This document shows, in pieces, positions 1 to 64,000 of a stretch of DNA of 64,000 nt. Under the pieces are notes generated by a model that made no database searches, was not told where the DNA came from, and saw nothing but the letters and a program-made list of their open reading frames with translations. A program made the position numbers and the translations under genes. The DNA is taken from positions 1 to 64,000 of the IMG/VR virus record IMGVR_UViG_3300026320_000001; one strand, written 5' to 3'. Origin of the DNA: a virus. Numbering within the stretch: position 1 is the stretch's first letter; each line of letters begins with the position of its first letter.

Positions 1-2
1 AG

Positions 3-302
3 GCAGATGAATCCTTTTGTTATAATGGATACTGGTATACGGCTGAAAAAATTATGTCATTACAAGATGAATTTATTAATACTAGTATTGAAGTAGAATA
101 TATCACATATATTTATCAAGGTAAAGGCAAAGATGAAGGTGAACAATTATCAATCTATTATGATGGTCGTGGACTTGGTTGGCATTCGTGGCTTTTTGGT
201 AGAGGTGATATAACAGGCGGCATGAATGTCGACGATGTTAAGAATGAAACAGAAAAGAAACTCGGAATCAAAATAACTAACCTCGAATATTTTCAATATT
301 AA
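3..302 (+). CDS. Hypothetical phage protein, 5' end cut by window
   Basis: The frame is open from the first bases of the window. The first ATG (54) has no ribosome binding site, so the gene probably begins upstream. The visible 99 residues include an acidic/aromatic stretch around a Gly-Trp-His-Ser-Trp motif. No family recognised. Confidence 0.55.
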   Translation, partial: ADESFCYNGYWYTAEKIMSLQDEFINTSIEVEYITYIYQGKGKDEGEQLSIYYDGRGLGWHSWLFGRGDITGGMNVDDVKNETEKKLGIKITNLEYFQY

Positions 303-320
303 CGAATGGGAGATTATACC

Positions 321-545
321 ATGATAGAATGGACTGAAGCTTATAATATTCATCGTGCCAAGATAGGCAGTACATTAACTCTTATTTGCGAATGGGAATC
401 TGGCGGTTATAAAGTTATGGCGGCTGGCGGAGTGCGAATAAATAAATTGATTAATCTCGTTCCAAATTTGGATGAAGCAAAAAGAAAGACAATAAAACTT
501 GGCAAGAAAACTCTTGAAGAATCATTAAAAATAATTGACTCTTAA
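321..545 (+). CDS. Hypothetical protein, 74 aa
   Basis: The start at 321 is preferred over an ATG at 306 because GGGAG lies about 8 nt before it; the same leader (AATGGGAGATT) precedes the next gene. The small protein has a basic C-terminal half. No family recognised. It lies between the truncated first gene and the Fic gene, in one operon. Confidence 0.6.
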   Translation: MIEWTEAYNIHRAKIGSTLTLICEWESGGYKVMAAGGVRINKLINLVPNLDEAKRKTIKLGKKTLEESLKIIDS

Positions 546-563
546 TCAATGGGAGATTTTAAA

Positions 564-986
564 ATGTCAAAAGTTACAGAATTTTGTATTGCAGAATGCG
601 AACGCCAAAATGATTTAACTACTGAAGCGGTTGCTGGAATGGTAGAAGCATGGTATTATGCAATGCCAATGAATGAGAACAATATTAACGAAGTTGTTAT
701 TGAAATAATCGCCCATATGATTAAGCCTGAAAATAATGCGAAGGGTTATAGAAATACACCCGTTATTTTTTCTAATGGCGAGTCTGGATTATCTTATTTA
801 ATCATTGGCCGCGCTATGGAAAATCTTATTGATAATATTCGCTATATGACGCCTCTTAATTTTTATAAAGAATTTGAATTGATACATCCATTTGAGGATG
901 GTAATGGAAGAATCGGAGCAATCCTTTATAATGTATTGACTGGTACAATGGGTGACCCTCAGATTCCACCAAATATATTTGATTAA
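564..986 (+). CDS. Fic-domain protein (AMPylase/phosphotransferase-like)
   Basis: The signature HPFEDGNGR is at about residues 108-116, near the C-terminus of a 140-aa protein, and matches the Fic active-site loop HPFx[D/E]GNGRxxR. The final motif Arg is replaced: the sequence continues IGAIL. Fic enzymes transfer AMP or other nucleotidyl groups to Ser/Thr/Tyr of targets, with His as the general base. The protein is shorter than typical Fic proteins (about 200 aa), and no inhibitory [S/T]xxxE[G/N] helix is obvious. The start at 564 follows GGGAG. Phage Fic/Doc proteins can be toxins or host-modifying enzymes; target unknown. Fic motif sure; activity uncertain because of the shortened motif. 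Confidence 0.82.
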   Translation: MSKVTEFCIAECERQNDLTTEAVAGMVEAWYYAMPMNENNINEVVIEIIAHMIKPENNAKGYRNTPVIFSNGESGLSYLIIGRAMENLIDNIRYMTPLNFYKEFELIHPFEDGNGRIGAILYNVLTGTMGDPQIPPNIFD

Positions 987-1005
987 TCAATGGGCGTTTT
1001 GGCTA

Positions 1006-1034
1006 TTGACAAATAAAAGAATTTAGTTTATAAT
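1006..1034 (+). promoter_or_regulatory. Sigma70-type promoter
   Basis: TTGACA (1006-1011), 17-bp spacer, TATAAT (1029-1034): both boxes are perfect consensus. It drives the structured leader/RNA and the small basic gene after it. Confidence 0.85.
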
Positions 1035-1038
1035 TATA

Positions 1039-1119
1039 TTACGCTCGAATAAATAAACAATGTCGGATGCTAAAAAGATATGGCTTAAAATTGGATTGTC
1101 ATAGTCCACCGAAGCGTAA
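1039..1119 (+). ncRNA. Candidate structured RNA or leader, about 80 nt
   Basis: It starts about 5 nt after a consensus promoter. The ends pair as TTACGCT (1039-1045) with AGCGTAA (1113-1119), extended by CG/CG across one bulged A. An A7T5 tract follows. No coding potential. It could be a small RNA or the 5' leader of the gene at 1144. Confidence 0.42.
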
Positions 1120-1143
1120 AAAAATTTTTATCATGAGGTAAAA

Positions 1144-1245
1144 ATGGCAAAATTCAAGAATAAAGAAAAGCAAAAGACAATTCAACGTAAACAGGAACGC
1201 AAGCAAAAAGAGATTAAGCTTAATCCTAAAATGCCAAAAGAATAA
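1144..1245 (+). CDS. Very basic 33-aa peptide
   Basis: ATG follows ATGAGGTAAAA (good GAGG ribosome site). Almost half the residues are Lys, Arg or Gln, so it is predicted to be helical and nucleic-acid binding. It resembles in composition the 45-aa basic peptide at 46645 inside the tRNA region. Role unknown. Confidence 0.5.
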   Translation: MAKFKNKEKQKTIQRKQERKQKEIKLNPKMPKE

Positions 1246-1346
1246 TTATTTTTATTTTATTGAATAAAATTTATATAGGGGTTTGCAATTATTGAAAGTT
1301 TATTAAAGCAATGGTCGCTCATACTGATTTGAAAAGGATAAACAAA

Positions 1347-1667
1347 ATGATTCAATCAATGCTTTTATCAAATAAAGAATTTAATAGTGATGGTTTTAAT
1401 CATGGTGATTTTCACAGATTTTTACGTCAATATAAGTCAGTTGTTGATTCTGAATTGTTGGATACAACTTCAACCGGTGGAGACTGGTCTGGATTTATTC
1501 AACAAAAATTAAATGGAACATATTATATTATTACATTTTTTCAATATCATGCAAATGGTGGCTGGAATGCTCCCCTAGTTTGTGAAACTGGAAGTATTTT
1601 AGCAAGTGGAAAAGAAAAATTTACTCGTGAAGATGTATACAGTATTTGGAATGAAACGCTAGAATAA
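1347..1667 (+). CDS. Hypothetical protein, 106 aa
   Basis: The start at 1347 follows AAAAGGATAAACAAA; an ATG at 1311 in frame has a weaker site. The 1311 region resembles non-coding sequence near 2505 (ATGGT-GCTCAT-TTTGAAA), which favours the later start. No family recognised. Confidence 0.55.
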   Translation: MIQSMLLSNKEFNSDGFNHGDFHRFLRQYKSVVDSELLDTTSTGGDWSGFIQQKLNGTYYIITFFQYHANGGWNAPLVCETGSILASGKEKFTREDVYSIWNETLE

Positions 1668-1669
1668 CA

Positions 1670-1698
1670 TTGTAATTAATGGCGGCTCATGGTATAAT
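1670..1698 (+). promoter_or_regulatory. Possible promoter (weak -35)
   Basis: TTGTAA, 17 bp, TATAAT, with TGG before the -10 as in the strong promoters here. It lies just upstream of the gene at 1721. Confidence 0.45.
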
Positions 1699-1720
1699 AA
1701 AATTATGGAGATAAAATAAA

Positions 1721-1879
1721 ATGACAAGAGAAGATGCATTGTATAAAGCTCGAAAAATTAAAAATCGTTTTGGTGGTTGGACAATTGACTGGTATTATAA
1801 ACTATTGACAAAATATAATTTATGGCCTCAAGAAAATACCGAAACAATTCGTAAAGAAAACATGTATCATCTTATCTAA
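1721..1879 (+). CDS. Hypothetical protein, 52 aa
   Basis: ATG follows TATGGAGATAAAATAAA. Short basic/aromatic protein with a Trp-Tyr-Tyr segment. No family recognised. Its stop codon overlaps the start of the hairpin element at 1879. Confidence 0.5.
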   Translation: MTREDALYKARKIKNRFGGWTIDWYYKLLTKYNLWPQENTETIRKENMYHLI

Positions 1880-1902
1880 TAAAATGAACCTTTTATAAAG
1901 GA
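1879..1902 (+). repeat. Intercistronic mini-hairpin plus ribosome site
   Basis: ATAAAA (1879-1884), 6-nt loop, TTTTAT (1891-1896), then AAAGGA (1897-1902). One of at least ten similar elements between genes of this window. Confidence 0.6.
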
Positions 1903-1911
1903 ATGGTGAAA

Positions 1912-2109
1912 ATGATTACTACTCAAAAAGAAATACGTGAAAATTTTTGGCAAGAATATCCTGAAGCAGATAGGCGTAAGATTAAGAATTATGCTGGAGA
2001 TGGTCTTATGTATAAAACTGATACTCGTGTTTTATTTGTTGACTATGTAGATTATTTACAAAAGTCCGGTGAAATTTCTGAAGCATTGGCGCAACGTGTA
2101 ACATTATAA
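1912..2109 (+). CDS. Hypothetical protein, 65 aa
   Basis: ATG 1912 is chosen because AAAGGA (1897-1902) is 9 nt upstream; ATG 1903 touches that site. Charged protein with a Tyr/Asp-rich middle. No family recognised. Confidence 0.55.
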   Translation: MITTQKEIRENFWQEYPEADRRKIKNYAGDGLMYKTDTRVLFVDYVDYLQKSGEISEALAQRVTL

Positions 2110-2126
2110 AAAGGATAAAAATAATA

Positions 2127-2447
2127 ATGGATAATCTCACTCTCGGACAACAAAAAGATTTTAAGAAAAAATTGCGTGATGCATTTAGTGTATTAAGAAA
2201 ACATGGTTATTTTGCTAGACAAAATTTTTGGTGTTGTCAATCGTGTGCTTGTGCTGATATTCCTGAAGAAGCAGAAAACTATGTTTTTTATCATAATCAA
2301 GATAATCAAAATATTCCTTCAGGTAAAATTCATCTTGCATGGGATGGAGATGGTAATAAAATTACTGCGGCCTTAACATTGGCTGGTCTTGAATGGGAGT
2401 GGGATTATAGCAAAGGTCAAAGAATCAAAGCAATATATGTAAATTAA
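2127..2447 (+). CDS. DUF6891-like protein
   Basis: The 106-aa protein has a Trp-Cys-Cys-x-x-Cys segment (about residues 34-41), then YVFYHNQD and a conserved-looking HLAWDGDG stretch. This order (Cys-rich turn, VFYHxQD, later WDG) resembles the bacterial DUF6891 family. Function unknown. AAAGGATAAAAATAATA precedes the ATG. The family assignment is from memory of the pattern and is not certain. Confidence 0.6.
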   Translation: MDNLTLGQQKDFKKKLRDAFSVLRKHGYFARQNFWCCQSCACADIPEEAENYVFYHNQDNQNIPSGKIHLAWDGDGNKITAALTLAGLEWEWDYSKGQRIKAIYVN

Positions 2448-2458
2448 TCTACATGCAT

Positions 2459-2501
2459 TATATAGAATCGCTCACAGAATGATTGTGGACGATTTTATAT
2501 A
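2459..2501 (+). other. Long intergenic hairpin
   Basis: TATATAGAATCG (2459-2470) pairs over 12 positions (one G-T) with CGATTTTATATA (2490-2501); CACA/TGTG pair inside. No T-run follows, so it is not a clear intrinsic terminator. It could be a processing site or operator. Confidence 0.5.
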
Positions 2502-2580
2502 TTAATGGTTGCTCATGTTGGTTTGAAATTATGTGTTGAAATTTAGTGGTAAATATTGGCGAAATTGCCCATTGTAGGAC

Positions 2581-2609
2581 TTGACTCTTTTGTTATCATG
2601 ATGTATAAT
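2581..2609 (+). promoter_or_regulatory. Sigma70-type promoter
   Basis: TTGACT, 17-bp spacer, TATAAT (2604-2609), directly upstream of the gene at 2632. Confidence 0.8.
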
Positions 2610-2631
2610 TATTATATCAATGGAGATAAAA

Positions 2632-2880
2632 ATGAATTACTATTTGTTTGACCGTCTTTCTAATCGTCACAAGTGGCAAATTATAGGCTCATGGAATGAT
2701 GTTAAATTTTTAGAGCATTTCAAAAATGTTCAATTAAATATATTTGAAAGATGGGAAAAGAAAAATAAATTTCCCGATTATCAATTAGGAATAATTGAAT
2801 CAGATGAAATAATTAATCATGATAGCACTTTGCCAGTCAATTATAATATGACATATGTTTTATTATTCAAAAACAATTGA
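2632..2880 (+). CDS. Hypothetical protein, 82 aa
   Basis: ATG 2632 follows CAATGGAGATAAAA. The C-terminal half ends in a hydrophobic strand (YVLLFKNN). Resembles small phage proteins of unknown role; no family recognised. Confidence 0.6.
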   Translation: MNYYLFDRLSNRHKWQIIGSWNDVKFLEHFKNVQLNIFERWEKKNKFPDYQLGIIESDEIINHDSTLPVNYNMTYVLLFKNN

Positions 2881-2891
2881 GGAAAAATAAA

Positions 2892-3032
2892 ATGTGGATA
2901 ACAAAAGTATTTAAAACAAAAGTGGCAATGGAAAAGTTTATTAATAAGAATGCTGGTAAAATTTAGTGGGTTGAAATTTTTATCAATAATGCTTATGGCA
3001 TTGAATATCGTAAATTAATTCGTGTTTATTAA
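2892..3032 (+). pseudogene. Small gene interrupted by in-frame TAG
   Basis: From ATG 2892 the frame reads 24 codons, a TAG at 2964-2966, then 21 further codons ending IEYRKLIRVY before TAA. Both halves look protein-like, which suggests one 46-codon gene with a nonsense mutation, or readthrough. TAG is used as an ordinary stop elsewhere in the window (for example 18993 and 58918), and no tRNA with anticodon CTA was found. Confidence 0.45.
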
Positions 3033-3043
3033 TAAGGAAAATA

Positions 3044-3628
3044 ATGATTAAAAATTATACGATTATCAATCGCATGGATTCTAATAATTACTTAAATTCA
3101 GTATTGATTAAGGAAAAGTTGTCAGATGGTTTTTATGCTTATTTTGAAATTACTTTGAATACAACTCATGAAGATGGTAAACTCAAAAAGGGTGATGGCT
3201 ATGGCAAGAATTATTTTTATCAAATAAGACGTTTTGAGAATGACCATATTGCAAATTATATCTCTGACCCATTCAAATACATTACAGAACAAATGTTCAA
3301 AGATGCGAAAAAAATCTTGAACAAGAATTTTACATTACAAAAGAAAATTCATAGTGTTGGCGAAAAATTTATTCATTATTATTCTATGTTCAAAATTGTG
3401 GAACATAGCCTAAAATCTTATCATGATGATTTTTACTGGCATGATGTTTTCAATATTGGAATGAAGTTATCCAACAATGAAAAGATTGATTTTATTTGGA
3501 TTGTTCGTGAACATGGCACAAATATTTGTCAATTGAATGACATTGTTTATAATGCCACTATTCAAGCATACCCTAATGCAAAAATATACCATGTTACAGA
3601 AAAGACAATTCGCCCATATAAAAAATAA
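3044..3628 (+). CDS. Hypothetical protein, 194 aa
   Basis: ATG follows AATAAGGAAAATA. Mixed alpha/beta composition, no membrane segment, C-terminus basic. No family recognised. Last gene before the promoter at 3637. Confidence 0.65.
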   Translation: MIKNYTIINRMDSNNYLNSVLIKEKLSDGFYAYFEITLNTTHEDGKLKKGDGYGKNYFYQIRRFENDHIANYISDPFKYITEQMFKDAKKILNKNFTLQKKIHSVGEKFIHYYSMFKIVEHSLKSYHDDFYWHDVFNIGMKLSNNEKIDFIWIVREHGTNICQLNDIVYNATIQAYPNAKIYHVTEKTIRPYKK

Positions 3629-3636
3629 ATTTACTA

Positions 3637-3665
3637 TTGACTTTTATAAATGGTTATGATATAAT
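3637..3665 (+). promoter_or_regulatory. Sigma70-type promoter
   Basis: TTGACT, 17-bp spacer, TATAAT (3660-3665), 24 nt before the gene at 3690. Confidence 0.8.
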
Positions 3666-3689
3666 TGTAATATGAATGGAGATAAAAAT

Positions 3690-4001
3690 ATGTCCGAACA
3701 TCATGTAGGTCAGATTGCAGAATATGGTACAGAAGAATATAATTCTAATAAGTCTGCTTATACCATTTTAGAAAAAGCGACTTATGTAAATCCTCATGGC
3801 ATTGAACATCCGGCGGTTTTATATCATCGTTCGGCTGGTTATAAGCCTGCTGGCAGTTGTGCAACATATTGTAAGGAAATTTGGGGTTATAGTATTTTTT
3901 GGGAATCAGATGGTACAAATCATGGCCGCTATAGTGGCAATGAAAATGATGCCCGTGAATGGTGGAATACTATGAGCAAAAAGAATTTGGAGATTATATA
4001 A
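3690..4001 (+). CDS. Hypothetical protein, 103 aa
   Basis: ATG 3690 follows GAATGGAGATAAAAAT. Rich in Gly, His and Trp (GYSIFWESDG). No family recognised. Its stop overlaps the next ATG by one base. Confidence 0.6.
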   Translation: MSEHHVGQIAEYGTEEYNSNKSAYTILEKATYVNPHGIEHPAVLYHRSAGYKPAGSCATYCKEIWGYSIFWESDGTNHGRYSGNENDAREWWNTMSKKNLEII

Positions 4002-4273
4002 TGAATAAACGAACATTCAATAAAATTCTTAAAGAAGTTTCAAATAAAAAAACTGGTTTGTTGGATAAAGATAAAATCAAACTATTAGATAATGAGACAA
4101 AAACTTCCTTAGTACATTTTATTGTTCGTAATCGTGCCGCAGTTATTGTAAATTTTATTCCTGAAAATTTTGATACTGCATGGTTACATTCAATGGGATA
4201 TTTATATACTGGCAGTAATAAGCATTTTGATTTTGTTGGAACATCTGAAAATATTCAGAAAATTGGAGTATAA
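4001..4273 (+). CDS. Hypothetical protein, 90 aa
   Basis: ATG overlaps the previous stop (TAATG); TTGGAG lies 9-14 nt upstream. No family recognised. Coupled translation with the 3690 gene is likely. Confidence 0.6.
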   Translation: MNKRTFNKILKEVSNKKTGLLDKDKIKLLDNETKTSLVHFIVRNRAAVIVNFIPENFDTAWLHSMGYLYTGSNKHFDFVGTSENIQKIGV

Positions 4274-4276
4274 TCA

Positions 4277-4504
4277 ATGGCCTCATACAGTGTTTTACTT
4301 ACAGATGGTTTTCGTGCAAATTGTCAAGGCAAAAAAATTTCAAACGCCATGAAAACATTGGCAGAAAAACGTCCCGATTTAATTCCTCTCATGATGCCAA
4401 GTTTTATAACATATATTAATGGTGTTTCTAGTTATGGTTTTCGTCAAAATGAGGAAAGTAGAAAAGCAATTAAGATTATTAGAAAACGTGCTGGCATTAA
4501 TTAA
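4277..4504 (+). CDS. Hypothetical basic protein, 75 aa
   Basis: ATG follows TTGGAGTATAATCA. Basic C-terminus (KAIKIIRKRAG). No family recognised. Confidence 0.6.
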   Translation: MASYSVLLTDGFRANCQGKKISNAMKTLAEKRPDLIPLMMPSFITYINGVSSYGFRQNEESRKAIKIIRKRAGIN

Positions 4505-4521
4505 TAAAATCGGAATTTTAT
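4504..4521 (+). repeat. Intercistronic mini-hairpin
   Basis: ATAAAA, 6-nt loop, TTTTAT, followed by GAATAGGAAA and the next ATG. Same element type as at 1879. Confidence 0.5.
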
Positions 4522-4535
4522 GAATAGGAAAATAA

Positions 4536-4748
4536 ATGAAAAAACAATATAATTTTATTGTACTTCCGTATTCAGAAAATCTTAATTTTGATTTACAAAA
4601 CAATCCATTTTCTTCTATTGATGGAACACTCGAATTGGCTTGGCAATGGGCAAAAAACCTTATAAAATTTAATCCTGTTTGCACAAGAGTTATATTTCAG
4701 TCTGTGAATGGTAGAAAAATATATTATTTAGAAAATAATGGAGAATAA
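4536..4748 (+). CDS. Hypothetical protein, 70 aa
   Basis: ATG follows ATAGGAAAATAA. No family recognised. Confidence 0.55.
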   Translation: MKKQYNFIVLPYSENLNFDLQNNPFSSIDGTLELAWQWAKNLIKFNPVCTRVIFQSVNGRKIYYLENNGE

Positions 4749-4756
4749 ATAATAAC

Positions 4757-4945
4757 ATGAAAATAAATTCTGCAATTGGAATATATACTTATAAGGCAGA
4801 CTATACCGAATCCATTAAAGCAATGGTGGCCGATGGTAAATTTGCAAACTTTGAAGAAATAGAAGATTATATTCGTGAACGTATAATTAAAGCTGTTTTA
4901 AATGATTATGATATTGCTGAAAATATTTTTACAGAAGTCTCATAA
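4757..4945 (+). CDS. Hypothetical protein, 62 aa
   Basis: Short acidic protein, mostly helical by composition. The nearest GGAG is about 15 nt before the ATG, so translation may depend on coupling to the upstream gene. No family recognised. Confidence 0.5.
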   Translation: MKINSAIGIYTYKADYTESIKAMVADGKFANFEEIEDYIRERIIKAVLNDYDIAENIFTEVS

Positions 4946-4967
4946 CTATAAAATGGAGTATAATAAC

Positions 4968-5279
4968 ATGCGTGACATTAATCAATGGCCTTACAATGGT
5001 GAAGATGGCATGAGTGCAAATTTTCGTGCTGGTAATAATTTATGGATTGAAACTAATCTTGAATCATATTGGAATCAATTGGAATGTCTACCTCCCATTA
5101 GGCAGAATAATACTGTTTTTATGGTTGGAGAATGCTACACCCATAGAGAATCAGATGGTGCAAGTTGTTATGCCGCATTTATAGAATATGATGGTAGATA
5201 TTTTGGTAAAATTAACGCATTGAAAGATTTTGATTATAATAAGTATATTCAAGAGATAATCAAACAATTTGATTTATAA
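4968..5279 (+). CDS. Hypothetical protein, 103 aa
   Basis: ATG 4968 has GGAG 9 nt upstream; earlier in-frame ATGs (4902, 4953) lie before or at that site. Aromatic-rich N-terminus. No family recognised. Confidence 0.6.
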   Translation: MRDINQWPYNGEDGMSANFRAGNNLWIETNLESYWNQLECLPPIRQNNTVFMVGECYTHRESDGASCYAAFIEYDGRYFGKINALKDFDYNKYIQEIIKQFDL

Positions 5280-5283
5280 AAGC

Positions 5284-5312
5284 TTGACATTTATATTGTG
5301 TTGTGATATAAT
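5284..5312 (+). promoter_or_regulatory. Sigma70-type promoter
   Basis: Perfect TTGACA and TATAAT boxes with a 17-bp spacer, just after the stop at 5279. Confidence 0.85.
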
Positions 5313-5343
5313 CACTATATCAATGGTCACCATAGGAGATTAC

Positions 5344-5574
5344 ATGAAAACAATTTTTTTACCTTATTCGGATGTGATTGAAATTCGTCAAGTAAATAGG
5401 CATGATGATAGGATTGCTGGAGCAAATGAAATTACTAAGATTATTTTTTATTTGTTTGGCATGATAAATATTGAAGAAGTATTTAGACCTATTCTTGCTG
5501 AATTGAACATTGATTCCAAAGTATTTTTTGAAGTATTCTGGAAGCACGTACAAAAAAATTCCATTTATAGTTAA
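5344..5574 (+). CDS. Hypothetical protein, 76 aa
   Basis: ATG 5344 follows ATAGGAGATTAC, downstream of the promoter at 5284; an earlier reading start would lie upstream of the promoter and is rejected. No family recognised. Confidence 0.6.
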   Translation: MKTIFLPYSDVIEIRQVNRHDDRIAGANEITKIIFYLFGMINIEEVFRPILAELNIDSKVFFEVFWKHVQKNSIYS

Positions 5575-5625
5575 TTATTGGCCGCATTTCAATAAATAAA
5601 ATGTCAGTTTCATTAATGGAGTATT

Positions 5626-5892
5626 ATGAAAAGATTTTATATAGAATATACTTTAATTGAACCTGTTCACGCAATGAATGGAGTAACTGTTCTATATAAC
5701 AGAACAAGAAATTATAAAAGGACATTAAAGGCAAAAGATTTTTGGAATGCTCTTTTTGTATTTGGAAAACAAGTTGATAAAAAATACATGAATGGCCGAT
5801 TTACAATAAACAAGGCATGGGAATATCTTGAAGATGGCACGTGGAAACAATTTTCAAATGACGAAATATTCTCTGCTCTTGCGCCATTTTGA
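5626..5892 (+). CDS. Hypothetical protein, 88 aa
   Basis: ATG follows AATGGAGTATT. Alternating basic and aromatic residues suggest a beta-rich fold. No family recognised. Confidence 0.6.
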   Translation: MKRFYIEYTLIEPVHAMNGVTVLYNRTRNYKRTLKAKDFWNALFVFGKQVDKKYMNGRFTINKAWEYLEDGTWKQFSNDEIFSALAPF

Positions 5893-5897
5893 TATTA

Positions 5898-5921
5898 ATA
5901 AAACTTGTATTTTATAAAGGA
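5898..5921 (+). repeat. Intercistronic mini-hairpin plus ribosome site
   Basis: ATAAAA, short loop, TTTTAT, then AAAGGA (5916-5921) and ATG at 5931. Confidence 0.6.
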
Positions 5922-5930
5922 TAAAATAAA

Positions 5931-6290
5931 ATGCCATATAACATTGGAAAAGACGAATACGAATTCAATATTAAAAAATTAGAAAAACTTCACAGAGATA
6001 TAGTTATTGCTCGTGATGAATATTCATATGGTAATGAATGGAAATTGCTACATAATCTTCAGGGGTTTATTACAAAAGTGGATATTTATGAAAATAAAAA
6101 TCCCATAGATGTTGATATTTTAAATATTTCAATATCTGCTTTAAGTGCCAAAATTCAATATGCTATGACACTAGTAGAAAATGCTCAAAATTCTTTGTTG
6201 GGATTTTTAACAATTAATGGTCGCAGGAAAAAAGAAATAATCTTATTAGAATACAGAACATTTTTATTCAAGCCAGAGACACGCTATTAA
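5931..6290 (+). CDS. Hypothetical protein, 119 aa
   Basis: Predicted largely helical (heptad-like Leu/Ile/Lys), possibly a small coiled coil. AAAGGA upstream. No family recognised. Confidence 0.6.
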   Translation: MPYNIGKDEYEFNIKKLEKLHRDIVIARDEYSYGNEWKLLHNLQGFITKVDIYENKNPIDVDILNISISALSAKIQYAMTLVENAQNSLLGFLTINGRRKKEIILLEYRTFLFKPETRY

Positions 6291-6315
6291 TCATTGGGCG
6301 AAAAGGATAAATAAA

Positions 6316-6501
6316 ATGGATAATATTGTAAAAATAATTTATGAAGATAAAACAGTTTATAGTATTGGCGAAAGTTTAAAAATTACTTCAATGGATGGGG
6401 GTGTTATAATCTTTGGTGTTTCTCAAAATAGGGGTATTGTTATAGTTCCTGAAGAATTTGAAAATTTACTAAGCGTTCTACAAGAGATATTAATAAAATA
6501 G
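6316..6501 (+). CDS. Hypothetical protein, 61 aa
   Basis: ATG follows AAAAGGATAAATAAA. Hydrophobic beta strands with a GVIIFGVS segment; too short for a firm call. Ends with TAG. Confidence 0.55.
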   Translation: MDNIVKIIYEDKTVYSIGESLKITSMDGGVIIFGVSQNRGIVIVPEEFENLLSVLQEILIK

Positions 6502-6522
6502 CCATTTCATAGGAGTCTAAAA

Positions 6523-6861
6523 TTGATTAAAAATATTCATATAAATTTTTATATTGTAAAAGGTAAAGCACAAGAAATTATTTCCTGTGCTGAAGATAGC
6601 GAACAAAATAAAATTTTAGAATTGGCCGAATCGAATATTGCCAGTCTCATTATTCCTACATTGAAAATTGAAAAGAAGGCCGTATACTTTGTAATCTTTG
6701 AAGGTGATTATGTCGAATCTGGTCGCTTGAAGAATCAAACAGAATGCAAGTGTGTTAAGACAGATTATACTCCTGCTACCTTTCGTAAGGCTCATAGAGA
6801 CATGATTAAGGCTGATGCTAAAGCAATGAACAAAATAGATTTAGAAAAAAACTATTCTTAA
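6523..6861 (+). CDS. Hypothetical protein, 112 aa (TTG start)
   Basis: TTG start supported by TAGGAGTCTAAAA at the proper distance; there is no ATG near. No family recognised. Immediately upstream of a homing endonuclease, so it could be the endonuclease insertion neighbour. Confidence 0.6.
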   Translation: MIKNIHINFYIVKGKAQEIISCAEDSEQNKILELAESNIASLIIPTLKIEKKAVYFVIFEGDYVESGRLKNQTECKCVKTDYTPATFRKAHRDMIKADAKAMNKIDLEKNYS

Positions 6862-6871
6862 GGGAGAATTA

Positions 6872-7846
6872 ATGGGAAATATTATTGATTTGACAGGGCA
6901 TAAATATGGAAGATTAACCGTTCTAGAATTAGATTATGTAAATAAAAAAGGAAAAACGTATTGGAGTTGTCTTTGCGAATGTGGAAATCATATTACTATT
7001 CAGTCAGGAAATTTGAGAAATGGAAATACTAAGTCTTGTGGTTGTTATAATAAAGAAAAAGTAAGTGAAAGAAGTAGAATAGATTTAACTGGAAAAATTT
7101 TCGGAAGATTAAAAGTTTTAAAAATAGAACATTTAAACAAAGAACTATATTGGTTGTGTGAATGTTTAAATGATGGAAATTTATTAATTGTTAGGGCGTC
7201 TCAATTAAAAAATGGTAAAACTAAATCCTGTGGATGTTTTCAAAAGGAAATAGTTAGCAAGAGAAGTTTTATAAATTTGATAGATAAAAAATTTGGATTT
7301 TTAACCATCATAGAACTTGCTTATATGGATAAAAATAGGGGAGCATTTTGGAAATGCCAATGTTCAAGAGATGGTAATTATATTATCACGAGTTCCAGTA
7401 GTTTAAAATCGGGAAATACGAAATCATGTGGATGTTTATCGGAAAGTTGGATTGCTTCTGAACTTAAAAAATATTTCAAGAAAAAATATGGAGCAGAAAT
7501 AGAATATAAGATTTTCAAAAATATAAAGACAAACAAATTTTTACCTTTTGATATATTTTTACCGAAAGAAAATATTTATATTGAAATTCATGGACAACAT
7601 CATTACAAAATTCATCGTTGGCATTATCTACAAGCTAAAAAAAATAATACATCCGTTAATCAAGAATTTTATTATCAAAAAATTAAAGATTATATGAAAA
7701 AAATGTTTGCAAAAATAAATGGGATTTACATTGAGATTGATTTAAGAAAAATTATTGTTCCCGAAGATGCAATTATGCAAATAAATAAAATTATTAAAAA
7801 TAAAATCAAAACTAGAATATTTCACCTATTGACTTTTTGGGTGTAA
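6872..7846 (+). CDS. Homing endonuclease-like protein, zinc-binding repeats plus Vsr/EDxHD-type nuclease
   Basis: Three tandem repeats of about 60 residues (residues 1-190) each begin with a D-L/I-x-x-x-x-x-G-x-L pattern. The first and third show the full Cys pattern ending SCGC, as found in phage endonuclease DNA-binding modules. The C-terminal domain (about 200-320) has FDIFLPKENIYIEIHGQHHY, the Asp/Glu/His pattern of Vsr-like (PD-(D/E)XK fold) EDxHD homing endonucleases. Such enzymes nick or cut a target to spread their own gene. GGGAG precedes the ATG. It sits between unrelated small genes with no visible intron, so it is free-standing. Confidence 0.8.
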   Translation: MGNIIDLTGHKYGRLTVLELDYVNKKGKTYWSCLCECGNHITIQSGNLRNGNTKSCGCYNKEKVSERSRIDLTGKIFGRLKVLKIEHLNKELYWLCECLNDGNLLIVRASQLKNGKTKSCGCFQKEIVSKRSFINLIDKKFGFLTIIELAYMDKNRGAFWKCQCSRDGNYIITSSSSLKSGNTKSCGCLSESWIASELKKYFKKKYGAEIEYKIFKNIKTNKFLPFDIFLPKENIYIEIHGQHHYKIHRWHYLQAKKNNTSVNQEFYYQKIKDYMKKMFAKINGIYIEIDLRKIIVPEDAIMQINKIIKNKIKTRIFHLLTFWV

Positions 7847-7857
7847 TTTGGTATAAT
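7829..7857 (+). promoter_or_regulatory. Sigma70-type promoter
   Basis: TTGACT, 17 bp, TATAAT with TTTGG before the -10. It overlaps the end of the endonuclease gene. Confidence 0.8.
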
Positions 7858-7893
7858 TAATAAAAACAGTGATTTTATAAAGAGGAGTTTATA

Positions 7894-8094
7894 ATGGGCA
7901 GTAGATTTGGTATGTATTTTGCAAGCGTTTTTGAACAATCAGAAACCGAAGAAAATTTTATTCAAATTATAAAAAACAATGGTTCATTATATATGTATTC
8001 AGATGAACAATTGAAAGACGTTTGGGAAGCATTATGTGTTCTTAATCGTAGTATAATTAATAAAATAATTCGAGAGGTTAAAGATGTCAAATAA
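7894..8094 (+). CDS. Hypothetical protein, 66 aa
   Basis: ATG follows AAAGAGGAGTTTATA, and a mini-hairpin (ATAAAA...TTTTAT) lies just upstream. Small, acidic-helical. No family recognised. Overlaps the next gene by 11 nt. Confidence 0.6.
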   Translation: MGSRFGMYFASVFEQSETEENFIQIIKNNGSLYMYSDEQLKDVWEALCVLNRSIINKIIREVKDVK

Positions 8095-8335
8095 ACCTCG
8101 TATTATTACAAAATGTGTTGCTGGTACTTATGAAGCACCTAATGAAAAAATAATTGAATTTGATGGTGGATTAATTTCTTTTCGTAAGATGGAAAATGGT
8201 TGTATATCTGTAGATTTATACAGGTTTGATAATAACGTTAAGGTAGATGTAAGTTATGAAAATGGTTTATTTGAACATCACACTGGTGTTTATGGAAGTG
8301 TTACAACTAATCCATTGAAAAAATATAAAATTTAA
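8084..8335 (+). CDS. Hypothetical protein, 83 aa
   Basis: Starts inside the preceding gene after CGAGAGGTTAAAG. Beta-rich composition. No family recognised. A pseudoknot-capable sequence begins 2 nt after its stop. Confidence 0.6.
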   Translation: MSNKPRIITKCVAGTYEAPNEKIIEFDGGLISFRKMENGCISVDLYRFDNNVKVDVSYENGLFEHHTGVYGSVTTNPLKKYKI

Positions 8336-8336
8336 C

Positions 8337-8380
8337 AACCGGGTGAAACCAGTCTTAGGAGTGTTGCGGTTAGGGACTGG
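8337..8380 (+). other. Candidate H-type RNA pseudoknot
   Basis: Two interleaved helices: AACCG (8337-8341) with CGGTT (8367-8371), and CCAGTC (8349-8354) with GACTGG (8375-8380). The region is markedly more G/C-rich than its surroundings. A further hairpin, GACAAT/ATTGTC, follows at about 8383-8409. It lies between a stop codon and the 8429 gene. Confidence 0.5.
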
Positions 8381-8428
8381 CAGACAATTTGATTGGGTTT
8401 AGGATTGTCAATTAATGAGAGAAAAATT

Positions 8429-8584
8429 ATGAAAAAGAAAAATGGACTAATACATAAATATAAATCATCTAATATTTGGGATATAACTTCTAAGTGTGGT
8501 ATTCCTGCATGGAAAAATGGAAATAGATATTGGAAAAATACAACCTGTAAGGAATGTTTAAAATATAAAAAATTAGGAAAATAA
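8429..8584 (+). CDS. Small Cys-containing basic protein, 51 aa
   Basis: ATG 8429 follows GAGAGAAAAATT. It has a Cys (TSKCGIP) and a CKEC pair, so it may bind zinc. Very basic ends. No family recognised. It directly precedes the CCA-enzyme-like gene by 2 nt. Confidence 0.5.
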   Translation: MKKKNGLIHKYKSSNIWDITSKCGIPAWKNGNRYWKNTTCKECLKYKKLGK

Positions 8585-8586
8585 AT

Positions 8587-9270
8587 ATGATAAAAATTTA
8601 TCGTGTGGGTGGTGCAGTAAGAGATTCTATTATGGGACTAAAATCAAAGGATATTGATTATTCTGTTGAAGCAGAATCTTTTGATGCTATGCGTGATTAT
8701 ATTGTTAGTATTGGCGGTCAGATATTTCTTGAAACTCCAAATTTTCTAACAATTCGTGCAAGAGTTGGTAGAGAATCGGCAGATTATGTTCTTGCACGTA
8801 AGGATAATGATTATAGTGATGGGCGCAGACCTGATTCCGTTGAACCCGGTACTCTCTATGATGACCTTGCAAGGCGTGATTTCACAATGAATGCTATCGC
8901 CATTGATTCTCAAGGATATTATATTGACCCTTTTTATGGAATCATAGATATAGGACAAAGGATTATCCGCTGTGTTGGAAAAGCAGAAGACCGTATTTCA
9001 GAAGATTGGCTTAGATTGCTTCGTGCCGCTAGATTTTCAATCACCAAAGATATGAAAATTGATTCAACCATTACAAAATTTTTTGATGATAACTATGCAA
9101 CTTCTCATCTAGCAAAATCTGTTTCTGAAGAAAGAATTCGTGAAGAAACTAGTAAAATGTTTCAAGCAGATACAAGAGTCTCAATTAAATTTTTTGGTCA
9201 ATATCCTAAAATGTCATATGCTTGTTTTGGCGGTGGCATTTGGTTAAAGCCAACAACTGAAGAGAGATAA
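8587..9270 (+). CDS. CCA-adding enzyme / poly(A) polymerase head-domain protein
   Basis: GGAVRD (residues 8-13), two metal-binding Asp in KDIDYSV (22 and 24), ARRDFTMNAIAID and EDWLRLLRAARF are the hallmark class II tRNA nucleotidyltransferase motifs. Bacterial enzymes are about 400 aa; this has only the catalytic head and neck (227 aa) and an unusual C-terminus without body and tail. The known family adds CCA to tRNA 3' ends. This fits the window because nearly all its tRNA genes lack an encoded CCA. Inference: phage tRNA maturation or repair of 3'-trimmed tRNAs. Activity without the tail domains would need testing. Confidence 0.88.
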   Translation: MIKIYRVGGAVRDSIMGLKSKDIDYSVEAESFDAMRDYIVSIGGQIFLETPNFLTIRARVGRESADYVLARKDNDYSDGRRPDSVEPGTLYDDLARRDFTMNAIAIDSQGYYIDPFYGIIDIGQRIIRCVGKAEDRISEDWLRLLRAARFSITKDMKIDSTITKFFDDNYATSHLAKSVSEERIREETSKMFQADTRVSIKFFGQYPKMSYACFGGGIWLKPTTEER

Positions 9271-9301
9271 ATATGATTAATTATTTTACAACCACAAATA
9301 T

Positions 9302-9329
9302 TTGACTATCTCTTGAATCATATTATAAT
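9302..9329 (+). promoter_or_regulatory. Possible promoter
   Basis: TTGACT, 16-bp spacer, TATAAT (9324-9329). The expected start point coincides with the TTG start at 9336. Confidence 0.6.
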
Positions 9330-9335
9330 AAGGGT

Positions 9336-9545
9336 TTGACATCAGAAAAAGCCAAAGAAATTATTCAATCAATGGCAGACCCTTATAGCGCAGGAAGCAA
9401 ATTGAGATGTGAAGCAATGGGCTTGAATGGAAATTGGATTGTTAGTACGTCTGCAAAACGCAAAGATGATATTGAATATGTTGTTCTTGCAATCCAATAT
9501 AATTTAAATATAGAATTAGAAAATAATAAAGGAAAAATGAAATGA
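9336..9545 (+). CDS. Hypothetical protein, 69 aa (TTG start, possibly leaderless)
   Basis: The TTG lies at the predicted transcription start of the 9302 promoter, with no properly spaced ribosome site; ATG 9372 is an alternative. The stop overlaps the next ATG (ATGA). No family recognised. Confidence 0.5.
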   Translation: MTSEKAKEIIQSMADPYSAGSKLRCEAMGLNGNWIVSTSAKRKDDIEYVVLAIQYNLNIELENNKGKMK

Positions 9546-9673
9546 AACTTTGGCAGGAAATAAAGAATATGTTGGAACAGTTTGTTATTCGTCTTGCGTT
9601 TTTAATTTTATGGTCTAGTTTTTTAATTGTTTTATTTTATATTTTTCTCTTTTTATATATGTATTGGAGATAA
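9542..9673 (+). CDS. Small membrane protein, 43 aa
   Basis: ATGA overlap with the previous gene. One long hydrophobic segment (about residues 15-41) ends in Tyr/Trp/Arg. Single-pass membrane peptide; role unknown. Confidence 0.5.
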   Translation: MKLWQEIKNMLEQFVIRLAFLILWSSFLIVLFYIFLFLYMYWR

Positions 9674-9676
9674 AAA

Positions 9677-9820
9677 ATGATAACTATTATATTAATTATT
9701 GGCGGATTTTTAATTTTATGCTTGTTGATTCATTCTTGGTCTAAGATGCCAATAGAGAATGATACATTGGCTGATGATGATTTAAATAGTAGAAATAAAA
9801 TTCATAATGGAGAATGGTAA
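9677..9820 (+). CDS. Small membrane protein, 47 aa
   Basis: ATG follows TGGAGATAAAAA. N-terminal membrane helix (residues 2-20), then an acidic tail. Role unknown; translated together with the 9542 membrane peptide. Confidence 0.5.
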   Translation: MITIILIIGGFLILCLLIHSWSKMPIENDTLADDDLNSRNKIHNGEW

Positions 9821-9824
9821 AACT

Positions 9825-10133
9825 ATGCAATTATCAAATGATATTATAAAAAAAATACAAAATAACATATGGAAAACTGATTCTATTGATTATTGGGTTG
9901 GCAATATGAATGCTATTGATAATTTGGAAACCAATATTATTGAACAATCAACCGGAAAGAATCATAAAATCAATTCAGAAACAATTCAAAAGGGTTATGA
10001 TATTATCGCAATTCAAGCCACAAATGTTCCTGATTTTATTTTACAACTTTTAGAGACAGAACAATTTGATGAAGAACAATTGGTTGATGCTATTATTCAA
10101 GTTGGCTTATTTGGAGAATTGAAATATCAATAA
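9825..10133 (+). CDS. Hypothetical protein, 102 aa
   Basis: ATG 9825 has GGAG about 12 nt upstream; ATG 9807 has no site. Acidic, helical. No family recognised. Last gene before an intrinsic terminator. Confidence 0.6.
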   Translation: MQLSNDIIKKIQNNIWKTDSIDYWVGNMNAIDNLETNIIEQSTGKNHKINSETIQKGYDIIAIQATNVPDFILQLLETEQFDEEQLVDAIIQVGLFGELKYQ

Positions 10134-10140
10134 ATAAAAT

Positions 10141-10165
10141 GCCTCTTTTATCAAGAGGCTTTTTA
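10141..10165 (+). terminator. Intrinsic terminator
   Basis: GCCTCTT (10141-10147), 5-nt loop, AAGAGGC (10153-10159), then TTTTT. It ends the 9336-10133 operon and is followed 15 nt later by a new promoter. Confidence 0.88.
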
Positions 10166-10179
10166 GTTTAAATTGGGGC

Positions 10180-10207
10180 TTGACAGGAATGTAATTTGTG
10201 GTATAAT
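10180..10207 (+). promoter_or_regulatory. Sigma70-type promoter
   Basis: TTGACA, 16 bp, TATAAT, with TGTGG before the -10. Confidence 0.83.
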
Positions 10208-10215
10208 CATCTTAT

Positions 10216-10422
10216 ATGAAAAAACAATTCTATCTATATAATGACTTTACGGCGATGGAAACATATTGGTATTGTTTTCATGTAATAAAAAATAATTTTC
10301 ATAAATTTATTGATTGGGAATGGGATTACTATTCTGGTCTATATGAAAATAGCGAACCTCACGGAATTTCCAATTTCTTTTGGGTGAAAGCAATGAATAA
10401 TTTTAAAAAGGAAAATAAATGA
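10216..10422 (+). CDS. Hypothetical protein, 68 aa, possibly leaderless
   Basis: The ATG lies only 8 nt after the -10 box, at the likely transcription start, with no ribosome site. Aromatic-rich. No family recognised. Confidence 0.55.
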   Translation: MKKQFYLYNDFTAMETYWYCFHVIKNNFHKFIDWEWDYYSGLYENSEPHGISNFFWVKAMNNFKKENK

Positions 10423-10739
10423 AAATAAAAGAATTATTAAAACTCAAAAAATTTCAAGATAATGAAAATTTTTTAATAAGTCTTTGGTATGATTTAAGAT
10501 ATGGCATAAATATAGATAGCCAAAAATATCATAATATCGAAAATTTCTATAAAAAAGTAAATAATTCTAAAATTAATGTTCACGATTTAAAAAATAGAAT
10601 ATCTAGCAGATTGATTCAATGTGATTGGTTTATTGAAGACATGATTAAAAATAATGAAAACGTAGAACAAGAATTGAATAAAAAATTAAAATATATTTAT
10701 CTTTTAGAATTAATTAATAATGGAGAATTGAATGGCTAA
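10419..10739 (+). CDS. Hypothetical protein, 106 aa
   Basis: ATGA overlap with the previous gene; AAAAGGAAAATAA upstream. Predicted helical and Lys/Asn-rich. No family recognised. Overlaps the clamp-like gene by 8 nt. Confidence 0.6.
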   Translation: MKIKELLKLKKFQDNENFLISLWYDLRYGINIDSQKYHNIENFYKKVNNSKINVHDLKNRISSRLIQCDWFIEDMIKNNENVEQELNKKLKYIYLLELINNGELNG

Positions 10740-11505
10740 AATAAAATTTGATGGTGATGAAAAACCAATTAAGATATTGCCAGCGATTAAGGGTAATCAT
10801 AGCAAATATCCTATCACCCTATTTTTAGGTGAACAAACATGGGAAACTCATCGTGGAAAACGAATTGTATATGGTGGTAAACCTATTCAATATTATTCAG
10901 CCATTTCACGCCCTCGCAAGTATAAAAAATTTGAAGAATATAATGATAAAGAATGGCTATCACTTGGAGCATTAGAAACCGATGAACGTCCAGTATTGCA
11001 AATGGTTCATTCTAATTGGGCGGCAGATGGATTTAGAATGCATATTTTGAAAAAAGAAAAAGAATGCAAATGTGAATATTGCAAAAATCGTGATGATGGT
11101 ATTGGTTTGATGTCACCAGATTATACAAGCATTATTCCTATTAAAAAAGACGGTGATATTGTTGTAAAAATTTCTAAAAAATCATTAGAATCAATATTAA
11201 ATAGTATTCTTGCTTTTATTGGAAAAGAATATGGTACTTTGATATTTGAAATTTCTCCAGATGGATTTTCTTATGAAATAAATAATGATGATTTAGGTCG
11301 TTCTTATGGAACTGTTAGTTTAGATGATGATGAAAAATATTCATCCACTGGTTCAATTAGAATGGGATTGAATAAATATTTTGTGTGGGATGCAATTAGT
11401 GGTATGGATGATATTGTTACGATGACATTTCAAAATCCTGTTACTCCAATGACTATTGAGTCAAAAACTCATAAAGCAATTCTTATGCCAATGTATATAG
11501 GATAA
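10732..11505 (+). CDS. Sliding-clamp-like protein (single beta-clamp domain at C-terminus)
   Basis: Residues about 140-257 end in PVTPMTIESKTHKAILMPM, which matches the closing strands of the bacterial DNA polymerase III beta clamp (typically DPTSPxLI...YLYVVMPMRL). A KYFVWDAISGM helix precedes it, as in clamp domain 3. The first 140 residues do not look clamp-like and contain a CKCEYCKN zinc-ribbon-like turn. Normal clamps have three such domains (about 370 aa), so this may multimerise or be a modified processivity factor. Family call by motif only; DNA-clamp role is inference. Confidence 0.55.
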   Translation: MAKIKFDGDEKPIKILPAIKGNHSKYPITLFLGEQTWETHRGKRIVYGGKPIQYYSAISRPRKYKKFEEYNDKEWLSLGALETDERPVLQMVHSNWAADGFRMHILKKEKECKCEYCKNRDDGIGLMSPDYTSIIPIKKDGDIVVKISKKSLESILNSILAFIGKEYGTLIFEISPDGFSYEINNDDLGRSYGTVSLDDDEKYSSTGSIRMGLNKYFVWDAISGMDDIVTMTFQNPVTPMTIESKTHKAILMPMYIG

Positions 11506-11509
11506 AAAT

Positions 11510-11848
11510 ATGATAAAGAAAATAAAATTATCATTTAAACGTCATCCAAAAGAAACAGGATTAAGAGGAATTGGTCGCCCTTATTCTATTGTTGATATTA
11601 AAATCAATAAAAAAATTTGTGGTCATATTTTTCCTCCAACATGGCAAGATGAAAATCATGTTTGGAAAATTATGATTTCTGTTATTAAAAATGATATTAT
11701 GGAAGATGGAAATAAAAATTGTTCATGGAAATGGTTCACCTTATCTTTTAGAGGCAATGATGAAAATGAATGTCGTGAACATATAAAACAAGAAATTCAA
11801 AAAATAGAAAGTAAATATAATATATATTATATAGAAGAAGAGGAATAA
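11510..11848 (+). CDS. Hypothetical protein, 112 aa
   Basis: ATG 4 nt after the clamp-like gene. Basic N-terminus, beta-rich middle, acidic tail (EEEE). No family recognised; co-transcribed with the clamp-like gene. Confidence 0.6.
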   Translation: MIKKIKLSFKRHPKETGLRGIGRPYSIVDIKINKKICGHIFPPTWQDENHVWKIMISVIKNDIMEDGNKNCSWKWFTLSFRGNDENECREHIKQEIQKIESKYNIYYIEEEE

Positions 11849-12076
11849 ATGAAAATAAATTTTAAATATGTTGTTGAAAAATTTATGTTATATTTATTGA
11901 TGGTGGTTGGAAGTTCATTAGAAATGTTCTTAATTAATTATTTCTTTTTAACAAGACCAGAATATCCTTTGTTTTTTAGTTTATGTTTAGGGGTATTAAA
12001 TTCAACCTTAATAAGTGCAATATCCCTTCCGGGAATAAGTCAAATGATTGATTCAATGAATAAATTTAAAAAATAA
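11849..12076 (+). CDS. Small two-helix membrane protein, 75 aa
   Basis: Starts directly after the previous stop. Two hydrophobic segments (about residues 12-32 and 40-60). No family recognised. Confidence 0.6.
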   Translation: MKINFKYVVEKFMLYLLMVVGSSLEMFLINYFFLTRPEYPLFFSLCLGVLNSTLISAISLPGISQMIDSMNKFKK

Positions 12077-12082
12077 AAATTA

Positions 12083-12100
12083 ATAAAATTGTTGTTTTAT
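12083..12100 (+). repeat. Intercistronic mini-hairpin
   Basis: ATAAAA, 6-nt loop, TTTTAT, followed by GAATGGAG and the ATG at 12115. Confidence 0.5.
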
Positions 12101-12114
12101 GAATGGAGTTATTC

Positions 12115-12327
12115 ATGTGTAAGCATAGAAATATATCAATAACAGAATTCGGGACAGCGTGGACAAATCATGCTTTACAAAATGGTACATGGTCGCATGT
12201 TAGTGATATTGGAGCATATATAGGTCAAATTGATATTCATTGTTATGATTGTGGTATTGAAAAAACATATTATTATAAAAATCGTCCGAAATGGTTGATT
12301 AAATTATTAGAAGAAATGAACACTTGA
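12115..12327 (+). CDS. Small Cys/His protein, 70 aa
   Basis: ATG 12115 follows ATGGAGTTATTC. An N-terminal CKH and later HCYDCG give a possible zinc site (C-x-H ... C-x2-C). No family recognised. Confidence 0.55.
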   Translation: MCKHRNISITEFGTAWTNHALQNGTWSHVSDIGAYIGQIDIHCYDCGIEKTYYYKNRPKWLIKLLEEMNT

Positions 12328-12352
12328 CAAATAGAATAAAATTTGTTATAAT
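12324..12352 (+). promoter_or_regulatory. Sigma70-type promoter
   Basis: TTGACA, 17 bp, TATAAT. The -35 overlaps the preceding stop codon. Confidence 0.83.
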
Positions 12353-12371
12353 ATAAATATTCAGGAGAAAA

Positions 12372-12554
12372 ATATGGTTCTTTCTACAATATAAAAAAGA
12401 AAGGGATTATCCTTCAAAACCTTTTGAGGTCAAACAATTTTTTGATTTTGAAAAAATGAAAGAATATTCTGCTAATCAAGCTCATCTTTATAAAAATTCA
12501 AAAGACCCTTATTATTCAGAATATATTTCCACTTATTGTAAATCTGAAATTTAA
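12372..12554 (+). CDS. Hypothetical protein, 60 aa, apparent ATA start
   Basis: An SD (AGGAG, 12363-12367) precedes ATATGG. The ATG in that string gives only a hexapeptide, while the frame starting at ATA (12372) stays open for 60 codons of plausible protein. Either an ATA start, a frameshift at the start codon, or a one-base sequence error. Confidence 0.42.
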   Translation: MWFFLQYKKERDYPSKPFEVKQFFDFEKMKEYSANQAHLYKNSKDPYYSEYISTYCKSEI

Positions 12555-12570
12555 AAATAGGAGAAAAAAA

Positions 12571-12774
12571 ATGAAAATTCAAATTGTAAATTCTACTAAT
12601 ACAAATTATATTGAAATTGGAACTACAGATGGATATTATGCAAAACCCGTTCCTCGTGTTGGAGAAAGAATAAATTTAGGTTATCTTCCTGTGCCACAAG
12701 TGGATTCTGTTGTATATGATTATGAAAATAAAATTGTTTATGTTCATATTGATTCCCCATTTTTAAAAGAATAA
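12571..12774 (+). CDS. Hypothetical protein, 67 aa
   Basis: ATG follows AATAGGAGAAAAAAA. Beta-rich small protein. No family recognised. Confidence 0.6.
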   Translation: MKIQIVNSTNTNYIEIGTTDGYYAKPVPRVGERINLGYLPVPQVDSVVYDYENKIVYVHIDSPFLKE

Positions 12775-12778
12775 TAAA

Positions 12779-12994
12779 ATGACTGAAGAAAACCCACAAC
12801 CACAAATTATTAATAAAATTAACGTTTCATTATGGAAACCTTTATGGATTGCTGGATATATGTTTACGGTATCTTATCTTCCCATTGACCCATCATTTCA
12901 CATCCTTGTTTGGTGGAAACAAATAGTTTATATTTTTATAGAAATTATTTTATGGCCCGCGATTCTTGGTGGGCATTTGTCTGGAAAATGGTAA
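12779..12994 (+). CDS. Small membrane protein, 71 aa
   Basis: Two hydrophobic segments (about residues 24-40 and 48-66) with Trp-rich flanks. No family recognised. Confidence 0.55.
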   Translation: MTEENPQPQIINKINVSLWKPLWIAGYMFTVSYLPIDPSFHILVWWKQIVYIFIEIILWPAILGGHLSGKW

Positions 12995-13035
12995 TTGATA
13001 ATGGATAATAAAATGAAACATAGAAGGAATATTTT

Positions 13036-13293
13036 ATGAATAAAAATTGGTCTAAAAAAATTCCACAAGAAATAGGATTATATTTTTTCATTGGCGACCC
13101 ATTTGTTTTTCATGAACATATTGAACGTGGAGATATATTAGAAAGTAATTTATATGTTTGTCGTGTTCGTAAAACCTCAAATGGTTTTTCATATATTTTC
13201 GATGGTAATTTTGGAGAAAATAAAATTGGGTTATGGAAAAAAATTGATTTAGAAAGCTTTGATATTCCTGATGGTGTAAATTGGAGAATTTAA
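13036..13293 (+). CDS. Hypothetical protein, 85 aa
   Basis: ATG follows AGAAGGAATATTTT. Aromatic-rich beta protein (GLYFFIGDPFVFHE). No family recognised. Its stop shares a base with the next ATG. Confidence 0.6.
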   Translation: MNKNWSKKIPQEIGLYFFIGDPFVFHEHIERGDILESNLYVCRVRKTSNGFSYIFDGNFGENKIGLWKKIDLESFDIPDGVNWRI

Positions 13294-13517
13294 TGGATAA
13301 AACATATCGAATTGAATTTTCAACTAGGCAATTAATTGGCATTACATTATATGAATTGATTTGTCAAGGTTGGATGCCAGATAAAGATTATATTGTTTCA
13401 AAAGGAAATATGTTGCTCGGTGCTTATCCTGAAGTCGTTTCTGTAGTTGAACATCTATTCGGAGATATGCCAAAGCCTATTGGTCAATATATGAAATATT
13501 ATGAAGAGGCTTATTAA
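13293..13517 (+). CDS. Hypothetical protein, 74 aa
   Basis: ATG 13293 follows TTGGAGAATTTA. No family recognised. Confidence 0.6.
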   Translation: MDKTYRIEFSTRQLIGITLYELICQGWMPDKDYIVSKGNMLLGAYPEVVSVVEHLFGDMPKPIGQYMKYYEEAY

Positions 13518-13534
13518 TAAAATACTTCTTTTAT
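13517..13534 (+). repeat. Intercistronic mini-hairpin
   Basis: ATAAAA, 6-nt loop, TTTTAT, then AGAGG and the ATG at 13544. Confidence 0.55.
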
Positions 13535-13543
13535 AGAGGTTTT

Positions 13544-13807
13544 ATGTTTGAAAAAAGTGAATTTAAACTTGGAGAATATAGATATTATGTTGATTGCAGA
13601 ATTGGTTGTTGTGCTATAATTGATACAAAATTACCAATGACCCAAAATGGAAGACTATTTCCAGAAAATAAAAATGTTGTAAAATATTGGGAAGGTTTAT
13701 GGGATGATAATAAAGAAATATGGTATCTTCCTGTTTCGATTGAAAATGAAGCTATGGAATTATGTAAAAAAATGAACACAGAATTCAAAAAAACAGGAGA
13801 ACAATAA
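13544..13807 (+). CDS. Hypothetical protein, 87 aa
   Basis: AGAGG upstream. Contains a CRIGCC stretch and a long charged helix at the end. No family recognised. One-base overlap with the next gene. Confidence 0.6.
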   Translation: MFEKSEFKLGEYRYYVDCRIGCCAIIDTKLPMTQNGRLFPENKNVVKYWEGLWDDNKEIWYLPVSIENEAMELCKKMNTEFKKTGEQ

Positions 13808-14070
13808 TGTTTGATGACAATGATGAATTTGAAGATGGATATTTCGATGACGATAATGAAAACGATTTAGAAGGTTATGAAATTGAAGGTGATGATTTGG
13901 TAGATTATGAATTAATGGATGATAAAATCTCTTTAGAAACTGAAGAAATTGAAGAAGATGATGAATTATTTTCTATTCCCTGCTCAGTATGTGGTGAAAT
14001 AATTGATATGCGAGAAGCTAAATATGTAGATGGTGAAGCACAACATATGAATGGATGCAACAATGGATAA
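13807..14070 (+). CDS. Very acidic protein with C-terminal Cys pairs, 87 aa
   Basis: The first 55 residues are mostly Asp/Glu, then CSVCGEII and a later Cys, a possible zinc ribbon. The acidic tract could mimic DNA; that is inference only. No family recognised. Confidence 0.55.
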   Translation: MFDDNDEFEDGYFDDDNENDLEGYEIEGDDLVDYELMDDKISLETEEIEEDDELFSIPCSVCGEIIDMREAKYVDGEAQHMNGCNNG

Positions 14071-14305
14071 AATTTATATTGCTGTTTTTGCTGGAAAATA
14101 TTTGGAACGTTATAATAAAATTTCTAATATTGGACTACAATCTTATATTAGAATTCAACCTGAAATTGAAAAAAGTATTGCTATTGAAGATATTGATGAG
14201 GTTTTGAATTTATTAGTTGATGCCGGATTTATTGAACAAGTTGATGCATTAGGGGATGGAATGGCAACCTATAAAAGATTTATTCCAAAACAAAGACATC
14301 ATTAA
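14063..14305 (+). CDS. Hypothetical protein, 80 aa, winged-helix-like
   Basis: Starts within the preceding gene. Helix-turn pattern followed by LLVDAGFIEQVDALGDGMA and a hydrophobic strand recalls a winged helix that reads polarity from its wing, but this is weak. No family recognised. Confidence 0.5.
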   Translation: MDKIYIAVFAGKYLERYNKISNIGLQSYIRIQPEIEKSIAIEDIDEVLNLLVDAGFIEQVDALGDGMATYKRFIPKQRHH

Positions 14306-14309
14306 AACC

Positions 14310-14338
14310 TTGACATTTTTAGGATAATGTGGTATGCT
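14310..14338 (+). promoter_or_regulatory. Sigma70-type promoter
   Basis: TTGACA, 17 bp, TATGCT, with TGTGG before the -10. Confidence 0.75.
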
Positions 14339-14400
14339 ACAATTCTCTGGCAGAAATGTCAGAGATTATACCGTTAAAATGGGTGGAGAAAGGCAGTTTT

Positions 14401-14958
14401 ATGTCACCAGATGGTGTTACTCATGTAAAAATATGGAAAACATTTTTTCCTCTCACATTGATTGTAGCTCTAGGCATAGGATTGCTTTGGAGTTGGTATA
14501 TAGCAATGTTCGTTATAATAGGATGGGGATTTCATGGATTTGGAATAGACCCGGATTTAGACCTGAGTGGTTTTAATAGGTCTGAGGCTTTATGGAGTAA
14601 ATTAATTATAACTATTCCATTGATAGGTTGGTCAACATTTTATGCAAGAATATTTCAAAAATGGGGAGGACATCGAAGCATATGGACTCATGGTTTTATT
14701 ATTTCTACTTTTATAAGATTAATGTTTTTTGGACTTCCTTTTTTATGGTGGTTTCGTCAACATTGGATTGATGATTTAACTAGAGAATTTTTTGGTATGT
14801 ACATAGGAATGTCCATATCAGATAATTTACATATAATTGCAGATATGATTACTGGTGAAATGAATTTTTTTAGTAGAATTGGTGGAAAAAATATTTTTTT
14901 GAAAAGAATAATGAAGATTTGGTTCGATTACCCTCCAACAAAAAAGAATGATTATTAA
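14401..14958 (+). CDS. DUF2227-type putative metal-binding membrane protein
   Basis: MSPDGVTHVK at the start, then PDLDL, HRSIWTHG and a late DNLH-type motif follow the order seen in DUF2227 proteins (DxD, HRS-x-x-HG, Asp/His near the end), with several membrane helices between. Related to YdjM-like membrane hydrolases, although enzymatic activity is not established. ATG 14401 is chosen because GGAGAAAGG precedes it; earlier frames overlap the promoter. First gene of the 14310 transcript. Role in a phage unknown; envelope or lipid modification is possible. Confidence 0.7.
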   Translation: MSPDGVTHVKIWKTFFPLTLIVALGIGLLWSWYIAMFVIIGWGFHGFGIDPDLDLSGFNRSEALWSKLIITIPLIGWSTFYARIFQKWGGHRSIWTHGFIISTFIRLMFFGLPFLWWFRQHWIDDLTREFFGMYIGMSISDNLHIIADMITGEMNFFSRIGGKNIFLKRIMKIWFDYPPTKKNDY

Positions 14959-14984
14959 AAATAAATTTATAAGGATAATAAATA

Positions 14985-15875
14985 ATGAATCAAAATTTTG
15001 GAAACAATAAACAAAACATGTCCGTAAGTGAAAAAATTGAACAAGATAAAGTTATAAAAAAAATAAAAGATGATAAGGGTTTGATTGGTGATTTTAAACG
15101 TTTTCCTTTATTATATCTTTCTTTAGGTGTAGCTGGAATTTTAACATTTTTTGATGCTGTATGGATTGCATGGACAGCAACAGCACCAGTATCAAACACA
15201 ATTGTAAGGCTTTTATTGGTTTCAGGATTAGGAAGTTTGATTGGCACAGGATTTGTTTCGTTTGGGGAATTCGCTACAGCAAATTGGGAGCGCAAATTTT
15301 TTCACAGAGAAAAAGATAATAAAACTCAATATTTTGTTTCAATTTCAATGTTAGTTCTTAGTGGAATTTTTTCTGCTGTAACAGCCTATGCTTCAACAAA
15401 TATTTTGGCAGTTATTTTTGGTGTTTTCTCAGAACATTTACAAATTCCTGATTGGGCGCAAAATTGGCTTATTGGATATGTGCCTCTCGCAATTTTTGCG
15501 AATGTAATTTCAACTTTTGTTTATAGAAATAAAAGTAGAAGTTCTGAAATTAGAAGACAATTAAGCATGATAGAAATGGAAAAAACAGCCGATGCCGATG
15601 AAAGAATTTTAAAAGCTGAAATGAATGCAAGAGCTAGCATAGCAGAACATCAAGCATTAGCATTTGAACAAGAAATGGAAGAAAGAGCTAAACATATTGG
15701 TAGAACTATGGGTGTTCATAGAGCAAAAGAAGCATCTAAAGGATTTGACTTTCCTCAACAAAATGAATCTTCTGAGCAAGAAAAAGTTTATCCAATAAAT
15801 ACAGAAGATTCTAAATTAAAATTAAACGAAATAAAAGAGGATTCAAAAAGAAGTCCAAATTTTCCGAACAGCTAA
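14985..15875 (+). CDS. Polytopic membrane protein with cytoplasmic coiled coil
   Basis: 296 aa. Four hydrophobic segments (roughly residues 44-64, 70-92, 115-140, 155-180), then a long charged helix rich in Glu, Ala and Arg (about 190-245) and a polar tail. ATG follows ATAAGGATAATAA. No family recognised. The frame one base back stays open across its end into the next gene, so a -1 frameshift product is possible (see findings). Confidence 0.65.
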   Translation: MNQNFGNNKQNMSVSEKIEQDKVIKKIKDDKGLIGDFKRFPLLYLSLGVAGILTFFDAVWIAWTATAPVSNTIVRLLLVSGLGSLIGTGFVSFGEFATANWERKFFHREKDNKTQYFVSISMLVLSGIFSAVTAYASTNILAVIFGVFSEHLQIPDWAQNWLIGYVPLAIFANVISTFVYRNKSRSSEIRRQLSMIEMEKTADADERILKAEMNARASIAEHQALAFEQEMEERAKHIGRTMGVHRAKEASKGFDFPQQNESSEQEKVYPINTEDSKLKLNEIKEDSKRSPNFPNS

Positions 15876-16162
15876 CACAAAAAGATATAACGTTTGACAA
15901 TGAAAATGTGTTAGCGTTATTTATGGACGCTTTCAAAGAAAAACATTTAATTCCTGAAAAATCTAATTTTATAGAAATAAAATCAACAAAAAAGAAAATT
16001 GGTGATAGATTAGAATGGCGAAAAAACAAAAAAGGTGATTTAATAGGAGTTTGTTGGAGAAAAAGAAATTCAGAAAGAAAGGCTACTAGATACGTTGGAA
16101 AAAGAAAATCCCCAATTGATTTTCAACGTTTTCAAAAGGTGTATAATGAAAAAAATAGATGA
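15815..16162 (+). CDS. Basic protein possibly made by -1 frameshift from the upstream gene
   Basis: The frame is open from 15815 (after a stop at 15812) to 16162 with no ATG until 15923; a GTG at 15908 lacks a ribosome site. Residues from 15845 read as a continuous charged protein ending GDRLEWRK...GVCWRKRN...RYVGKRKS, which is basic and could bind nucleic acid. The start is unresolved: frameshift, unusual start codon or sequence error. Confidence 0.45.
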   Translation: MKIKRNKRGFKKKSKFSEQLTQKDITFDNENVLALFMDAFKEKHLIPEKSNFIEIKSTKKKIGDRLEWRKNKKGDLIGVCWRKRNSERKATRYVGKRKSPIDFQRFQKVYNEKNR

Positions 16163-16427
16163 AGATAATATCGAATTGGAGGTTGAAGTGCCAGAAACAG
16201 ACCAGATGTTATTTACGGCACTATTTTCTCCTGCCGAAGAACTGTTGGCAAGAGGGAGAATGAAAATAGTAACCATTGGCGATAATATTGTTGGAATGGT
16301 TATTCTTAATGCCAAATATGATGAATCTGTTGGCTTTGTTGACCTTCTAAACAAAGATAAAAAAACTGTTGGCAATGAGTTGGTAGAAAAAAATCAAATA
16401 AATGCCAATGAAAGAAGTCAAATATGA
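16146..16427 (+). CDS. Hypothetical protein, 93 aa
   Basis: ATG 16146 overlaps the end of the preceding frame. Acidic N-terminus; composition GC-richer than its neighbours with many TTGGC/GCCAA words, a hint of separate origin. No family recognised. Followed directly by the lipoprotein gene with which it shares this composition. Confidence 0.55.
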   Translation: MKKIDEDNIELEVEVPETDQMLFTALFSPAEELLARGRMKIVTIGDNIVGMVILNAKYDESVGFVDLLNKDKKTVGNELVEKNQINANERSQI

Positions 16428-16783
16428 TGAATAAAAAAGTTATTTTATGTTTATTTTTAGTGTTGGCAATAGTGTTGGCATGTCAAGTACCAGATATTAG
16501 CCTAAATAATACTGCCAATGGTCAAAACAATGGTCAAAATATTGCCAAAACAACCCCTGAAATCATTGGCAACCCATTTAATCTAAGTGTTGGCAATGCC
16601 ACAGTCCGGGCTTTTCCCGTTGGCCTAAATATAAGAGATGATGCTAGTGCCAATGCTACAGTGTTGGCAACTGCACCAGATAATTCAACCGTAAAAATTA
16701 CTGGAATTTTAGCCAATGGTTGGGTTTCTCTTTGTTGGCAAAAAATTTGCGGATTTGCCAATGCTAGGTATCTTAGCCAATAG
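16424..16783 (+). CDS. Lipoprotein with bacterial SH3-like domain
   Basis: The N-terminus is Lys-Lys followed by a hydrophobic run and a lipobox-like LACQ (about residues 20-23), typical of signal peptidase II cleavage and lipid anchoring on the outer face of the membrane. After an Asn/Gln-rich linker, residues about 60-119 (VRAFPVGLNIRDDASANATV ... GWVSLCWQ-ICGFANARYL) match an SH3b/SH3_3 domain. SH3b domains bind peptidoglycan or peptides. Inference: envelope-exposed protein, perhaps affecting superinfection or host surface. Start could be ATG 16424 or 16427. Confidence 0.75.
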   Translation: MMNKKVILCLFLVLAIVLACQVPDISLNNTANGQNNGQNIAKTTPEIIGNPFNLSVGNATVRAFPVGLNIRDDASANATVLATAPDNSTVKITGILANGWVSLCWQKICGFANARYLSQ

Positions 16784-16790
16784 ATTGAAA

Positions 16791-16825
16791 AAGAGATAAC
16801 TAAAGCCAATAGTTATCTCTTTTTA
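16791..16825 (+). terminator. Intrinsic terminator
   Basis: AAGAGATAACTA (16791-16802), 7-nt loop, TAGTTATCTCTT (16810-16821), then T-rich sequence. Closes the lipoprotein operon. Confidence 0.88.
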
Positions 16826-16833
16826 TTTTAACC

Positions 16834-16862
16834 TTGACATTTAGGTTTTAATGTGGTAATAT
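16834..16862 (+). promoter_or_regulatory. Sigma70-type promoter
   Basis: TTGACA, 17 bp, TAATAT, with TGTGG before the -10. Confidence 0.78.
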
Positions 16863-16892
16863 TGTTGAAAATTTGAAAAGAGGTAATTGTCA

Positions 16893-17303
16893 ATGACCAA
16901 TATTTCCACCATAAGAAGTTTAAAATCACAATCAAAAAATTGTTATTATTGTGGATATTATATTGTATTCAAAGAAGATTTGACCGTTGACCATAAACTT
17001 CCTATTTCTAAAGGTGGAAAAACAAATAGAAAAAATTTAGTAGTTTGCTGTAAAGGCTGTAATGAAGAAAAAGGTTCAATGACAGAAATTGAATTCTTCA
17101 ATTATATGAAATATAAAGAAAATTTAAAATATAAATATGATTACGATGAATTGACAAATCAAATGCTAAAAATTAAAGATATTTTTAAAATTATTGGACG
17201 CGGTTCATTCAAATTGATTGACAGTGAATCTGGAATTCATCTTCATAGAAAAATTAGAGCGATAAAGATTGTGAGAAAATTTTATGCACTTCAAATGTAT
17301 TAA
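16893..17303 (+). CDS. HNH endonuclease
   Basis: CYYCG ... DHKLPISKGGKT-NRKNL-CCKGCN is the classic HNH motif (about residues 15-55) with two Cys pairs for zinc. ATG 16893 follows AAAGAGGTAATTGTC. 136 aa, probably a free-standing homing endonuclease. The small gene at 17284 begins inside its 3' end. Confidence 0.88.
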   Translation: MTNISTIRSLKSQSKNCYYCGYYIVFKEDLTVDHKLPISKGGKTNRKNLVVCCKGCNEEKGSMTEIEFFNYMKYKENLKYKYDYDELTNQMLKIKDIFKIIGRGSFKLIDSESGIHLHRKIRAIKIVRKFYALQMY

Positions 17304-17457
17304 TAATTCAGAACGTGAAGATATATTAACCTTGAATAAAATATATTTAGGATATTTTGATGACCAAAATATTGATTCAATTTATATTGATGAATGTGAT
17401 AATGGTATTCGTGGATACTTTAGTTTAAATAGATTTGAGGTGATTGATGAAGAATAA
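17284..17457 (+). CDS. Hypothetical protein, 57 aa
   Basis: Overlaps the end of the HNH gene by 20 nt and the start of the phosphatase gene by 11 nt. Acidic, with a Tyr/Asp-rich middle. No family recognised; the length below 60 codons and overlaps make it moderately supported. Confidence 0.45.
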   Translation: MHFKCINNSEREDILTLNKIYLGYFDDQNIDSIYIDECDNGIRGYFSLNRFEVIDEE

Positions 17458-17893
17458 AATACTTGTTTTATCAAGAAAAGTTGCTGAAGGTTATGATTGG
17501 TATGGTAGAGATATTGCAATCATATCTGTAACAGACCCAAATCAACCATCGGCTAAATTAAATTATTTTGAGGATAAGATTCTAAGACTTCAATTTCATG
17601 ATGTAGACAAAGATATGAAAATGTGGACTCCAAATGGAACTGTACGCATATTTACAATAAATGATAGTCAAGTAAAAGATATTGTTCAATTTGTTGATAA
17701 ATATTTTTATAATGTTGATGAATTTGTTATTCACTGTGAAGCTGGAATATCGAGGAGTGCAGGAATAGCCGCCGCCATTGCAAAATATATTTATCTTGAT
17801 GATACAGAATATTTCAAGAAGTATATTCCAAATAGAACTGTTCACCGTTTAGTATTGAATGAATTTTATAAGCTAAAAGAAACGATAATTTAG
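17447..17893 (+). CDS. Dual-specificity-type protein/RNA phosphatase
   Basis: HCEAGISRSAG (H96, C97) is the HCx5R[S/T] active site of cysteine-based phosphatases, with an upstream conserved Asp candidate in FHDVDKDMK. 148 aa is the size of a minimal DSP domain. Members remove phosphate from tyrosine/serine/threonine or, in the PIR1/baculovirus branch, from RNA 5' triphosphates. It directly precedes an RNA ligase gene by 10 nt, so an RNA 5'-end role is an attractive inference. GAGGTGATTG precedes the ATG. Confidence 0.85.
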   Translation: MKNKILVLSRKVAEGYDWYGRDIAIISVTDPNQPSAKLNYFEDKILRLQFHDVDKDMKMWTPNGTVRIFTINDSQVKDIVQFVDKYFYNVDEFVIHCEAGISRSAGIAAAIAKYIYLDDTEYFKKYIPNRTVHRLVLNEFYKLKETII

Positions 17894-17903
17894 GAGAATG
17901 AAA

Positions 17904-18995
17904 ATGACCGATAGGCCAATGGCAACACTTAGAACTGTAAATAATAAATATCCTATTCCTGAAAAGGATAGGATTGAATTGATTCAGGTAGATGGATGGC
18001 AAGTAATTTCAAAAAAGGATGAATTTGAAATTGGTGATATGTGCATATATGCTGAACCAGATTCTATTTTTCCTGAAATACCAGATTTTGAATTTCTTCG
18101 TCCTAAAAAATTTCGTATTAAAACTATGAAGATGGCTGGAGTTATTAGTCAAGGCATTGTTTTTCCATTATCAATTCTCCCCCTCCGCAACAAGAAATAT
18201 GTTCTTGGCGAAGATGTTACGGAATTGATTGGTATCACAAAATATAAAAGTGAACCAGATAATTCAATTCCACAACCAACATGGATGAAAAATCCAATTG
18301 TTAAAAAACTTTTGAGATATAAAATTTTTAGAACAATTCTTTTGCCAAATAAAGAATATAAAGGATTTCCAAAATTCATTTCTAAAACAGATGAAGAAAA
18401 TGTTCAAAATTTACCATATTTATTTTCTGAAGAATTTAAAAACGTTCCATTTGCTGTTCGTGAAAAAATAGAAGGTCAATCAGGAACGTGGTTTCTTCAA
18501 AGAAAAAAGAATTGGTTTGGAAAAGAAATTTTTGAATTTGGAGTTTGTTCAAGAAATATTCGTAAATTCAAAAAAGATAATTCATCATTTTGGAAAGTTG
18601 CCATAAAATATAATATTGAAAATATTCTAAAAGAATTAATTGGTGATAAAAATGAATGGATTGCCATTCAGGGTGAATGTGTTGGCCCCGGCATTCAAGG
18701 CAATATCTATAAATTAAATGATGTTGATGTTTATATGTTTAATTATATAGAACCAAAAGGAAAAATGGATGATAAAATAGCTGAAGTTGTTATGAATTCA
18801 TATAGCATTAGATGGTGTCCTTTAATTGATAATGAATATTATCTTCCATCAACAGCAAATGATGTTCTTGAATATTCAAATGGTACATCGCTTTTATATA
18901 ATACTGACCGTGAAGGATTGGTATTTCGCAATTACGAAAAAAATATTAGCTTCAAAGCACGTTCACCTAAATATTTATTAAAATCTGATACATAG
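17904..18995 (+). CDS. RNA ligase, DRB0094 family
   Basis: The nucleotidyl-transferase motif REKIEGQSG (Lys about 188), later QGECVGPGIQGN and the motif IV/V strand REGLVFRN...SFKARS identify an ATP-dependent RNA ligase of the Deinococcus DRB0094 type. The N-terminal 170 residues match that family's extra OB-like domain (IGDMCIYAEPDSIFPE). These enzymes seal 3'-OH/5'-phosphate nicks in RNA. ATG 17904 has TAGGAG at good distance. A second, different RNA ligase is at 31575. Inference: RNA repair with the adjacent phosphatase. Confidence 0.9.
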   Translation: MTDRPMATLRTVNNKYPIPEKDRIELIQVDGWQVISKKDEFEIGDMCIYAEPDSIFPEIPDFEFLRPKKFRIKTMKMAGVISQGIVFPLSILPLRNKKYVLGEDVTELIGITKYKSEPDNSIPQPTWMKNPIVKKLLRYKIFRTILLPNKEYKGFPKFISKTDEENVQNLPYLFSEEFKNVPFAVREKIEGQSGTWFLQRKKNWFGKEIFEFGVCSRNIRKFKKDNSSFWKVAIKYNIENILKELIGDKNEWIAIQGECVGPGIQGNIYKLNDVDVYMFNYIEPKGKMDDKIAEVVMNSYSIRWCPLIDNEYYLPSTANDVLEYSNGTSLLYNTDREGLVFRNYEKNISFKARSPKYLLKSDT

Positions 18996-19004
18996 GATAA
19001 AAAA

Positions 19005-19352
19005 ATGGAAACTTTTATAATTGATAGAAATACTTGGTTACGAGGACAATTCAATAGCATGTTGTTTCGTGCTAAAGATGGGAAAATGTGTTGTCTTGGG
19101 CAAATTGGATTACAATGTGGCTTAAATGAAAAAGATATGTCTAATAAAATAAGTCCTACTAATGCAATAGAACATTTAATAGAATTTCATAATGTCAATC
19201 CATTTTTTATATCATTGATGAATAAAAATTATTTTCTTAGCATGAAAGCAATGGGAATAAATGATAATATATATACCAATGATAAATATAAAGAAATACA
19301 ATTAAAATCATTATTTGCAAAATATGATGTTGAATTAAAATTTATAAATTAA
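19005..19352 (+). CDS. Hypothetical protein, 115 aa
   Basis: RNTWLRG ... SMLFRAKDGKMCCLGQIGLQCG resembles a conserved pattern of small phage proteins that carry WLRG-x-LL followed by GKMCCLG. No function known. Co-transcribed with the RNA ligase (9-nt gap). Confidence 0.6.
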   Translation: METFIIDRNTWLRGQFNSMLFRAKDGKMCCLGQIGLQCGLNEKDMSNKISPTNAIEHLIEFHNVNPFFISLMNKNYFLSMKAMGINDNIYTNDKYKEIQLKSLFAKYDVELKFIN

Positions 19353-19368
19353 AAAGGAAAAATAAAAA

Positions 19369-19812
19369 ATGAATAAGAAAAATAATACAAATTTTGTACA
19401 AGTTGAAGGAAATGTAAATAAGGCAATTCAAGGAAATATTACGACTACAACTACTTGGCCTCCTGTTACTGGTCAAGTTTGGCCTATGGATATTTCAGGA
19501 ATTAGTAATCAACCAGAAGTTGCAGACCAAATTAAACAAGTTATTATAAATGATAGGACTGTAATTATCAACTGGAAAGATGGAACAAAAAGTCGTTCTA
19601 CCTGTGATGTTGAAGATATTTTTAATCCAGAATTAGGATTTGCAATTGCTGTAATTAAAAAATTAATTGGTAAAAAACGTTATACTGGTTTTGTTGAAAA
19701 AGCTTTGCGCCAACAAAAAAATCGTATTAGAAAAATTGGTCGTTCTGCATTAAAATCGCTTGCTAATGATACATCAGAAGAATTTAATATAACAATATCC
19801 CTTCTTCCATAG
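19369..19812 (+). CDS. Hypothetical protein, 147 aa
   Basis: A Pro/Trp-rich region (WPPVTGQVWP) is followed by a beta strand pair ending in WKDGTKS and a basic helix. The VIINWKDGTK pattern occurs in small phage proteins of unknown role. Confidence 0.6.
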   Translation: MNKKNNTNFVQVEGNVNKAIQGNITTTTTWPPVTGQVWPMDISGISNQPEVADQIKQVIINDRTVIINWKDGTKSRSTCDVEDIFNPELGFAIAVIKKLIGKKRYTGFVEKALRQQKNRIRKIGRSALKSLANDTSEEFNITISLLP

Positions 19813-19830
19813 CAACTATCAGGAAAATAA

Positions 19831-20307
19831 ATGACAATCATTCATAAATCAGGAAATATTTTAGATGCAACAGAAAACATAATTATTCACCAAGTAAATT
19901 GTGAAGGTGTAATGGGTGCGGGTTTAGCAAAACAATTAAGAAATAAATGGCCTATAATATATACAGAATATAAAAAATTATGTGATGAAAATCGTATAAA
20001 ATTTATGTTGCTCGGAAAAGTTCAATATATTAAAGTTGATGAAAAAAAATATGTTGCAAATATGTTTTCACAATTAGGAATTGGAACTGACAAAATTCAA
20101 ACAATTTATTCTGATATGAAAAAAGGTCTTAAACGTATTGAACAAGGAGCAAGATTTGATGGTCTTTCAATAGCTCTCCCTTTTCAACTAGGATGTAATC
20201 GTGCTGGTGGAGATTGGGATGGCGTAGTATATCCAATGATTCAAGAAATTTTTAATATATCAGATGTGGATGTTGCAATTTATACATATGAATCAGAGGT
20301 CAAATGA
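19831..20307 (+). CDS. Macro-domain protein (ADP-ribose binding or hydrolase)
   Basis: NIIIHQVNCEGVMGAGLAKQ (about residues 11-30) is the macro-domain ribose loop, and PFQLGCNRAGGDWDGV the phosphate loop. 158 aa, a lone macro domain like the TARG1/DarG group (whose members reverse ADP-ribosylation) or Appr-1''-phosphatases that process a tRNA splicing by-product. Location between an RNA ligase and a nuclease allows either reading. The window also has a PARP at 62361, so eraser of ADP-ribose is plausible. Motif certain; substrate inferred. Confidence 0.9.
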   Translation: MTIIHKSGNILDATENIIIHQVNCEGVMGAGLAKQLRNKWPIIYTEYKKLCDENRIKFMLLGKVQYIKVDEKKYVANMFSQLGIGTDKIQTIYSDMKKGLKRIEQGARFDGLSIALPFQLGCNRAGGDWDGVVYPMIQEIFNISDVDVAIYTYESEVK

Positions 20308-20567
20308 CAATTGCTATAACAAATAAACAACATACATATATAAAAATAGTTCAATTTATGCAAGCAGACTCTAACAAAGAAATGTATAATAAATTAAATC
20401 TATTAATTGATATAATAAAAGTAGACGCAGATTTATCTCCATCGTCTGCCAGCCTTGATGTTTTTGGATTTAATTTATTTATATTCTCTTATGAACAATA
20501 TATTAAATTGTGTGAGGAATTGGATAATGACCCAAGATATTATTCAAAAAGTCACATTAGAAATTGA
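20304..20567 (+). CDS. Hypothetical protein, 87 aa
   Basis: ATGA overlap with the macro-domain gene. No family recognised. The C-terminal part overlaps the 20527 gene by 41 nt. Confidence 0.55.
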   Translation: MTIAITNKQHTYIKIVQFMQADSNKEMYNKLNLLIDIIKVDADLSPSSASLDVFGFNLFIFSYEQYIKLCEELDNDPRYYSKSHIRN

Positions 20568-20724
20568 AAATCTGAAATCTAAAAATAAAAAATATTGGTA
20601 TGATTTCAATGTAAATAAACAAGATTCTAAAAAATTAAAAGAATATTTTGAAAACATTGGATATAAAGTTGAATTGAAAGAATGTCGGGCTTGTAAATTA
20701 TTTGATATTATTATTGAATTTTAG
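20527..20724 (+). CDS. Hypothetical protein, 65 aa
   Basis: ATG 20527 follows GAGGAATTGGATA. Helical basic protein with a CRACK turn near the end. No family recognised. Confidence 0.5.
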   Translation: MTQDIIQKVTLEIENLKSKNKKYWYDFNVNKQDSKKLKEYFENIGYKVELKECRACKLFDIIIEF

Positions 20725-20732
20725 GAGTAATT

Positions 20733-21257
20733 ATGTATGTCGTACTCGACCTAGAAACAGGTTCTTTAAATCCAAATACCGGAGCAATTTGTTCAATAGC
20801 TTGTCTTGCTCTTGATGAAGATTTGAATGAAACTCATCGTTATTACACACTGGTGAATGAACCCGGCAAACTCGTAGAAGATGCCGCTCTTGCTATAAAT
20901 AAATTGACAAGAGAAGAAATTTCAAAAGGAAAACCTATTGAAAAAGTATTATCTGACTTGAAAATAATTATGAGAAATAGAATACCGATTGCTCACAATG
21001 GAAGGTTTGATTTTGGATTTCTTGCCGCAAGAGGATTTGAATTTGATGTTGCAATTGATACTTTAATGATTGCTAAAAAACTTTTTCCAAAACAAAAAAA
21101 TAATTTAACAGAACTTTGCCAAAGATTAAATATACAAGTTGAAAATACTCATAACTCATTAGGTGACTGTTTATTAACTGCTGAAGCACTTAGAAAAATG
21201 TCAAAGACTCAATGGCTGAACGCATTAGAACCTAGACCGATAGGAAAGAAAATATAA
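20733..21257 (+). CDS. DnaQ-like 3'-5' exonuclease (DEDDh)
   Basis: DLETG (residues 5-9), HNGRFDFGF and HNSLGDC give the ExoI (DxE), ExoII (Asp) and ExoIII (HxxxxD) motifs of the DEDDh family. 174 aa is a stand-alone domain. It could act as proofreader, RNase T-like trimmer of tRNA or nuclease in replication. RBS TTAGGAGTAATT. One-base overlap with the ATPase gene. Confidence 0.9.
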   Translation: MYVVLDLETGSLNPNTGAICSIACLALDEDLNETHRYYTLVNEPGKLVEDAALAINKLTREEISKGKPIEKVLSDLKIIMRNRIPIAHNGRFDFGFLAARGFEFDVAIDTLMIAKKLFPKQKNNLTELCQRLNIQVENTHNSLGDCLLTAEALRKMSKTQWLNALEPRPIGKKI

Positions 21258-22567
21258 TGGATTATCTTTTTCTGACTGGAATATTTGCCGCAATAGCAAC
21301 ATTATGGAATCAAATAAAAAATATATTAATTCAATTAAGAAGTATTTTTATTGTAACTATGCTTATACAATATGATGGTGCAAAAAGTGTTGGTTTATAT
21401 CTTTCTGAAAATGCAAAAATGTATGGTTTAGGTTTAAAACAATATACAACGCATAGTTTTATAATAAAATCAGTTGGAGAATTTAGAACAATACCATTTG
21501 AACTTGTTGGAAAAAATGGAACTATTTTTATTCTTGATAAAAAACCGTTGTTTGTTACTCGTGGCACAGACAACCAGCAGGGTACTGATAAATCCGATAC
21601 TGTTACTCAAGATTTAATATCATTAAAAATATCTTTTATTCGTGGACATTTTAATGCTGATGAAATTATGAAAAAATCAGCAGAATTTATGGATAAAAAA
21701 AATAGAAGTAATGGAAATAATAACAGAAGATTTGTCAGAAGAGTTTTTGGAATTAGTCAAAAACGTGCAATGATGTCAAAAGATTCTAATTCTGGTGAAT
21801 CTCCTGCAATTGCGTCAAGTAAAGGTTGGGATATTTCTGCAACATATGGAACTCGTATAATAGGATATAATTTTGAAGATATTGGTTCTGTGATGCCTTA
21901 TTTTGGAATCAAAGATATGTTTCTTTCTGATGATGCAGAAAATGCTATTCAAGAAATTAGACATTGGTTTAATAGTAAACAATGGTATAAAGAACATGGT
22001 ATTTCTTGGAAACGTGGATGGTTATTGCATGGTCAACCCGGAAATGGAAAAACAGTATTGGGAAGAGTTTTATCTGACGAATTAAATATGCCAATATTTT
22101 CATATGACCTTTCAAGTTTGAGTAATGATGAAATGGAATCTGGTTGGAGAGATATGATGTCTCATACACCATGCATTGCTATCATAGAAGATATTGATTC
22201 GGTATTTGATAAAAGGAAAAATTTAACTGGTGATTTAACTTTTGATTGTTTGCTTAATTGTATTGATGGAGTTGAACGTAGTGATGGAGTTTTTCTAATT
22301 ATTACAACAAATTATTTGGAAAAAATTGATTCTGCATTAGCTCAAATTGATAATGGAAAAGCTACTCGTCCATCAAGAATAGATAGAGTTATAGAAATGA
22401 CAAATCCAGATAAGAATGGGTTATATAAAATTGCAAATAGAATTTTAAAAGAATATCCTGATATGATTAATAATGTTGTTATAGATGGATATAATGATAC
22501 TGGCGCACAATTTCAAGAACGATGTGTAAAATTTGCATTAGATAGATTTTGGAAGGAAAAACAATAA
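21257..22567 (+). CDS. BCS1-like AAA+ ATPase, membrane anchored
   Basis: N-terminal hydrophobic segment (about residues 4-40), a BCS1-like middle domain, then Walker A GQPGNGKT (about 259-266), Walker B CIAIIEDID, sensor TTN and RPSRIDRVIEM arginine region. The BCS1 family is best known from mitochondria (Rieske protein translocation), and homologs occur in bacteria and large phages. Possible role: unfolding or moving membrane-associated protein. 436 aa; function in phage unknown. Confidence 0.85.
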   Translation: MDYLFLTGIFAAIATLWNQIKNILIQLRSIFIVTMLIQYDGAKSVGLYLSENAKMYGLGLKQYTTHSFIIKSVGEFRTIPFELVGKNGTIFILDKKPLFVTRGTDNQQGTDKSDTVTQDLISLKISFIRGHFNADEIMKKSAEFMDKKNRSNGNNNRRFVRRVFGISQKRAMMSKDSNSGESPAIASSKGWDISATYGTRIIGYNFEDIGSVMPYFGIKDMFLSDDAENAIQEIRHWFNSKQWYKEHGISWKRGWLLHGQPGNGKTVLGRVLSDELNMPIFSYDLSSLSNDEMESGWRDMMSHTPCIAIIEDIDSVFDKRKNLTGDLTFDCLLNCIDGVERSDGVFLIITTNYLEKIDSALAQIDNGKATRPSRIDRVIEMTNPDKNGLYKIANRILKEYPDMINNVVIDGYNDTGAQFQERCVKFALDRFWKEKQ

Positions 22568-23091
22568 TGAATTGGGAAGAAACATCAAAACTAAGAAGTG
22601 ATGCTGGACTTTATTCGGAAAATATTGATAAAGATAAATTATTGGTTCTTATAAAAAATGCTTGTAATAAAAATGATAATGATGAAGAATTAAAGGATTT
22701 AATTCATCATTGGACATCTGACCATTATATGTGGTTTAAGACAGATAAATATGTTTATGAAATTTTCGGAAAAATTGGTAGAGATATAAGCCTTGAATTA
22801 AGTGAAAGCGGTAGTCAAAGTTGGTGGACTTGGTTCACAGAATGCATGGAAAAAATAACAAAAGAATTAAATTCTGATATTTTGAAAGAAAAATCAGAAG
22901 AAAAATTAAAATCAATAACAAGAGATTATGCCTTTATTATTGAAGGTTGGTTGGGGAATTCTTGGAATGTTTCTTTGGAAAACATGAAACCTACCGAAGA
23001 AAAAAATATTCAATTTATTCAAAGTCAACTTGTATTTATTCTTAGACATTTGAATTCAGTAAATCAAGATTATCCATATGATTATGATTAA
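22567..23091 (+). CDS. Hypothetical protein, 174 aa
   Basis: ATG 22567 overlaps the ATPase stop; AAGGAAAAACAATA upstream. Mostly helical and acidic. Co-translated with the BCS1-like ATPase, so it may be a partner. No family recognised. Confidence 0.6.
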   Translation: MNWEETSKLRSDAGLYSENIDKDKLLVLIKNACNKNDNDEELKDLIHHWTSDHYMWFKTDKYVYEIFGKIGRDISLELSESGSQSWWTWFTECMEKITKELNSDILKEKSEEKLKSITRDYAFIIEGWLGNSWNVSLENMKPTEEKNIQFIQSQLVFILRHLNSVNQDYPYDYD

Positions 23092-23120
23092 TAAAATTTT
23101 AGAAAGATTGGAATTAAAAA

Positions 23121-23405
23121 ATGAATAAAAAATTACAAGAAAAAATTATAGAAAATTATGAATTTGCATTCAATAATTTTAATTTTTATAAAGTAAAAAT
23201 TGCAATGAATGCTTTAGATTGGCATTGGTCAACTGGCAAAGCCCCAACAATTAATGAAATGGAAGAGAATGTATATAGATTATTTCTACATGCTTTAAAT
23301 GGAAATTCCGGGTATTGTTCTTCCGGGGGTTTTGTTGTAGAAATTGAAGATGAACAAGTTTCAATTTATTTCAATATTGAAGAATCAATAAGTGTAGATA
23401 GTTAA
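23121..23405 (+). CDS. Hypothetical protein, 94 aa
   Basis: Contains an ALDWHWSTGKAPTINE pattern and GGFVVEI strand seen in small phage proteins of unknown role. No clear family. Confidence 0.55.
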   Translation: MNKKLQEKIIENYEFAFNNFNFYKVKIAMNALDWHWSTGKAPTINEMEENVYRLFLHALNGNSGYCSSGGFVVEIEDEQVSIYFNIEESISVDS

Positions 23406-23428
23406 TAAAATGACAATTTTATAAAGGA
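23405..23428 (+). repeat. Intercistronic mini-hairpin plus ribosome site
   Basis: ATAAAA, 6-nt loop, TTTTAT (23417-23422), AAAGGA (23423-23428). Confidence 0.6.
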
Positions 23429-23434
23429 ATATAA

Positions 23435-23731
23435 ATGGAAAAATTTCCAAGATATGAGATAGTAAAAATTGTGATGCTGGAAAGAAGGGGAGAACAATAT
23501 TTTAATTCGTGGAAAAATAAAGAGGACTTTGGCAGTTTATGGATTAGTGGAAGTGGTCTATATGAATTGATGGAAAATTGTAAAACTGATAGAGAAGCAG
23601 AAATTTTATTACACTATATTTTTTCTTTATCTGATAGTAAAGATGAACATGCTCATCAAACTTTAAATAACTTGTTGCTTATGCATTATCATTTACAAAA
23701 CAATGAAGATTTAGGATATAAAATAACATAA
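23435..23731 (+). CDS. Hypothetical protein, 98 aa
   Basis: AAAGGA upstream. Charged, helical C-terminus. No family recognised. Confidence 0.55.
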   Translation: MEKFPRYEIVKIVMLERRGEQYFNSWKNKEDFGSLWISGSGLYELMENCKTDREAEILLHYIFSLSDSKDEHAHQTLNNLLLMHYHLQNNEDLGYKIT

Positions 23732-23743
23732 AGGAAAAGAATA

Positions 23744-24169
23744 ATGGATATTGAATACATAATCAAAGAACCATGTCCAGAATGTAGGGGCGAATTAAAA
23801 TATTGGAATTCCAACTCTAATTATAGAGTTTTTTCTGGAATACAATGTACAAATTGTAATTATGCAACTAATAAAATTTCTATAAAAATTGAAGAAAAAT
23901 ATTCTAAAAAGAAACCTGTTAAAAATAAATCATCTAAAAAAATTGAAAAGGATGTTGTTATTCAATTGGTTGAATTGAGAATGTTTTTATCTGGCTATTT
24001 TATGGGTTTTATTCGAGATAAAAATTTTGATGACTTATCATTTGAATCAAAATACTTAAAGTTTTTAAATAAATTACCAAAAAAATTAATATACACAGAA
24101 AAAGAACTTGGTGATTTTGTTAAAAAACTAGATAAAATTTTATCAAGTGAAAAATATTTTATAAAATGA
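23744..24169 (+). CDS. Zinc-ribbon protein, 141 aa
   Basis: CPECRGEL ... CTNCNYAT (about residues 9-36) forms a four-Cys zinc ribbon; the C-terminal 100 residues are Lys-rich and helical. Could bind nucleic acid. ATGA overlap with the next gene. Confidence 0.65.
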   Translation: MDIEYIIKEPCPECRGELKYWNSNSNYRVFSGIQCTNCNYATNKISIKIEEKYSKKKPVKNKSSKKIEKDVVIQLVELRMFLSGYFMGFIRDKNFDDLSFESKYLKFLNKLPKKLIYTEKELGDFVKKLDKILSSEKYFIK

Positions 24170-24549
24170 CAAATAAAAAATTTCCTCAAAATTTTGTAGG
24201 TATGCCCGCCGCTATTATGTTAGAAGAATTCGGTTCACAAGTTTGGAGTGCGTTTGGTACACCCCCATATTTAACCGGGTCGAGTCTTTATACTAAAAAA
24301 TGGAGAGATGTTGATGTGCGCCTCATATTATCAGACGAAGAATATGAACAATGGGGATTTGGTAATCCAATTCAATGTCATCAGAATGGTAAATGGGTTT
24401 CTTTATGTTTGGCATTTTCTGCATTAGGAAAACAAATAACATCATTGCCCATTGATTTTCAGATTCAACAAAGAAGTAAAGCTAATAGAGATTTTAAAAA
24501 TGCTAGATTTTCATTAGGAAATATTGATTTGAGGATAATAAAAAAATGA
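24166..24549 (+). CDS. Nucleotidyltransferase-like protein
   Basis: GSS (residues 38-40) followed by KKWRDVDVRLIL (DVD at 48-50) fits the GSx ... DxD signature of the polymerase-beta superfamily; a third Asp candidate lies in LPIDFQIQ. 127 aa is the size of a minimal catalytic domain. Substrate unknown; could be a tRNA-modifying or antibiotic-type transferase. ATGA overlaps on both sides make it part of a tight operon. Confidence 0.65.
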   Translation: MTNKKFPQNFVGMPAAIMLEEFGSQVWSAFGTPPYLTGSSLYTKKWRDVDVRLILSDEEYEQWGFGNPIQCHQNGKWVSLCLAFSALGKQITSLPIDFQIQQRSKANRDFKNARFSLGNIDLRIIKK

Positions 24550-24935
24550 AAAATAAAAAAATTGACCCAAAATATATTGGTGTTCCAAATATTCAATTTT
24601 CTTTAATTTCTAAAAATGATGATAGAGAAAAAGAGTTTTCCAAACAAAGAATAGAGCGTGGCTTTGATAGTAGTGAAATATGGAGTCTGAGAGATACAAT
24701 TGCAAATTTTATTATTCCCCGATTGTCTTTTTATATTGAAAACATAGAAAGACTTGGTTCATCTCATGGAAATGCAAGCAATAAAGAAGAAGTGATAGCC
24801 TTGAAAAAAATTCTTAGAATGTTTGAATTAACCGCTAGAAATAATGGTTCTTTTATTCTAACCAAAGATGAAGAAAAAGAATTTGAAGAAGGAATTCTTT
24901 TGTTTCCTGAATGGTATTTATCAATGTGGACATAG
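24546..24935 (+). CDS. Hypothetical protein, 129 aa
   Basis: Residues about 36-95 (SLRDTIANFIIPRLSFYIEN...GSSHGNAS) resemble a helical domain found in phage proteins annotated only as hypothetical, with the pattern W-x-L-x-x-x-I-x-x-F-I-x-P-R-L. No function known. Translation coupled to 24166. Confidence 0.6.
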   Translation: MKNKKIDPKYIGVPNIQFSLISKNDDREKEFSKQRIERGFDSSEIWSLRDTIANFIIPRLSFYIENIERLGSSHGNASNKEEVIALKKILRMFELTARNNGSFILTKDEEKEFEEGILLFPEWYLSMWT

Positions 24936-24956
24936 TTTTATAAAAGGAAAATATAA

Positions 24957-25709
24957 ATGCTAATTAAAGATGATGTTTTACATATTTTAAAAAATTCAAT
25001 AGTTGATGAAGTTGAAAATATTTTATATCTCCCCAAAATTCAATTAGATAGAAAACTCTATGTAGATGTAAATAAAGTTCTTGAATCTATTGGTGGGGCA
25101 TGGAATAAAAAAATAAAAGGCCATGTTTTTGATAGTAATCCATCGGATATATTGGATGAAATAATTAATACGGGAAATTGGACTGATAAGAAAAAAGAAT
25201 ATCAATTTTTCAGAACACCAAAACATATTGTAAAACAAATGATTAAACTTTCTAATATTAATAAAACTGATGTTTTATTAGAACCATCTGCTGGTGATGG
25301 TGCAATTTTAGAAGAATTTCCAAAAGAAAATTCTTATTGGGCTTTTGAGTTGATGCCAGAAAATTGTGAAATTTTAAAATCAAAAGGATTTGTTGTTCAT
25401 GGAAATGATTTTATTGAAGCAGAAGAATTAAATGCAAAAAGTTTTGATAAAATTATTATGAATCCTCCTTTTACCAGACAACAAGATGTTCAACATATTT
25501 TTCATGCTTGGAAATATTATTTAAAAACTGGTGGTCGTTTAGTTTCGATTGTTTCTGAATCTCCATTTTTTAGAGAAAATAAACTAAGTCAAGAATTTAG
25601 AAAATGGCTTGATGATAACAATTCTAAGGTAATTGATTTAAATCCCGGAGATTTTAAAGAATCTGGAACAATGGTTAAAACAAGAATTATTATTGTGGAT
25701 AAATTATAA
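24957..25709 (+). CDS. N6-adenine-type DNA methyltransferase
   Basis: EPSAGDGAIL (about 109-118) is the SAM-binding motif I and NPPF (169-172) the catalytic motif IV of N6-adenine (or N4-cytosine) methyltransferases. The N-terminal 80 residues may be a small recognition or accessory domain with no nuclease motif. No cognate restriction gene is nearby, so it is probably a protective or regulatory orphan methyltransferase. ATG follows AAAAGGAAAATATAA. Confidence 0.9.
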   Translation: MLIKDDVLHILKNSIVDEVENILYLPKIQLDRKLYVDVNKVLESIGGAWNKKIKGHVFDSNPSDILDEIINTGNWTDKKKEYQFFRTPKHIVKQMIKLSNINKTDVLLEPSAGDGAILEEFPKENSYWAFELMPENCEILKSKGFVVHGNDFIEAEELNAKSFDKIIMNPPFTRQQDVQHIFHAWKYYLKTGGRLVSIVSESPFFRENKLSQEFRKWLDDNNSKVIDLNPGDFKESGTMVKTRIIIVDKL

Positions 25710-25710
25710 T

Positions 25711-25887
25711 ATGTTAATTATAACAGTTTTATTTATTTTATTTTGGGGTTTATTTGGAATAGGAGTTGGTTGGGCTTTATGGGAGAATTTCAAAAGAGAT
25801 ACAGCCATATTTGCCGGTATTTTGATGTGGCCTTTTTATTTAGCATACTATTTGATGAAGCATTTATTTTATGGGAAACATTATTAA
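25711..25887 (+). CDS. Small membrane protein, 58 aa
   Basis: Two hydrophobic segments (residues 1-25 and 33-50). Starts one base after the methyltransferase stop. Role unknown. Confidence 0.55.
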   Translation: MLIITVLFILFWGLFGIGVGWALWENFKRDTAIFAGILMWPFYLAYYLMKHLFYGKHY

Positions 25888-25888
25888 T

Positions 25889-26188
25889 ATGAAACTTGAA
25901 ATCCCACAAGATACAATTGTAATTCGTAAAATCAATTTACGTGATAAAACAAAGGGTCAATGGCATATATTTACAAAATCAAATAGTAATGGATTTACTG
26001 AAAAAAATGTTCCAGATTATCCGAATTGGTGGAATTCCAAGAGTCATCATACTTTATGCGGAAAATATTTTGATGACCGTAAATCAGAATATGGATTTTT
26101 ATTTGATTATAGTATTGAATTTGCTACTGTTACAGAAATTAAGAAAATTTGTCCCTCTTGCTGGCCTTATCAAAAGACCCAAAAATAA
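25889..26188 (+). CDS. Hypothetical protein, 99 aa
   Basis: Has a Trp/His-rich part, HTLCGKYF and a late CPSCWPYQ, a possible split zinc site. No family recognised. Confidence 0.55.
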   Translation: MKLEIPQDTIVIRKINLRDKTKGQWHIFTKSNSNGFTEKNVPDYPNWWNSKSHHTLCGKYFDDRKSEYGFLFDYSIEFATVTEIKKICPSCWPYQKTQK

Positions 26189-26202
26189 GTATAAAATAAC
26201 CC

Positions 26203-26231
26203 TTGACAAAATGCTCCTCTTATGATAAAAT
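26203..26231 (+). promoter_or_regulatory. Sigma70-type promoter with overlapping palindrome
   Basis: TTGACA, 17 bp, TAAAAT. An inverted repeat AATACCT (26229-26235)/AGGTATT (26244-26250) is centred on the predicted start point, which looks like a repressor operator. Confidence 0.8.
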
Positions 26232-26257
26232 ACCTATTAAATAAGGTATTCATAAAA

Positions 26258-26276
26258 GGAGTGTTTTATTTACTCC
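26258..26276 (+). other. Leader hairpin that includes a GGAG sequence
   Basis: GGAGT (26258-26262) pairs with ACTCC (26272-26276) in the leader of the DUF932 gene; the working ribosome site AAAGGAG lies further on (about 26287). Confidence 0.4.
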
Positions 26277-26298
26277 ACCATATAAAAAGGAGAAAATT

Positions 26299-27336
26299 AT
26301 GCCCGCTAATATAATGGATAATGATAAGGTTGTTCTTTCAGGTGATGAACCAGCTTGGCATGGATTGGGTGAATATTTTGAAATTCCAATTTCTGCCGAA
26401 AAGGCTCATGATGAAATGGGTGGAAGTTTTACTCTCTATCAAAAGCCAGTTGGTGTACAATTTGATGATGGAGAATTTATTGAAGTTCCAAAGTCATTTG
26501 CAATTGTGCGTGGTGAAACAAATAAGGATAACCGTAAGTTGGTTTTTGGATATACAACTGACCATTATACAGTCATTCAACCAATTGATATTATAAAAAA
26601 GTTTGATGAACGTGTTGGGGTTTCAATTTCAAGTTTAGGTTTTATTCAAGATGGTCGTAAAATGTTTTTGTCTTGGAAACTTCCTTCTTTTGAAGTTGTA
26701 AAGGGTGATGAAATAAAATTGTACGGTTGTTTGTTAGTTGGATATGATAAGATATTTTCAAGTCGTATCAATATTGGAACAATTCGTATTGTCTGTGAAA
26801 ATACTTTTATGGCTAATATGAATGAAGCTGAACAAGAAAATAAAAGTAATCGTGGTCGTGGAACAATCTATTCCGGCAAGCATTCTAATTCAAAATTACT
26901 TTTTGAATTGGGAGAATGGATGAATCATATTCAAGGAAATGCTGAAAAAGAACAAGCTTTACTACAATCATTTTTTAAGAATTTGGTCAATAAACCAATT
27001 AAACATGAAAAGCAAGCGCAAGATTTAATTTATACTGCATGGCCTGACCCTGCTCCATTTAATCCAGATTCAATTCCTTTGGCTTTACATGATAAGGAAC
27101 AAGGTAAAATTGATTTAAAGGCCGCAAGAGTTGAAAAAATTCGTAATGGTGTATATGATTTATACACTGGTAGCGAAGGAATTGCTATTGATGAAAATTA
27201 TTATGGACTCTTCAATGCTTGCACACAATATTTCAACCATAAAATGATTTCAAAAAAGGATGATGCATTTTCAATTTCATGGGGTGGTCGTTCGGCTGAA
27301 ATGAATATGTTTGCTGAAGTATTAAAGAATAATTAA
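26299..27336 (+). CDS. DUF932 / phage-plasmid-like protein (TIGR03299 type)
   Basis: PAWHGLGEYFE near the start, FGYTTDHYTVIQP, RKMFLSWKLP and RIVCENTFMAN in order match the DUF932 family, common in phages and plasmids with unknown biochemical role. 345 aa is normal length. It is the only gene of its transcript: own promoter with operator-like palindrome and own terminator, which suggests strong, regulated expression. RBS AAAAAGGAGAAAATT. Confidence 0.87.
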   Translation: MPANIMDNDKVVLSGDEPAWHGLGEYFEIPISAEKAHDEMGGSFTLYQKPVGVQFDDGEFIEVPKSFAIVRGETNKDNRKLVFGYTTDHYTVIQPIDIIKKFDERVGVSISSLGFIQDGRKMFLSWKLPSFEVVKGDEIKLYGCLLVGYDKIFSSRINIGTIRIVCENTFMANMNEAEQENKSNRGRGTIYSGKHSNSKLLFELGEWMNHIQGNAEKEQALLQSFFKNLVNKPIKHEKQAQDLIYTAWPDPAPFNPDSIPLALHDKEQGKIDLKAARVEKIRNGVYDLYTGSEGIAIDENYYGLFNACTQYFNHKMISKKDDAFSISWGGRSAEMNMFAEVLKNN

Positions 27337-27343
27337 TTATAGA

Positions 27344-27375
27344 TTTAGAGCCTGTTGAGACATACAGGCTCTAAA
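27344..27375 (+). terminator. Probable intrinsic terminator
   Basis: TTTAGAGCCTGT (27344-27355) pairs with ACAGGCTCTAAA (27364-27375), a 12-bp stem after the DUF932 gene. The T-run after it is poor (TTGCCTC). Confidence 0.65.
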
Positions 27376-27382
27376 TTGCCTC

Positions 27383-27411
27383 TTGACAAAATAATCATAA
27401 TCTGCTATAAT
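27383..27411 (+). promoter_or_regulatory. Sigma70-type promoter
   Basis: Perfect TTGACA and TATAAT with 17-bp spacer, 8 nt after the terminator. Confidence 0.87.
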
Positions 27412-27442
27412 GTATATATCAATCTAAGAAAGGATGATAAAC

Positions 27443-28282
27443 ATGTTTCCAGAATATCAAGAATTTTTTAATTCAAAATCAGATAAAAGTATTCACACTC
27501 TACGCTCATATCATCAAAACATTGATTCTTTTATTAGTGCTTTGAAAATTAAGAAAGTAAAAGATTTGGAAAAAGTATCTGCTGGTACATTGCGTACTTA
27601 TCGTGATTCTTTGAAAATTTCAAATGCTTCAAAAAATACTTGGACTCGTGTTTTATCATCTTTCTTTAGTTTTATGAATGAACAAGAATATATTGATTTC
27701 AATGTTTTTGATAAGGTAAAATATCTTTCTCTTACTGAAAAAGAAAAAACAATCAATATGCCAACACAAGATGAAATTAAAATGATTATTGAATCTTGTG
27801 AAAACAAAACTACAAAATTGATGTTGAATATTATGTCACGTATTGCTTTACGTCGTGATGAATTATCAAAAATCCAAATTAAAGATATTGACGCTGATGG
27901 TCGTATTATTATTCATGGAAAAGGAAGCAAAATTAGAATGGTGAAACTTCCTTTGGATATTTTTGAAACAATTAAGGCTCATATTAAAAATAAACGTGTA
28001 AAGTCAGAATATCTATTTAGCTATGATGGTCATAAAATTACGGGCGATGCAATTTATATCCGTATTAATGGATTTATTGAAACCTTGAATATTTCTGATG
28101 AACGTAAAAAGGCAATTGCACATCCTCATGCTCTACGTCATCGTGCATTGACCACCACTTACAACGTAACTAAAGACCCATATGCTGTAAAGAATTTGGC
28201 TGGTCATTCCAATTTAGCTATTGGCGAAAGATATATTCATGCTGAATCAAATATTTATGATGATGTTACGGAGAATTTGTAG
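27443..28282 (+). CDS. Tyrosine recombinase (integrase/XerC-like)
   Basis: An N-terminal SAM-like core-binding domain (to about residue 95) is followed by a catalytic domain with ALRRDEL (Arg I), KGSKIRMV (Lys), HPHALRHR (His-x-x-Arg), AGHSNLAIGERY (His and nucleophile Tyr): all five catalytic residues visible. 279 aa. It could integrate the phage or resolve genome dimers. No attachment-site repeat or adjacent tRNA was found, so resolvase is as likely as integrase. ATG 27443 has AAAGG 9 nt upstream. Confidence 0.9.
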   Translation: MFPEYQEFFNSKSDKSIHTLRSYHQNIDSFISALKIKKVKDLEKVSAGTLRTYRDSLKISNASKNTWTRVLSSFFSFMNEQEYIDFNVFDKVKYLSLTEKEKTINMPTQDEIKMIIESCENKTTKLMLNIMSRIALRRDELSKIQIKDIDADGRIIIHGKGSKIRMVKLPLDIFETIKAHIKNKRVKSEYLFSYDGHKITGDAIYIRINGFIETLNISDERKKAIAHPHALRHRALTTTYNVTKDPYAVKNLAGHSNLAIGERYIHAESNIYDDVTENL

Positions 28283-28288
28283 AAACAA

Positions 28289-28603
28289 ATGAAATATAAT
28301 ATTGAAATAAATCACTATACAGTAGCTTTTACTTTGATAACAATTTATGATTTTGTTTCTACATATTTATTTGTTCATTATCATACCAGTGTTGAATCAA
28401 ATCTTCTCGTTAATGCTTTTGGTTGGATACCAGCAATTACAATAAAAGTAATTTTAAGTATTGTTGTTTTGGCTTTATTGTCCAATAATAAAATAATGAG
28501 ATATGAAAAATTAGGTTTTGTATATGGCTTAGGATTTTTAATTGTCTTTTTTAATTCAGTTCCAGCCATGCAAGCAATAAAAATTATTCTTGGTTATGGA
28601 TAA
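28289..28603 (+). CDS. Membrane protein, DUF5658-like
   Basis: 104 aa with three hydrophobic segments. DFVSTYLFVHYHTSVESNLL near residue 17 resembles the D-x-x-x-T...E-x-N-x-L pattern of DUF5658 membrane proteins. Function unknown. Starts 6 nt after the recombinase gene. Confidence 0.6.
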   Translation: MKYNIEINHYTVAFTLITIYDFVSTYLFVHYHTSVESNLLVNAFGWIPAITIKVILSIVVLALLSNNKIMRYEKLGFVYGLGFLIVFFNSVPAMQAIKIILGYG

Positions 28604-28617
28604 AATAGTAATTTTAT
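28600..28617 (+). repeat. Intercistronic mini-hairpin
   Basis: ATAAAA, 6-nt loop, TTTTAT, then AAAGAGG and the ATG at 28631. Confidence 0.55.
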
Positions 28618-28630
28618 AAAGAGGAACAAA

Positions 28631-28867
28631 ATGGATATAAATATTTATTCTTGGCATCCAGAACCAACAAATATATTAACTAAAAATGGTTATATAAAAA
28701 TAGATAATTCTTCAGTAGGTTGTATCTTTGTGTCGCCTTTTGAAAATAAAAATCTTCAAATACTCATTGAAGATTTGACAGAAATTGGATTATATGTTAT
28801 GATATTTCCTGAATATAAAAAAACAAATACTATTCATGTTGATACAAGAATGTTTAAACAGAGATAA
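28631..28867 (+). CDS. Hypothetical protein, 78 aa
   Basis: AAAGAGGAACAAA upstream. Alpha/beta composition. No family recognised. Confidence 0.55.
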   Translation: MDINIYSWHPEPTNILTKNGYIKIDNSSVGCIFVSPFENKNLQILIEDLTEIGLYVMIFPEYKKTNTIHVDTRMFKQR

Positions 28868-28892
28868 AAATTATAAACAAGAGGAGTCTAAA

Positions 28893-29192
28893 ATGGGACG
28901 AAAAGCAGGAAGTAAAAATAAGGTCAAAGAACCAATTTCTGTTGAAAAATCTTATGAAGAACTTACTGAAAAAAAGACAAAAGAAAAAGAAGTTTACACT
29001 TTCAAGTTAGATATTCCAAAGGTAAGAAATATCTCTGCTCTATCTGGTTACATTGAAAACTTCAATGGAAAAACCTATTCTAGTGCTATGCAAAATGCTT
29101 TTGATTGGGCAAAGCAATATGATATTACATTGATTAATTATTTTGAACAAGAATATCCCGGTGGTTCTATTCTTGTAGGATATGAAAGATAA
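28893..29192 (+). CDS. Hypothetical protein, 99 aa
   Basis: ATG 28893 follows AGAGGAGTCTAAA. Starts MGRKAGSKNK, an AT-hook-like basic opening, then charged helix. Possible DNA-binding; no family recognised. Confidence 0.6.
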   Translation: MGRKAGSKNKVKEPISVEKSYEELTEKKTKEKEVYTFKLDIPKVRNISALSGYIENFNGKTYSSAMQNAFDWAKQYDITLINYFEQEYPGGSILVGYER

Positions 29193-29203
29193 AAGAGGAA
29201 AAA

Positions 29204-29518
29204 TTGAAAGACCCAAAAGAAAATAAAATCGAAATTGATATAAATTGTTATTGTGGATGTGGAGTATTGGAAATCGGACAATGGATTGATGAAGATGGTG
29301 ATTTTGGGGATGTGACAATTTCACATAAAACTCGTTCTTGGGAAGCATATTCTTGGAGTCCATTAAATATTATTAAAAGACGTTTCAATATGATTTGGAA
29401 TATTTTAATTGGAAAAGAATATTATTTTTATGAAGTTTTAATTCAAAACAAATCAGAACTTAGAAAATTAAAAGAATTTGTAAATAGTCTTCATGAAGAT
29501 AAACTACCATATGATTAG
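29204..29518 (+). CDS. Hypothetical protein, 104 aa (TTG start)
   Basis: TTG with AAAGAGGAAAAA upstream. CYCGCGVLEIG near residue 18, then WIDEDGDFGDVTIS; ends acidic. Similar small proteins occur in phages without known role. Confidence 0.55.
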   Translation: MKDPKENKIEIDINCYCGCGVLEIGQWIDEDGDFGDVTISHKTRSWEAYSWSPLNIIKRRFNMIWNILIGKEYYFYEVLIQNKSELRKLKEFVNSLHEDKLPYD

Positions 29519-29525
29519 GTGAAAA

Positions 29526-29966
29526 ATGAATGAAAAAGAATTACTTGAACAAGCTTGGTCAATTGCAGAACAATGTCACAATGGACAGCTATATGGAACT
29601 GAACCATATTTGTATCATATTCAGAGGGTTTATAATCGTGTTGATAAATTGAAGTGGTCTATGTTTGGAGACAGAATTGTTTCTGTGTTGCATGACGTTG
29701 TTGAGGATTCAAATTATTCATTCAAAGAAATTGAAAGAATATTTGGAAATCAAATTTATGTTGCTGTTTTTGCAATCACGAGAAGCCCTGAATTAGAAAC
29801 CTATGAAGAATATATTTATAGAGTTTCAAGAAATATGATTGCAAGAAATGTAAAGGCTTGTGATTTATTGGATAACTTATCTAATTGTTATCGTCAACCT
29901 AATCAATATGGTCATTTAATAAATAGATATGAAAATGCATTGATTGAATTAGCATCAGGAGGTTGA
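29526..29966 (+). CDS. HD-family hydrolase, SpoT/MESH1-like
   Basis: AEQCHNGQLY...EPYLYHIQRV, VLHDVVEDSNYSFKEIE and VKACDLLDNLSN match the ppGpp hydrolase (SpoT HD / MESH1) motif order: H, HD with ED, and D-L-x-D-N. 146 aa lacks the synthetase and TGS parts. MESH1-type enzymes remove 3' pyrophosphate from ppGpp or act on NADPH. Inference: dampening host stringent alarm during infection. Start ATG 29526. Confidence 0.82.
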   Translation: MNEKELLEQAWSIAEQCHNGQLYGTEPYLYHIQRVYNRVDKLKWSMFGDRIVSVLHDVVEDSNYSFKEIERIFGNQIYVAVFAITRSPELETYEEYIYRVSRNMIARNVKACDLLDNLSNCYRQPNQYGHLINRYENALIELASGG

Positions 29967-29967
29967 T

Positions 29968-30144
29968 ATGATACCAGTTGGTCATATATCAACATTACAG
30001 TTGATGGAAAATGATTGGATGATATATCAATATTTCTTGAAAAATAAAAAGAAAATTCGTATTGTAGGATTTGGAAGAAATAAAAAAGAAGCACTTGATG
30101 ATTTCAATTATGAATTACAATTAGAAAAGGAAAATATAACATGA
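29968..30144 (+). CDS. Hypothetical protein, 58 aa
   Basis: ATG follows CAGGAGGTTGAT, a near-perfect ribosome site, and the stop overlaps the next start (ATGA). Basic middle. No family recognised. Confidence 0.6.
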   Translation: MIPVGHISTLQLMENDWMIYQYFLKNKKKIRIVGFGRNKKEALDDFNYELQLEKENIT

Positions 30145-30347
30145 CAAAAATGACTAAGAAAGAATTTCTAAAATTTTTTGAAATTGATATTCCAGTTATT
30201 GAAGGCAATCCAAATGAACATACTCATGCAACCAGAAAGAATCATGTTCATAAAATTGGAAAAAGTCCTCGTCCTCGTTTTCCAAAATTGATTGCTCATC
30301 CACAACCAAAAGTTCTTGGAAAAAATATTAATAAATCAATTGAATAA
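30141..30347 (+). CDS. Small basic protein, 68 aa
   Basis: Residues 28-60 are rich in His, Lys and Pro (HATRKNHVHKIGKSPRPRFP), unlike its neighbours, and likely unstructured or nucleic-acid binding. ATGA coupling with 29968. No family recognised. Confidence 0.55.
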   Translation: MTKMTKKEFLKFFEIDIPVIEGNPNEHTHATRKNHVHKIGKSPRPRFPKLIAHPQPKVLGKNINKSIE

Positions 30348-30350
30348 AAT

Positions 30351-30545
30351 ATGATTTTAGCTAAATGTATGGGATGTGGAAATATTCATCAATATTATAG
30401 ATTTTCATGTAAACAAATGAAGTTAATGCAAGCACCCATGTATGTTTTATGGTGTGAAAATTGTGGAACACGAATGCATGAACCATTTCAAACAGGATTA
30501 ATAGAAAGTATTAAAATTTGGTTTAAAAATTTAAGGATAATATGA
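30351..30545 (+). CDS. Small zinc-ribbon protein, 64 aa
   Basis: CMGCGN ... CENCGTRMH gives two Cys pairs about 30 residues apart. No further family. Overlaps the next gene (ATGA). Confidence 0.6.
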   Translation: MILAKCMGCGNIHQYYRFSCKQMKLMQAPMYVLWCENCGTRMHEPFQTGLIESIKIWFKNLRII

Positions 30546-30820
30546 AAAGTTATTTTCAAGAAATTATTGATGGTGAAATAGTTTGGCAAGAGGAATATAA
30601 AGGATATACTTTATATGTTATAAAAACAGATAGTTATGATTATGTTTCTAGCTATTATACAGAAATTTATGGTGGTGGTTGGGGAAAAAATCAGGATGGT
30701 ATTAAAAGCATTGAAAAGGCAAAAAGGATATGTTTTAATATGGCTGATTGGGATATTAAATTTCAATACAAATTAAAATTTGCTCGTGCGGCACATGATG
30801 CAATTATGGATGTCGAATAA
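30542..30820 (+). CDS. Hypothetical protein, 92 aa
   Basis: ATGA overlap with the zinc-ribbon gene. Tyr/Gly-rich middle, helical end. No family recognised. Confidence 0.55.
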   Translation: MKSYFQEIIDGEIVWQEEYKGYTLYVIKTDSYDYVSSYYTEIYGGGWGKNQDGIKSIEKAKRICFNMADWDIKFQYKLKFARAAHDAIMDVE

Positions 30821-30821
30821 T

Positions 30822-31094
30822 ATGGGAAAAAGAATTTTTGATTTTAGTTTCAATGTATATGGTAAAATTGAAGTAGATGATGATGTAATTAATGTTGTAG
30901 ATGATGCATGGCGTAAAGAATTATATGACCTAGAAACTCCAGAAGAAATAATTGAAATGATTGCACGTTGTATGTTACAAGGCGCGGATTTATCAAGTCT
31001 TGATGGATGGGCTAATCAACCAGATAAAAACGCAAGAATTATTGATAAAAATTGGGAGTTGGATGAGATTAATGAATTAAATCCAGAAGATTAA
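30822..31094 (+). CDS. Hypothetical protein, 90 aa
   Basis: Starts one base after the previous stop. Acidic; FNVYGKIEVDDD...VVDDAW resembles a small phage family of unknown role. Confidence 0.55.
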   Translation: MGKRIFDFSFNVYGKIEVDDDVINVVDDAWRKELYDLETPEEIIEMIARCMLQGADLSSLDGWANQPDKNARIIDKNWELDEINELNPED

Positions 31095-31126
31095 TAAAAT
31101 AAAAGAAAAATTTGAAAGGAATAAAT

Positions 31127-31297
31127 ATGAATCACTTGGATATTTTTGGAATTTTTATAGCTGGTATTGGTTTTGGAATTGGAGTTTTTAATATAATTAA
31201 TTCCTATATTTTAAATATAAAAAAGAATTTTTTACATGAATTTTCATTGATTATTGTATGTGGTTTTGTTTTTGCTGTTGTTTTTATGTCAAATTAA
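31127..31297 (+). CDS. Small membrane protein, 56 aa
   Basis: Two hydrophobic segments with a Lys-rich turn (residues 7-28 and 37-55). ATG 31127 follows GAAAGGAATAAAT. Confidence 0.55.
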   Translation: MNHLDIFGIFIAGIGFGIGVFNIINSYILNIKKNFLHEFSLIIVCGFVFAVVFMSN

Positions 31298-31320
31298 TAA
31301 AACAATAGTTTTATAAAGGA
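31297..31320 (+). repeat. Intercistronic mini-hairpin plus ribosome site
   Basis: ATAAAAC, short loop, GTTTTAT (to 31314), then AAAGGA. Confidence 0.6.
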
Positions 31321-31327
31321 AAAAAAT

Positions 31328-31498
31328 ATGGCAACAACTTTTGATAATAAAAATACAGAATCCCTAATATTAATGCTACAATATCTTGTTGAACTTTTGG
31401 ATAATCAATTGCATGGCGGTAGTTTTAATATGGAAGAAAAAGAAGTTAAAATTTTAAGAAACAAAGTAATTGCAAGCATAGAAAATTTACAAGAATAA
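31328..31498 (+). CDS. Hypothetical protein, 56 aa
   Basis: AAAGGAAAAAAT upstream. Helical, Leu-rich. No family recognised. Last gene of its transcript. Confidence 0.55.
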   Translation: MATTFDNKNTESLILMLQYLVELLDNQLHGGSFNMEEKEVKILRNKVIASIENLQE

Positions 31499-31504
31499 TA
31501 ACAA

Positions 31505-31534
31505 AAACCGTCAAAATTTACCCCTTGACGGTTT
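31505..31534 (+). terminator. Intrinsic terminator fused to the next promoter
   Basis: AAACCGTCAA (31505-31514), 10-nt loop, TTGACGGTTT (31525-31534), then ATTATTTT. The 3' arm contains the -35 box of the next promoter. Confidence 0.82.
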
Positions 31535-31553
31535 ATTATTTTAATGGTATAAT
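31525..31553 (+). promoter_or_regulatory. Sigma70-type promoter
   Basis: TTGACG, 17 bp, TATAAT, with ATGG before the -10. Drives the RNA ligase/kinase genes. Confidence 0.83.
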
Positions 31554-31574
31554 CAATGAAAATAAGGAGAGAAT

Positions 31575-32669
31575 ATGGAACTAGAATTACTTGCTTTTAT
31601 CAAACATAATCCTGATTGGAAAACAATTCTTCAGGAAAAACCATATGGAATAACTATCAAAGAAAAAAATGGTTATATTCTCTTTATGTACAGTCAAATT
31701 GAAAGTGATTTCAAATTATCTTTAGTACGTGAATGTCGTGGTTTGATTTTACGTGAAAAAGATTTAAAACCTGTTTGTATGGCTTTCAAAAAATTCGGAA
31801 ATTATGGTGAAAGTTATGTTCCCGATATTGACTGGTCAAATGTTAAAGTACAAGAAAAAGCTGACGGTTCGATAATTAAATTGTGGTTTGATAATAATGA
31901 ATGGCATGTTTCTACAAATGGAACAATTGATGCATCTGATGCTTCACTATCAGAAAATTCAATGTTAATAGATGGATGTATTTATAAAAATTATTCTGAA
32001 TTATTTCATAGTGTTTTTCCACAAAATTTATATTATGATGTTTTGAATATTGATTTATGCTATATCTTTGAATTAGTTTCAAATTTTAATAGAGTTGTGA
32101 TTCCTTATAATGAAACAGCATTGTACCATATTGGCACTAGAAATATGAAAACCCTAGAAGAATTAGACATTGACATTGGAATTAAAAAACCAAAATTATA
32201 TAATTTAACTTCATTAGAAGAAATTTTAGAAATAGTAAAAAAATTACCATTCAATGATGAAGGATATGTTATTTTAGACAAATTTTGGAATAGATTAAAA
32301 ATAAAATCATTAGCATATATTTCTGCTCATCATTTAAAAAATAATGGTGTTGTTACAAAGAATCGTGTTCTTGATATGATTAGAACCGGCGAACAATCTG
32401 AGTTTCTTAATTATTATCCAGAATATCAAGAAATTTTTAATGAAGTCCAAAATAAAATTAATAAACTTTTGGTATCCATTGAACATGATTATATTCTTTT
32501 CAAAAACAGAAAATTTGAAGATAGAAAAGAAATGGCATTATGGGTAAATCAAACTGTTTGTCCGTCTGCTATATATAGTTTATATGATAAAAAAGTATCA
32601 GATGTAAATAGTTTTGTTTTCGGATTAACTAATGAGCGTTTATTGAAAATGATTGGAGAAAAAGAATGA
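31575..32669 (+). CDS. RNA ligase, T4 Rnl1-like
   Basis: VRECRGLIL (about residue 53) and the adenylation motif EKADGSIIK with Lys about 95 closely match T4 RNA ligase 1 (Lys99), followed by a motif IV-like EGYVILD and RLKIKSLAY motif V. 364 aa is the usual size. Rnl1 seals tRNA broken in the anticodon loop. It overlaps the kinase-HD gene by 4 nt, the same pairing of sealing and healing enzymes that T4 uses against the PrrC anticodon nuclease. GGAG upstream of ATG. Confidence 0.92.
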   Translation: MELELLAFIKHNPDWKTILQEKPYGITIKEKNGYILFMYSQIESDFKLSLVRECRGLILREKDLKPVCMAFKKFGNYGESYVPDIDWSNVKVQEKADGSIIKLWFDNNEWHVSTNGTIDASDASLSENSMLIDGCIYKNYSELFHSVFPQNLYYDVLNIDLCYIFELVSNFNRVVIPYNETALYHIGTRNMKTLEELDIDIGIKKPKLYNLTSLEEILEIVKKLPFNDEGYVILDKFWNRLKIKSLAYISAHHLKNNGVVTKNRVLDMIRTGEQSEFLNYYPEYQEIFNEVQNKINKLLVSIEHDYILFKNRKFEDRKEMALWVNQTVCPSAIYSLYDKKVSDVNSFVFGLTNERLLKMIGEKE

Positions 32670-33580
32670 CTGAACTAAGATTTCTTGTTGGAATTCCTGC
32701 AAGTGGAAAATCTACTTTTGCAAAAGAGATTTTAAAAGATAATAATTATGTTCTTGTTTCATCGGATTCATATCGTGAAAAAATTTATGGTTCGGAAGAA
32801 ATTCAAGGAAATAAAAATGAACTTTTTGAAATTATCAATAAAGATATTATTCAATATCTTATGGATGGTAAATCTGTAATTTTTGATGCGACAAATATAG
32901 ATTTAAAAAAGAGAATGGAATTAATAAAAAAAATAAATTCAAAAGTTTCAGATATTTATATAACAGCACAAGTTGTTGCAACCCAATATAAAATCTGCTT
33001 GGAAAACAACAGGAAACGGACACGTTTCGTCCCCGAATTCGTTATTAAGCGCATGTATGAAAATTTTACTTTTCCTCAAAATTTTGAAGGTATTCACAAT
33101 GTCTTTATTCGGTATGATTATGATAAATATGATTATCGTCAAGAATGGCTTGAAGAACTAATGGATGATTTCAACCAAGATAATCCCCATCATAGTTCTA
33201 CGCTTGGTCAGCACACACTTAAGGTTTTTGAAAATATTTTGACTGTTGCTCCCGATAATCATAGATTGCAATTGGCCGCTAAATTTCACGATATAGGAAA
33301 ATTATATACAAAGACTTATAAAGATTCAAAAGGAAATCAGAAAGATTTTGCCAGTTATTATAATCATGAGCAAGTTTCGACATATGAATCTATGTTTTAT
33401 CTTAAAGAAAAAAATATTCAAAATTTTGATATGTTCTATATTCTTGGATTGATTCAATTTCATATGAGGTTATATGGAATCAATTCTGATAAAAGCAGAG
33501 ATAAACTTATAAATCTCATTGGTAGACAAATGTATGAAGATTTAATTTTATTAAATGATGCAGATAAAAATGGAAAATAA
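32666..33580 (+). CDS. Polynucleotide kinase with C-terminal HD phosphohydrolase domain
   Basis: P-loop GIPASGKS (residues 9-16), then VIFDATN and RKRTRFVPEFVIKRM as in T4 polynucleotide kinase. Residues about 180-304 form an HD domain (AAKFHDIGK, HD at 208-209; YNHEQVSTYE; HMRLYG; NDADK). T4 uses a HAD phosphatase instead; bacterial HD-Pnk enzymes (for example from Runella) combine the same activities in opposite domain order. Predicted 5'-OH kinase plus 2',3'-phosphate phosphatase that prepares cut RNA for the Rnl1-like ligase. Translation coupled through ATGA. Confidence 0.9.
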   Translation: MTELRFLVGIPASGKSTFAKEILKDNNYVLVSSDSYREKIYGSEEIQGNKNELFEIINKDIIQYLMDGKSVIFDATNIDLKKRMELIKKINSKVSDIYITAQVVATQYKICLENNRKRTRFVPEFVIKRMYENFTFPQNFEGIHNVFIRYDYDKYDYRQEWLEELMDDFNQDNPHHSSTLGQHTLKVFENILTVAPDNHRLQLAAKFHDIGKLYTKTYKDSKGNQKDFASYYNHEQVSTYESMFYLKEKNIQNFDMFYILGLIQFHMRLYGINSDKSRDKLINLIGRQMYEDLILLNDADKNGK

Positions 33581-34700
33581 TATAGAAAAAATAATAAAAT
33601 TTTTAAATATAAAAAATTATATTTTCATTGATAATTACCATAAAAATAATCAAATAAGAGTTATTATCCAAGACAAACTTGGCTATAAATATGATGTTCA
33701 ATTTGGAAATTTAAGTGTTCAAAAGCCAAAAATTGTCCATAAATTCAATCCCTTTAGTTTAGAAAATATAGGAATATGGATAAAGATAAATAAAAAGAAT
33801 TTTTTATTATTGAAAAATAATATTTATCTAAATGCCAATGAAAAGTTAAGATTTAAATGTTTGGATAATAAATGTAAAGAAATTTTTTTCGCAAGTTGGC
33901 ATTCAATTTTTAGTGGTAGAGGATGCACATTTTGTTCTGGTTTTGAAGTTGGCAGACATAATAATTTAGAATATTTATTTCCTGAAATTGCAAAAGAATG
34001 GGATAAATCAAATTTTATAAAAGCATTTGAAATTACCTGTGGTTCAACAGAAAATATTTTATGGAAATGTAAAAAATGTGGTTATAAGTGGAATGCTTCT
34101 CCGAATCAAAGAACTTATTATAAAACGGGTTGTCCTTCTTGTTCTGGATTAATTGTTTCGGATAGTAATAGATTGTCTATTTTATTTCCAGAAATATCAA
34201 AGGAATGGCATCCAATAAAAAATGGGAATTTGACTCCAAATGATATTAGTTATGGAAGCAATAAGAAATTTTGGTGGCTATGCCCAAAAGGACATGAATA
34301 TTATTCTGCTGTTAATAATAGAATAAATGGAAGGAATTGTAAAAAATGCAAAATTAAAAAAGGTGAAAAAGAAATTATTAAAATTCTTGATATTTATAAT
34401 GTAAAATATAAATTTCAATGTAATGATTTTAAAGATTGCAGAGACAAAATTGTTTTATATTTTGATTTTTATTTACCTGACTATAATATTTGTATTGAAT
34501 ATCAGGGAATTCAACATTATGAACCAATTGATTTTGCTGGTCGCGGTAAGAAATGGGCAAAAGAAGAATTTAAGAAAAATAAAAGAAGAGATAAAATCAA
34601 GATAAAATATTGTCAGAAAAATAATATTAAATTGATTATTATACCTTATTGGAATTTTGATGAAATTGAAAATATTTTAAAAAGGAATTTGAAAATATGA
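33570..34700 (+). CDS. Homing endonuclease-like protein: zinc-ribbon repeats plus Vsr-like nuclease
   Basis: Three Cys-pair modules (about residues 95-260), two preceded by LEYLFPEIAKEWD and LSILFPEISKEWH, match the zf-DUF4379 repeats. The C-terminal part has FDFYLPDYNICIEYQGIQHY and a later KYCQKNNIKLIIIPY, the EDxHD/Vsr-like endonuclease core. It shares the nuclease type but not the N-terminal modules with the 6872 gene. Starts inside the end of the kinase gene. Probably a mobile gene lodged in the RNA-repair operon. Confidence 0.82.
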   Translation: MENNIEKIIKFLNIKNYIFIDNYHKNNQIRVIIQDKLGYKYDVQFGNLSVQKPKIVHKFNPFSLENIGIWIKINKKNFLLLKNNIYLNANEKLRFKCLDNKCKEIFFASWHSIFSGRGCTFCSGFEVGRHNNLEYLFPEIAKEWDKSNFIKAFEITCGSTENILWKCKKCGYKWNASPNQRTYYKTGCPSCSGLIVSDSNRLSILFPEISKEWHPIKNGNLTPNDISYGSNKKFWWLCPKGHEYYSAVNNRINGRNCKKCKIKKGEKEIIKILDIYNVKYKFQCNDFKDCRDKIVLYFDFYLPDYNICIEYQGIQHYEPIDFAGRGKKWAKEEFKKNKRRDKIKIKYCQKNNIKLIIIPYWNFDEIENILKRNLKI

Positions 34701-34861
34701 ATGTTTATCATGTCAAAATAAATATAATCATATTAATAATGTGTACAATTCTAGTCTTTTTTGTTGACAATCTATATCATAAACATTATTTAGATTGTGC
34801 ATATAACTTAATGGGTGTTTTGGGATTACTTATAATGTATAATCTAACAAAAGGAAAATAA
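34697..34861 (+). CDS. Small membrane protein, 54 aa
   Basis: ATGA overlap with the endonuclease. Two hydrophobic segments (residues 6-24 and 36-48). Role unknown. Confidence 0.5.
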   Translation: MNVYHVKINIIILIMCTILVFFVDNLYHKHYLDCAYNLMGVLGLLIMYNLTKGK

Positions 34862-34873
34862 ATGGAGGTAGCA

Positions 34874-35086
34874 ATGAATAGAGAAACTGTTAAATTTCAC
34901 TTGGAAAATATTAGAAATAATAAAAGTAAAGATGGTCACATTCAAGATTTAAAATTAGAGATTAGTTCATTGCGAATTATGGCCTTTAAATATAAAGGAA
35001 GTGGTTTGGCTAAGGTTGCAGAAAAAAGAGCAAACGATATTGAAAAGGAATTAACATTAGCTATTTTGGACGCAAAAAGAAAATGA
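34874..35086 (+). CDS. Hypothetical helical protein, 70 aa
   Basis: ATG 34874 follows ATGGAGGTAGCA; GGAGGT lies at good distance, so ATG 34862 is rejected. Charged amphipathic helices. ATGA overlap with the next gene. Confidence 0.6.
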   Translation: MNRETVKFHLENIRNNKSKDGHIQDLKLEISSLRIMAFKYKGSGLAKVAEKRANDIEKELTLAILDAKRK

Positions 35087-35604
35087 ATTATAATCCAAAA
35101 AATCAAGGTGGTCTTGATAGTTTATGTTCAGTATATAGTATTATCAATGCTTATGGAATAACGATGAATGCCACCGATAATGAACAACAAAAATTATTTA
35201 ATGATATTATTGCATATCTTTCTAAAAAAAGAATTTTGAAAGACGTAATTATTGGTGGTGTTTATCATAAGCATATGGTAATGATGTTGGAAGATGTTGT
35301 TGGAGATAGAATACCAGTAAAAAATCTAATATGGAAAAGTTTTCCAACACCAACAAAAAGAATTTTCTGGAATTCAATTGTAGAACATTTATCAAATGAA
35401 AATAATGCTGTAATTTTAAGTATGGGTGGTAGGCGTGACCATCTATCATCAGCATATCAAGCAACAGATAAATCAATAAAATTATTGGATTCTAATGGAA
35501 TGAAATCAATTAGATATAAAGATTCAACTACTGATACAAGTGTTCACACAATAAAAAAATTCATGCTTTATCCAAGTCAATGTTGGTTTTTATCTAAGGA
35601 ATAA
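35083..35604 (+). CDS. Papain-fold (C39-like) cysteine peptidase-like protein
   Basis: GGLDSLCSVYSIINAYG (Cys about residue 15) resembles the nucleophile helix of C39-like peptidases and related transferases. GGRRDHLSSAYQATD-x-KLLDSNG supplies the His and Asp with the usual spacing. 173 aa. Could be a peptidase or transglutaminase-like enzyme. A second papain-fold candidate is at 38746. Family call by motif only. Confidence 0.6.
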   Translation: MNYNPKNQGGLDSLCSVYSIINAYGITMNATDNEQQKLFNDIIAYLSKKRILKDVIIGGVYHKHMVMMLEDVVGDRIPVKNLIWKSFPTPTKRIFWNSIVEHLSNENNAVILSMGGRRDHLSSAYQATDKSIKLLDSNGMKSIRYKDSTTDTSVHTIKKFMLYPSQCWFLSKE

Positions 35605-35605
35605 A

Positions 35606-36496
35606 ATGAAAAATTTAAAAATAATTTTTGAAACTAAAGCAGGTTCACATCTTTATGGAACAAACACTATATCTAGCGATATGGATTATCGTGGTGTTGG
35701 CGTTGTTCCAATTAAAGATATGCTTGACCCCTTCCAAGAATTCAATCAATTTGAAGATAATGAATCTGATGATAGAATTATTTATGGATTGAAAAAATTT
35801 ATGAAATTGGCAAGCGATATGAACCCCAATGTTTGTGAATTGTTATATGCAAACGAAAATTCTATTATTAAATTAACAAAACAAGGTAAAATTCTTTTAG
35901 ATAATAGAAACTTATTTCTATCACAACTTGCACGAAAAACATTTTTTGGATATGCAGTTGCACAATTGAAAAGAATTGAATTACATAAGAATTATCTTTT
36001 AAATCCTCCAAAAAATAAACCTAATCGTGAAGATTATGGTTTGCCAGCTATGCCAAATTTTGGATTGGAAAAAATTGTCAACATGATTCATTCTCCACAA
36101 GAAACTATTGCACCTGAATGGCGTGAATATGCATTAAAAGAAAAATCATATCGTGATGCTTCAGACAATTATCAAAAATATGAACAGTGGAAAAATAATA
36201 GAAATCCAAAACGTGCATTACTAGAAGAAAAATGGGGGTATGATTTAAAGCATTCTAATCATTTATATAGACTTTTGACTGAAGGAAGAGAATTATTAGA
36301 AACAGGAAATATTGTATTTCCTTTAAGAAATGTTGATAAATTAAAATTTATTTTAAATGGTGGTATGACTTACAATGATTTGATGGAAGAAGTAAATGAA
36401 TTAAATAAACTTTTTGAAAATTGTAAATCTAATTTACCAAATAAACCAAATATCAATAAATTAAAAGAATTATATTATAAAATTCTAGGAATATAA
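35606..36496 (+). CDS. RlaP-like nucleotidyltransferase (DNA polymerase beta superfamily)
   Basis: KAGSHLYGTNTISSDMDYRG (residues 8-28) contains the GS and DxD catalytic signature of the COG3541 RlaP group. The rest (FFGYAVAQLKRIE...KHSNHLYRLLTEG...) matches the helical part of that family, which occurs in phages and near RNA repair genes. Target unproven; RNA-end modification was proposed for this group. 296 aa, normal length. Two bases after the previous gene. Confidence 0.85.
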   Translation: MKNLKIIFETKAGSHLYGTNTISSDMDYRGVGVVPIKDMLDPFQEFNQFEDNESDDRIIYGLKKFMKLASDMNPNVCELLYANENSIIKLTKQGKILLDNRNLFLSQLARKTFFGYAVAQLKRIELHKNYLLNPPKNKPNREDYGLPAMPNFGLEKIVNMIHSPQETIAPEWREYALKEKSYRDASDNYQKYEQWKNNRNPKRALLEEKWGYDLKHSNHLYRLLTEGRELLETGNIVFPLRNVDKLKFILNGGMTYNDLMEEVNELNKLFENCKSNLPNKPNINKLKELYYKILGI

Positions 36497-36497
36497 A

Positions 36498-36737
36498 ATG
36501 GAAAGAGAAAAAACAAAATTTGTTATACAGGTTAATGGTTATGGCACATTTGAATTTATTGGCAATCTTGAACAAGCAAAATCTTTGCGTGAAAATAAAG
36601 CAAGATGGGAAAAGGCAGTTGCTCATTTGTGGGATGCTCTTCAAGAATGCCAAAAATGTAATCACTTAAACTGGTGGCAATCATCAAAATGTGATTTTTG
36701 TGATGCAGAAATGGGCGACCCAATTTTAATTTGGTAA
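36498..36737 (+). CDS. Small protein with RanBP2-type zinc finger
   Basis: CQKCNHLNWWQSSKCDFC fits the C-x2-C-x3-N-x6-C-x2-C RanBP2 zinc-finger pattern (about residues 53-70). In other proteins this finger binds single-stranded RNA or ubiquitin. 79 aa; the N-terminal half is a small beta domain. Adjacent to the RlaP-like gene, which favours an RNA role by inference. Confidence 0.65.
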   Translation: MEREKTKFVIQVNGYGTFEFIGNLEQAKSLRENKARWEKAVAHLWDALQECQKCNHLNWWQSSKCDFCDAEMGDPILIW

Positions 36738-36740
36738 TTC

Positions 36741-36757
36741 ATAAAACATAATTTTAT
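36741..36757 (+). repeat. Intercistronic mini-hairpin
   Basis: ATAAAAC, short loop, ATTTTAT, then TTAGGA and the ATG at 36771. Confidence 0.5.
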
Positions 36758-36770
36758 TTAGGAATATAAA

Positions 36771-37241
36771 ATGGAAAAATCTACAAAAACTATTGATGTT
36801 TATAAAACAAAAACCGTGAAAAAGAAAACGGGAGAAAAACAAGTTGAAATTTTTACAGCCAGAGATGGTCGTGAATTTACAACAGAATCAGGTTGTCTAA
36901 AACATGAAACAGAATTAAATAGAATTGATAAATTTAATTCTATTAAAAAGATACAGGACGGTAGCACTTATAGATTTCCTGAAACATGGTATTTTATATC
37001 AGATGAAGAAGAACTTGAAATGATTAAAAATATGGTTGGTTTTTATGATAATTATAATTATGTTCATATTAATGATGAAGATAAAAATAAAGATAGTGAT
37101 ATATTAAAAATTGGTGATTGGATTGGTTCATATAATTTTGATGGTGGAGATTATAGAGGAGATGTATATATTTATACTTTAGAATATCTTTCAAAAAAAT
37201 TTATGAAAATATTAAAAGAAGCAAAATTGATGAAAGTATAA
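36771..37241 (+). CDS. Hypothetical protein, 156 aa
   Basis: TTAGGAATATAAA upstream. Basic N-terminus, then FTARDGREFTTESGCLKHE, which recalls a C2H2-like turn (one Cys, one His). No family recognised. Confidence 0.6.
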   Translation: MEKSTKTIDVYKTKTVKKKTGEKQVEIFTARDGREFTTESGCLKHETELNRIDKFNSIKKIQDGSTYRFPETWYFISDEEELEMIKNMVGFYDNYNYVHINDEDKNKDSDILKIGDWIGSYNFDGGDYRGDVYIYTLEYLSKKFMKILKEAKLMKV

Positions 37242-37262
37242 TTTTATCAACTAGGAGAAAAA

Positions 37263-37469
37263 ATGAAGGAAATATTTATAATAGATAGTTCAAATAATAC
37301 TGAAGTTGTTGGTATCAATGTCAATGATATTAAAGAAGTTTCATTAATGATTGATATGTTTATTGGTCATGGTTTTGAATATAATAATTTATCTTATGAA
37401 TATAGCCATACTATTATGAAAAATTATGGTTGTGATATTTATGTTACAAAAAAAAGAAAAAGAGAATAG
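37263..37469 (+). CDS. Hypothetical protein, 68 aa
   Basis: CTAGGAGAAAAA upstream. Acidic N-terminus, basic tail KKRKRE. No family recognised. Confidence 0.55.
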   Translation: MKEIFIIDSSNNTEVVGINVNDIKEVSLMIDMFIGHGFEYNNLSYEYSHTIMKNYGCDIYVTKKRKRE

Positions 37470-37470
37470 A

Positions 37471-37950
37471 ATGAATTTAGAATTACGAATGTATTTTTTC
37501 GTCCCTTACAATATTTCAGAAATTCAAAAAGGAATACAGGCTGGTCATGCGGCTTTAGAATATGCTTATAAATATGGTCAAACAGAATTATATCAGGATT
37601 TCATTAAAAATCATAAAACTTTTATTATCTTGAATGGTGGAACAACAAGAGATATAATTAATGATGAAGATGATGGTGGAACACTTCAATCCATTCAAAG
37701 ATTGCTTGGCATCAATAAAATTGAACATTCATCTTTTAAAGAACCTGATTTAAATTATGCTACTACAGCACTTTGTTTTATCGCAGATGAAAGAGTTTTT
37801 AATAAAGAAAAATATCCTGATTGGATTCCCGGAGAAAAATGGATTAATATAGATATGCATATTTGGAATTATGATGAATGGATTAATTTTATTGGTGGAG
37901 AAAAAAATCTTTTTCTTAGAGAATTGTTGAAAGATAAAAGGTTGGCCTAA
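37471..37950 (+). CDS. PTH2-like phage protein
   Basis: YFFVPYNISEIQKGIQAGHA near the start, followed by FIILNGG, is reminiscent of the peptidyl-tRNA hydrolase 2 fold, which has the G-x-x-A-x-Q-x-x-HA helix (here QAGHA). The ATG 37471 follows AAGAGAATAGA. 159 aa. Function uncertain: no peptidyl-tRNA activity is claimed. Overlaps the next gene by 1 nt. Confidence 0.5.
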   Translation: MNLELRMYFFVPYNISEIQKGIQAGHAALEYAYKYGQTELYQDFIKNHKTFIILNGGTTRDIINDEDDGGTLQSIQRLLGINKIEHSSFKEPDLNYATTALCFIADERVFNKEKYPDWIPGEKWINIDMHIWNYDEWINFIGGEKNLFLRELLKDKRLA

Positions 37951-38243
37951 TGAAAATATTTGATGGATTATTTTTAACAAATATGATTGGTTTTCAAGGT
38001 GAAAATATTTTTGAAATAAAAACAAAAGATAAACATTATCTTATTGTTTATACAAATAATTGGGACAAACTTATAAAAGATGGTCATATTGAATTCGATG
38101 ATTATCCCACATCTTTACTTGGTTTTCCGGTAAATACTTTCCAATTATACACTGGAATTCCAGTTATTGAAAATGATGAATTGTTATTGGAAATATTAAA
38201 AGAAATATTCCCAATTAAACCAGTGGAATTCAGATATGCTTAG
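37950..38243 (+). CDS. Hypothetical protein, 97 aa
   Basis: Starts on the last base of the previous stop. Beta-rich. No family recognised. 8-nt overlap with the next gene. Confidence 0.55.
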   Translation: MKIFDGLFLTNMIGFQGENIFEIKTKDKHYLIVYTNNWDKLIKDGHIEFDDYPTSLLGFPVNTFQLYTGIPVIENDELLLEILKEIFPIKPVEFRYA

Positions 38244-38478
38244 AATAAAAATTGAATTAATTCCTTTTGGTATTTTGCCTGTAAAAAATAGTTGGAATGC
38301 TGAAATATGGAATGATGCAACAGGTGATAGGTCTATTGGAAATTATCAATTTAAAATATTTAGAAAAAATTCAAATTCAACCATTTGGAAAGGCGGAGAA
38401 ATAAAGAATTTTCAAAGACTCCGATGGAATGTCTGGTATTTATTATATCTCTGTTTAAAAAATGTTTACGATGATTAG
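38236..38478 (+). CDS. Hypothetical protein, 80 aa
   Basis: Begins inside the preceding gene. Pattern ELIPFGILPVKNSW...EIWNDATGDRS...NYQFKIF resembles small phage proteins of unknown function. No membrane segment. Confidence 0.55.
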   Translation: MLRIKIELIPFGILPVKNSWNAEIWNDATGDRSIGNYQFKIFRKNSNSTIWKGGEIKNFQRLRWNVWYLLYLCLKNVYDD

Positions 38479-38489
38479 GAGTAATTTAA

Positions 38490-38726
38490 ATGAAAATTAA
38501 ATTCAATATAGAATGTGAAATGGAAACAAGATGGATTCCATATTTTTTAGCAATGCTTGCTCATATGGAATTTTTAGGAAAAATTGGTTCAAGTAAACTT
38601 GTTACATTATATTCAGATGGTGATGGTGATTTTAGACCATCATTTATTTGGGATACTAATTTGCCAGAACCAACTCTCAATTACGAAGTTGATGAACATG
38701 GTAATACAATTTTTGATGCAGGTTAA
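38490..38726 (+). CDS. Hypothetical protein, 78 aa
   Basis: TAGGAGTAATTTAA upstream. CEMETRWIPYFLAMLAHMEFLGKIG then LYSDGDGDFRPSF; resembles a small phage/bacterial family of unknown role. Confidence 0.6.
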   Translation: MKIKFNIECEMETRWIPYFLAMLAHMEFLGKIGSSKLVTLYSDGDGDFRPSFIWDTNLPEPTLNYEVDEHGNTIFDAG

Positions 38727-38745
38727 AAATTTATAAAGGATAATC

Positions 38746-39150
38746 ATGTGGCAAATAAAACAAAAAATATTTGAAAAAGGTCGTGGCGATTGTGTTAAAT
38801 GTTGTATCTGTTCTTTATTTGAACTAGATTATGATATTGTTCCAAATTTTATAGAAGAAGAAAATAATGATTGGTTATTGGGATTATATAAATTTCTCGA
38901 ACCTTATAACCTAGAACCAATTTATATAAAATATCCACATCCTCTTTATCAAGGAATTGATTATATTGCAACAGGTAAAAGTCCTCGTTCTAATAATAAT
39001 TATAAAACAAATCATGCAGTTATTTATCATGCAAGAAATATGATTTTTGACCCACATCCTGATAATTTAGGAATTGGAATTTTTGAAAATATTATATTGT
39101 TTCATCCAATTTCATTAAATAAATCTTTGAGGAATATAAATGAAAAATAA
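38746..39150 (+). CDS. Papain-fold-like protein (Cys-His-Asp)
   Basis: GRGDCVKCCICSLFELDYDIVPNF gives a Cys nucleophile (about residue 14-18), NHAVIYH the His and FDPHPD the Asp/Asn. The order matches small papain-fold proteins in phages, proposed peptidase or transglutaminase-like. 134 aa. AAAGGATAATC upstream. Activity not established. Confidence 0.6.
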   Translation: MWQIKQKIFEKGRGDCVKCCICSLFELDYDIVPNFIEEENNDWLLGLYKFLEPYNLEPIYIKYPHPLYQGIDYIATGKSPRSNNNYKTNHAVIYHARNMIFDPHPDNLGIGIFENIILFHPISLNKSLRNINEK

Positions 39151-39451
39151 AAAGAAAGAAATATATTTAATAGTAATATTATCACCATTTGGACTTAGAC
39201 AGGTCACATTTAAATTGGTGGATGAAAAGCCAGAACCATTTCATTATACAAAAGGAGAGGGCAGTTGTATGATTTTTAAATTAGTTGATGGAGATTTTTC
39301 AACAAATTTTAATAAAGCCATCGAAAATGGAACAATTATGAATGAGTTTGGTAATTTTTCAATTGATACCGATTTGTCAAATATTCCTGAAAAGAAAAAG
39401 AAATTTGATAAAGAAGTTGAAAAAATGAAAAAAGAAAATAAATGGAGTTAA
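39140..39451 (+). CDS. Hypothetical protein, 103 aa
   Basis: Overlaps the previous gene by 11 nt, RBS TTGAGGAATATAA. Charged C-terminal helix. No family recognised. Confidence 0.55.
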   Translation: MKNKKKEIYLIVILSPFGLRQVTFKLVDEKPEPFHYTKGEGSCMIFKLVDGDFSTNFNKAIENGTIMNEFGNFSIDTDLSNIPEKKKKFDKEVEKMKKENKWS

Positions 39452-39453
39452 TA

Positions 39454-39648
39454 ATGCAAATATCATTAAGAAATTTATATTTTATTATCAAAGAACAATA
39501 TATTCATGATGGATTAACGGGATTTCCAGATATGGCATTTACATCCATAACCGAAGCGATGAGAGCATGTCCTAGAGATTGTAAAGTTATGAATTATGAA
39601 CAAATTTTATTAGAAATATCTCGAAATATAAAGGAAATTGAAAAATGA
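39454..39648 (+). CDS. Hypothetical protein, 64 aa
   Basis: ATG 39454 follows ATGGAGTTAATA. No family recognised. ATGA overlap with the next gene. Confidence 0.55.
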   Translation: MQISLRNLYFIIKEQYIHDGLTGFPDMAFTSITEAMRACPRDCKVMNYEQILLEISRNIKEIEK

Positions 39649-39869
39649 ATAAATATTTTAATAGAATTAAATGTTTAACTTTTCACAGAAAGTATCATCT
39701 TAGTAGTTTTCCAATGGAGTTCTCTCTTTTACAAGAAAAAGATTGTTTAAAATGTGGCTTACATTGGGATGACCAAATGGGAAAATTGACCTATTATGAA
39801 ACAGATGACTATGATGGTATTCCTGTTCAGTATTCAATAATATTGAAACAAATTAGAGGAAAAATATAA
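39645..39869 (+). CDS. Small Cys-containing protein, 74 aa
   Basis: CLTFHRKYH ... CLKCGLHWDD suggests a zinc-binding turn. No family recognised. The next gene starts directly at its end. Confidence 0.55.
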   Translation: MNKYFNRIKCLTFHRKYHLSSFPMEFSLLQEKDCLKCGLHWDDQMGKLTYYETDDYDGIPVQYSIILKQIRGKI

Positions 39870-40049
39870 ATGAATAAAATAGAAGAAGAATTTTTATCAA
39901 GCTTGAAAGCATTATGTGTTAGATATAATGTTGAAGTTAAGTATATTGATTATGATAAAGTTTATTATTTTCATGGAATTAATCTTCAAGATTCAGAAGA
40001 TGATTTCTTTGTGAGTATAGATGATATTATAGAATTTATGGATAAATAA
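39870..40049 (+). CDS. Hypothetical protein, 59 aa
   Basis: Starts immediately after the previous stop; GAGGAAAAATATAA upstream. Acidic. No family recognised. Confidence 0.55.
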   Translation: MNKIEEEFLSSLKALCVRYNVEVKYIDYDKVYYFHGINLQDSEDDFFVSIDDIIEFMDK

Positions 40050-40054
40050 ACCAT

Positions 40055-40297
40055 ATGAAACAAAAAAAAACTTGTAAACATAATGGCAAAATATTAATTA
40101 CAAAATATTTTAAAACATCAACTCAAATTTCCATTGAAAATAATGAACACGAAGAATTTTATGATGAAGATTATCATGAAGGAAAATATTATAAGGTTGA
40201 AGGATATTGTTGTCAATGTAAAAAAAATTGGTCTGCAAAAAGTATTTCAAAACTTCCAAAATTTTTTGAAAATAGATTGGAAGAATCATCTTACTAG
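40055..40297 (+). CDS. Small Cys/His protein, 80 aa
   Basis: CKHNGKI near the start and CCQCKKNW later: possible zinc site. No family recognised. Ends in TAG. Confidence 0.55.
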   Translation: MKQKKTCKHNGKILITKYFKTSTQISIENNEHEEFYDEDYHEGKYYKVEGYCCQCKKNWSAKSISKLPKFFENRLEESSY

Positions 40298-40308
40298 AGG
40301 TTTATAAT

Positions 40309-40758
40309 ATGGACATTGGAAGTGGTAAAGGATTTCCAGCATCAAATTTATCTAATTTTTCACCACACCCTTTTGAAATTGATGGTGTTATGTGTAATAG
40401 CATGGAGGGATTTCTTCAATCTTTAAAATTTAAAGATGTTGCCATGCAAGAATATGTTTGCACATTAGTTGGATTAAAGGCAAAATTTAAAGGCAAAGAT
40501 AAAAAATGGTGGAAGACTCAAACTCTCTGGTGGAGAGGTGTTGAAATTGATAGGCATTCAAATGAATATCAATTACTTTTAGATAGAGCATATAATGAAT
40601 TGTCCAAAAATGAATCTTTCAAAAGAGCATTGTTGGCAACAGGAAATTCATCTTTGAAACATTCCATTGGAAAAAATGATGCTCATAAAACCATTTTGAC
40701 TGTGAATGAATTTTGCGGTAGATTATTAAAAATCAGAGAAGGATTGAAAAATGAATGA
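40309..40758 (+). CDS. NADAR-family protein (ADP-ribose processing)
   Basis: GFPASNLSNFSPHPFEIDGV and CNSMEGFLQSLKFKD near the N-terminus, then KFKGKDKKWW and a final LTVNEFCGRLLKIRE, are the NADAR (YbiA-like) family pattern. Known members hydrolyse ADP-ribosyl-guanine or riboflavin-pathway intermediates, and some antagonise DarT toxins. 149 aa is full length. With the macro domain (19831) and PARP (62361) it suggests ADP-ribosylation turnover. AGAGGTTTATAAT upstream. Confidence 0.9.
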   Translation: MDIGSGKGFPASNLSNFSPHPFEIDGVMCNSMEGFLQSLKFKDVAMQEYVCTLVGLKAKFKGKDKKWWKTQTLWWRGVEIDRHSNEYQLLLDRAYNELSKNESFKRALLATGNSSLKHSIGKNDAHKTILTVNEFCGRLLKIREGLKNE

Positions 40759-41116
40759 AAATATAGTTAAAATTTTTTGTGATTTATCGGATTATAAACT
40801 TCCAAGAAATGAAAAAAATCTTGATAAGATTAATTTTGAACTTAAAATTGGACAAAAAATTTATTGGTATTATAAAGAAGATTTAGAATTTTTTGAAAAT
40901 GAAGGTGAAGATATAAAAGAAAATCTTGATTATATTTTTAGTGGAATAATTATTCCTATTCCCGGAACGGATAGTAATGCAGAACTTTATATCGAAAACT
41001 GTATTTTAGTTATTACCGATTATCCTACAGAAAAACAATCTCCAGAGATTGATTGGGTATCATTAAACAGATTATTGGACAACGATAGTTTGATTGAAGT
41101 ATTTACTAATGAATAA
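40751..41116 (+). CDS. Hypothetical protein, 121 aa
   Basis: 8-nt overlap with the NADAR gene. Acidic; pattern KIGQKIYWYYKEDLEF...VFSG-type beta domain. No family recognised. Confidence 0.55.
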   Translation: MNENIVKIFCDLSDYKLPRNEKNLDKINFELKIGQKIYWYYKEDLEFFENEGEDIKENLDYIFSGIIIPIPGTDSNAELYIENCILVITDYPTEKQSPEIDWVSLNRLLDNDSLIEVFTNE

Positions 41117-41128
41117 AAGGATGCTTTT

Positions 41129-41296
41129 ATGAATAAATATAAAAATTTTATAAAAACAATGCCTAATAATACTAAATTATTAGATGTTGTAAAATATTTA
41201 GATGAAGTTGGATTGAAAGGATGGATTCTTTCTGTTGTTATAGTTGGTGATACTGAATCTATTTATTTTTTTCATAGAAAGATTGAAAATGAATAA
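41129..41296 (+). CDS. Hypothetical protein, 55 aa
   Basis: ATG 41129 follows AAAAGGATGCTTTT. Overlaps the next gene by 8 nt. No family recognised. Confidence 0.5.
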   Translation: MNKYKNFIKTMPNNTKLLDVVKYLDEVGLKGWILSVVIVGDTESIYFFHRKIENE

Positions 41297-41585
41297 ATAT
41301 AAATGTTCTTGTGGTTGTATTTGGTATGCTAATGAATTCAATTCGGAATGTGAAGATAGTACAGATGATTATACAGGTGCAAGAAATCATATTGTAAAAA
41401 AAACTAAAGCTTTGTTCTCAGAAGATTATATAATATTTTGGGAATCTAATTTAGAAAATGCAAATCGTTATTCTATGTCAAATATGCCAAAAGAAATTTT
41501 AAAAATATTAAATAAAAATATAGAAGACCATAACATTATTAAAAACATTATGAAAGATTGTTATCACAAAGGAATTGGTGTATGA
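41289..41585 (+). CDS. Hypothetical protein, 98 aa
   Basis: Starts KYKCSCGCIWYANEF, a Cys-x-Cys-x-Cys motif. No family recognised. ATGA coupling to the next gene. Confidence 0.55.
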   Translation: MNKYKCSCGCIWYANEFNSECEDSTDDYTGARNHIVKKTKALFSEDYIIFWESNLENANRYSMSNMPKEILKILNKNIEDHNIIKNIMKDCYHKGIGV

Positions 41586-41920
41586 ATAATAATTATTGTC
41601 CAATGCATGAAGGTAAAATAGTTCTTCTAAAACTTATGCCAGAATATTCTTCAAGCGGTATTTGGTGTGAATGTGGCCTTAGTTTCGGAAATCCTGAAAT
41701 ATTAGATTTATCAAAAGGATTGATTGATTTAGTTGAGGGCTGGAATTTAATGTGGGAAATGGCGCAAGATGATAAAAATTTAAATAAAGAATATTTTGAA
41801 AGAATATTTGTTGATATGGGCAATGAACTTTGTTCACAAGTTAGTAAAATTATTCCATGTTATTTTGACTCAAATATTATAAATGAAAAATGGTTTTGGG
41901 ATGAAAAAAATGAATATTAA
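41582..41920 (+). CDS. Hypothetical protein, 112 aa
   Basis: ATG 41582 overlaps the previous stop. Has C-x-M-H near the start and CECGLSFGN: possible zinc-ribbon (Cys-Pro-x-His ... Cys-x-Cys). Helical remainder. No family recognised. Confidence 0.55.
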   Translation: MNNNYCPMHEGKIVLLKLMPEYSSSGIWCECGLSFGNPEILDLSKGLIDLVEGWNLMWEMAQDDKNLNKEYFERIFVDMGNELCSQVSKIIPCYFDSNIINEKWFWDEKNEY

Positions 41921-42500
41921 TCAACAAAAAGAAATCACTAATGAAGTAATGGAACAAATATTTCCAATAGATTTATATAGTATTGTTGCTGGTGGCGCAC
42001 CTAGAGACTGGTATTTCCATCGTGAAGCTTCAGATATTGATATATTTCTTCATCGTCCAGATTTACAAACATCTTGGAGTTTCGTTGAAACATTTAAATC
42101 TATTGGATTATCAGTATCACAACTTGGAAGCAATTTAACAAATCATCCAATATATGCTAAAAATATGTTGATTGATAAAGTGTTTGAATGTGAATATAAA
42201 AAATTAAAATTTCAATTTATTAATATGAAAGAAAAAACATTCACATCGGTTGTTCCACAATTTCCATTAACTATTTGTAAAGCTTGGTATAAAAATGGAG
42301 AAATAAATACTTATCCTGATTTTGATGCCACCGTAAAAAATAATGTCATAGTAAAAGTAAATGATTTATATGCAGATGGAGATAAGTATATAGAAAAAAT
42401 AAGAAATAAATTTCCTTATTTTCAATATTTTGATAGTTATGAATCTTATGGAAAATATGCTTTGAATCATATTGATTATCATAATAATATACCATTTTAA
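41910..42500 (+). CDS. Nucleotidyltransferase, CCA-enzyme/poly(A)-like head
   Basis: AGGAPRDWYF (GG 28-29) and SDIDIF (Asp 42 and 44) form the GG/GS...DxD signature shared with CCA-adding enzymes and other polymerase-beta relatives. 196 aa. The start may be 41901; 41910 is chosen for its GGGA at 8 nt. Third such gene in the window besides 8587, 24166 and 35606. Substrate unknown; tRNA is a reasonable guess given the tRNA genes. Confidence 0.78.
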   Translation: MNINQQKEITNEVMEQIFPIDLYSIVAGGAPRDWYFHREASDIDIFLHRPDLQTSWSFVETFKSIGLSVSQLGSNLTNHPIYAKNMLIDKVFECEYKKLKFQFINMKEKTFTSVVPQFPLTICKAWYKNGEINTYPDFDATVKNNVIVKVNDLYADGDKYIEKIRNKFPYFQYFDSYESYGKYALNHIDYHNNIPF

Positions 42501-42511
42501 AGGAAATAGAT

Positions 42512-42853
42512 ATGGCTATTTATGTAAAAAATGAAAAGAAAGATGGAGACAAATCTTTTCCGGGTAGAATGGTATATATCGGAAGACCATCAATACTTGG
42601 AAATCCATATTCTCATTTGTCAAATACTTTGGCTGAATTCAAGGTAAAAAATAGAAAAGAAGCCATTGACAAATATAAGGAAATGTTTTATAATAGGATA
42701 TTGTACGATGTTGAATTTAGAACGGCAATTGATTCTATTGTAAAAGATGCTTTTATTGGTCATAATATTTATTTGTTCTGCTGGTGTAAACCATTTGCTT
42801 GTCATGGTGATATTATAAAAGAATATATTGAAAGTAAATTGAGGAATAAATGA
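42512..42853 (+). CDS. DUF4326 protein
   Basis: VYIGRPSILGNPYS near residue 23, KEAIDKYKEMF, and LFCWCKPFACHGDII match the DUF4326 family order (GRPxxxGNP...LxCWCxPxxCHGD). Cys-Trp-Cys and Cys-His-Gly-Asp may bind metal. Function not known. 4-nt overlap with the phosphoesterase gene. Confidence 0.87.
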   Translation: MAIYVKNEKKDGDKSFPGRMVYIGRPSILGNPYSHLSNTLAEFKVKNRKEAIDKYKEMFYNRILYDVEFRTAIDSIVKDAFIGHNIYLFCWCKPFACHGDIIKEYIESKLRNK

Positions 42854-43422
42854 CCATATTTTTTACGGCTGATACACATTTTGGACATAAGAATATCATA
42901 AAACTTTGTAATCGTCCATTCAATGATGTTGACGAGATGAATAGAGAAATGATTTCAAGATGGAATTCCAAAGTTACAAAAAATGATATTATCTATCATT
43001 TGGGAGATTTTTCTTTTGGTGGATGGAATTTTGCATCATCTATATTTCAACAGCTTCATGGCTCAACTATGGTATTGCAAGGTAATCATGATGATTGGTA
43101 TAGAAATGCTACCAATATCAATGTTCACACAATACCAAATTTGAGTGAAATCAACATTCCTGAATTAAAAATTGATGGTCATGAACAAAAAATAATTTTA
43201 TGTCATTATCCAATGCGTTCATGGAATAAATCTTTTCATGGTTCATGGCATTTATTTGGTCATGTTCATGGAACTTTAGAACCATATGGACTTTCATTTG
43301 ATTGTGGTGTAGATACCAATAATTTTTATCCTTATTCTTTGAATGATGTAAAAGATAAAATGATTATTTTACAATCTGAGATAGATAACAATAAAAAGGA
43401 TTATCATGTGCCTATTGTGTAA
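42850..43422 (+). CDS. Metallophosphoesterase
   Basis: ADTHFGH (residues 6-12), LGDF, GNHDD, CHYP and FGHVHG are the metal-binding motifs of calcineurin-like phosphoesterases. 190 aa is a minimal domain. Many phages carry such enzymes; substrates range from cyclic nucleotides to phosphorylated RNA ends. ATGA overlap with the DUF4326 gene suggests a shared pathway. Confidence 0.92.
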   Translation: MTIFFTADTHFGHKNIIKLCNRPFNDVDEMNREMISRWNSKVTKNDIIYHLGDFSFGGWNFASSIFQQLHGSTMVLQGNHDDWYRNATNINVHTIPNLSEINIPELKIDGHEQKIILCHYPMRSWNKSFHGSWHLFGHVHGTLEPYGLSFDCGVDTNNFYPYSLNDVKDKMIILQSEIDNNKKDYHVPIV

Positions 43423-43816
43423 CACCGATGAACCAACCAGATATTTTGATTTATATATAGTTGGAAGTGAAGGTCTAAATGTTTGCCATGATTGTGAAAT
43501 GAAAATTGTTGAATTTTGCAGAGATTTGAAAAGTGAAAATTCTTCTAAATTATTGAAGAAGGCAAAAAATGATAAATATTGGAAAGAAATTGGGTGGAAA
43601 AAATTTGGAATTGATTTGGATTGGAATGATTTAATTGGTGAACGAATTTTGGTACAAATGAGTCCATATGCCACCGAAGCATTGGATAGAATTGTTGAAA
43701 GAGTTCATCTTGATTTTGTATATTTTAAATATGATAATAACGGTTATGCAAAATTATCATTGAAACTTATACGAATTCATCGAAGTGATAAATTTTTTTA
43801 TGGATATAATTGGTAA
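43406..43816 (+). CDS. Hypothetical protein with N-terminal Cys motif, 136 aa
   Basis: MCLLCNTDE ... CHDCEMK gives two C-x2-C knuckles in the first 32 residues, a probable zinc finger. RBS AAAAGGATTATC. Starts inside the phosphoesterase gene. No family recognised. Confidence 0.6.
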   Translation: MCLLCNTDEPTRYFDLYIVGSEGLNVCHDCEMKIVEFCRDLKSENSSKLLKKAKNDKYWKEIGWKKFGIDLDWNDLIGERILVQMSPYATEALDRIVERVHLDFVYFKYDNNGYAKLSLKLIRIHRSDKFFYGYNW

Positions 43817-43833
43817 TAAATGGAGAATAAAAA

Positions 43834-44067
43834 TTGAAAATAGTTGAAAAAGAAAATATAGAAATAGAAAAGTTGATTGCTATTCAATGCGATAAATGTA
43901 AGGTTAGATATAATGATGTAATGGAAACTCAAGAATTTTTATTTATAAATTTTGTTGGTGGGTATAATTCTATTTTTGGAGATGGAGATAAAATTGAAGG
44001 TGATATTTGTCAACATTGTTTCAAAGAAGTTCTAGGAGAATATCTTACAGTAACTTCAGATGATTGA
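43834..44067 (+). CDS. Small treble-clef-like protein, 77 aa (TTG start)
   Basis: TTG with TGGAGAATAAAAA upstream. CDKCKVRY ... GGYNSIFGDGDKIEGDICQHC resembles a widespread small bacterial/phage Cys4 family with GYGSxFGDG. Function unknown. Confidence 0.65.
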   Translation: MKIVEKENIEIEKLIAIQCDKCKVRYNDVMETQEFLFINFVGGYNSIFGDGDKIEGDICQHCFKEVLGEYLTVTSDD

Positions 44068-44111
44068 AATCATAAATAAAAAAATTGTTTTATTAATAGG
44101 AGAAAAAACAT

Positions 44112-44309
44112 ATGATTATAAATATTCCAGAAAAAATAGAGTATGATATTAACAATAGAGAAGCATATCTTCAATGGAAATCTGATTGCTGGAGAAATGT
44201 GGCAATTTCCCTAAAAGAATCTATTGAAAATAAAAATTCAGATAGTATTCAGAACTCTCTTGATATGTTTGAAACTGTAAAAACTATGTTTCCTTATGTT
44301 GAAATTTAG
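44112..44309 (+). CDS. Hypothetical protein, 65 aa
   Basis: AATAGGAGAAAAAACAT upstream. Helical, acidic. No family recognised. Confidence 0.55.
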   Translation: MIINIPEKIEYDINNREAYLQWKSDCWRNVAISLKESIENKNSDSIQNSLDMFETVKTMFPYVEI

Positions 44310-44328
44310 TTTATAAAATGGAGGTTTC

Positions 44329-44532
44329 ATGAATGACTTGCAAATTGCCTTAACTCATTATAATAAGAAACATGAAAAAGAATTTGAAGATTATGGAAAT
44401 TGCCATATTGAAATATATGAGAATTGTTCTATGATTAGACATGAATATATATATTTAGATAAGATTTTTAGAAAAGAATTTTCAATGATTAATGGTGTCA
44501 ATGGACTATTAAATTATTTATTAAACAATTAA
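44329..44532 (+). CDS. Hypothetical protein, 67 aa
   Basis: ATGGAGGTTTC upstream. No family recognised. Confidence 0.55.
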   Translation: MNDLQIALTHYNKKHEKEFEDYGNCHIEIYENCSMIRHEYIYLDKIFRKEFSMINGVNGLLNYLLNN

Positions 44533-44545
44533 TAAAGGAAAACAT

Positions 44546-44770
44546 ATGACAACTAAAAGACGTTTTTTCTATCATTATAATAAGCCATATTCACAAAAAA
44601 TGGGTGAGACTTATTGGAGTGTTCATTTTAAAGATGTTTGTTATTTTGTCAAGGGAATTGATTGTCGTGTTCCAACACAAAGCAAAAATCAAAAAATACA
44701 ACCTCGTGCTATTATGATTGGGTTTGCCAATAAGGTTGAACTTCAAAATAATATAGCAATTATTAGTTGA
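44546..44770 (+). CDS. Hypothetical protein, 74 aa
   Basis: ATAAAGGAAAACAT upstream. KRRFFYHYNKPYS...YWSVHFKDVC...VPTQSKNQKIQPRAIM resembles a conserved small phage protein. Function unknown. Last gene before the tRNA region. Confidence 0.6.
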   Translation: MTTKRRFFYHYNKPYSQKMGETYWSVHFKDVCYFVKGIDCRVPTQSKNQKIQPRAIMIGFANKVELQNNIAIIS

Positions 44771-44776
44771 AAAACC

Positions 44777-44805
44777 TTGACAAAATTGAAAAAGTGTGGT
44801 AATAT
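44777..44805 (+). promoter_or_regulatory. Sigma70-type promoter of the tRNA region
   Basis: TTGACA, 17 bp, TAATAT, with TGTGG before the -10. Its transcript starts at a large structured RNA followed by four tRNAs. Confidence 0.8.
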
Positions 44806-44809
44806 TATT

Positions 44810-44988
44810 TATATATTGGTTGTGAAATTGGCACAATAAATTCGTGGGTGTATGGTCTACGATAATTGAATGTTGACTACATTCTCTGAAAAGGTTGTCA
44901 TCCAGTCAACAAATTTGTTTTCGTTGGATGGTGCAGAAATGCAGTTATCGCACAACATGACAAATAGGAAAAGGTTAGCCAATATATA
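44810..44988 (+). ncRNA. Candidate structured non-coding RNA, about 180 nt
   Basis: The ends form a 12-bp helix, TATATATTGGTT (44810-44821) with AGCCAATATATA (44977-44988). Inside are CATCCA/TGGATG (44899-44904/44925-44930) and a TGCA-GAAA-TGCA tetraloop hairpin (44932-44943). No open frame. It begins at the start point of a consensus promoter and precedes the tRNA genes. Class not recognised. Confidence 0.55.
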
Positions 44989-45063
44989 ATAAATTATCGT
45001 CTTACATATTATTTATTTCTCAATAATGAAATCAATAACACAAGCCGATAATTTATATAAAAT

Positions 45064-45145
45064 GAGAATATGATGGAATGCAGACATGCCAACCTTAGAA
45101 GTTGGTGCTAGAAATAGCATACTGGTTCAAATCCAGTTATTCTCA
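45064..45145 (+). tRNA. tRNA-Leu (anticodon TAG)
   Basis: Acceptor GAGAATA/TATTCTC, anticodon loop CTTAGAA, long variable arm TGCTAGAAATAGCA as expected for Leu, T arm ACTGG-TTCAAAT-CCAGT. No CCA encoded. Confidence 0.9.
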
Positions 45146-45149
45146 CTAT

Positions 45150-45224
45150 GCTGATATGAAGGGAATTGGCATACCTATTTCGCTTAAAACGAAATGTTTA
45201 CAGGTTCGACTCCTGTTATCAGCA
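45150..45224 (+). tRNA. tRNA-Leu (anticodon TAA), short variable loop
   Basis: Acceptor GCTGATA/TATCAGC, anticodon arm TTTCG-CTTAAAA-CGAAA, T arm ACAGG-TTCGACT-CCTGT. The variable region has only 5 nt, which is unusual for a Leu tRNA. No CCA encoded. Confidence 0.8.
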
Positions 45225-45238
45225 CAAACAATCACTAT

Positions 45239-45324
45239 GTTCATGTGGCTGGAATTTGGTAGACGCGGCAGTTTCAAAAACTGTTATCTGAAAAGATGTG
45301 TGAGTTCGATTCTCTCCATGAACA
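45239..45324 (+). tRNA. tRNA-Leu (anticodon CAA)
   Basis: Acceptor GTTCATG/CATGAAC, anticodon loop TTCAAAA, long variable arm, T arm GTGAG-TTCGATT-CTCTC (one mismatch-tolerant stem). No CCA encoded. Confidence 0.88.
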
Positions 45325-45328
45325 CTAT

Positions 45329-45400
45329 GTCCCATTATTTCAATGGATAGAATAAAACGCTACGAACGTTTTGGTGCGAGTTCGACTCTTGCATGGGACT
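45329..45400 (+). tRNA. tRNA-Arg (anticodon ACG)
   Basis: Acceptor GTCCCAT/ATGGGAC, anticodon arm AAACG-CTACGAA-CGTTT, T loop TTCGACT. A34 would be read as inosine if the host TadA acts. Confidence 0.88.
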
Positions 45401-45426
45401 CAAAAATTAAATGAAAAGGATGTTTT

Positions 45427-45741
45427 ATGAATAAATTTTGGTGTATATTTAGAATATTTTTTAAGAATACACTAGGAGAACTTTATGCTATTATGATAGG
45501 TGTGCCATTAGTTATAATAGTTTTTTTATTGATTTCTCATTGGATAAGTAATTATGGAATTTATATAAAATCTTTTCTTTATAATATTCTTTATCAAATT
45601 TGTTTATTTTTATATTTATATAAAGATTTTATTATTTATTTTCTATTTTCAATTTTCAATTTATTTTATATTTATGGATTTTATTCTGCATTGAAATATC
45701 AATGGAATAAAGCCAAAAAAGAATACAGTGGTATATTATGA
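45427..45741 (+). CDS. Membrane protein, 104 aa
   Basis: AAAAGGATGTTTT precedes the ATG. Two to three hydrophobic segments (about residues 20-45, 55-75 and 75-92). No family recognised. Embedded between tRNA genes. Confidence 0.55.
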   Translation: MNKFWCIFRIFFKNTLGELYAIMIGVPLVIIVFLLISHWISNYGIYIKSFLYNILYQICLFLYLYKDFIIYFLFSIFNLFYIYGFYSALKYQWNKAKKEYSGIL

Positions 45742-45899
45742 GATTTCAAATTGCACAAAAAGGTGAAAAAAGAGATGTGGAAGGATTTCTTTGGCTTCCA
45801 AGAGGCTTTGATGGCAATGAAATAAGATGGTTAGAACATGCTAAATGGAGAGAATATTATGATGGTATTAATTGGATATTTTACTATTGGAATGATTAA
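45738..45899 (+). CDS. Hypothetical protein, 53 aa
   Basis: ATGA overlap with the membrane-protein gene. Trp-rich, acidic/basic mix. No family recognised. Confidence 0.5.
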   Translation: MRFQIAQKGEKRDVEGFLWLPRGFDGNEIRWLEHAKWREYYDGINWIFYYWND

Positions 45900-45924
45900 A
45901 CGCAGTTAATAAAGGAAATATTTT

Positions 45925-46080
45925 ATTAATAAAAAAATAGAGTTGGGCATATTCGTATGGATTGTAGTAAGTTTATTGTATTTTATAATTCTAGGATTTA
46001 CTTTACGTCATATAATGTTACTATCATTTGGCTTTATTTATGGGATTTTAAAAATAATTTCATCAATTGATGAAACGTGA
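45925..46080 (+). CDS. Small membrane protein, apparent ATT start, 51 aa
   Basis: AAAGGA (45911-45916) is 8 nt before an ATT codon that opens a 51-codon frame with two hydrophobic segments. No ATG or GTG is suitably placed; TTG 45943 is the alternative. ATT starts are rare. Confidence 0.42.
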   Translation: MNKKIELGIFVWIVVSLLYFIILGFTLRHIMLLSFGFIYGILKIISSIDET

Positions 46081-46094
46081 ATTTTATCAATAAT

Positions 46095-46175
46095 GAGTTT
46101 GTAGCCTATTGGGATGGCATCTGCCTCTTAAGCAGACAGAGTAATCTAGAACAGGTTCGATTCCTGTCAGACTCA
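46095..46175 (+). tRNA. tRNA-Lys (anticodon CTT), long variable arm
   Basis: Acceptor GAGTTTG/CAGACTC, anticodon arm TCTGC-CTCTTAA-GCAGA, T arm ACAGG-TTCGATT-CCTGT. The variable region is 14 nt (CAGAGTAATCTAGA), not the usual 4-5 for Lys. Confidence 0.85.
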
Positions 46176-46188
46176 CAGAAATAAAAAT

Positions 46189-46274
46189 GGAAGAATGCAT
46201 TCATGGGAATAACTAGTCTTGAAAACTAGGCTACCGAGTAGCCCTCGATAACGGTTCGATTCCGTATCCTTCCT
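46189..46274 (+). tRNA. tRNA-Ser (anticodon TGA)
   Basis: Acceptor GGAAGAA/TCCTTCC (one A-C mismatch), anticodon arm CTAGT-CTTGAAA-ACTAG, long variable arm GCTAC-CGA-GTAGC, T loop TTCGATT. Confidence 0.87.
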
Positions 46275-46311
46275 CTAGTAAGAAAAATTCATTTTCAAAA
46301 GGATATTAAAA

Positions 46312-46443
46312 ATGTCGCCAAAGAATGAAGTTACTAAAAAATATTTGATTACAAGAGATGAAGAAGTTTTCACTGATTGGCTTTTCAAAAGTCAGGTGAG
46401 CGATTATATTCGCAGAGGATATATCGTTGAAGAAATAAAGTAA
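46312..46443 (+). CDS. Hypothetical peptide, 43 aa
   Basis: AAAAGGATATTAAAA precedes the ATG. Charged small protein between tRNA genes. No family recognised. Confidence 0.45.
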   Translation: MSPKNEVTKKYLITRDEEVFTDWLFKSQVSDYIRRGYIVEEIK

Positions 46444-46449
46444 TGAATT

Positions 46450-46536
46450 GGAATCATGACAGAGTAGCAATGTGTATGTTTGCTAAACATAAGCCACCAG
46501 TAACATGATGCGTAGGTGCAAATCCTACTGATTCCG
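46450..46536 (+). tRNA. tRNA-Ser (anticodon GCT), CCA follows
   Basis: Acceptor GGAATCA/TGATTCC, anticodon arm TATGT-TTGCTAA-ACATA, long variable arm, T arm GTAGG-TGCAAAT-CCTAC. The discriminator G is followed by CCA (46537-46539), so the end is encoded here. Confidence 0.9.
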
Positions 46537-46542
46537 CCAAAT

Positions 46543-46613
46543 GACACCTATTCCTACCGGGTGGGGAATTGTCTGCAAAACAATTAATAGAGATTCGACT
46601 TCTCTAGGTGTCT
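46543..46613 (+). tRNA. tRNA-Cys (anticodon GCA)
   Basis: Acceptor GACACCT/AGGTGTC, anticodon arm ATTGT-CTGCAAA-ACAAT, T arm AGAGA-TTCGACT-TCTCT. 71 nt. Confidence 0.9.
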
Positions 46614-46644
46614 CTTTCAGCATTTGTTGAAACAGGAGCAAATA

Positions 46645-46782
46645 ATGAAAATTGAAAAAGCAAACAAAAGAGATAAAAAACGCTTCAAAAAGAAGAATGG
46701 AATGATTGTTGGAAATAAAAGTATTTTTATAATACAAGAAATACAAATAAAGAAATCGAATAAATTAAAGAAAAATAAATAA
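46645..46782 (+). CDS. Very basic 45-aa peptide
   Basis: AACAGGAGCAAATA precedes the ATG. About 19 of 45 residues are Lys. Similar in character to the peptide at 1144. Possibly RNA-binding. Lies between tRNA-Cys and tRNA-Phe. Confidence 0.5.
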   Translation: MKIEKANKRDKKRFKKKNGMIVGNKSIFIIQEIQIKKSNKLKKNK

Positions 46783-46786
46783 TTAT

Positions 46787-46859
46787 GTGTTTGTAGTGTA
46801 GTTAGTCTGCACGTTTGCCTGAAGAGCAGAAAGTGCTAGTGCAATTCTAGCCGGACACA
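46787..46859 (+). tRNA. tRNA-Phe (anticodon GAA)
   Basis: Acceptor GTGTTTG/CGGACAC, anticodon arm TTTGC-CTGAAGA-GCAGA, T arm GCTAG-TGCAATT-CTAGC. Confidence 0.9.
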
Positions 46860-46862
46860 CTA

Positions 46863-46941
46863 TCCTCCAATATACCCTCGTTCTTATAAAGCGCAGAAAG
46901 GTTAATTGGTGACATGATGGTTCGAGTCCATCTTGGAGGAC
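46863..46941 (+). other. tRNA-like element, possible D-armless tRNA
   Basis: Acceptor TCCTCCA (46863-46869)/TGGAGGA and T arm GATGG-TTCGAGT-CCATC are perfect. Between them no normal D arm is found. A possible anticodon arm CGTT-CTTATAA-AGCG (anticodon TAT, Ile) sits too close to the 5' side, and a D-loop-like AATTGGT lies after it. Either a degenerate tRNA or a rearranged one. Confidence 0.5.
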
Positions 46942-46943
46942 TC

Positions 46944-47017
46944 TATTCCTATAACTCAATAGTAGAGTGTCCGTTTTACATGCGGAATGTTGGGGGTGCA
47001 AGTCCCTCTAGGAATAC
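46944..47017 (+). tRNA. tRNA-Val (anticodon TAC)
   Basis: Acceptor TATTCCT/AGGAATA, D stem ACTC/GAGT, anticodon arm TCCGT-TTTACAT-GCGGA, T loop TGCAAGT. Confidence 0.9.
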
Positions 47018-47038
47018 TAAAATTTAAGGAGAATAAAA

Positions 47039-47287
47039 ATGAATGAAAATGATATAGAACACATTATTAATCAAATGAAATATATTCCTATTAGAAATTT
47101 TTATCATGCAGATAGATATGATACAGATAATGAATATGTTATTCATCTTTGGACTGAAATAGGTCAAAAAAATTTTGACATTAGAATTAAAAAAGAAAAA
47201 ATTAAATGTCCATATTGTGACGATTTTTATTATGAGGGTGGTTGGGCAAATCATTTATTAATGAAACATCATCAACATGCTGGATAA
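47039..47287 (+). CDS. Small C2H2-like zinc-finger protein, 82 aa
   Basis: KCPYCDDFYYEGGWANHLLMKHH near the C-terminus fits C-x2-C...H-x4-H, a C2H2-type finger. AAGGAGAATAAAA upstream. Possibly nucleic-acid binding. Confidence 0.6.
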   Translation: MNENDIEHIINQMKYIPIRNFYHADRYDTDNEYVIHLWTEIGQKNFDIRIKKEKIKCPYCDDFYYEGGWANHLLMKHHQHAG

Positions 47288-47295
47288 ATTATAAA

Positions 47296-47550
47296 ATGAG
47301 ACAAGTTAAACTTTTATATTTCAAATCATATGGTAAATATTATTCTGAAGGTTCGTATGCTACTCAAAAAGAATATGATTTTGATGTTTATACCGAAGTA
47401 GAAAATATGTTTTTAATTGGTAGTTATCCGGGACTATATAACACTGGAAAACCTCATGAATTTGATTGTGTTATTTTCCCTGAAAATGGTGTTCCCGGAA
47501 TTCTTTATGCAAAAGAAATACAAAATTTATTTAAGATGATTAATGGCTAA
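47296..47550 (+). CDS. Hypothetical protein, 84 aa
   Basis: ATG 47296 after the previous stop. Contains LLYFKSYGKYYSEGSYATQ, YTEV and YPGLY: resembles a small phage protein family (single alpha/beta domain). Function unknown. Confidence 0.55.
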   Translation: MRQVKLLYFKSYGKYYSEGSYATQKEYDFDVYTEVENMFLIGSYPGLYNTGKPHEFDCVIFPENGVPGILYAKEIQNLFKMING

Positions 47551-47788
47551 ATTTGATTTAAGACCGATAATGGAATTTCAAGTAAAAGTTGTTTTGACCG
47601 AAGAAGAAGCTAGGGCGTTGCAATATATTTGTAAATATGGTGCAGATACTTTAATCAAAGGCTTGGATACTGTCATGACCACAAAAGAAATTAGCAAGGG
47701 AATCAGAAGTCTTGTTCGTGATACACAAGATTCTATAAATAAACAAATTAGTAAAATTGATGAAGCTAGAAAAGTAGTTGAAGAATAA
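47543..47788 (+). CDS. Hypothetical protein, 81 aa
   Basis: 8-nt overlap with the previous gene. VKVVLTEEEARALQYICKYG then a helical basic part; resembles small phage proteins with unknown function. Confidence 0.6.
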   Translation: MAKFDLRPIMEFQVKVVLTEEEARALQYICKYGADTLIKGLDTVMTTKEISKGIRSLVRDTQDSINKQISKIDEARKVVEE

Positions 47789-47791
47789 TTG

Positions 47792-48085
47792 ATGAAATTT
47801 ATGTTTTATGGAAATAATATAATTATGTTCAAACAAAAATGTCCAATATGTGATTCAAAATTAGAATATGATATTGATAATTTAGATTTTTATCTAATGG
47901 AAGAGCATTATAATTGCCCCAATAAAGATTATTCTTATTCATATGAATATGGAATGACAAACATAACAATAGGAAATAAAGAATTTAATTATACTTATTT
48001 GGATAGCAATGTAAAAAAAGCTTTAATTTTAAAAGAAATCAAATTAGAGACTGAAAGATTGAAGTCCTTGACAAGATTAGAATAA
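47792..48085 (+). CDS. Small Cys-containing protein, 97 aa
   Basis: KCPICDSKL ... NCPNKD suggests a zinc ribbon (about residues 15-45). The start is uncertain (47792 or 47825) because no strong ribosome site is present. No family recognised. Confidence 0.55.
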   Translation: MKFMFYGNNIIMFKQKCPICDSKLEYDIDNLDFYLMEEHYNCPNKDYSYSYEYGMTNITIGNKEFNYTYLDSNVKKALILKEIKLETERLKSLTRLE

Positions 48086-48096
48086 TATGGTATAAT
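48068..48096 (+). promoter_or_regulatory. Sigma70-type promoter
   Basis: TTGACA, 17 bp, TATAAT, with ATGG before the -10; overlaps the end of the previous gene. Confidence 0.85.
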
Positions 48097-48122
48097 TATA
48101 TTAAATTAGAAAGGAATTATTT

Positions 48123-48347
48123 ATGAAATCATATCATATTGTTTTATTGTCTGCTTTGGCAACTTTGTGTGCTTTATTTTCTTTTGTTAATTCTGTTCGA
48201 GATATGGAAATTGATAATAATGCTTTCATTCTCGAAACAAATAACTATGACTTAATTATTGCTCATAATGATAATCATGTTGAATTTAATTTGAATTATT
48301 TTTATGGTAATAAAGCATATCAAATAGAAAAAATTTTTATTTTTTAG
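48123..48347 (+). CDS. Small secreted or membrane-anchored protein, 74 aa
   Basis: Hydrophobic N-terminal segment (residues 6-24) after KSYH, then a polar C-terminal region: signal peptide or anchor. GAAAGGAATTATTT upstream. No family recognised. Confidence 0.55.
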   Translation: MKSYHIVLLSALATLCALFSFVNSVRDMEIDNNAFILETNNYDLIIAHNDNHVEFNLNYFYGNKAYQIEKIFIF

Positions 48348-48354
48348 TTATTTA

Positions 48355-48400
48355 TTGACTGTTTTTGGTGCATAGTCAAATTTATATCGTAATGATATAA
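48355..48400 (+). other. Non-coding stretch with two hairpins
   Basis: TTGACT/AGTCAA (48355-48360/48374-48379) and TTATATC/GATATAA (48382-48388/48394-48400). Apart from these nothing is recognised between 48348 and the tRNA at 48459. Confidence 0.35.
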
Positions 48401-48458
48401 GGGACGCTTGGCGACCTACATAGAAAAGCATAGTAACCATATTTATTAAAAATTAAAT

Positions 48459-48530
48459 GCTGTTTTGGTCTATTGGCTAAGACAATTCTTTCTCAAAGAA
48501 TTATGATGGGTTCGATTCCCATAAACAGCA
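48459..48530 (+). tRNA. tRNA-Glu (anticodon CTC)
   Basis: Acceptor GCTGTTT/AAACAGC, D stem GTCT/AGAC, anticodon arm ATTCT-TTCTCAA-AGAAT, T arm ATGGG-TTCGATT-CCCAT. Confidence 0.9.
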
Positions 48531-48539
48531 CAAATATAA

Positions 48540-48595
48540 AAGACACGCACAGTAATCAAACCCAATTCAACCGTTAATTGAAAAATAAGTGTCTT
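48540..48595 (+). ncRNA. Small structured RNA element A (upstream of the Ro60-like gene)
   Basis: Ends pair as AAGACAC/GTGTCTT. ACAGTAATCAAA follows the 5' stem, and CAATT/AATTG forms an inner hairpin. Shares its stem position and the ACAGYAA motif with elements B and C. Confidence 0.45.
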
Positions 48596-48621
48596 GAAAA
48601 ATAATTTATATATGTACAGAT

Positions 48622-48670
48622 AGACTCTCACAGCAAATAAAATCTTTGTCCAAAAGAAAAAATGGAGTCT
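48622..48670 (+). ncRNA. Small structured RNA element B
   Basis: Ends pair as AGACTCT/GGAGTCT; ACAGCAAATAAA follows the 5' stem. Same layout as elements A and C. Confidence 0.42.
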
Positions 48671-48692
48671 TGGCTAATCGTCTAACAATCAT

Positions 48693-48752
48693 AAGACGCT
48701 ATACAGCAATTAAAATAATCAACTTTCAAACAGATGAAATAAATTGCGTCTT
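48693..48752 (+). ncRNA. Small structured RNA element C
   Basis: Ends pair as AAGACGC/GCGTCTT; ACAGCAATTAAA follows the 5' stem. Ends 24 nt before the ATG of the DUF2828 gene, so it might also act as its leader. Confidence 0.45.
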
Positions 48753-48776
48753 GAGAATTTTCAGAGGAGAAATAAA

Positions 48777-50249
48777 ATGAATTTAAAAAATGCTTTATCA
48801 AATGAATCAAATTGGACTCAAACAGAAAATGATGCTGATGCATTAAAATCAACTCAAAATAGTTTAGTTGATTTATTTGGTGTAATTGGTGCATTGCGTA
48901 CTCGTACTGGAGATGTAGAAAATCTTTTTATTAAGGCTTTTTATGAAAATAAATTGCTTGCAACAAAGATGTCTTTTTATGCTCGTAATGTTCGTGGTGG
49001 ACTTGGTGAACGTAGTGTTTCAAAAATTATTTGGAAATATTTAGCAAATAATTATTCGGATATTATGATTAAAAATATTAATATCATTCCTCTATTTGGG
49101 CGTTGGGATGATTTATATGAGTTTGTTGGTACTCCTGTGGAAAAATATATGTGGGAGTTGATTAGAAATCAATTGAAAGAAGACTTGGAAAATTTTACTT
49201 CGGGAAATTCAATTTCTTTGTTGGCAAAATGGATGAAAAGTATTAATGCTTCTTCAACTGAAACAAATCGTCTTGGAAAATTGACAGCAAAAAATTTAGG
49301 ATATTCAGAACAAGAATATCGTAAAATGTTAAAAACTTTGCGTGACCATATTAATATTGTTGAAAGTAAGATGTCAAATAATCAATGGTCAGAAATTGAC
49401 TATCGTTCTGTTCCTTCTAAGGCTATGATGAATTATCGTAAATCTTTTTCAAAACATGATTTGGAACGTTTTGGAAAATTTATTGAAAAAGTTGAAACAG
49501 GTGAAGAAAAAATTAATTCTTCAACTTTATATCCTTATGACATTTTTGAAAAAATGGGATTAGCAGAAAAATATGGTGGAAGAAGTCAAAGCTTTTATTT
49601 CACAAGTCCAGATAAAGTTTTAGAAGCACAATGGAAAGCATTGCCAAATTATTTTGTTGATGGTGATGTTTTGGTTATGGCTGATACATCTGGTTCAATG
49701 CAAGGTAGACCAATTGCAATTTCTCTTGGATTGGCTGTTTATTGTGCAGAACATAATAGTGGACAATTTAAAGATTCATTCATTACATTTTCAAGTCGTC
49801 CAAGTTTTGTCAAACTTGTTGGAAATACTTTGGCAGAAAAAATTCGTAATGTTCCAGCTATTGTAGAAAATACAAATATTGAATCTGCTTTTAATTTAGT
49901 TCTTAATGCGGCAAAAGAAAATAAGGTTTCATCTGAAGATATGCCAAAAGCGATTATCATTATATCAGATATGGAATTTGATAGATGTTCTGGTTATCGT
50001 ATGACATTTTATGATGCTATGAAATTGAAATTTGAAAATGCCGGACATAAAATTCCTGATATTTTATTTTGGAATGTAAATAGTCGCCAAAATGTATTTC
50101 ATGCATTTTCAGAATATAAGGGTGTTCAATTGGCAAGTGGTTCAAGTCCATCGGTTTTTTCAAGCATTATTAAAAATTTGGGCATGAATCCATATGAAGC
50201 AATGTTGAATGTTTTGAACGATGAAGTCTATAATGTGGTTGTAATTTGA
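48777..50249 (+). CDS. DUF2828 protein: TROVE/Ro60-like with vWA domain
   Basis: LVDLFGVIGALRTR, SFYARNVRGGLGERSV and PLFGRWDDLYEF form the helical N-terminal region. DVLVMADTSGSM (MIDAS DxSxS), FITFSSRP, IIIISDMEFDRCSG and LASGSSPSVFSSI form the vWA domain, in the DUF2828 family order. DUF2828 is a distant relative of the TROVE proteins such as Ro60, which bind Y RNAs and misfolded RNA. 490 aa is full length. ATG follows GAGGAGAAATAAA. Its place among tRNAs and small structured RNAs makes an RNA-chaperone role plausible by inference. Confidence 0.85.
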   Translation: MNLKNALSNESNWTQTENDADALKSTQNSLVDLFGVIGALRTRTGDVENLFIKAFYENKLLATKMSFYARNVRGGLGERSVSKIIWKYLANNYSDIMIKNINIIPLFGRWDDLYEFVGTPVEKYMWELIRNQLKEDLENFTSGNSISLLAKWMKSINASSTETNRLGKLTAKNLGYSEQEYRKMLKTLRDHINIVESKMSNNQWSEIDYRSVPSKAMMNYRKSFSKHDLERFGKFIEKVETGEEKINSSTLYPYDIFEKMGLAEKYGGRSQSFYFTSPDKVLEAQWKALPNYFVDGDVLVMADTSGSMQGRPIAISLGLAVYCAEHNSGQFKDSFITFSSRPSFVKLVGNTLAEKIRNVPAIVENTNIESAFNLVLNAAKENKVSSEDMPKAIIIISDMEFDRCSGYRMTFYDAMKLKFENAGHKIPDILFWNVNSRQNVFHAFSEYKGVQLASGSSPSVFSSIIKNLGMNPYEAMLNVLNDEVYNVVVI

Positions 50250-50252
50250 CCC

Positions 50253-50281
50253 TTGACAAACTCAAAATATTGTGGTAAAAT
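50253..50281 (+). promoter_or_regulatory. Sigma70-type promoter
   Basis: TTGACA, 17 bp, TAAAAT, with TGTGG before the -10. Precedes a structured non-coding stretch. Confidence 0.8.
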
Positions 50282-50283
50282 TG

Positions 50284-50452
50284 TTTTATAAGCTAGAGAC
50301 AGAAACAAGGTTAAATAACTGGCAATCAAAAAATCTCTCGCGGTTGGATGTCTCAAAAACATCCTACAGACTGTTTTCAAAATTCATAGCTACAGACCCC
50401 ATTGGGTAGGCTCAATGGCTAAACCAGAAAAGCGTAGAATGGCGACATAAAA
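50284..50452 (+). ncRNA. Candidate structured RNA, about 170 nt
   Basis: Starts at a promoter. TTTTAT (50284-50289) can pair with ATAAAA (50447-50452). Internal hairpins are GGATGT-CTCAAAA-ACATCC (a 7-nt, anticodon-like loop) at 50346-50364 and CCATTG/CAATGG (50399-50404/50413-50418). No open frame. Confidence 0.38.
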
Positions 50453-50467
50453 TTATAAGGATAAGAC

Positions 50468-50878
50468 ATGAGTTCTAATGAATATATGAATACCTATATG
50501 AAAAATAGGTATCAAAAAAGAAAATTATTTGCTCTTGAATATCTAGGCGGCAAATGTTCTAAATGTAATTCGGTAGAAAATTTACAATTTGACCACATTA
50601 ATAGAGATGAAAAGAATTTTACTTTGGCAGATGGAATGTTGTGGTCTGAAAAAAAATTTTTAGAAGAATTAAATAAATGTCAATTATTATGCGTGATTTG
50701 TCATCAAAAGAAAACTTTAATTGATTTAAATCAAAGTGATGGTAAAAATACTCATGGAACATTGACATCTTATAAATATTGTAAATGTGAATTATGTAAA
50801 AAAGCTAAATCTGATTATATGAAAGAATATAGAAAAACATATAAAAGAAAAAGCCGAAGAAAAAATATGGAATTGTAG
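50468..50878 (+). CDS. HNH endonuclease
   Basis: CSKCNSVENLQFDHINRD ... CQLLCVICHQ matches the HNH family with Cys pairs (about residues 35-85); a second CELC pair follows. 136 aa, likely a homing endonuclease with tRNA or DNA targets. Its last 10 nt, including the TAG stop, lie inside the tRNA-Lys gene. Confidence 0.87.
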   Translation: MSSNEYMNTYMKNRYQKRKLFALEYLGGKCSKCNSVENLQFDHINRDEKNFTLADGMLWSEKKFLEELNKCQLLCVICHQKKTLIDLNQSDGKNTHGTLTSYKYCKCELCKKAKSDYMKEYRKTYKRKSRRKNMEL

Positions 50879-50951
50879 TCAAGAGGTTAACGACACCAGA
50901 CTTTTAATCTGGCGCAGGAATGCTTCGTGAGTTCGAATCTCACCGATTCCA
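50869..50951 (+). tRNA. tRNA-Lys (anticodon TTT), long variable arm
   Basis: Acceptor GGAATTG/CGATTCC, anticodon arm CCAGA-CTTTTAA-TCTGG, T arm GTGAG-TTCGAAT-CTCAC. The variable region has 14 nt (CGCAGGAATGCTTC). The 5' acceptor strand overlaps the end of the HNH gene. Confidence 0.87.
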
Positions 50952-50992
50952 CTTGTAAGAGAAATTATAAAAATAAAAAGGAGAATTATAAT

Positions 50993-51499
50993 TTGAAGAT
51001 TTTGAAGAACTTTGTTTTAGGTGTTGTGTTGTTATTTTCTGTGATTGGCTATAATGTATATGCCGCTCCATTATTTCAACCTTCATTAGTTTTAGCTCAT
51101 CATGATATTGGAAATGGTTCTTGTCAAGAACAATATGTGAATGAAAATGCTGTTGGAAATGGTGAATGGTTTATTGGTGCTTGTCCCGATGTAACTCCAG
51201 TACCAACCGATACATCAACCGTTGTGCCAACCGATACAGATACTCCAGTCGTGACAGATACTCCAGTCGTGACAGATACTCCAGTCGTGACAGATACTCC
51301 AGTCGTGACAGATACTCCAGTCGTGACAGATACTCCAGTCGTGACAGAAATTGCAACTTTTATTGCAGACCATTCACCTCGTAAATATAAGTGTTGGGCG
51401 GCAAAATGGTTTGGATGGGGAAATGGCCCTCTTCCTGTTGATTGCAGATGGCCTGATAATATGCCACAAAGTCCAATTCATGATGGATGGAATGATTAA
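50993..51499 (+). CDS. Secreted protein with TPVVTD repeat linker
   Basis: TTG start with AAGGAGAATTATAA upstream. The signal peptide (Lys-Ile-Leu-Lys then a hydrophobic run, cleavage near VYA-AP) is followed by a domain with one Cys pair. A Thr/Pro/Val/Asp linker built of six near-identical 18-bp repeats then leads to a C-terminal Trp/Cys/Pro-rich region. 168 aa. Such linkers are common in secreted bacterial proteins. Function unknown; exported or virion-surface decoration possible. Confidence 0.7.
   Translation: MKILKNFVLGVVLLFSVIGYNVYAAPLFQPSLVLAHHDIGNGSCQEQYVNENAVGNGEWFIGACPDVTPVPTDTSTVVPTDTDTPVVTDTPVVTDTPVVTDTPVVTDTPVVTDTPVVTEIATFIADHSPRKYKCWAAKWFGWGNGPLPVDCRWPDNMPQSPIHDGWND
51241..51348 (+). 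repeat. Tandem 18-bp repeats, six copies
   Basis: The unit, gatactccagtcgtgaca or a rotation of it, codes for TPVVTD and lies within the secreted protein gene. Copies are identical or nearly so, suggesting recent slippage expansion. Confidence 0.85.
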
Positions 51500-51538
51500 A
51501 TAAAAAAAATACCTCTCGATGTACAGGTTAATCGAAAT

Positions 51539-51611
51539 GGGCGTGTAGTTTAACTGGGAAAACAGTTGGTTTGCAACCATCAGAGCGAGGATTCGACTTC
51601 CTCCATGTCCA
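51539..51611 (+). tRNA. tRNA-Ala (anticodon TGC)
   Basis: Acceptor GGGCGTG/CATGTCC, anticodon loop TTTGCAA, T arm GAGGA-TTCGACT-TCCTC. One T-T mismatch in the anticodon stem. Confidence 0.85.
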
Positions 51612-51617
51612 CTAATA

Positions 51618-51740
51618 GTCATAACTGGTTGTTTTCCAGATAAAACATTATGACGAAGCATATGTTTTTGGTTGAGATAGAGATATTTCAATACCATATG
51701 TAGGATAATAACAAAAAGACTGATAGGAGAGACTATCATT
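51618..51740 (+). other. Non-coding stretch with consecutive hairpins
   Basis: GTCATAA/TTATGAC enclosing CTGG-TTGTTTT-CCAG (about 51618-51655), then a long stem CATATG...CATATG enclosing GGT-TGAGATA/TATTTCA-ACC (about 51660-51702), then GATAG/CTATC. No frame; class not recognised. Confidence 0.4.
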
Positions 51741-51742
51741 AT

Positions 51743-51810
51743 AGTGGCGTACTGTGGATGAAATGAAATCTCCAAAATTTCTAGAGAGGGTTCGACTCCT
51801 TCCGCTACTG
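51743..51810 (+). tRNA. tRNA-Trp (anticodon CCA), short D arm
   Basis: Acceptor AGTGGCG/CGCTACT, anticodon arm GAAAT-CTCCAAA-ATTTC, T loop TTCGACT. Only 68 nt because the D arm is short. Confidence 0.82.
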
Positions 51811-51910
51811 CTAATATACAAAAATAACATAGTTGAATTTTTAGGTATCACTTCATTTCGACAAAGATTTATGTATATAATAAAAGATATTCTTGATATG
51901 AATATCTTAT

Positions 51911-51996
51911 GTGTTGGCGGCAAAGATGGTGGGTTGCGGCGGACTGTAAATCCGTTTACCGTAAGGTACTTGATGGTTCGAGTCCATCTCAACACA
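51911..51996 (+). tRNA. tRNA-Tyr (anticodon GTA)
   Basis: Acceptor GTGTTGG/TCAACAC, anticodon loop CTGTAAA, long variable arm (normal for bacterial Tyr), T arm GATGG-TTCGAGT-CCATC. Confidence 0.9.
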
Positions 51997-52011
51997 CAAA
52001 ATTTACTATTG

Positions 52012-52118
52012 ACCGAGTGAATAGGTGCAATAAGTCTGGTATCATTCAATGGATTTATATTCTAAATGCGAATGATGATATTGTTGAATCGTGGACATGG
52101 GTTAAATTCCCATATAGT
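52012..52118 (+). other. Non-coding or remnant stretch with tRNA-like T arm
   Basis: Contains ATCATTC/GAATGAT hairpin and ATGGG-TTAAATT-CCCAT, which looks like a T arm, but no clear acceptor or anticodon arm. One frame reads a peptide-like tail of about 40 codons (ending at 52139); not called as a gene. Confidence 0.3.
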
Positions 52119-52128
52119 ATTTTTTATA

Positions 52129-52202
52129 TAGGCAAGTAGCTCAGTGGTAGAGCGTCCGTCTGATACGCGGAGGGTCAAAAGTTCAATTCTTTTTTTGCCT
52201 AC
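52129..52202 (+). tRNA. tRNA-Ile (anticodon GAT)
   Basis: Acceptor TAGGCAA/TTGCCTA, D stem GCTC/GAGC, anticodon arm TCCGT-CTGATAC-GCGGA, T loop TTCAATT. Confidence 0.92.
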
Positions 52203-52239
52203 AAATTATAAATAAAATATTTGTTTTATTTATTTTTAT

Positions 52240-52313
52240 GGTTTATTAGCTCAATCGGATAGAGCAATACATTGTCAATGTATAGGTTGCGGATTCGAGT
52301 TCCGCATAGACCG
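52240..52313 (+). tRNA. tRNA-Asp (anticodon GTC), CCA follows
   Basis: Acceptor GGTTTAT/ATAGACC, anticodon arm ATACA-TTGTCAA-TGTAT, T arm GCGGA-TTCGAGT-TCCGC. Discriminator G then CCA (52314-52316). Confidence 0.92.
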
Positions 52314-52323
52314 CCAATATATC

Positions 52324-52455
52324 TGTTCAGACTCTAGAGTAGTAGAAATCTTTTGAAGGTGATGGGCGTGTGGTTAGGGATTGCTGGACACGGATTGATT
52401 TTGAACTTAGCTACTGGACATGATTCATGGAACATAGAGACTAACATGAATCAAA
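52324..52455 (+). ncRNA. Candidate structured RNA between tRNA-Asp and tRNA-His
   Basis: GTTCA/TGAAC, AGTAG/CTACT, CGTGT/ACACG and an 8-bp hairpin GATTCATG/CATGAATC are within 130 nt without an open frame. Some pairings interleave (possible pseudoknot). No class recognised. Confidence 0.35.
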
Positions 52456-52468
52456 ATAATTTTCATAT

Positions 52469-52551
52469 GTTGAATGTGGCAGACTGGTAATGCGCCTGAC
52501 TGTGAATCAGGGTGTGAAAACACGATGAGGATTCGATTTCCTCCATTCAAC
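52469..52551 (+). tRNA. tRNA-His (anticodon GTG) with encoded G-1 and long variable arm
   Basis: The 8-bp acceptor GTTGAATG/CATTCAAC includes the G-1:C73 pair typical of tRNA-His. Anticodon arm CCTGA-CTGTGAA-TCAGG, T arm GAGGA-TTCGATT-TCCTC. A 15-nt variable arm forms a GTGT-GAAA-ACAC hairpin, unusual for His. Confidence 0.88.
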
Positions 52552-52570
52552 CAAATAGGAGTAAAATATT

Positions 52571-53065
52571 TTGGAAAGATTTTGGTCAAAAGTAGATATT
52601 AAAAATAAAAATGATTGTTGGAATTGGATTGGTGCAATTGATACAAATGGTTATGGTGCTTTCAAATATATGGGAAAGAAAATTAATTCTCATAGATTTG
52701 CATGGTTTTTAGAAAATGATTATTTTTCAGAAATAAATATTTGTCATATTTGTGATAATAGATTATGTTGCAATCCAAATCATTTATTTGAAGGAACTGG
52801 AAAAGATAATATGCAAGATGCAAAAAATAAAAATAGATTAGCAACAAGTAAAAATAAAAAACATGGATTTTTTATTCATCCTGAAAAAGTTGCAAGAGGA
52901 GAAAATTCTGGAAAACATATCCTAACTAATGAAAATGTTATAAAAATAAAATTTTTATTAAAAAATACAAACTATAAACACAAAGAAATTGGTAAAATAT
53001 TTGGTGTTGCAAGAAGTACAATAAGTTGTATTGCAATCAATAGGAATTGGAAATCCATTAAATAA
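52571..53065 (+). CDS. HNH endonuclease with C-terminal HTH
   Basis: TTG start with AGGAG 9 nt upstream. CWNWIGAIDTNGYGAFKYMG ... SHRFAW ... ICHICDNRLCCNPNHLFEGT is the HNH_3-type domain (residues 16-85). KHKEIGKIFGVARSTISCI near the end is a helix-turn-helix as in homing endonucleases. 164 aa. It sits between tRNA-His and tRNA-Arg, so it may target the tRNA region. Confidence 0.9.
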   Translation: MERFWSKVDIKNKNDCWNWIGAIDTNGYGAFKYMGKKINSHRFAWFLENDYFSEINICHICDNRLCCNPNHLFEGTGKDNMQDAKNKNRLATSKNKKHGFFIHPEKVARGENSGKHILTNENVIKIKFLLKNTNYKHKEIGKIFGVARSTISCIAINRNWKSIK

Positions 53066-53074
53066 TTTAATTAT

Positions 53075-53148
53075 GCGTTGGTAGCTCAATTGGATGGAGC
53101 AAAGAGTTTCTACCTCTTAGGTTGCGGGTTCAAATCCTGCCCAACGCA
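53075..53148 (+). tRNA. tRNA-Arg (anticodon TCT)
   Basis: Acceptor GCGTTGG/CCAACGC, D stem GCTC/GAGC, anticodon arm AAGAG-TTTCTAC-CTCTT, T arm GCGGG-TTCAAAT-CCTGC. Confidence 0.92.
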
Positions 53149-53150
53149 CA

Positions 53151-53209
53151 TTCGGACGGATTAAGAGCTAGACTTACAATTCTAGTAAAATTCCAGATGT
53201 ATATCCGAG
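53151..53209 (+). other. Short tRNA-like hairpin element
   Basis: TTCGGA/TCCGAG terminal pairing (one G-T) encloses CTAGA-CTTACAAT-TCTAG, an anticodon-arm-like hairpin with an 8-nt loop. There is no T arm. 59 nt, similar in size to elements A-C. Confidence 0.35.
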
Positions 53210-53225
53210 TCTGGTAAAATAAAAT

Positions 53226-53297
53226 CAGGAATTGGTGTAGCGGTTGCATGGCTATTTTGGAAATAGGCGGTGGAAGGTTCAACTCCTTCATTCTTGA
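53226..53297 (+). tRNA. tRNA-Pro (anticodon TGG)
   Basis: Acceptor CAGGAAT/ATTCTTG, anticodon loop TTTGGAA, T arm GAAGG-TTCAACT-CCTTC. Confidence 0.85.
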
Positions 53298-53310
53298 CTG
53301 TAATAAATAT

Positions 53311-53383
53311 AACCTCTTCGTATAATGGTTTATTATGTGTGGCTTTGAACCACAAGATAGTTGTTCGATTCAATTAGAGGTTG
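53311..53383 (+). tRNA. tRNA-Gln (anticodon TTG)
   Basis: Acceptor AACCTCT/AGAGGTT, anticodon arm TGTGG-CTTTGAA-CCACA, T loop TTCGATT. Last tRNA of the region. Confidence 0.9.
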
Positions 53384-53417
53384 CTATTAATAAAAATTCA
53401 CATGGAGATTAAATAAA

Positions 53418-54113
53418 TTGCAAATAGATATATTGGATAAGGGATTTGTAAAACTGATTGATAATATGGGGAATGATTTAAGTGTGGTAAATGCCGCACG
53501 AGTTAGTTTAAATAGAAATTCAGAAACATTTCAAGACCAAGATGAAAAATTAATTAAATATTTATTAACCAAGAAACACACGAGTCCATTTGAGCATGTT
53601 GTTTTCACTTTTTTAGTTAAGACCCCTCTTTTTATTCGCTCTCAATGGATGCGTCATCGGATGTGGTCTTATAATGAAATTTCAAGACGTTATACATCTG
53701 AAAATATAGATTTTTATATTCCAGAATCTTTTAGAAAACAGGCTGATAACAATAGACAAGCAAGTATAGATGAAGAAATAGATAATATAAATATTCGTGA
53801 TGGATTTATTTCACATTCAAAATCAGTAAAAAATCACATATCAGATACATCAATATATTTATTTGAAAGTTATAAAAACCTTATTGAACAAGGTGTTTCT
53901 CGTGAACAAGCCAGAATGATATTGCCACAAAATATGTATACAAGTTTTTATGGTACTGTTGATTTATGGAATCTTTTACACTTTTTAGAATTAAGAAATG
54001 ATTCTCATGCACAATATGAAATGAGATTGTATGCACAGGCAATAGAAAAAATTGTTGAATCAATTGTTCCTTCAACCATAAAAATATGGAAAAAATTAAA
54101 ATTAACTCAGTAA
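53418..54113 (+). CDS. thyX: FAD-dependent thymidylate synthase
   Basis: RHRMWSYNEISRRY (residues 79-92) is the ThyX signature, supported by HTSPFEH (54-60) and ILPQNMYTSFYGTVDLWN with LHFLELR near the end. It makes dTMP from dUMP using FAD and methylenetetrahydrofolate. 231 aa is full length. TTG start with TGGAGATTAAATAAA upstream. First gene of the replication group that follows the tRNA region. Confidence 0.95.
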   Translation: MQIDILDKGFVKLIDNMGNDLSVVNAARVSLNRNSETFQDQDEKLIKYLLTKKHTSPFEHVVFTFLVKTPLFIRSQWMRHRMWSYNEISRRYTSENIDFYIPESFRKQADNNRQASIDEEIDNINIRDGFISHSKSVKNHISDTSIYLFESYKNLIEQGVSREQARMILPQNMYTSFYGTVDLWNLLHFLELRNDSHAQYEMRLYAQAIEKIVESIVPSTIKIWKKLKLTQ

Positions 54114-54194
54114 TTTTAAGCTGATTAATGAATTTATTAACCCTAATTTATTTAAAAAAATAGAATGGAGAGAGGACTATAGAGATAGGTTAAA

Positions 54195-54722
54195 ATGAAA
54201 AATAAATGTATTGTGATACTCCGGGGGAACTCAGAAGGAAAAAACAAATTTCAAGAAATTGTTAAAAAAAGATATTGGATTTGGAATATATCTCCATCAA
54301 ATTTAGGTGGGGAAGTTGCAAGACTTTTAGGTTGGGATGGAAATCGTGATACTCAATTCAATATATTTATAGATAAATTATTAGATTTAGGTGATAATTA
54401 TTTTGATTTTAGATATTGGTATATATCTAATTATAAAAATAAATTATTGGAATCTGATAAGGCTGAAAAGAATAATATGACTGGTGATTTGATGGTTATT
54501 CATGGGGCTGATGACTTTTTATCAAAAAGACTTCAGGATGATTATAATATATTTGAATTCACTCTCAACAAAACAAAGCAAAATGATTCTGGAATTAATG
54601 GATTTATGTTTTGTTATAATGATGAAGATTTTGAAGAACAAATTTTTAAGAGAATAGAAGAATTAAGTTTTATAGAAAATAAAATAGAAACACAAGGAGA
54701 AAATATAGATGTCACAGTTTAA
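54195..54722 (+). CDS. Hypothetical protein, 175 aa (possibly kinase-like)
   Basis: VILRGNSEGKNKFQEI near the start is reminiscent of a degenerate P-loop (nucleotide kinase) but lacks the GK[S/T]. Later, SNLGGEVARLLGWDGNRD recalls phage dNMP kinases. Not a firm assignment. Overlaps the Sak4-like gene by 14 nt. Confidence 0.55.
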   Translation: MKNKCIVILRGNSEGKNKFQEIVKKRYWIWNISPSNLGGEVARLLGWDGNRDTQFNIFIDKLLDLGDNYFDFRYWYISNYKNKLLESDKAEKNNMTGDLMVIHGADDFLSKRLQDDYNIFEFTLNKTKQNDSGINGFMFCYNDEDFEEQIFKRIEELSFIENKIETQGENIDVTV

Positions 54723-55632
54723 TATCGCACAAGCTAAACGAGAACTAATTTGGACTAAACTTGCTCTTATGGGAGCATCTGGAAGTGGTAAAACTTTTTC
54801 ATCACTTAGACTTGCAAGCGGTATGTTAGAATCACTGGTTGCATTAGGTCAAGGTAAAAATGGAAAAATTCTTTTGGCTAATACAGAAGCATCTCGTGGA
54901 CGTTATTATGCCAATGAATTTCAATATGATATTATTGATATTGGTTCACCTCATAATCCAGAAAAATATGTTGAACTTGTAGATTATGTTGTTGAAAATG
55001 ATTATCCTATTTTAATTATTGATAGTACAAGTCATGAATGGGAAGGAAAGGGTGGTTGTTTAGAATTACATCAACAAGCTGGTGGAACATTTCAATCATG
55101 GGCAAAAGTTACTCCTCGCCATGATAAATTTATTCAAGCAATTGCAGATAGTCCAATTCATTTAATTGCTACTATGCGCGGTAAAGACCAATATGAAATT
55201 GAAAAGAATGAAACCGGCAAAAATAATGTAAAGAAATTAGGTGTTGGAGCGCAACAAAGAAACGGTTTTGAATATGAATTTACTGCAACATTTAGTATTG
55301 ATAAGTCTGTTGCAACAGTTCAAAAAGATAATACACATATTTTTCAAGATTCAAGTGGAGAAATTCTTTCTGAAAAATTTGGCAAAGATATTATCAAGTG
55401 GGCAAATAGTGGAGAGGGTTATACTCCTCCAGTAAGAGTTTCTGAAAAAAGTATTGATAGTTCTGATAAAACAGAAGTAATGAAAATGATTAAAGAAAAA
55501 GGTGGAGCAAAAAATAAGCCACTTGTAGAATTAATTAAGAAATATGAACCATCTGGAAATCCAAATAAAATTACAGATACATCAGCATTTACACAATTAA
55601 AAATCGAATTAGAATCAATTCAATCAATTTAA
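54709..55632 (+). CDS. Sak4-like RecA-type ATPase
   Basis: Walker A GASGSGKT (22-29), Walker B PILIIDS (about 103-109), and HLIATMRGK. The domain layout matches phage AAA ATPases of the Sak4 type, single-strand annealing/strand-exchange helpers. 307 aa; a C-terminal lysine-rich tail follows. Located between the ThyX and SSB-like genes. Confidence 0.8.
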   Translation: MSQFNIAQAKRELIWTKLALMGASGSGKTFSSLRLASGMLESLVALGQGKNGKILLANTEASRGRYYANEFQYDIIDIGSPHNPEKYVELVDYVVENDYPILIIDSTSHEWEGKGGCLELHQQAGGTFQSWAKVTPRHDKFIQAIADSPIHLIATMRGKDQYEIEKNETGKNNVKKLGVGAQQRNGFEYEFTATFSIDKSVATVQKDNTHIFQDSSGEILSEKFGKDIIKWANSGEGYTPPVRVSEKSIDSSDKTEVMKMIKEKGGAKNKPLVELIKKYEPSGNPNKITDTSAFTQLKIELESIQSI

Positions 55633-55655
55633 TTTATAACTAGGAGAAAATAAAA

Positions 55656-56087
55656 ATGTGGATTAAAGACCAAACTATTAGGGTAATTGTAACAAGTGCA
55701 GTTGATAAAGGCAAATATGGAGAATTGCGTTTTGTAGATTCTCGAAAAGTAAAAGCAACCGGACTTTATGTAAAATCATATTTTTCTTTTTGGACAGTTG
55801 CAGGAACAGCTTATCAAACTTTTCCAACTTTAGTAAGAGCAATTGAAAATTCTGGAACATTTGAAGGTTCAGATAGAAAAAAGGGTGTTCAAATTATTAT
55901 TAAGGCATTTTCAATCGGTCAAGAAAAATATACTGACAAAGAAGGAAATGAAATATTTTCAAAACAACCTCGTTTCACTGTTTGGGATTGGGATTTTGTA
56001 GAATCTTCTAATAAAGATATGGATACTCCTTCAACTGTTGAAACACCTTTCGACAAAGAACCAGAAATTGAATGGCCTGAAGAATAA
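55656..56087 (+). CDS. SSB-like protein
   Basis: 143 aa beta-rich N-terminal domain (KDQTIRVIVTSAVDKGKYGE ... FTVWDWDFVES) and an acidic tail (EPEIEWPEE), the usual layout of a single-stranded DNA-binding protein. Its neighbours (Sak4-like, primase-helicase) support this. No family motif is decisive. Confidence 0.55.
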   Translation: MWIKDQTIRVIVTSAVDKGKYGELRFVDSRKVKATGLYVKSYFSFWTVAGTAYQTFPTLVRAIENSGTFEGSDRKKGVQIIIKAFSIGQEKYTDKEGNEIFSKQPRFTVWDWDFVESSNKDMDTPSTVETPFDKEPEIEWPEE

Positions 56088-56101
56088 AATATACATTTTA
56101 T
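56084..56101 (+). repeat. Intercistronic mini-hairpin
   Basis: ATAAAA, 6-nt loop, TTTTAT; overlaps the stop codon of the SSB-like gene. Confidence 0.5.
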
Positions 56102-56108
56102 TAATAAA

Positions 56109-56143
56109 TATGGGTTGGATAATTATATATTATCCAACCCATA
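56109..56143 (+). terminator. Perfect 15-bp stem, possible terminator
   Basis: TATGGGTTGGATAAT (56109-56123) pairs with ATTATCCAACCCATA (56129-56143), loop 5 nt. The tract after it is A-rich rather than T-rich, so termination is uncertain. Confidence 0.6.
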
Positions 56144-56176
56144 AAAAATTCTTACTTTTATAGACTTGGAGAAAAT

Positions 56177-58114
56177 ATGCTAATACCTAAAGATTTAGTT
56201 ATAGAAGCAAGACAAAAATTTGGTGCTAATGCGGCAGGAATTATAGCCAAAGATTTAAACATCAAAGATTATGATAATGAAAATTTAAAGGGGTGCTGTC
56301 CTTTTCATAATGAGGATACACCATCTTTTGTTTGGTATGAAAAAGGTGATTATTTTAAATGTTTTGGTTGTCAAAAAACATATAATATTATTGACCATTA
56401 TATGAATTTTGATAAACTTTCTTATGTTGATTCTGTTGAAAAATTATTTAAAGAATCACAAACATCTTTTAGATTTTCTGAAAAGAATATAAAAAAGAAG
56501 GATTATCAATATCCAAAATATGAAATAGATGAAAATGAAAAATCATATGATAGAACCAGTGTTGAAAAATATCTTGCAACAAGAGGAATATCAAAAAATA
56601 CATTAGATAAGTTTGATATATTGTCGGATAAAAAAGGTAATATCACATATAATTATAGAAATACAAATGGTGTTCTTACAATGGTGAGATACCGTCTTGG
56701 AAGAATTGCTGAAAAAACAGATTCATCAAAATTTTGGTCACAACCAAATGCAGATACGACTCCATTACTTTTTGGAATGAATAACACTAGTCCGCTTTCA
56801 ACACTTGTTTTGACTGAAGGTGAATTGGATGCGTTATCTGTTTATGAAGCCGGGCATCAAAATTCTGTTTCAGTTCCTTTTGGTGCAAATAATTATTCTT
56901 GGATTGAAGAAAATTTTGATTATTTACAACAATTTGAAACCATAATTGTTTGGTCAGATAATGATGAACCCGGAATAAAAATGCGTAAGGAAGTTTGTTC
57001 TCGGCTAGGTTCTGATAAACAAAAAGTTTTATTTGTCAATCTTCCTCTTGAAATTGAAAATGAAAAAATAAAAGATATTAATCAAGTTCTAGTAAAATTT
57101 GGAAAAGAAAAAGTTTTAGAATTTATTAATAATGCCGAAGAACAAAAGATAGAAGGAATATTAGACCTTTCAGAAGCAGAAGATTTTGACCTTGAAAAAA
57201 GAGAAGGTCTTTATTCTGGAATAAAAGAAATTGATGATATGATTTATAAATTTTTCTTTGGCAATGTTGTTTCTGTTACTGGTTTTGCCGGAGGAGGAAA
57301 ATCAAGTCTTGTTAATCAATTGTTTATCAATGAAGCATTACATCAAGGATATGATGTAACTGTATTTTCTGGTGAACTTCCTTCTGATATGTTACGTCAA
57401 TGGGTTGAAATCAATATGGCTGGAAGAGAACATATTGAAGAACACAAAAATAAATTTAAAAGAATTATTAAAATTGATACCATTAAAAAAATGAAAGACT
57501 GGTATAAGGGCAGAATAAATTATTATGAAGCAGAAGATAATCATATTGATGCTGTTTTAGGCAAGGCCGAAGAAACCATTAGAAAAAAGGGCGTTAAAGT
57601 TTTAGTGCTTGATAATTTAGCCACATTGGGACTAGGTGAAGACGATAACAATACTTATGCAAAACAAAAACAAGCAATTGTAAAAATAAAGAATTTTGCA
57701 AATAAATTTAATATTCTAGTTGTTCTTGTTGTTCATCCTCGTAAACCAGCAAGTGGAATTACAAGTGTTCAATCCGGTTATGAAATGTCAGGAAGCGGTG
57801 ATTTATTCAACTTAGTTCAATATAATTTTTCTGTCAAAAGAATAACAAAAAAAGAAAAAGAAGGTAAGAAAAAAAGAGGTGGGGGATGGGAAATAGAACC
57901 CTGTTTATATGATGTAAGAATAGAATTTTTCAAAAATCGTATAACAGGACAACTTGGTGATTGCTTTTTATATTTTGATTATCCAAGTTATCGCTTTTAT
58001 ATTACACCAGAACAACTTTGGAAAAGATTTTCTTGGGACAAAAATACTTTGCCATTGCGAACAGATGACCCAAATGAGAAATATAGAGAAATGCCAGAAG
58101 AGTTTAAAACATAA
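56177..58114 (+). CDS. Primase-helicase (T7 gp4-like)
   Basis: Zinc-binding domain CCPFHNEDTPSFVWY...CFGC (residues 35-75), TOPRIM LVLTEGELDALS with VWSDNDEPG (about 212-265), and a DnaB/gp4-type helicase with Walker A GFAGGGKSS (about 373) and Walker B VLVLDN (about 478). 645 aa is full length. It primes lagging strands and unwinds DNA at the fork. RBS TTGGAGAAAAT. Overlaps the nuclease gene by 1 nt. Confidence 0.94.
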   Translation: MLIPKDLVIEARQKFGANAAGIIAKDLNIKDYDNENLKGCCPFHNEDTPSFVWYEKGDYFKCFGCQKTYNIIDHYMNFDKLSYVDSVEKLFKESQTSFRFSEKNIKKKDYQYPKYEIDENEKSYDRTSVEKYLATRGISKNTLDKFDILSDKKGNITYNYRNTNGVLTMVRYRLGRIAEKTDSSKFWSQPNADTTPLLFGMNNTSPLSTLVLTEGELDALSVYEAGHQNSVSVPFGANNYSWIEENFDYLQQFETIIVWSDNDEPGIKMRKEVCSRLGSDKQKVLFVNLPLEIENEKIKDINQVLVKFGKEKVLEFINNAEEQKIEGILDLSEAEDFDLEKREGLYSGIKEIDDMIYKFFFGNVVSVTGFAGGGKSSLVNQLFINEALHQGYDVTVFSGELPSDMLRQWVEINMAGREHIEEHKNKFKRIIKIDTIKKMKDWYKGRINYYEAEDNHIDAVLGKAEETIRKKGVKVLVLDNLATLGLGEDDNNTYAKQKQAIVKIKNFANKFNILVVLVVHPRKPASGITSVQSGYEMSGSGDLFNLVQYNFSVKRITKKEKEGKKKRGGGWEIEPCLYDVRIEFFKNRITGQLGDCFLYFDYPSYRFYITPEQLWKRFSWDKNTLPLRTDDPNEKYREMPEEFKT

Positions 58115-58920
58115 TGTCTGATTATGATTTTATTATTGATAATATGAAATTTAGTTACTCCAACATAAGCACATTTGAAACATGTGCTTATGCTTGGAAA
58201 TTAACGTATATTGATACGTTAAAAAGAGAGCCAAATTTTTTTGCTGAATTTGGAACTTTATGTCATGATATTCTGGAAAAATATTTTAAGGGTGAATTAG
58301 ATTTATTTAATTTGCCGAATTATTATGAAAAACATTTTTATGAAGTTGTTCAATCAATTTCTCTTTCCGGAACAATGACTCAAAATTATTATGATGCTGG
58401 CTATGATTTTTTTACTAATATTGATATAAATCCTGATGATTTTGAAATATTGGAATCAGAATTAAAAACAAGTTCGATTTGGAATGGAATAGAACTTGTT
58501 GTTAAACCAGATATTGTTTTGAAAGAAAAATCAACCGGCAAAATAATTCTTATGGATTATAAAACATCCATTATCAAGAAAAATAAAAATGGGTCAATAG
58601 CAAAATCTGATATTGATAAACTAAATGGATATAAAAAACAATTATTTTTATATGCTTTCTTTTTATCTCAAAATCAAAAAACTAAAATAGAAGAAATTCG
58701 ACTATGGTTTATTCGCAATAATACATTTGAGATATTTCAATATACAGAAAAAGAAGCAATTGAAACTTTAAATTGGTTTATGAAAATTGTGGCTAAAATA
58801 AAAGAAGAAGAAAAATTTATTGCCAATATAAGCAATCCATTTTTTTGCAATAATTTATGTGGAGTTCGTATGTCCTGTGAATTCAGGATACAAAATCCAG
58901 AAAAAGCATCAGAATCTTAG
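58114..58920 (+). CDS. PD-(D/E)XK nuclease, RecB/Cas4-like
   Basis: FSYSNISTFETCAYAWKLTY (about residues 13-32) is the conserved opening of RecB-family nucleases. PDIVL and ILMDYKTS give the Asp and Glu/Asp-x-Lys. A CNNLCGVRMSC Cys cluster near the end recalls the Fe-S-binding Cys of Cas4-like proteins. 268 aa. Replication/recombination role likely. Its stop lies in the loop of the terminator. Confidence 0.85.
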   Translation: MSDYDFIIDNMKFSYSNISTFETCAYAWKLTYIDTLKREPNFFAEFGTLCHDILEKYFKGELDLFNLPNYYEKHFYEVVQSISLSGTMTQNYYDAGYDFFTNIDINPDDFEILESELKTSSIWNGIELVVKPDIVLKEKSTGKIILMDYKTSIIKKNKNGSIAKSDIDKLNGYKKQLFLYAFFLSQNQKTKIEEIRLWFIRNNTFEIFQYTEKEAIETLNWFMKIVAKIKEEEKFIANISNPFFCNNLCGVRMSCEFRIQNPEKASES

Positions 58921-58937
58921 GATTTTGGTGCTTTTTT
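58902..58937 (+). terminator. Intrinsic terminator overlapping the CDS end
   Basis: A 15-bp stem (58902-58916/58921-58935) with loop TTAG that contains the TAG stop, then TT. Strong Rho-independent terminator. Confidence 0.88.
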
Positions 58938-58941
58938 GTTA

Positions 58942-58970
58942 TTGACAAATTGAGTTAAATGTGGTATTAT
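58942..58970 (+). promoter_or_regulatory. Sigma70-type promoter
   Basis: TTGACA, 17 bp, TATTAT, with TGTGG before the -10. Directly after the terminator. Confidence 0.8.
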
Positions 58971-58980
58971 TATCTTATAT

Positions 58981-59150
58981 GAGCGTCATGGAGTTTGAGA
59001 TACTCCATATGCAAAGATTTTCGTGATGACATAGAGTCTCCCGGTAGGGCATCAAGTCTTGATGAATCGGCGGGTAAGACTATGCACTCATCAATGCAAA
59101 TAACCTCTCAAAATGACAATGAGAGCATAGATGGAATTCCTGTGACGCTT
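58981..59150 (+). ncRNA. Candidate structured RNA, about 170 nt
   Basis: Ends pair as GAGCGTCA (58981-58988) with TGACGCTT (59143-59150), 8 bp. Inside are ATGGAGT/ACTCCAT, CATCAA/TTGATG (59050-59055/59059-59064), CTCTCA/TGAGAG (59105-59110/59120-59125) and a stem AGTCTCCCG/CGGG-AGACT. It begins near a strong promoter's start point. Separate RNA or the leader of the 59180 gene. Confidence 0.55.
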
Positions 59151-59179
59151 GTTTACCATATTTATATTTGGAGAATAAA

Positions 59180-59410
59180 ATGAATAAAACTGTTCAAAAA
59201 ATTCTTGCCCTTTCTCATGTTGAAGCCGTTGATAAAGAAGAAGAAGGATATTTTGTTTATTTTAAAAATGGCTATTGTTGGCAAGGCGACCCTCATGGTA
59301 GTATTCATTTCGTTATGGAAGAAACAGCGACAATAGCATTAAGAGAAGCCAAACGTTTTCGTATTTGTACTAAAGATTGTTGTCCACCAGAAACAGCAGA
59401 GGAGAAATGA
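59180..59410 (+). CDS. Hypothetical protein, 76 aa
   Basis: ATG 59180 follows TTGGAGAATAAA. A Gly/Trp/His part (GYCWQGDPHGSIHF), late CTKDCC. No family recognised. Confidence 0.6.
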   Translation: MNKTVQKILALSHVEAVDKEEEGYFVYFKNGYCWQGDPHGSIHFVMEETATIALREAKRFRICTKDCCPPETAEEK

Positions 59411-59412
59411 AA

Positions 59413-59685
59413 ATGAATCTCAACGTTGGAGATAAGGTTGAACTATTGAAAACAATGCTTGGTAATGATTCTGGCACAGTTGGAATTGTTTTTTATAAAT
59501 ATGATGGTGGGGGTGTTCAAATTATTTTTCCCAATGGACAATATGATGGATTTAGTAAAAATGAACAATATAATTATTTAGAATTTATAGAACATGTTTA
59601 TAAATATGAAAATTATCTATTTGAAAATGTAGTTCAAGTATCAATAGATTTTGAAAAAGGATATTGGAGATTTGATAAGCCATGA
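59413..59685 (+). CDS. Hypothetical protein, 90 aa, SH3/KOW-like
   Basis: ATG 59413 has GGAG 8 nt upstream. NVGDKVELLKTM...GTVGIVFYKYDGGGVQIIFPNG matches the small beta-barrel pattern of KOW/SH3-like proteins. ATGA overlap with the next gene. Confidence 0.55.
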   Translation: MNLNVGDKVELLKTMLGNDSGTVGIVFYKYDGGGVQIIFPNGQYDGFSKNEQYNYLEFIEHVYKYENYLFENVVQVSIDFEKGYWRFDKP

Positions 59686-59954
59686 AAACAATTAAAGAAA
59701 TTATAGAATTAACAAAACAATATAAAAAAATATTTCAAGATAAATTTGAAAAAGAAAATTTTGATTTATTTAAAGAAATTGAAGAACAAATTATCAACGA
59801 AGCAAAACAAGGTAGCGGTCATTTATTGATTTATAAAAGATATTTTGATTCGTATGATAATTTGAGTATTTATGATTTAGAAACATATTATAAAAATCAA
59901 GGATATTCAACACGTATTACTGATGATACTTTTCAGATATATTGGTTTGAATAA
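59682..59954 (+). CDS. Hypothetical protein, 90 aa
   Basis: Starts in the overlap. Helical, then YDLETYYKNQGYSTRI. No family recognised. Confidence 0.55.
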   Translation: MKTIKEIIELTKQYKKIFQDKFEKENFDLFKEIEEQIINEAKQGSGHLLIYKRYFDSYDNLSIYDLETYYKNQGYSTRITDDTFQIYWFE

Positions 59955-59980
59955 AACAATGATTTCATAAAGGAAAATAA

Positions 59981-60154
59981 ATGACATATTTAATTGATGA
60001 CCTTGTAAAAACTAACAAACAAATAGATGGAAAGTGGGTGATTGCACGCCCATTGCTATCATATGATTTATTAAATCGAATAGTTGATTGCTGGCTTGTA
60101 TTAATTGGAAAAGCCGATGCAGTAATTTATATTAGTGGAAAGAAAAATAAATGA
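59981..60154 (+). CDS. Hypothetical protein, 57 aa
   Basis: AAAGGAAAATAA upstream; ATGA overlap with the Thg1-like gene. Hydrophobic in the middle, possibly soluble core. No family recognised. Confidence 0.55.
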   Translation: MTYLIDDLVKTNKQIDGKWVIARPLLSYDLLNRIVDCWLVLIGKADAVIYISGKKNK

Positions 60155-60873
60155 ATGATGAACTTGGAACACGTATGAAAGAATTTTATGAAAATAGAAG
60201 TCAATCATATCTTGCACGTAGAATACCAGCCATTATAAGAATTGACGGAAAAGCGTTCCATACTTTTACAAATAAATTTACAAAACCATTTGATAATGTT
60301 ATGATTAAATCCATGCAATTAACAGCTAAAAAATTATGCGCTCAAATTCAAGGTGCTAAAATTGCATATACTCAAAGTGATGAAATTAGTCTTTTATTAA
60401 CTGATTGGGATAATTTAAAAACCGATGCATGGTTTGATTATAATATTCAAAAAATTACAAGTGTTTCTGCAAGTATGACAACACTATATTTTAATAATAT
60501 TTTTGCAGAAATTTGTACGGTTGAACAAAGCGATAAGATTGATACAGCCTTATTTGACGCAAGAGTCTTTTCAATTCCAAAAGAAGATGTGAATAATTAT
60601 TTCTGGTGGAGACAAATTGATTGTATTAGAAACTCAATTCAAATGCTGGCACAATCTAATTTTAGTCATAAAGAATTGCAAGGAAAAAATCAAGACGAAT
60701 TGAAATCAATGTTATCAGAAAAGAATATTGAATTTGATAATATGAAAATTCATTTGCAACGAGGTTCTTCTGTTGTCAAACAATTGACAGAATTTGGTGA
60801 AAATAGATGGACAATTGATGAAGAAATTCCTTTGTTCAAAGATGAAAAATATTATATTGAAAGGTACTTATAA
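60151..60873 (+). CDS. Thg1-like 3'-5' polymerase (tRNAHis guanylyltransferase family)
   Basis: RIDGKAFHTF (about residues 30-39) and AYTQSDEISLLL (about 71-82) are the two metal-binding motifs of the Thg1 palm; FDARVFSIP and CIRNSIQMLAQ follow as in Thg1. 240 aa is typical. Thg1 adds G-1 to tRNA-His; Thg1-like proteins repair 5'-truncated tRNAs. Because this phage's tRNA-His already encodes G-1, a repair/editing role is favoured by inference. Fits the RNA-repair theme. Confidence 0.92.
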   Translation: MNDELGTRMKEFYENRSQSYLARRIPAIIRIDGKAFHTFTNKFTKPFDNVMIKSMQLTAKKLCAQIQGAKIAYTQSDEISLLLTDWDNLKTDAWFDYNIQKITSVSASMTTLYFNNIFAEICTVEQSDKIDTALFDARVFSIPKEDVNNYFWWRQIDCIRNSIQMLAQSNFSHKELQGKNQDELKSMLSEKNIEFDNMKIHLQRGSSVVKQLTEFGENRWTIDEEIPLFKDEKYYIERYL

Positions 60874-61272
60874 ATGAAAGATATTGGGCAATATAGAATT
60901 AATTTAATTTGGTGGCCGTTTTTTTATAATGAAGAATATGATGATAAATTAGATTTTATTATTCCAAAAATTCAATTTCATAATTATAAAAATAAGCCAT
61001 GTGATACATGCTGGAATTATGATTGGGATTTTACATTTATTTATTTAACTGTTATGAAAAAACAAAAACGTGGTTCTGTTTATAAGCTTATTGAATCTGT
61101 TTGGAAATCAAATAATGATAAAGGTGATTATACTCATAACAGAATTATTATTCCTCATGATATGTTTGCCAAATGGATTTGGGAACAAAGAAATATTAAT
61201 AAATATTATACTTCAAATTATTGGGGAATAAGAGTTGTTTCAGGTGATGTTCGGGAAATTATTTTTGAATAG
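60874..61272 (+). CDS. Hypothetical protein, 132 aa
   Basis: Starts directly after the Thg1-like gene. Trp/Tyr-rich, with CDTCWNYDWDF. No family recognised; co-translated with the Thg1-like gene, so functional association is possible. Confidence 0.6.
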   Translation: MKDIGQYRINLIWWPFFYNEEYDDKLDFIIPKIQFHNYKNKPCDTCWNYDWDFTFIYLTVMKKQKRGSVYKLIESVWKSNNDKGDYTHNRIIIPHDMFAKWIWEQRNINKYYTSNYWGIRVVSGDVREIIFE

Positions 61273-61281
61273 GAGAAATAT

Positions 61282-61578
61282 ATGAAAAGTTATAATGGTT
61301 TCTATAATGTAAATAAAATAAAATTCAATATATTTTGTATTTTTGGATTTCATCAATGGTGGTGGACTAGAGGAATGGATGATAAGCAAGAAACAAGATG
61401 TGCCGTTAAATGTGATAAATGTAATGAAATAAGAATGCTTTCTCCGAAAAATTCGGATATGCACGATATGAAAGAAATTAGAAAAACAATTAATTTATCA
61501 TCTTGGGAACCAGTATATTTTAATTGGAAACCATTTTCTTTTCATATTAGCGGAAATAAAATTAGTTCACTTGATTGA
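61282..61578 (+). CDS. Hypothetical protein, 98 aa
   Basis: ATAGGAGAAATAT upstream. CAVKCDKCNEIRML contains three Cys, possible zinc site. No family recognised. Confidence 0.55.
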   Translation: MKSYNGFYNVNKIKFNIFCIFGFHQWWWTRGMDDKQETRCAVKCDKCNEIRMLSPKNSDMHDMKEIRKTINLSSWEPVYFNWKPFSFHISGNKISSLD

Positions 61579-61597
61579 TAGAACAGGAGTTTTATAA

Positions 61598-61846
61598 ATG
61601 GAAGAAAAAAGAACACGAATTATTGAGAAATTAAAAAATGATGATATTAAACAAGGAATAAAAACTTGGATTGTTGTTCATACTAATTACGGTGGATATA
61701 CAGAAGAAGAATTAGAAATACAATTAGGCAATGATGATGTTCTTATTATTCGAGATGGAAATAACTGGATATATTTGAGCGAAGAACAAAAAAATATTTT
61801 AATAGATTTTTTGATTGGGCCAAATAAATCTATGACTATTGATTGA
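61598..61846 (+). CDS. Hypothetical protein, 82 aa
   Basis: ACAGGAGTTTTATAA upstream. Acidic alpha/beta. No family recognised. Confidence 0.55.
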   Translation: MEEKRTRIIEKLKNDDIKQGIKTWIVVHTNYGGYTEEELEIQLGNDDVLIIRDGNNWIYLSEEQKNILIDFLIGPNKSMTID

Positions 61847-61858
61847 TGGAGATATTTT

Positions 61859-62095
61859 ATGTCTTATGAAAAATATGATATAGATGATACAGATTATAAT
61901 GGTCTTAAAATAGCAGAAATTTTTGCTTTGGCTTTTGAATTGGGAATGATTTTTACTTGCATTAATTTTAAATTAAGAGATGAAATAATCTTTAGTTCTA
62001 CAAATAAAAGAAACATAATTGGTTATTGTAATTTTAAAAAAATTCAATATGAAATTCGTGACCATGATGATTTTCCTACTCTTGTCCTGAAATAA
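61859..62095 (+). CDS. Hypothetical protein, 78 aa
   Basis: GATGGAGATATTTT upstream. No family recognised. Last gene before the PARP transcript. Confidence 0.55.
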   Translation: MSYEKYDIDDTDYNGLKIAEIFALAFELGMIFTCINFKLRDEIIFSSTNKRNIIGYCNFKKIQYEIRDHDDFPTLVLK

Positions 62096-62101
62096 TGGGT
62101 A

Positions 62102-62130
62102 TTGACAAAACAACTGGTTTATAGTATAAT
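62102..62130 (+). promoter_or_regulatory. Sigma70-type promoter of the PARP operon
   Basis: Perfect TTGACA and TATAAT with 17-bp spacer. Confidence 0.87.
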
Positions 62131-62151
62131 GAACAGATTAGGAGAAAACAT

Positions 62152-62358
62152 ATGGAAATATTTAGTCTATTTATTGGTGGTTTCATAGGTTTGGTAATTG
62201 CATGTTTGATTGTTGCCATTCTATCAACTATTGATTACATTCTTTGGAAAGAATATTATAATTTATATAAATCTATTTATGGATTATATTCTATTTTAAC
62301 TGTTTTTCCATTTGGATTTTATATGTATATCAGATTGAAAATTAATAAGGATATATAA
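62152..62358 (+). CDS. Small membrane protein, 68 aa
   Basis: TTAGGAGAAAACAT upstream. Two hydrophobic segments (residues 3-29 and 44-60). Transcribed with the PARP gene 2 nt downstream, so a possible membrane partner; unproven. Confidence 0.6.
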   Translation: MEIFSLFIGGFIGLVIACLIVAILSTIDYILWKEYYNLYKSIYGLYSILTVFPFGFYMYIRLKINKDI

Positions 62359-62360
62359 AT

Positions 62361-63557
62361 ATGCAACCATTATATCTGTTGAAAATTGAAGTAGATGGAA
62401 ATGCAAATAAATATTATCGTATGATTCCCAATGGAGATTTATTTACTGCCGAATGGGGCAGAGTGGGTTCTAATTCTCAAACTATGGATTATTCAATTAA
62501 TGATTGGGATAAAAAGTTACACGAGAAATTAAGAAAAGGATATGTTGACCAAACTCATCTAGTATCTGAAATCACATCTAATTCTAAATCAAGAGAATAT
62601 TCTGATATAAAAAACAAATCAATTGCAACTATTGTTCAAAGATTACAATCTATGGCAAAAATAGCCATTGAAGAAAATTATACAATTTCATCCAGTAATG
62701 TTACTCAAAAAATGATTGATGAAGCACAAGCATTAATTAATAATCGTTTTTCTTTGGATTCCAATGTTGATTATTTTAATGAACAATTGATTCAATTATT
62801 TAGAATTATCCCAAGAAAAATGAAAAAAGTTTCTGATAATATTTCTCAATCTAAAAAAGATTTTGGAATTATTATTCAAAGAGAACAAGATTTGCTTGAC
62901 ACAATGAAGGGTCAGGTAATTCAACAATCTGTTTTGAATGCCGATGATAATATTGATAATGACAAGCAAACAATTCTTGATGTATTAGATTTACAATTTT
63001 CCGAAATAAATAAGACAGAAGAAAAACAAATTAAATCACATCTTGGTTCTATTGATAATAAATTTTATCAAGCTTGGAAGGTTGTCAATAATAAAACTCA
63101 AAATATATTTGACAAATTTATAAAACAAAATAATATCAATGAAAAAAAATTACTTTTTCATGGTTCAAAAAATGAGAATTATTGGAGTATCATAAATAGC
63201 GGATTGATTTTACGACCAAATGCAGTTATTACCGGAAAGATGTGGGGTTTGGGAATATATTTTGCGTCTGCGGCAGTAAAAAGTTTAAATTATAGTTCTT
63301 TGAAAGGAAGTTATTGGACTGGTGGAACATCTAATTCTGGATTTTTATCTATATTTGATGTTGCATATGGAAATCCATATAATGTTTATAATTTTGATAG
63401 TAAATATTATGAATTAGATTATAATAAATTACAAAAATTTTCACCAAATGCAAATTGTATACATGCAAGAGCAGATAGGGGAATGTTGAAAGCCGATGAA
63501 ATTGTGATATATAAAGAAGAACAATGTACTATAAAATATTTAGTGGAATTGAGATGA
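62361..63557 (+). CDS. WGR-domain poly(ADP-ribose) polymerase
   Basis: The N-terminal WGR domain has NKYYRM...FTAEWGRVGS (about residues 16-38). A helical region (about 90-250) corresponds to the PARP regulatory domain. The catalytic domain has LLFHGSKN (His267), GLGIYFAS (Tyr300) and ADEIVIY (Glu380), the complete H-Y-E triad for NAD+-dependent ADP-ribosylation. The layout matches bacterial/eukaryotic WGR-PARPs activated by DNA ends. Such PARPs are rare in phages. AAAGGATATATAAAT... upstream; second gene of its transcript. Substrate unknown. Confidence 0.93.
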   Translation: MQPLYLLKIEVDGNANKYYRMIPNGDLFTAEWGRVGSNSQTMDYSINDWDKKLHEKLRKGYVDQTHLVSEITSNSKSREYSDIKNKSIATIVQRLQSMAKIAIEENYTISSSNVTQKMIDEAQALINNRFSLDSNVDYFNEQLIQLFRIIPRKMKKVSDNISQSKKDFGIIIQREQDLLDTMKGQVIQQSVLNADDNIDNDKQTILDVLDLQFSEINKTEEKQIKSHLGSIDNKFYQAWKVVNNKTQNIFDKFIKQNNINEKKLLFHGSKNENYWSIINSGLILRPNAVITGKMWGLGIYFASAAVKSLNYSSLKGSYWTGGTSNSGFLSIFDVAYGNPYNVYNFDSKYYELDYNKLQKFSPNANCIHARADRGMLKADEIVIYKEEQCTIKYLVELR

Positions 63558-63562
63558 TATAA

Positions 63563-64000
63563 ATGCCAGTTAAAGAAAATGAAAAATATACAAAATTGAC
63601 TGTGATTGAACTAGTTGGAAAAAATAAACATGGTCATAGAATGTGGAAATGTTTATGTGATTGTGGAAATATAGTGAATGTTTCTACCGGAAGTTTAACG
63701 AGTAAGAATACTCAATCTTGTGGATGTTTATTAAAAGAATCAAAAAGAAAATCTGGTGAAAAGTTAAGAATTTTAAATAAATATGAATTCTTTGATAATT
63801 ATGGAATTGGATATACAAAGAAAAAAGAGCCATTTTATTTTGATTTAGAAGATTATGAAAAAATTAAAATATACACTTGGAGATATAATCCAGATGGATA
63901 TATAATTTCAATATCATTTGGAAAGATTATTAGAATGCATATGTTGATTATGAATTCTGATGGTTCAAAAGATGCTGACCATATAAATCATATGATTCAT
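63563..64000 (+). CDS. HNH-type homing endonuclease-like protein, 3' end outside window
   Basis: ATG 63563 opens a frame that runs to the window edge (146 codons). It has one zinc-binding module ending SCGC like those in the 6872 gene, then a YTKKKEPFYFDLEDYEKIK segment and MHMLIMN-DADHINH, the start of an AP2/HNH-like nuclease domain. Likely free-standing homing endonuclease next to the PARP gene. Confidence 0.78.
   Translation, partial: MPVKENEKYTKLTVIELVGKNKHGHRMWKCLCDCGNIVNVSTGSLTSKNTQSCGCLLKESKRKSGEKLRILNKYEFFDNYGIGYTKKKEPFYFDLEDYEKIKIYTWRYNPDGYIISISFGKIIRMHMLIMNSDGSKDADHINHMIH

Follow-up and report, generated by a model that had tools for sequence, protein, structure and literature searches.

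ADP-ribose-related genes of the phage genome

The window, which is the whole stretch of DNA that was analysed, comprises the first 64,000 nucleotides of the record of a large bacterial virus. A preliminary description of this DNA had joined a PARP, a macrodomain protein, a NADAR protein and a DUF4326 protein into one ADP-ribose network, and all four reading frames, starting at 62361, 19831, 40309 and 42512, are present. The features relevant here are:

19831..20307, + strand: ALC1-like macrodomain of 158 aa, Q-type, probable partner of the PARP 42 kb away (phrog_335, 1.2e-35; structure model)
40309..40758, + strand: NADAR of the T4 gp30.3 family, predicted guanine-ADP-ribose hydrolase (Pfam Phage_30_3, PF08010, 9.2e-53)
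42512..42853, + strand: DUF4326 protein of 113 aa (Pfam DUF4326, 1.8e-14, 54.6 vs 25 bits)
56177..58920, + strand: DnaG/DnaB primase-helicase and PD-(D/E)XK nuclease, the replication neighbourhood of the PARP (Pfam, PHROGs)
62152..62358, + strand: hydrophobic ORF of 68 aa, occupying the slot of the macrodomain gene in most relatives (no Pfam match)
62361..63557, + strand: WGR-PARP of 398 aa (Pfam PARP 1.5e-22, WGR 2.4e-7)

A DnaE-type polymerase gene lies further on, at genome positions 72256-75480. The genome in the record is complete, measures about 147.6 kb and carries a direct terminal repeat of 127 nt, so the distance between the macrodomain and PARP genes is real. A nucleotide search of phages returned no close isolate. 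The PARP locus is also found in a MAG contig labelled Bacteroidetes (11.2 kb identical). Despite this label, a Clostridia-type bacterium is the probable host, since the nearest relatives of the PARP are from Tissierellia, other Clostridia and environmental phages.

That a phage carries these four genes is in itself not new. Phage PARPs have been published (Perina et al. 2014, PMC4245714), and two further works treat phage PART/PARP, Macro, NADAR and DUF4326 as components of an NAD+-ADPr network that co-occur above chance (Iyer et al. 2022, PMC9503650; jumbo phages, PMC7824862). Their location in one window is by itself weak evidence for linkage, because the macrodomain, the gp30.3-type NADAR and DUF4326 recur in 686, 1,455 and 200 of 50,697 phage records, respectively.

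Structure of the WGR-PARP

The PARP consists of a WGR domain (aa 4-65), a predicted helical, HD-like region (aa 86-194) and a catalytic domain (aa 213-397). The WGR domain and complete H-Y-E triad ascribed to it earlier are borne out by the Pfam matches and by an alignment of 59 phage PARPs, in which H267, Y300 and E380, together with G33 and R34 of the WGR domain, are invariant. Pfam PARP_reg was not detected; the AlphaFold2 model (pLDDT 84.3) places helices between the WGR and catalytic domains. For bacterial WGR-PARPs, models had already been noted to contain a regulatory domain that escapes detection by Pfam (PMC5966428). The best PDB match of the model, over its full length, is the WGR-HD-CAT assembly of PARP1 on a DNA break (4dqy_C, E 3.9e-18, TM 0.65), and the top matches are PARP1 and PARP2, both bound to DNA breaks. 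We read the protein as a PARP1/2/3-like ADP-ribosyltransferase that is probably activated by DNA breaks. To our knowledge, no function has been established for any bacterial or phage WGR-PARP.

The hydrophobic ORF at 62152..62358 ends 2 nt before the PARP gene. It was excluded as a macrodomain, having no Pfam match.

Macrodomain genes accompany PARP in related phages

Relatives were collected with alignment queries where possible, because single-sequence scans with the macrodomain, DUF4326 and DnaE gave few or none. The gene immediately upstream of PARP encodes a macrodomain in 65 of 84 related loci. In eight more loci the macrodomain gene is within 1 kb; there a homing-endonuclease-like or other insertion often separates the two and the macrodomain gene is once found downstream. 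With PARPs clustered at 90% identity, the arrangement persists in 46 of 53 clusters. The spacing is mostly 9-13 nt (range -16 to +15 nt, median 11), and the macrodomain is the only neighbour family with a fixed offset from PARP. Replication genes or a DNA ligase occur within 10 kb of PARP in 51 of 60 well-covered loci. A gene cluster beside PARP (cluster 6) was rejected as a third operon member; it mixes homing endonucleases with DNA ligases, which the clustering had chained together.

A macrodomain was found in 32 of 34 PARP-carrying records, with none found in the other two, and in 2 of 28 PARP-less relatives, a control set of other large contigs retrieved via the DnaE of the phage and carrying PARP in 0 of 28 cases. 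The corresponding Fisher p value of 6e-13 is indicative, as the records are phylogenetically non-independent and the contigs of the control set are on the whole shorter and may be less complete.

Contigs of clostridial genomes carry the pair as well (Lacrimispora amygdalina, [Clostridium] citroniae and a Ruminococcus MAG). No PARP-side macrodomain is present in the PARP-bearing isolate phages Cellulophaga phi4:1, Klebsiella 05F01 and XacN1, nor does one adjoin the chromosomal PARPs of Cytophagales. Isolate phages gave PARP matches in 15 records and TARG1-like macrodomain matches in 12, with no record common to both among the matches listed. Plasmid PARPs are distant, and the one plasmid locus examined has no annotated macrodomain neighbour.

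Two macrodomain subtypes occupy the same position

Most partners read 'HCISGDFALGAGI...NLVTK...HKPTY...IGCGLDxLxW' and resemble human TARG1 (PDB 4j5r, 6.1e-26), with K84 and D125 aligned. Both Lys84 and Asp125 are kept in 40 of 57 paired macrodomains, and the Lys in about 50. About nine of the 57 keep the Lys and have lost the Gly-Ala-Gly (ADP-ribose) loop and the Asp at D125; their sequences suggest a role in binding or inhibition.

The second subtype, which includes the window macrodomain, has Gln at the Lys position and is SCO6735-like. The window protein falls under the Pfam cut-off (15.2 vs 22 bits) and is supported by its PHROGs family and an AlphaFold model (pLDDT 88.5); in the PDB, this model best matches the macrodomains of DarG, BT1257, SCO6735 and TARG1. 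Its Q81, at the position of TARG1 K84, is invariant in 14 related macrodomains, and it reads 'GCNRAGGDW' for 'GCGLDRLQW'. Since the catalytic Lys is absent, we rejected the protein as a TARG1 orthologue. It was likewise rejected as a DarG, given the absence of Lys80, a length of 158 aa against a model of 338 positions, and a score of 78.1 against the NCBIfam cut-off of 250 bits. The Gln at the Lys position, an ALC1-like fold and a Foldseek match to 5e3b (TM 0.81/0.87) place it with SCO6735.

The two subtypes form separate macrodomain clades and fill the same slot upstream of PARP. The window macrodomain is 41-49% identical to the PARP-side macrodomains of six loci (L019, L020, L021, L033, L042 and L078). 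The PARPs of these Q-type pairs fall with that of the window in one clade of 27 rows (support 100/99), which also holds loci where the genes are not adjacent (L026, L032, L044, L054, the MAG locus L107 and the C. tagluense locus L109). TARG1-type pairs are spread over the remainder of the phage PARP tree and part of this clade. The window genome and two others of this clade (G003 and G007) have no PARP-adjacent macrodomain, and each encodes a Q-type macrodomain elsewhere. On comparison of these loci, the most economical account is that a Q-type macrodomain replaced the TARG1-type partner in the sub-clade of the window and was then relocated in some genomes. As branching inside the Q-type clade is not resolved, we make no claim of strict orthology for the window macrodomain.

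The two genes form a linked pair in most relatives and lie 42 kb apart in the window, where we infer their pairing from the relatives. Q-type macrodomains are, moreover, frequent in PARP-less phages (686 records with similar macrodomains; five near isolates without PARP). Because of this frequency and the distance from PARP, the window macrodomain may serve substrates other than the product of the PARP.

NADAR and DUF4326

The window NADAR retains E33 and K40, the catalytic Glu and Lys, and the phage-type H118 in an alignment to T4 gp30.3. It shares the Pfam family with that protein and is 38% identical to it, and 64-67% identical to those of some other T4-like phages. In vitro, T4 gp30.3 strips the ADP-ribose off guanine in DNA, but it does not rescue DarT1 toxicity (PMC11125620); T4 NADAR is active also on guanosine in RNA, and NADARs are inactive on phosphate ends (PMC11833690).

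The preliminary description had cast the PARP as a writer with the macrodomain and NADAR as two erasers, and had proposed co-occurrence in related phages as a check. For the macrodomain, the adjacency and the counts above support this. For NADAR they do not: the gp30.3 type occurs in 2 of 34 PARP-positive and 2 of 28 PARP-negative records, and any NADAR in 10 of 34 and 4 of 28 (p=0.22). DUF4326, found in only 2 of 34 PARP-carrying records, drops out of the proposed network, which holds for PARP plus macrodomain only. PARP is absent from the five nearest gp30.3-bearing contigs, and the NADAR neighbours in those contigs are not shared with the window phage, except for replication genes in one. 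Because of this lack of co-occurrence, the PARP-less contigs and the unshared neighbours, NADAR and DUF4326 are best read, from gene content, as independent accessories unlinked to the PARP.

Relation to known systems

Like human PARP1/2/3 and TARG1 (C6orf130), the phage system combines a WGR domain, a predicted helical region and an H-Y-E catalytic domain with, in most relatives, a partner carrying Lys84 and Asp125. Unlike the human proteins, the phage PARP shows no zinc fingers or BRCT domain, the two genes form one operon in relatives, and the window macrodomain lacks both catalytic residues of TARG1. DarTG is similarly a two-gene system of ADP-ribosyl writer and macrodomain eraser, and its DarG has a similar macrodomain fold; however, the phage writer is a WGR-PARP and not DarT, and the window macrodomain has neither Lys80 nor the C-terminal domain of DarG. 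The ALC1-like macrodomains SCO6735 and BT1257 share a similar fold and the 'ANM..Q.G' motif, in which Gln takes the position of the catalytic Lys, but identity is only 25-27%. Cellulophaga phage phi4:1 (PMC4245714), a phage of similar size, also has a WGR-PARP near a DNA ligase gene; its PARP is, however, 30% identical, and its macrodomain lies elsewhere in the genome.

The NAD+-ADPr network work covers the same components, Macro/NADAR co-occurrence and ART-hydrolase pairs (ART-ARG, sirtuin-Macro), while neither a WGR-PARP with a macrodomain nor a TARG1-like partner is among the pairs described in the sections examined (PMC9503650, PMC7824862). As described there, that survey drew on complete viral proteomes, whereas the present pair comes from metagenomic phages and clostridial genome contigs. 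The literature searched contained no description of a PARP-TARG1 operon in a phage.

Alternative explanations

The reading that we regard as probable, if well short of certain, is that of a PARP whose marks are reversed or limited by a macrodomain ADP-ribosylhydrolase, both made by a large phage from a clade associated mostly with Clostridia, with NADAR and DUF4326 acting separately in counter-defence. The writer-eraser pair is supported by the adjacency in most relatives, by the co-occurrence counts and by two macrodomain subtypes in one slot. A less probable reading, still deserving serious attention, is that the window macrodomain, NADAR and DUF4326 each work independently in counter-defence, against ADP-ribose signals of the host or toxins of the DarT type, and that the PARP separately modifies the host. 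Iyer et al. argue that in phages Macro, NADAR and DUF4326 serve chiefly to counter ADPr derivatives of the host, and that they occur together in large phages (PMC9503650), guanine-ADPr is hydrolysed in vitro by T4 gp30.3 (PMC11125620), the nearest non-PARP relatives of the window macrodomain are from isolate phages, and the four genes lie 2-42 kb apart. Against this stand the tracking of PARP by the macrodomain and their contiguity in most relatives, with window-type macrodomains adjoining or lying near PARP in six sub-clade mates. It would be rather unlikely, though by analogy with DarTG conceivable, that the pair serves as a toxin-antitoxin system or in superinfection exclusion, in which case the PARP would become toxic upon DNA damage or infection by a rival phage and the macrodomain would protect. 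The tight hydrolase-first operon resembles ART/hydrolase toxin-antitoxin pairs, the macrodomains are DarG-like by model match, degenerate ones could be inhibitors, and ART-hydrolase pairs are described in phages (PMC9503650); yet the usual setting is a replication module, PADLOC-DB holds no system matching the PARP, and the pair is split in several genomes.

The window macrodomain gene follows an RNA ligase gene at a distance of three genes, and the genome encodes two RNA ligases, a Pnkp-like kinase, RlaP, a CCA-type enzyme and Thg1. This setting would agree with an ADP-ribose-1''-phosphate phosphatase in RNA repair, as would the Appr-1-p processing annotation of related phage proteins. However, no KptA-type gene, the source of the metabolite, was found in the genome, the related isolate phages examined have no RNA ligase annotated beside the macrodomain, and G003 and G007 have no shared RNA-repair neighbour. 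We therefore rejected this role, which we consider improbable. The least credible proposal, to which we give very little weight, is that of a full network in which the macrodomain, NADAR and DUF4326 are all dedicated to processing the marks of one PARP writer. All four genes do occur in one genome, but PARP-carrying records show no enrichment of NADAR or DUF4326, and NADARs take ADPr off guanine but do not act on thymidine or phosphate ends (PMC11833690, PMC11125620); on the co-occurrence counts, the four-gene network was rejected.

Proposed function of the PARP-macrodomain pair

PARP1-type enzymes acting without the HPF1 cofactor modify mainly Glu and Asp. TARG1, through Lys84 and Asp125, acts on Glu/Asp-ADPr and also reverses thymidine-ADPr (T-ADPr) in DNA (PMC9411070, PMC8501950); it is reportedly inactive on Ser-ADPr. 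SCO6735, with Gln85, removes T-ADPr and also protein ADPr (PMC9411070), and a bacterial TARG1 removes PAR from proteins (PMC6397177). A phage PARP with a TARG1-like hydrolase would thus fit a cycle on Glu/Asp or on DNA ends.

Across the clade at large the two genes form one tight operon, hydrolase gene first and PARP second, usually amid polymerase, primase, helicase and ligase genes. The usual hydrolase is TARG1-like; in the sub-clade of the window an SCO6735-like Gln macrodomain took its place, which in the window genome and two mates is located elsewhere. In the writer-eraser reading, the WGR domain and helical region would sense breaks or nicks in replicating phage DNA or in degraded host DNA. 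The catalytic domain would then modify acidic residues of nearby proteins (the PARP itself, replication proteins or host proteins) and possibly DNA ends, and the macrodomain would clear these marks so that replication can proceed. Comparison of the genomes shows the pairing of the genes, their intact catalytic motifs, the change of partner and the replication setting; from these we infer activation by DNA, targets at Asp/Glu or DNA ends, and reversal of the marks that the PARP itself makes.

That a macrodomain recurs here, and in two different subtypes, speaks for a need for reversal, and the PARP-hydrolase operon beside replication genes gives a concrete two-protein hypothesis open to assay. 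We tentatively suggest that a large uncultivated phage lineage, known mostly from Clostridia-associated sequences and with a complete, reversible PARP1/TARG1-like operon in its replication module, uses break-triggered ADP-ribosylation either to control how it replicates or to mark DNA and proteins of the host. If true, viruses would have an equivalent of the PARP cycle that eukaryotes use in DNA damage. The PARP1-TARG1 logic of eukaryotes would then extend to phages, which would provide natural enzyme pairs for assays.

Macrodomain-PARP pair

At nine related loci (L046, L070, L071, L073, L075, L076, L077, L079 and L089), the macrodomain encoded by the gene before the WGR-PARP gene has degraded ADP-ribose-binding loops and lacks Asp125. 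Judging from their sequences, these PARP-paired macrodomains may act as binding-only inhibitors. In relatives, the pair is broken up by insertions similar to an AP2-domain gene, which here is inserted between PARP and its conserved downstream neighbor and probably encodes a homing endonuclease:

window 63563-64000, on to genome position 64249 (3563-4249 of L228, a stretch of the same genome): AP2-domain protein

NADAR gene

No plus-strand ORF of at least 60 aa was found overlapping the gp30.3-type NADAR gene (window 40309-40758). The internal 30.3' (75 aa) of the T4 gp30.3 gene therefore lacks a counterpart of that size here. In Bacillus phage FADO (L102), a COG3236-annotated (NADAR-type) protein is encoded two genes upstream of a window-type macrodomain.

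RNA-related genes

The window carries an extensive RNA repair gene set (17898-36496, 41883-43422, 60151-60873 and 8587-9270), comprising two RNA ligases, a Pnkp-like AAA/HD kinase, an RlaP nucleotidyltransferase, a CCA-type enzyme, a second nucleotidyltransferase, a metallophosphatase and Thg1. Among 21 tRNA genes (45064-53384) lies a gene whose product is possibly Ro60/TROVE-like:

window 48744-50249: DUF2828/DUF7788/VWA protein

Genome ends and lifestyle

The 147,693-base record has a direct terminal repeat, its first 127 nt matching its last 127. An identical 11.2-kb PARP locus is also present in MAG contig NGFH01000003.1 (147,646 bases), likely a phage mis-binned as Bacteroidetes. A temperate lifestyle is hinted at by one encoded enzyme:

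window 27434-28282: tyrosine recombinase (Phage_integrase)

What the first reader, a model, noticed from the sequence alone, without database searches (positions are those of the whole stretch)
46095..52551. Lys and His tRNAs with class II-like variable arms
tRNA-Lys(CTT), tRNA-Lys(TTT) and tRNA-His(GTG) carry 14-15-nt variable regions, several with self-pairing (GTGT-GAAA-ACAC in His). In known bacteria only Leu, Ser and Tyr (and SelC) have long variable arms. This might evade tRNA nucleases or alter charging.
Basis: partly seen in the sequence, partly recalled or inferred. Interest (0 to 1): 0.75.

Follow-up and report, generated by a model that had tools for sequence, protein, structure and literature searches.

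The report
Phage Lys/His tRNAs with extra arm
This phage carries lysine and histidine transfer RNAs with a fifth arm that textbook bacteria allow only on leucine, serine and tyrosine tRNAs, and a survey shows that many other phage tRNAs, including one in the model phage phiKZ, do the same while keeping the marks that tell the cell which amino acid to load.

Summary
Confirmed. tRNA-Lys(CUU) 46095-46176, tRNA-Lys(UUU) 50869-50952 and tRNA-His(GUG) 52470-52552 have 14-, 14- and 15-nt variable regions that form 3-4 bp helices capped by GNRA tetraloops; ARAGORN and the Rfam covariance model give no alternative fold that removes them. It is not a one-off: of 2,099 non-identical tRNAs from phage loci, about 180 non-Leu/Ser/Tyr tRNAs carry an 11-27 nt arm, with strong covariation in the arm stem. 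Conversely 69/169 phage tRNA-Leu have lost it, but only 1/132 Ser and 1/61 Tyr. Cellular Lys tRNAs sampled had V=5. Outside the core these tRNAs keep their cognate identity elements (His: G-1 and C73 in 4/4; class II Lys called Lys as often as ordinary Lys). Cultured examples: phiKZ tRNA-Asn; phiCbK, RcXuper and XacN1 tRNA-Lys. I read them as charged, functional tRNAs with a class II core. The likeliest reason for the change is escape from host tRNA nucleases: arms are enriched on Ile(UAU), Thr(UGU), Asn(GUU), overlapping AriB targets, and this phage encodes a tRNA-repair kit. That driver is inferred, not shown. I found no description of the phenomenon in the papers searched.

The parts
46095..46176 (+). 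tRNA-Lys(CUU), class II-like
   Evidence: ARAGORN; RF00005 58.0 bits
46137..46150 (+). variable arm of tRNA-Lys(CUU): C-AGA-GUAA-UCU-AGA
50869..50952 (+). tRNA-Lys(UUU), class II-like
   Evidence: ARAGORN; RF00005 59.4 bits
50913..50926 (+). variable arm of tRNA-Lys(UUU): C-GCA-GGAA-UGC-UUC
52470..52552 (+). tRNA-His(GUG), class II-like
   Evidence: ARAGORN; RF00005 54.9 bits
52512..52526 (+). variable arm of tRNA-His: GUGU-GAAA-ACAC-GAU
52469..52469 (+). encoded G-1 of tRNA-His, opposite C73 (HisRS identity pair)
   Evidence: sequence
45150..45225 (+). tRNA-Leu(UAA) with a 5-nt variable loop (the reverse switch: arm lost)
45064..45146 (+). tRNA-Leu(UAG) with an ordinary class II arm (15 nt, GAAA loop), internal comparison
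45239..45325 (+). tRNA-Leu(CAA) with an ordinary class II arm (15 nt, GAAA loop), internal comparison
8587..9270 (+). CCA-adding tRNA nucleotidyltransferase-like gene (the three tRNAs encode no CCA)
   Evidence: PHROG 2244, 5e-47
17898..18995 (+). RNA ligase (PHROG 968; PHA02142 OB-fold + RNA_ligase)
31575..32669 (+). T4 Rnl1-type RNA ligase
   Evidence: PF09511 3e-13; PHROG 562
32666..33580 (+). polynucleotide kinase-like P-loop plus HD domain, next to the Rnl1-type ligase
   Evidence: PF13671, PF01966; PHROG 505
35606..36496 (+). RlaP-type RNA-repair nucleotidyltransferase
   Evidence: PF10127 4e-17
60151..60873 (+). Thg1 (tRNA-His guanylyltransferase) family protein
   Evidence: PF04446 3e-31

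Best explanation
The three genes are intact, functional phage tRNAs whose central core has switched from class I to class II: a 14-15 nt variable region folds as a fifth arm, while the acceptor, anticodon and T arms keep the identity elements read by LysRS and HisRS. They are processed, given CCA (not encoded in the genes; the phage has a CCA-adding enzyme), charged with lysine and histidine, and read AAA/AAG and CAU/CAC during infection. The switch is tolerated where the cognate synthetase does not depend on the variable region. The likeliest reason it is favoured is that the new core shape makes the phage tRNA a poor substrate for host tRNA-destroying defences tuned to the host's class I tRNAs, a shape-level counterpart of the published anticodon-loop escape mutations. 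Shown here: the arm, its covariation, retained identity elements, wide spread in phages, absence from the cellular Lys tRNAs sampled. Inferred: expression, charging, decoding, and the nuclease-escape driver.
For: Arm. Covariation across relatives: for V = 15 the pairs 2:11, 3:10 and 4:9 are paired in 88, 95 and 86% of 42 distinct arms against 40-43% expected, z 6.3-7.7, 5-6 pair types each; the register is that of the window Lys arms. V length in non-Leu/Ser/Tyr phage tRNAs is bimodal (3-8 against 11-27). Identity: outside the core, class II Lys is called Lys 54/90, equal to the 0.60 cross-validated rate of ordinary Lys, Ser 3/90; His 4/4, Trp 5/5, Met 6/7; discriminators kept. Constraint from charging: the arm is lost in 69/169 Leu but 1/132 Ser and 1/61 Tyr, and reviews state that E. 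coli LeuRS does not need the arm whereas SerRS does (PMC9976931, PMC7609411). Phage-specific: stringent pattern in 49 viral contigs against 5 contigs from 84,980 cellular genomes, of which three hold such tRNA genes; all Lys matches in about 160 sampled Pseudomonadota and Bacteroidota genomes have V = 5 except the two seed places. Driver: arms enriched on U36 tRNAs, 57/557 against 30/884, OR 3.2, p = 2e-7, top Ile(UAU), Thr(UGU), Asn(GUU); AriB cleaves Lys(UUU), Thr(UGU), Asn(GUU) (PMC12409363); the phage encodes kinase, ligases, RlaP, Thg1.
Against: No expression, charging or cleavage data. The U36 bias is not general (Arg(UCU) 0/57) and sequences are not phylogenetically independent. AriB contacts the anticodon stem and D loop (PMC12409363), so why an arm would block it is unclear. 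Class II Lys keep U39 of the AriB motif only slightly more often than class I Lys (58/76 against 79/124, p = 0.08). The minimum-energy fold of Lys(UUU) is not a cloverleaf. Identity classification of window Lys(CUU) and Lys(UUU) is ambiguous, and Lys(UUU) is up to 87% like phage Ser(UGA) bodies.
Confidence: 0.5

Rival explanations
1. Remoulding: class II Lys/His tRNAs are former Ser, Leu or Tyr phage tRNAs whose anticodon (and later discriminator) changed, and class I Leu are former class I tRNAs; the arm is an inherited relic without its own advantage.
For: Window Lys(UUU) is closest to a class II Lys (0.83) and to Ser(UGA) of several phages (0.81; 0.87 without core); D-arm features of class II Lys look Ser-like (38/90); L200 (Thalassovita) is a Leu-like body with UUU.
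Against: Nearest neighbour of 58 of 90 class II Lys outside the core is class I Lys, only 16 are Ser/Leu/Tyr; acceptor plus discriminator follow the cognate isotype in His, Trp, Cys, Thr, Met; D-arm likeness is expected from the shared class II core.
Confidence: 0.22
2. Core stability: the long arm replaces base triples and modifications (for example m7G46 and 13-22-46) that phage tRNAs cannot count on late in infection, so the class II core is a modification-independent fold.
For: Class II non-LSY tRNAs more often have the 3-bp D stem typical of class II (42% against 14% in ordinary non-LSY); conserved arm covariation.
Against: Does not explain the isotype bias or the frequent loss of the arm in Leu.
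Confidence: 0.18
3. Identity change: the arm lets SerRS or LeuRS charge these tRNAs, so the phage partly recodes Lys or His codons.
For: SerRS reads the long arm and G73 (PMC7609411); window Lys(UUU) body resembles Ser(UGA).
Against: Only 1 of 90 class II Lys has the Ser discriminator G73; His keeps G-1:C73 4/4; AAA is the commonest Lys codon here (82 per thousand), so recoding would be ruinous.
Confidence: 0.05
4. Neutral drift of expendable genes: the arms are accidental insertions in decaying tRNAs.
For: The array does contain degenerate tRNA-like elements (46864-46940, 26 bits, below the Rfam cut-off).
Against: Covarying stems with 5-6 pair types, GNRA loops, intact GG and TTC motifs in 181 and 180 of 182 (partly a result of the filter), bimodal length, Leu-only arm loss.
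Confidence: 0.05

Closest known systems
Class II tRNAs of bacteria (tRNA-Leu, -Ser, -Tyr; Sec)
   Same: Arm length, 3-bp D stem tendency, GNRA loops in the arm (38% of non-LSY arms against 35% Leu and 39% Ser)
   Different: Amino acid: Lys, His and more than a dozen other isotypes; found in phages, not in the cellular Lys tRNAs sampled
selC* tRNA-Cys and allo-tRNAs (PMC7609411, citing Mukai 2017)
   Same: Long variable arm on a tRNA outside Leu/Ser/Tyr, in the case of Cys
   Different: Those have tRNA-Sec-like longer acceptor and anticodon stems; the tRNAs here have the ordinary 7/5 form and 5-bp anticodon stem
Phage tRNAs that escape tRNA-targeting defence by anticodon-loop or stem changes (T5 tRNA-Lys against PARIS AriB, PMC12409363; PMC10264068; PMC11555353)
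   Same: Phage-encoded copies of defence-targeted isoacceptors, same isotypes (Lys, Thr, Asn)
   Different: The change here is a whole-arm architecture switch; a variable arm or loop is not mentioned in PMC12409363 or PMC10264068
Anticodon switching (tRNA gene remoulding)
   Same: Would produce class-isotype mismatch in both directions
   Different: Body outside the core follows the cognate isotype for most

Membership tests
Class II tRNA architecture | Variable region of 10 or more nt | tested here: met
   14, 14, 15 nt
Class II tRNA architecture | Variable region forms a base-paired arm | tested here: met
   3, 3 and 4 bp with GNRA loops; covariation in relatives
Class II tRNA architecture | Class II core: 3-bp D stem, 13-22 not Watson-Crick | tested here: met
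   All three: 13.22 is U.U (Lys CUU), A.A (Lys UUU), G.A (His); sequences, mismatch marks for the two Lys
Known class II isoacceptors | Amino acid is Leu, Ser, Tyr or Sec | tested here: not met
   Anticodons CUU, UUU, GUG with cognate identity elements; charging itself not tested. So: class II by build, not a member of the known class II isoacceptors
tRNA-His | G-1 opposite C73, GUG anticodon | tested here: met
   G at 52469, C73
tRNA-Lys | UUU/CUU anticodon and A73 | tested here: met
   A73 in both; body call ambiguous, Arg/Lys for CUU, Tyr/Ser/Lys for UUU
tRNA-Ser | G73 with long arm (SerRS substrate) | tested here: not met
   A73 in both Lys tRNAs, C73 in His
selC*/allo-tRNA | Sec-like longer acceptor branch and longer anticodon stem | tested here: not met
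   7-bp acceptor, 5-bp T stem, 5-bp anticodon stem
Defence-escape phage tRNA | Resists a host tRNase that cuts the host isoacceptor | not testable with these tools
   Needs cleavage and infection assays

The most novel reading that the evidence does not exclude
Phages have evolved a general tRNA shape switch: they move the class II core onto isoacceptors that host defences attack and strip it from Leu, keeping charging intact, so that core shape itself is the escape trait; one branch, tRNA-Ile(UAU), carries an arm with a conserved CAGAUUA loop on covarying stems and is probably read by a dedicated protein or RNA.
Probability: 0.35. Interest if true: 0.9.

Novelty: new variant of a known kind. 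Interest (0 to 1): 0.74.

Why it matters
The rule that only Leu, Ser and Tyr (and Sec) tRNAs of bacteria have a long variable arm fails in phages, in both directions and on most isotypes, yet the exceptions fall as charging would allow (Leu loses the arm, Ser and Tyr do not). That makes phage tRNA collections natural experiments on which parts of a tRNA each synthetase, the ribosome and tRNA nucleases really read, with cultured phages (phiKZ, phiCbK, RcXuper, XacN1) ready for testing. If the arm blocks defence nucleases, it answers part of the old question of why phages carry tRNAs, and offers new tRNA scaffolds.

Tried and rejected
Other anticodon-arm registers: rejected, the covariance model and ARAGORN agree. 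tRNA intron: rejected, the insert sits in the variable loop, is 11-27 nt and covaries as a hairpin; two archaeal pattern hits (L203, L204) gave no class II tRNA and are probably intron genes, not examined further. A first bacterial control with one T-arm sequence was uninformative because Bacteroidota Lys tRNAs rarely have that T arm (2/396); replaced. Megablast of the window against phages: no match. BLAST of the window Lys(CUU) gene against phages gave mainly T-arm matches. Bacillus phage FADO, related by the DUF2828 gene, has tRNAs but none with a switched arm. The chance level of best-helix counts is high in short V regions (2.76 bp), so the covariation test is the one to rely on. Loci selected for Lys-long or His-long were excluded for that isotype in the enrichment test. 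Ten literature searches found no description of class II Lys/His/Asn tRNAs in phages; the library is open-access only, so this is not proof of novelty.
Full report
THE OBSERVATION. The window is bases 1-64000 of a 147,693-base virus record, G+C 28%. ARAGORN finds 21 tRNA genes at 45.1-53.4 kb; six more lie at 124-127 kb, all with ordinary variable loops. The three named genes are there. Each has a 7-bp acceptor stem, a 5-bp anticodon stem and a 5-bp T stem, and 14, 14 and 15 nt between anticodon stem and T stem. The Rfam tRNA covariance model aligns them with the same arms and an insertion at the variable loop, at 54.9-59.4 bits. The inserts read C-AGA-GUAA-UCU-AGA, C-GCA-GGAA-UGC-UUC and GUGU-GAAA-ACAC-GAU: three helices, three GNRA loops. 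The two Lys arms have the same layout with different stem letters. The chance of a 3-bp GNRA hairpin at that register in shuffled inserts is 0.0014-0.0036 per tRNA. The D stems have three pairs and a mismatched 13.22, as in class II tRNAs. In the same array tRNA-Leu(UAA) has a 5-nt loop while Leu(UAG) and Leu(CAA) keep 15-nt arms with GAAA loops.

IT IS WIDESPREAD IN PHAGES. Among 80 loci from viral contigs fetched by the neighbouring DUF2828 gene, 16 non-Leu/Ser/Tyr tRNAs had V of 9 nt or more and 13 Leu/Ser tRNAs had V below 9. Loci fetched with a Lys(UUU)-plus-long-V pattern gave 82 more of the first kind on Lys, Asn, Thr, Ile, Cys, Met, Trp, Glu, Gln, Gly, Val, Pro, Arg and His. Pooled and freed of identical sequences there are 2,099 viral tRNAs from these loci; V in non-LSY tRNAs is bimodal, 3-8 or 11-27 nt with one at 9. 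Hairpin stems covary: for V = 15 (42 distinct arms) pairs 2:11, 3:10 and 4:9 form in 88, 95 and 86% against 40-43% expected after shuffling between sequences, z 6.3-7.7, with 5-6 different pair types. That argues for selection on the arm. 109 of the fetched loci carry at least one such tRNA; many were selected for it, so this is not a frequency.

CELLS. A stringent pattern (Lys anticodon loop, long V, one common T arm) matches 49 viral contigs and 5 contigs of 84,980 cellular genomes. Of those five, two are 8-11 kb MAG contigs whose tRNA arrays hold several switched isotypes at once and are probably phage, one (Thalassovita) is a Leu-like body, and two archaeal ones gave no class II tRNA. A freer pattern allowing any V length gave 46 Lys(UUU) matches of V = 5 in 100 Pseudomonadota genomes and 18 in 61 Bacteroidota genomes, and long matches only at the two places that had brought those clades in.

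CULTURED PHAGES. phiKZ has two tRNA-Asn(GUU): one ordinary, and one (annotated at 269557-269645) with V = UGGCGAAAGCCCACC. phiCbK has Lys(CUU) and Lys(UUU) both with arms (15 and 19 nt). Rhodobacter phage RcXuper (two Lys), Ruegeria phage vB_RpoS-V10, Xanthomonas phage XacN1, Caulobacter phage CcrBL9 (one Lys each), Mesorhizobium phage Cp1R7A-A1 (two Lys and an Asn) and Synechococcus phage BUCT-ZZ01 (Thr) have them too. Where annotated, the genes are called simply tRNA-Lys or tRNA-Asn.

IDENTITY IS KEPT. A naive Bayes classifier trained on ordinary phage tRNAs, blind to anticodon and variable region and cross-validated by locus, was applied to the switched ones. Using acceptor, T arm, discriminator and anticodon stem, 54 of 90 class II Lys are called Lys, the same rate as ordinary Lys in cross-validation (0.60), 3 Ser, no Leu among the listed calls; His 4/4, Trp 5/5, Met 6/7, Thr 9/15. 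Using only the D region, class II Lys look like Ser (38), Cys (19), Tyr (10) and rarely Lys (4). So mainly the core moved. Discriminators follow the anticodon (Asn G 16/18, Ile A 14/14, Cys U 7/7, His C 4/4 with G-1; Lys A 68, U 21, G 1). The window His is a clear His; window Lys(UUU) and Lys(CUU) are less clear, and Lys(UUU) is 0.87 identical outside the core to a phage Ser(UGA). Remoulding from Ser is a live possibility for that gene.

THE REVERSE SWITCH TELLS THE RULE. In the same data 69 of 169 tRNA-Leu have V of 7 nt or less, but 1 of 132 Ser and 1 of 61 Tyr (p = 1e-24; in the two least biased subsets p = 0.006 and 4e-11). A review of identity states that the arm is not needed by E. coli LeuRS while its size is the main Ser determinant (PMC9976931; PMC7609411). 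Arm loss therefore happens where charging allows it. This is the best indirect evidence here that these phage tRNAs are charged and used.

WHY. Setting aside Lys where Lys was the bait, switched arms are about three times as common on tRNAs with U36 as on others (57/557 against 30/884, p = 2e-7), led by Ile(UAU) 11/37, Thr(UGU) 14/71, Asn(GUU) 18/100; Arg(UCU) with 0/57 is an exception, and the counts are not independent events. The AriB nuclease of PARIS cleaves Lys(UUU), Thr(UGU) and Asn(GUU), with possible minor cleavage of His(GUG), and T5 escapes with its own Lys, Thr and Asn tRNAs changed near the cut (PMC12409363). The overlap of isotypes suggests that some such nuclease is the pressure, not that AriB itself is. 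The window phage carries a polynucleotide-kinase-like protein next to an Rnl1-type ligase, a second RNA ligase, an RlaP protein, a Thg1 family protein and a CCA-adding enzyme, a set that makes sense for a phage facing tRNA damage. A direct sequence test was weak: class II Lys(UUU) keep U39 of the AriB motif in 58/76 against 79/124 for class I (p = 0.08). I put nuclease escape at about one in two, behind the firmer statement (about 0.85) that these are real, class II-built tRNAs used in translation.

LIMITS. No RNA data exist here. The library searched is open-access only.

Noticed in passing
The loop and TTATA were in the search pattern, but the stems were not; the motif was first seen in tRNAs fetched by other patterns.
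   Followed up: partly
phage tRNA-Leu in 44 loci; window 45150-45225: 41% of phage tRNA-Leu in the sample have no long variable arm, while Ser and Tyr almost always keep it.
   Followed up: yes
window 60151-60873: A Thg1 (tRNA-His guanylyltransferase) family gene in a phage that also encodes a class II tRNA-His with an encoded G-1.
   Followed up: no
window 48777-50249: DUF2828 plus VWA-like protein, PHROG 850 'RNA-binding protein', inside the tRNA array; relatives in 210 viral stretches, many also next to tRNA arrays. Possibly a Ro60/TROVE-like RNA-quality protein (from memory, untested).
   Followed up: partly
window 48535-48760: Three successive stretches that each begin and end with a 6-7 base complementary pair (AAGACAC..GUGUCUU, AGACUC..GAGUCU, AAGACGC..GCGUCUU) just upstream of the DUF2828 gene, not tRNA by any tool; possible small RNAs.
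   Followed up: no
window 46864-46940: Degenerate tRNA-like element (26.4 bits, below the Rfam cut-off) with a UAU anticodon-like loop and a good T arm but no normal D arm.
   Followed up: partly
window 51617-51655: GUCAUAA-CUGG-UUGUUUU-CCAG-AUAAAACA-UUAUGAC: a 7-bp acceptor-like stem around an Asn(GUU)-like anticodon hairpin with no D or T arm.
   Followed up: no
L042, L046, L066, L076: Phage tRNAs with a CUA (amber) anticodon and 20-27 nt variable arms, labelled Pyl by ARAGORN; probably amber suppressors.
   Followed up: no
L200, Thalassovita litoralis NZ_FXTO01000028: A tRNA with UUU anticodon on a Leu-like class II body in a cellular genome contig.
   Followed up: no
window 62361-63557: A PARP catalytic domain plus WGR domain protein in the phage.
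   Followed up: no
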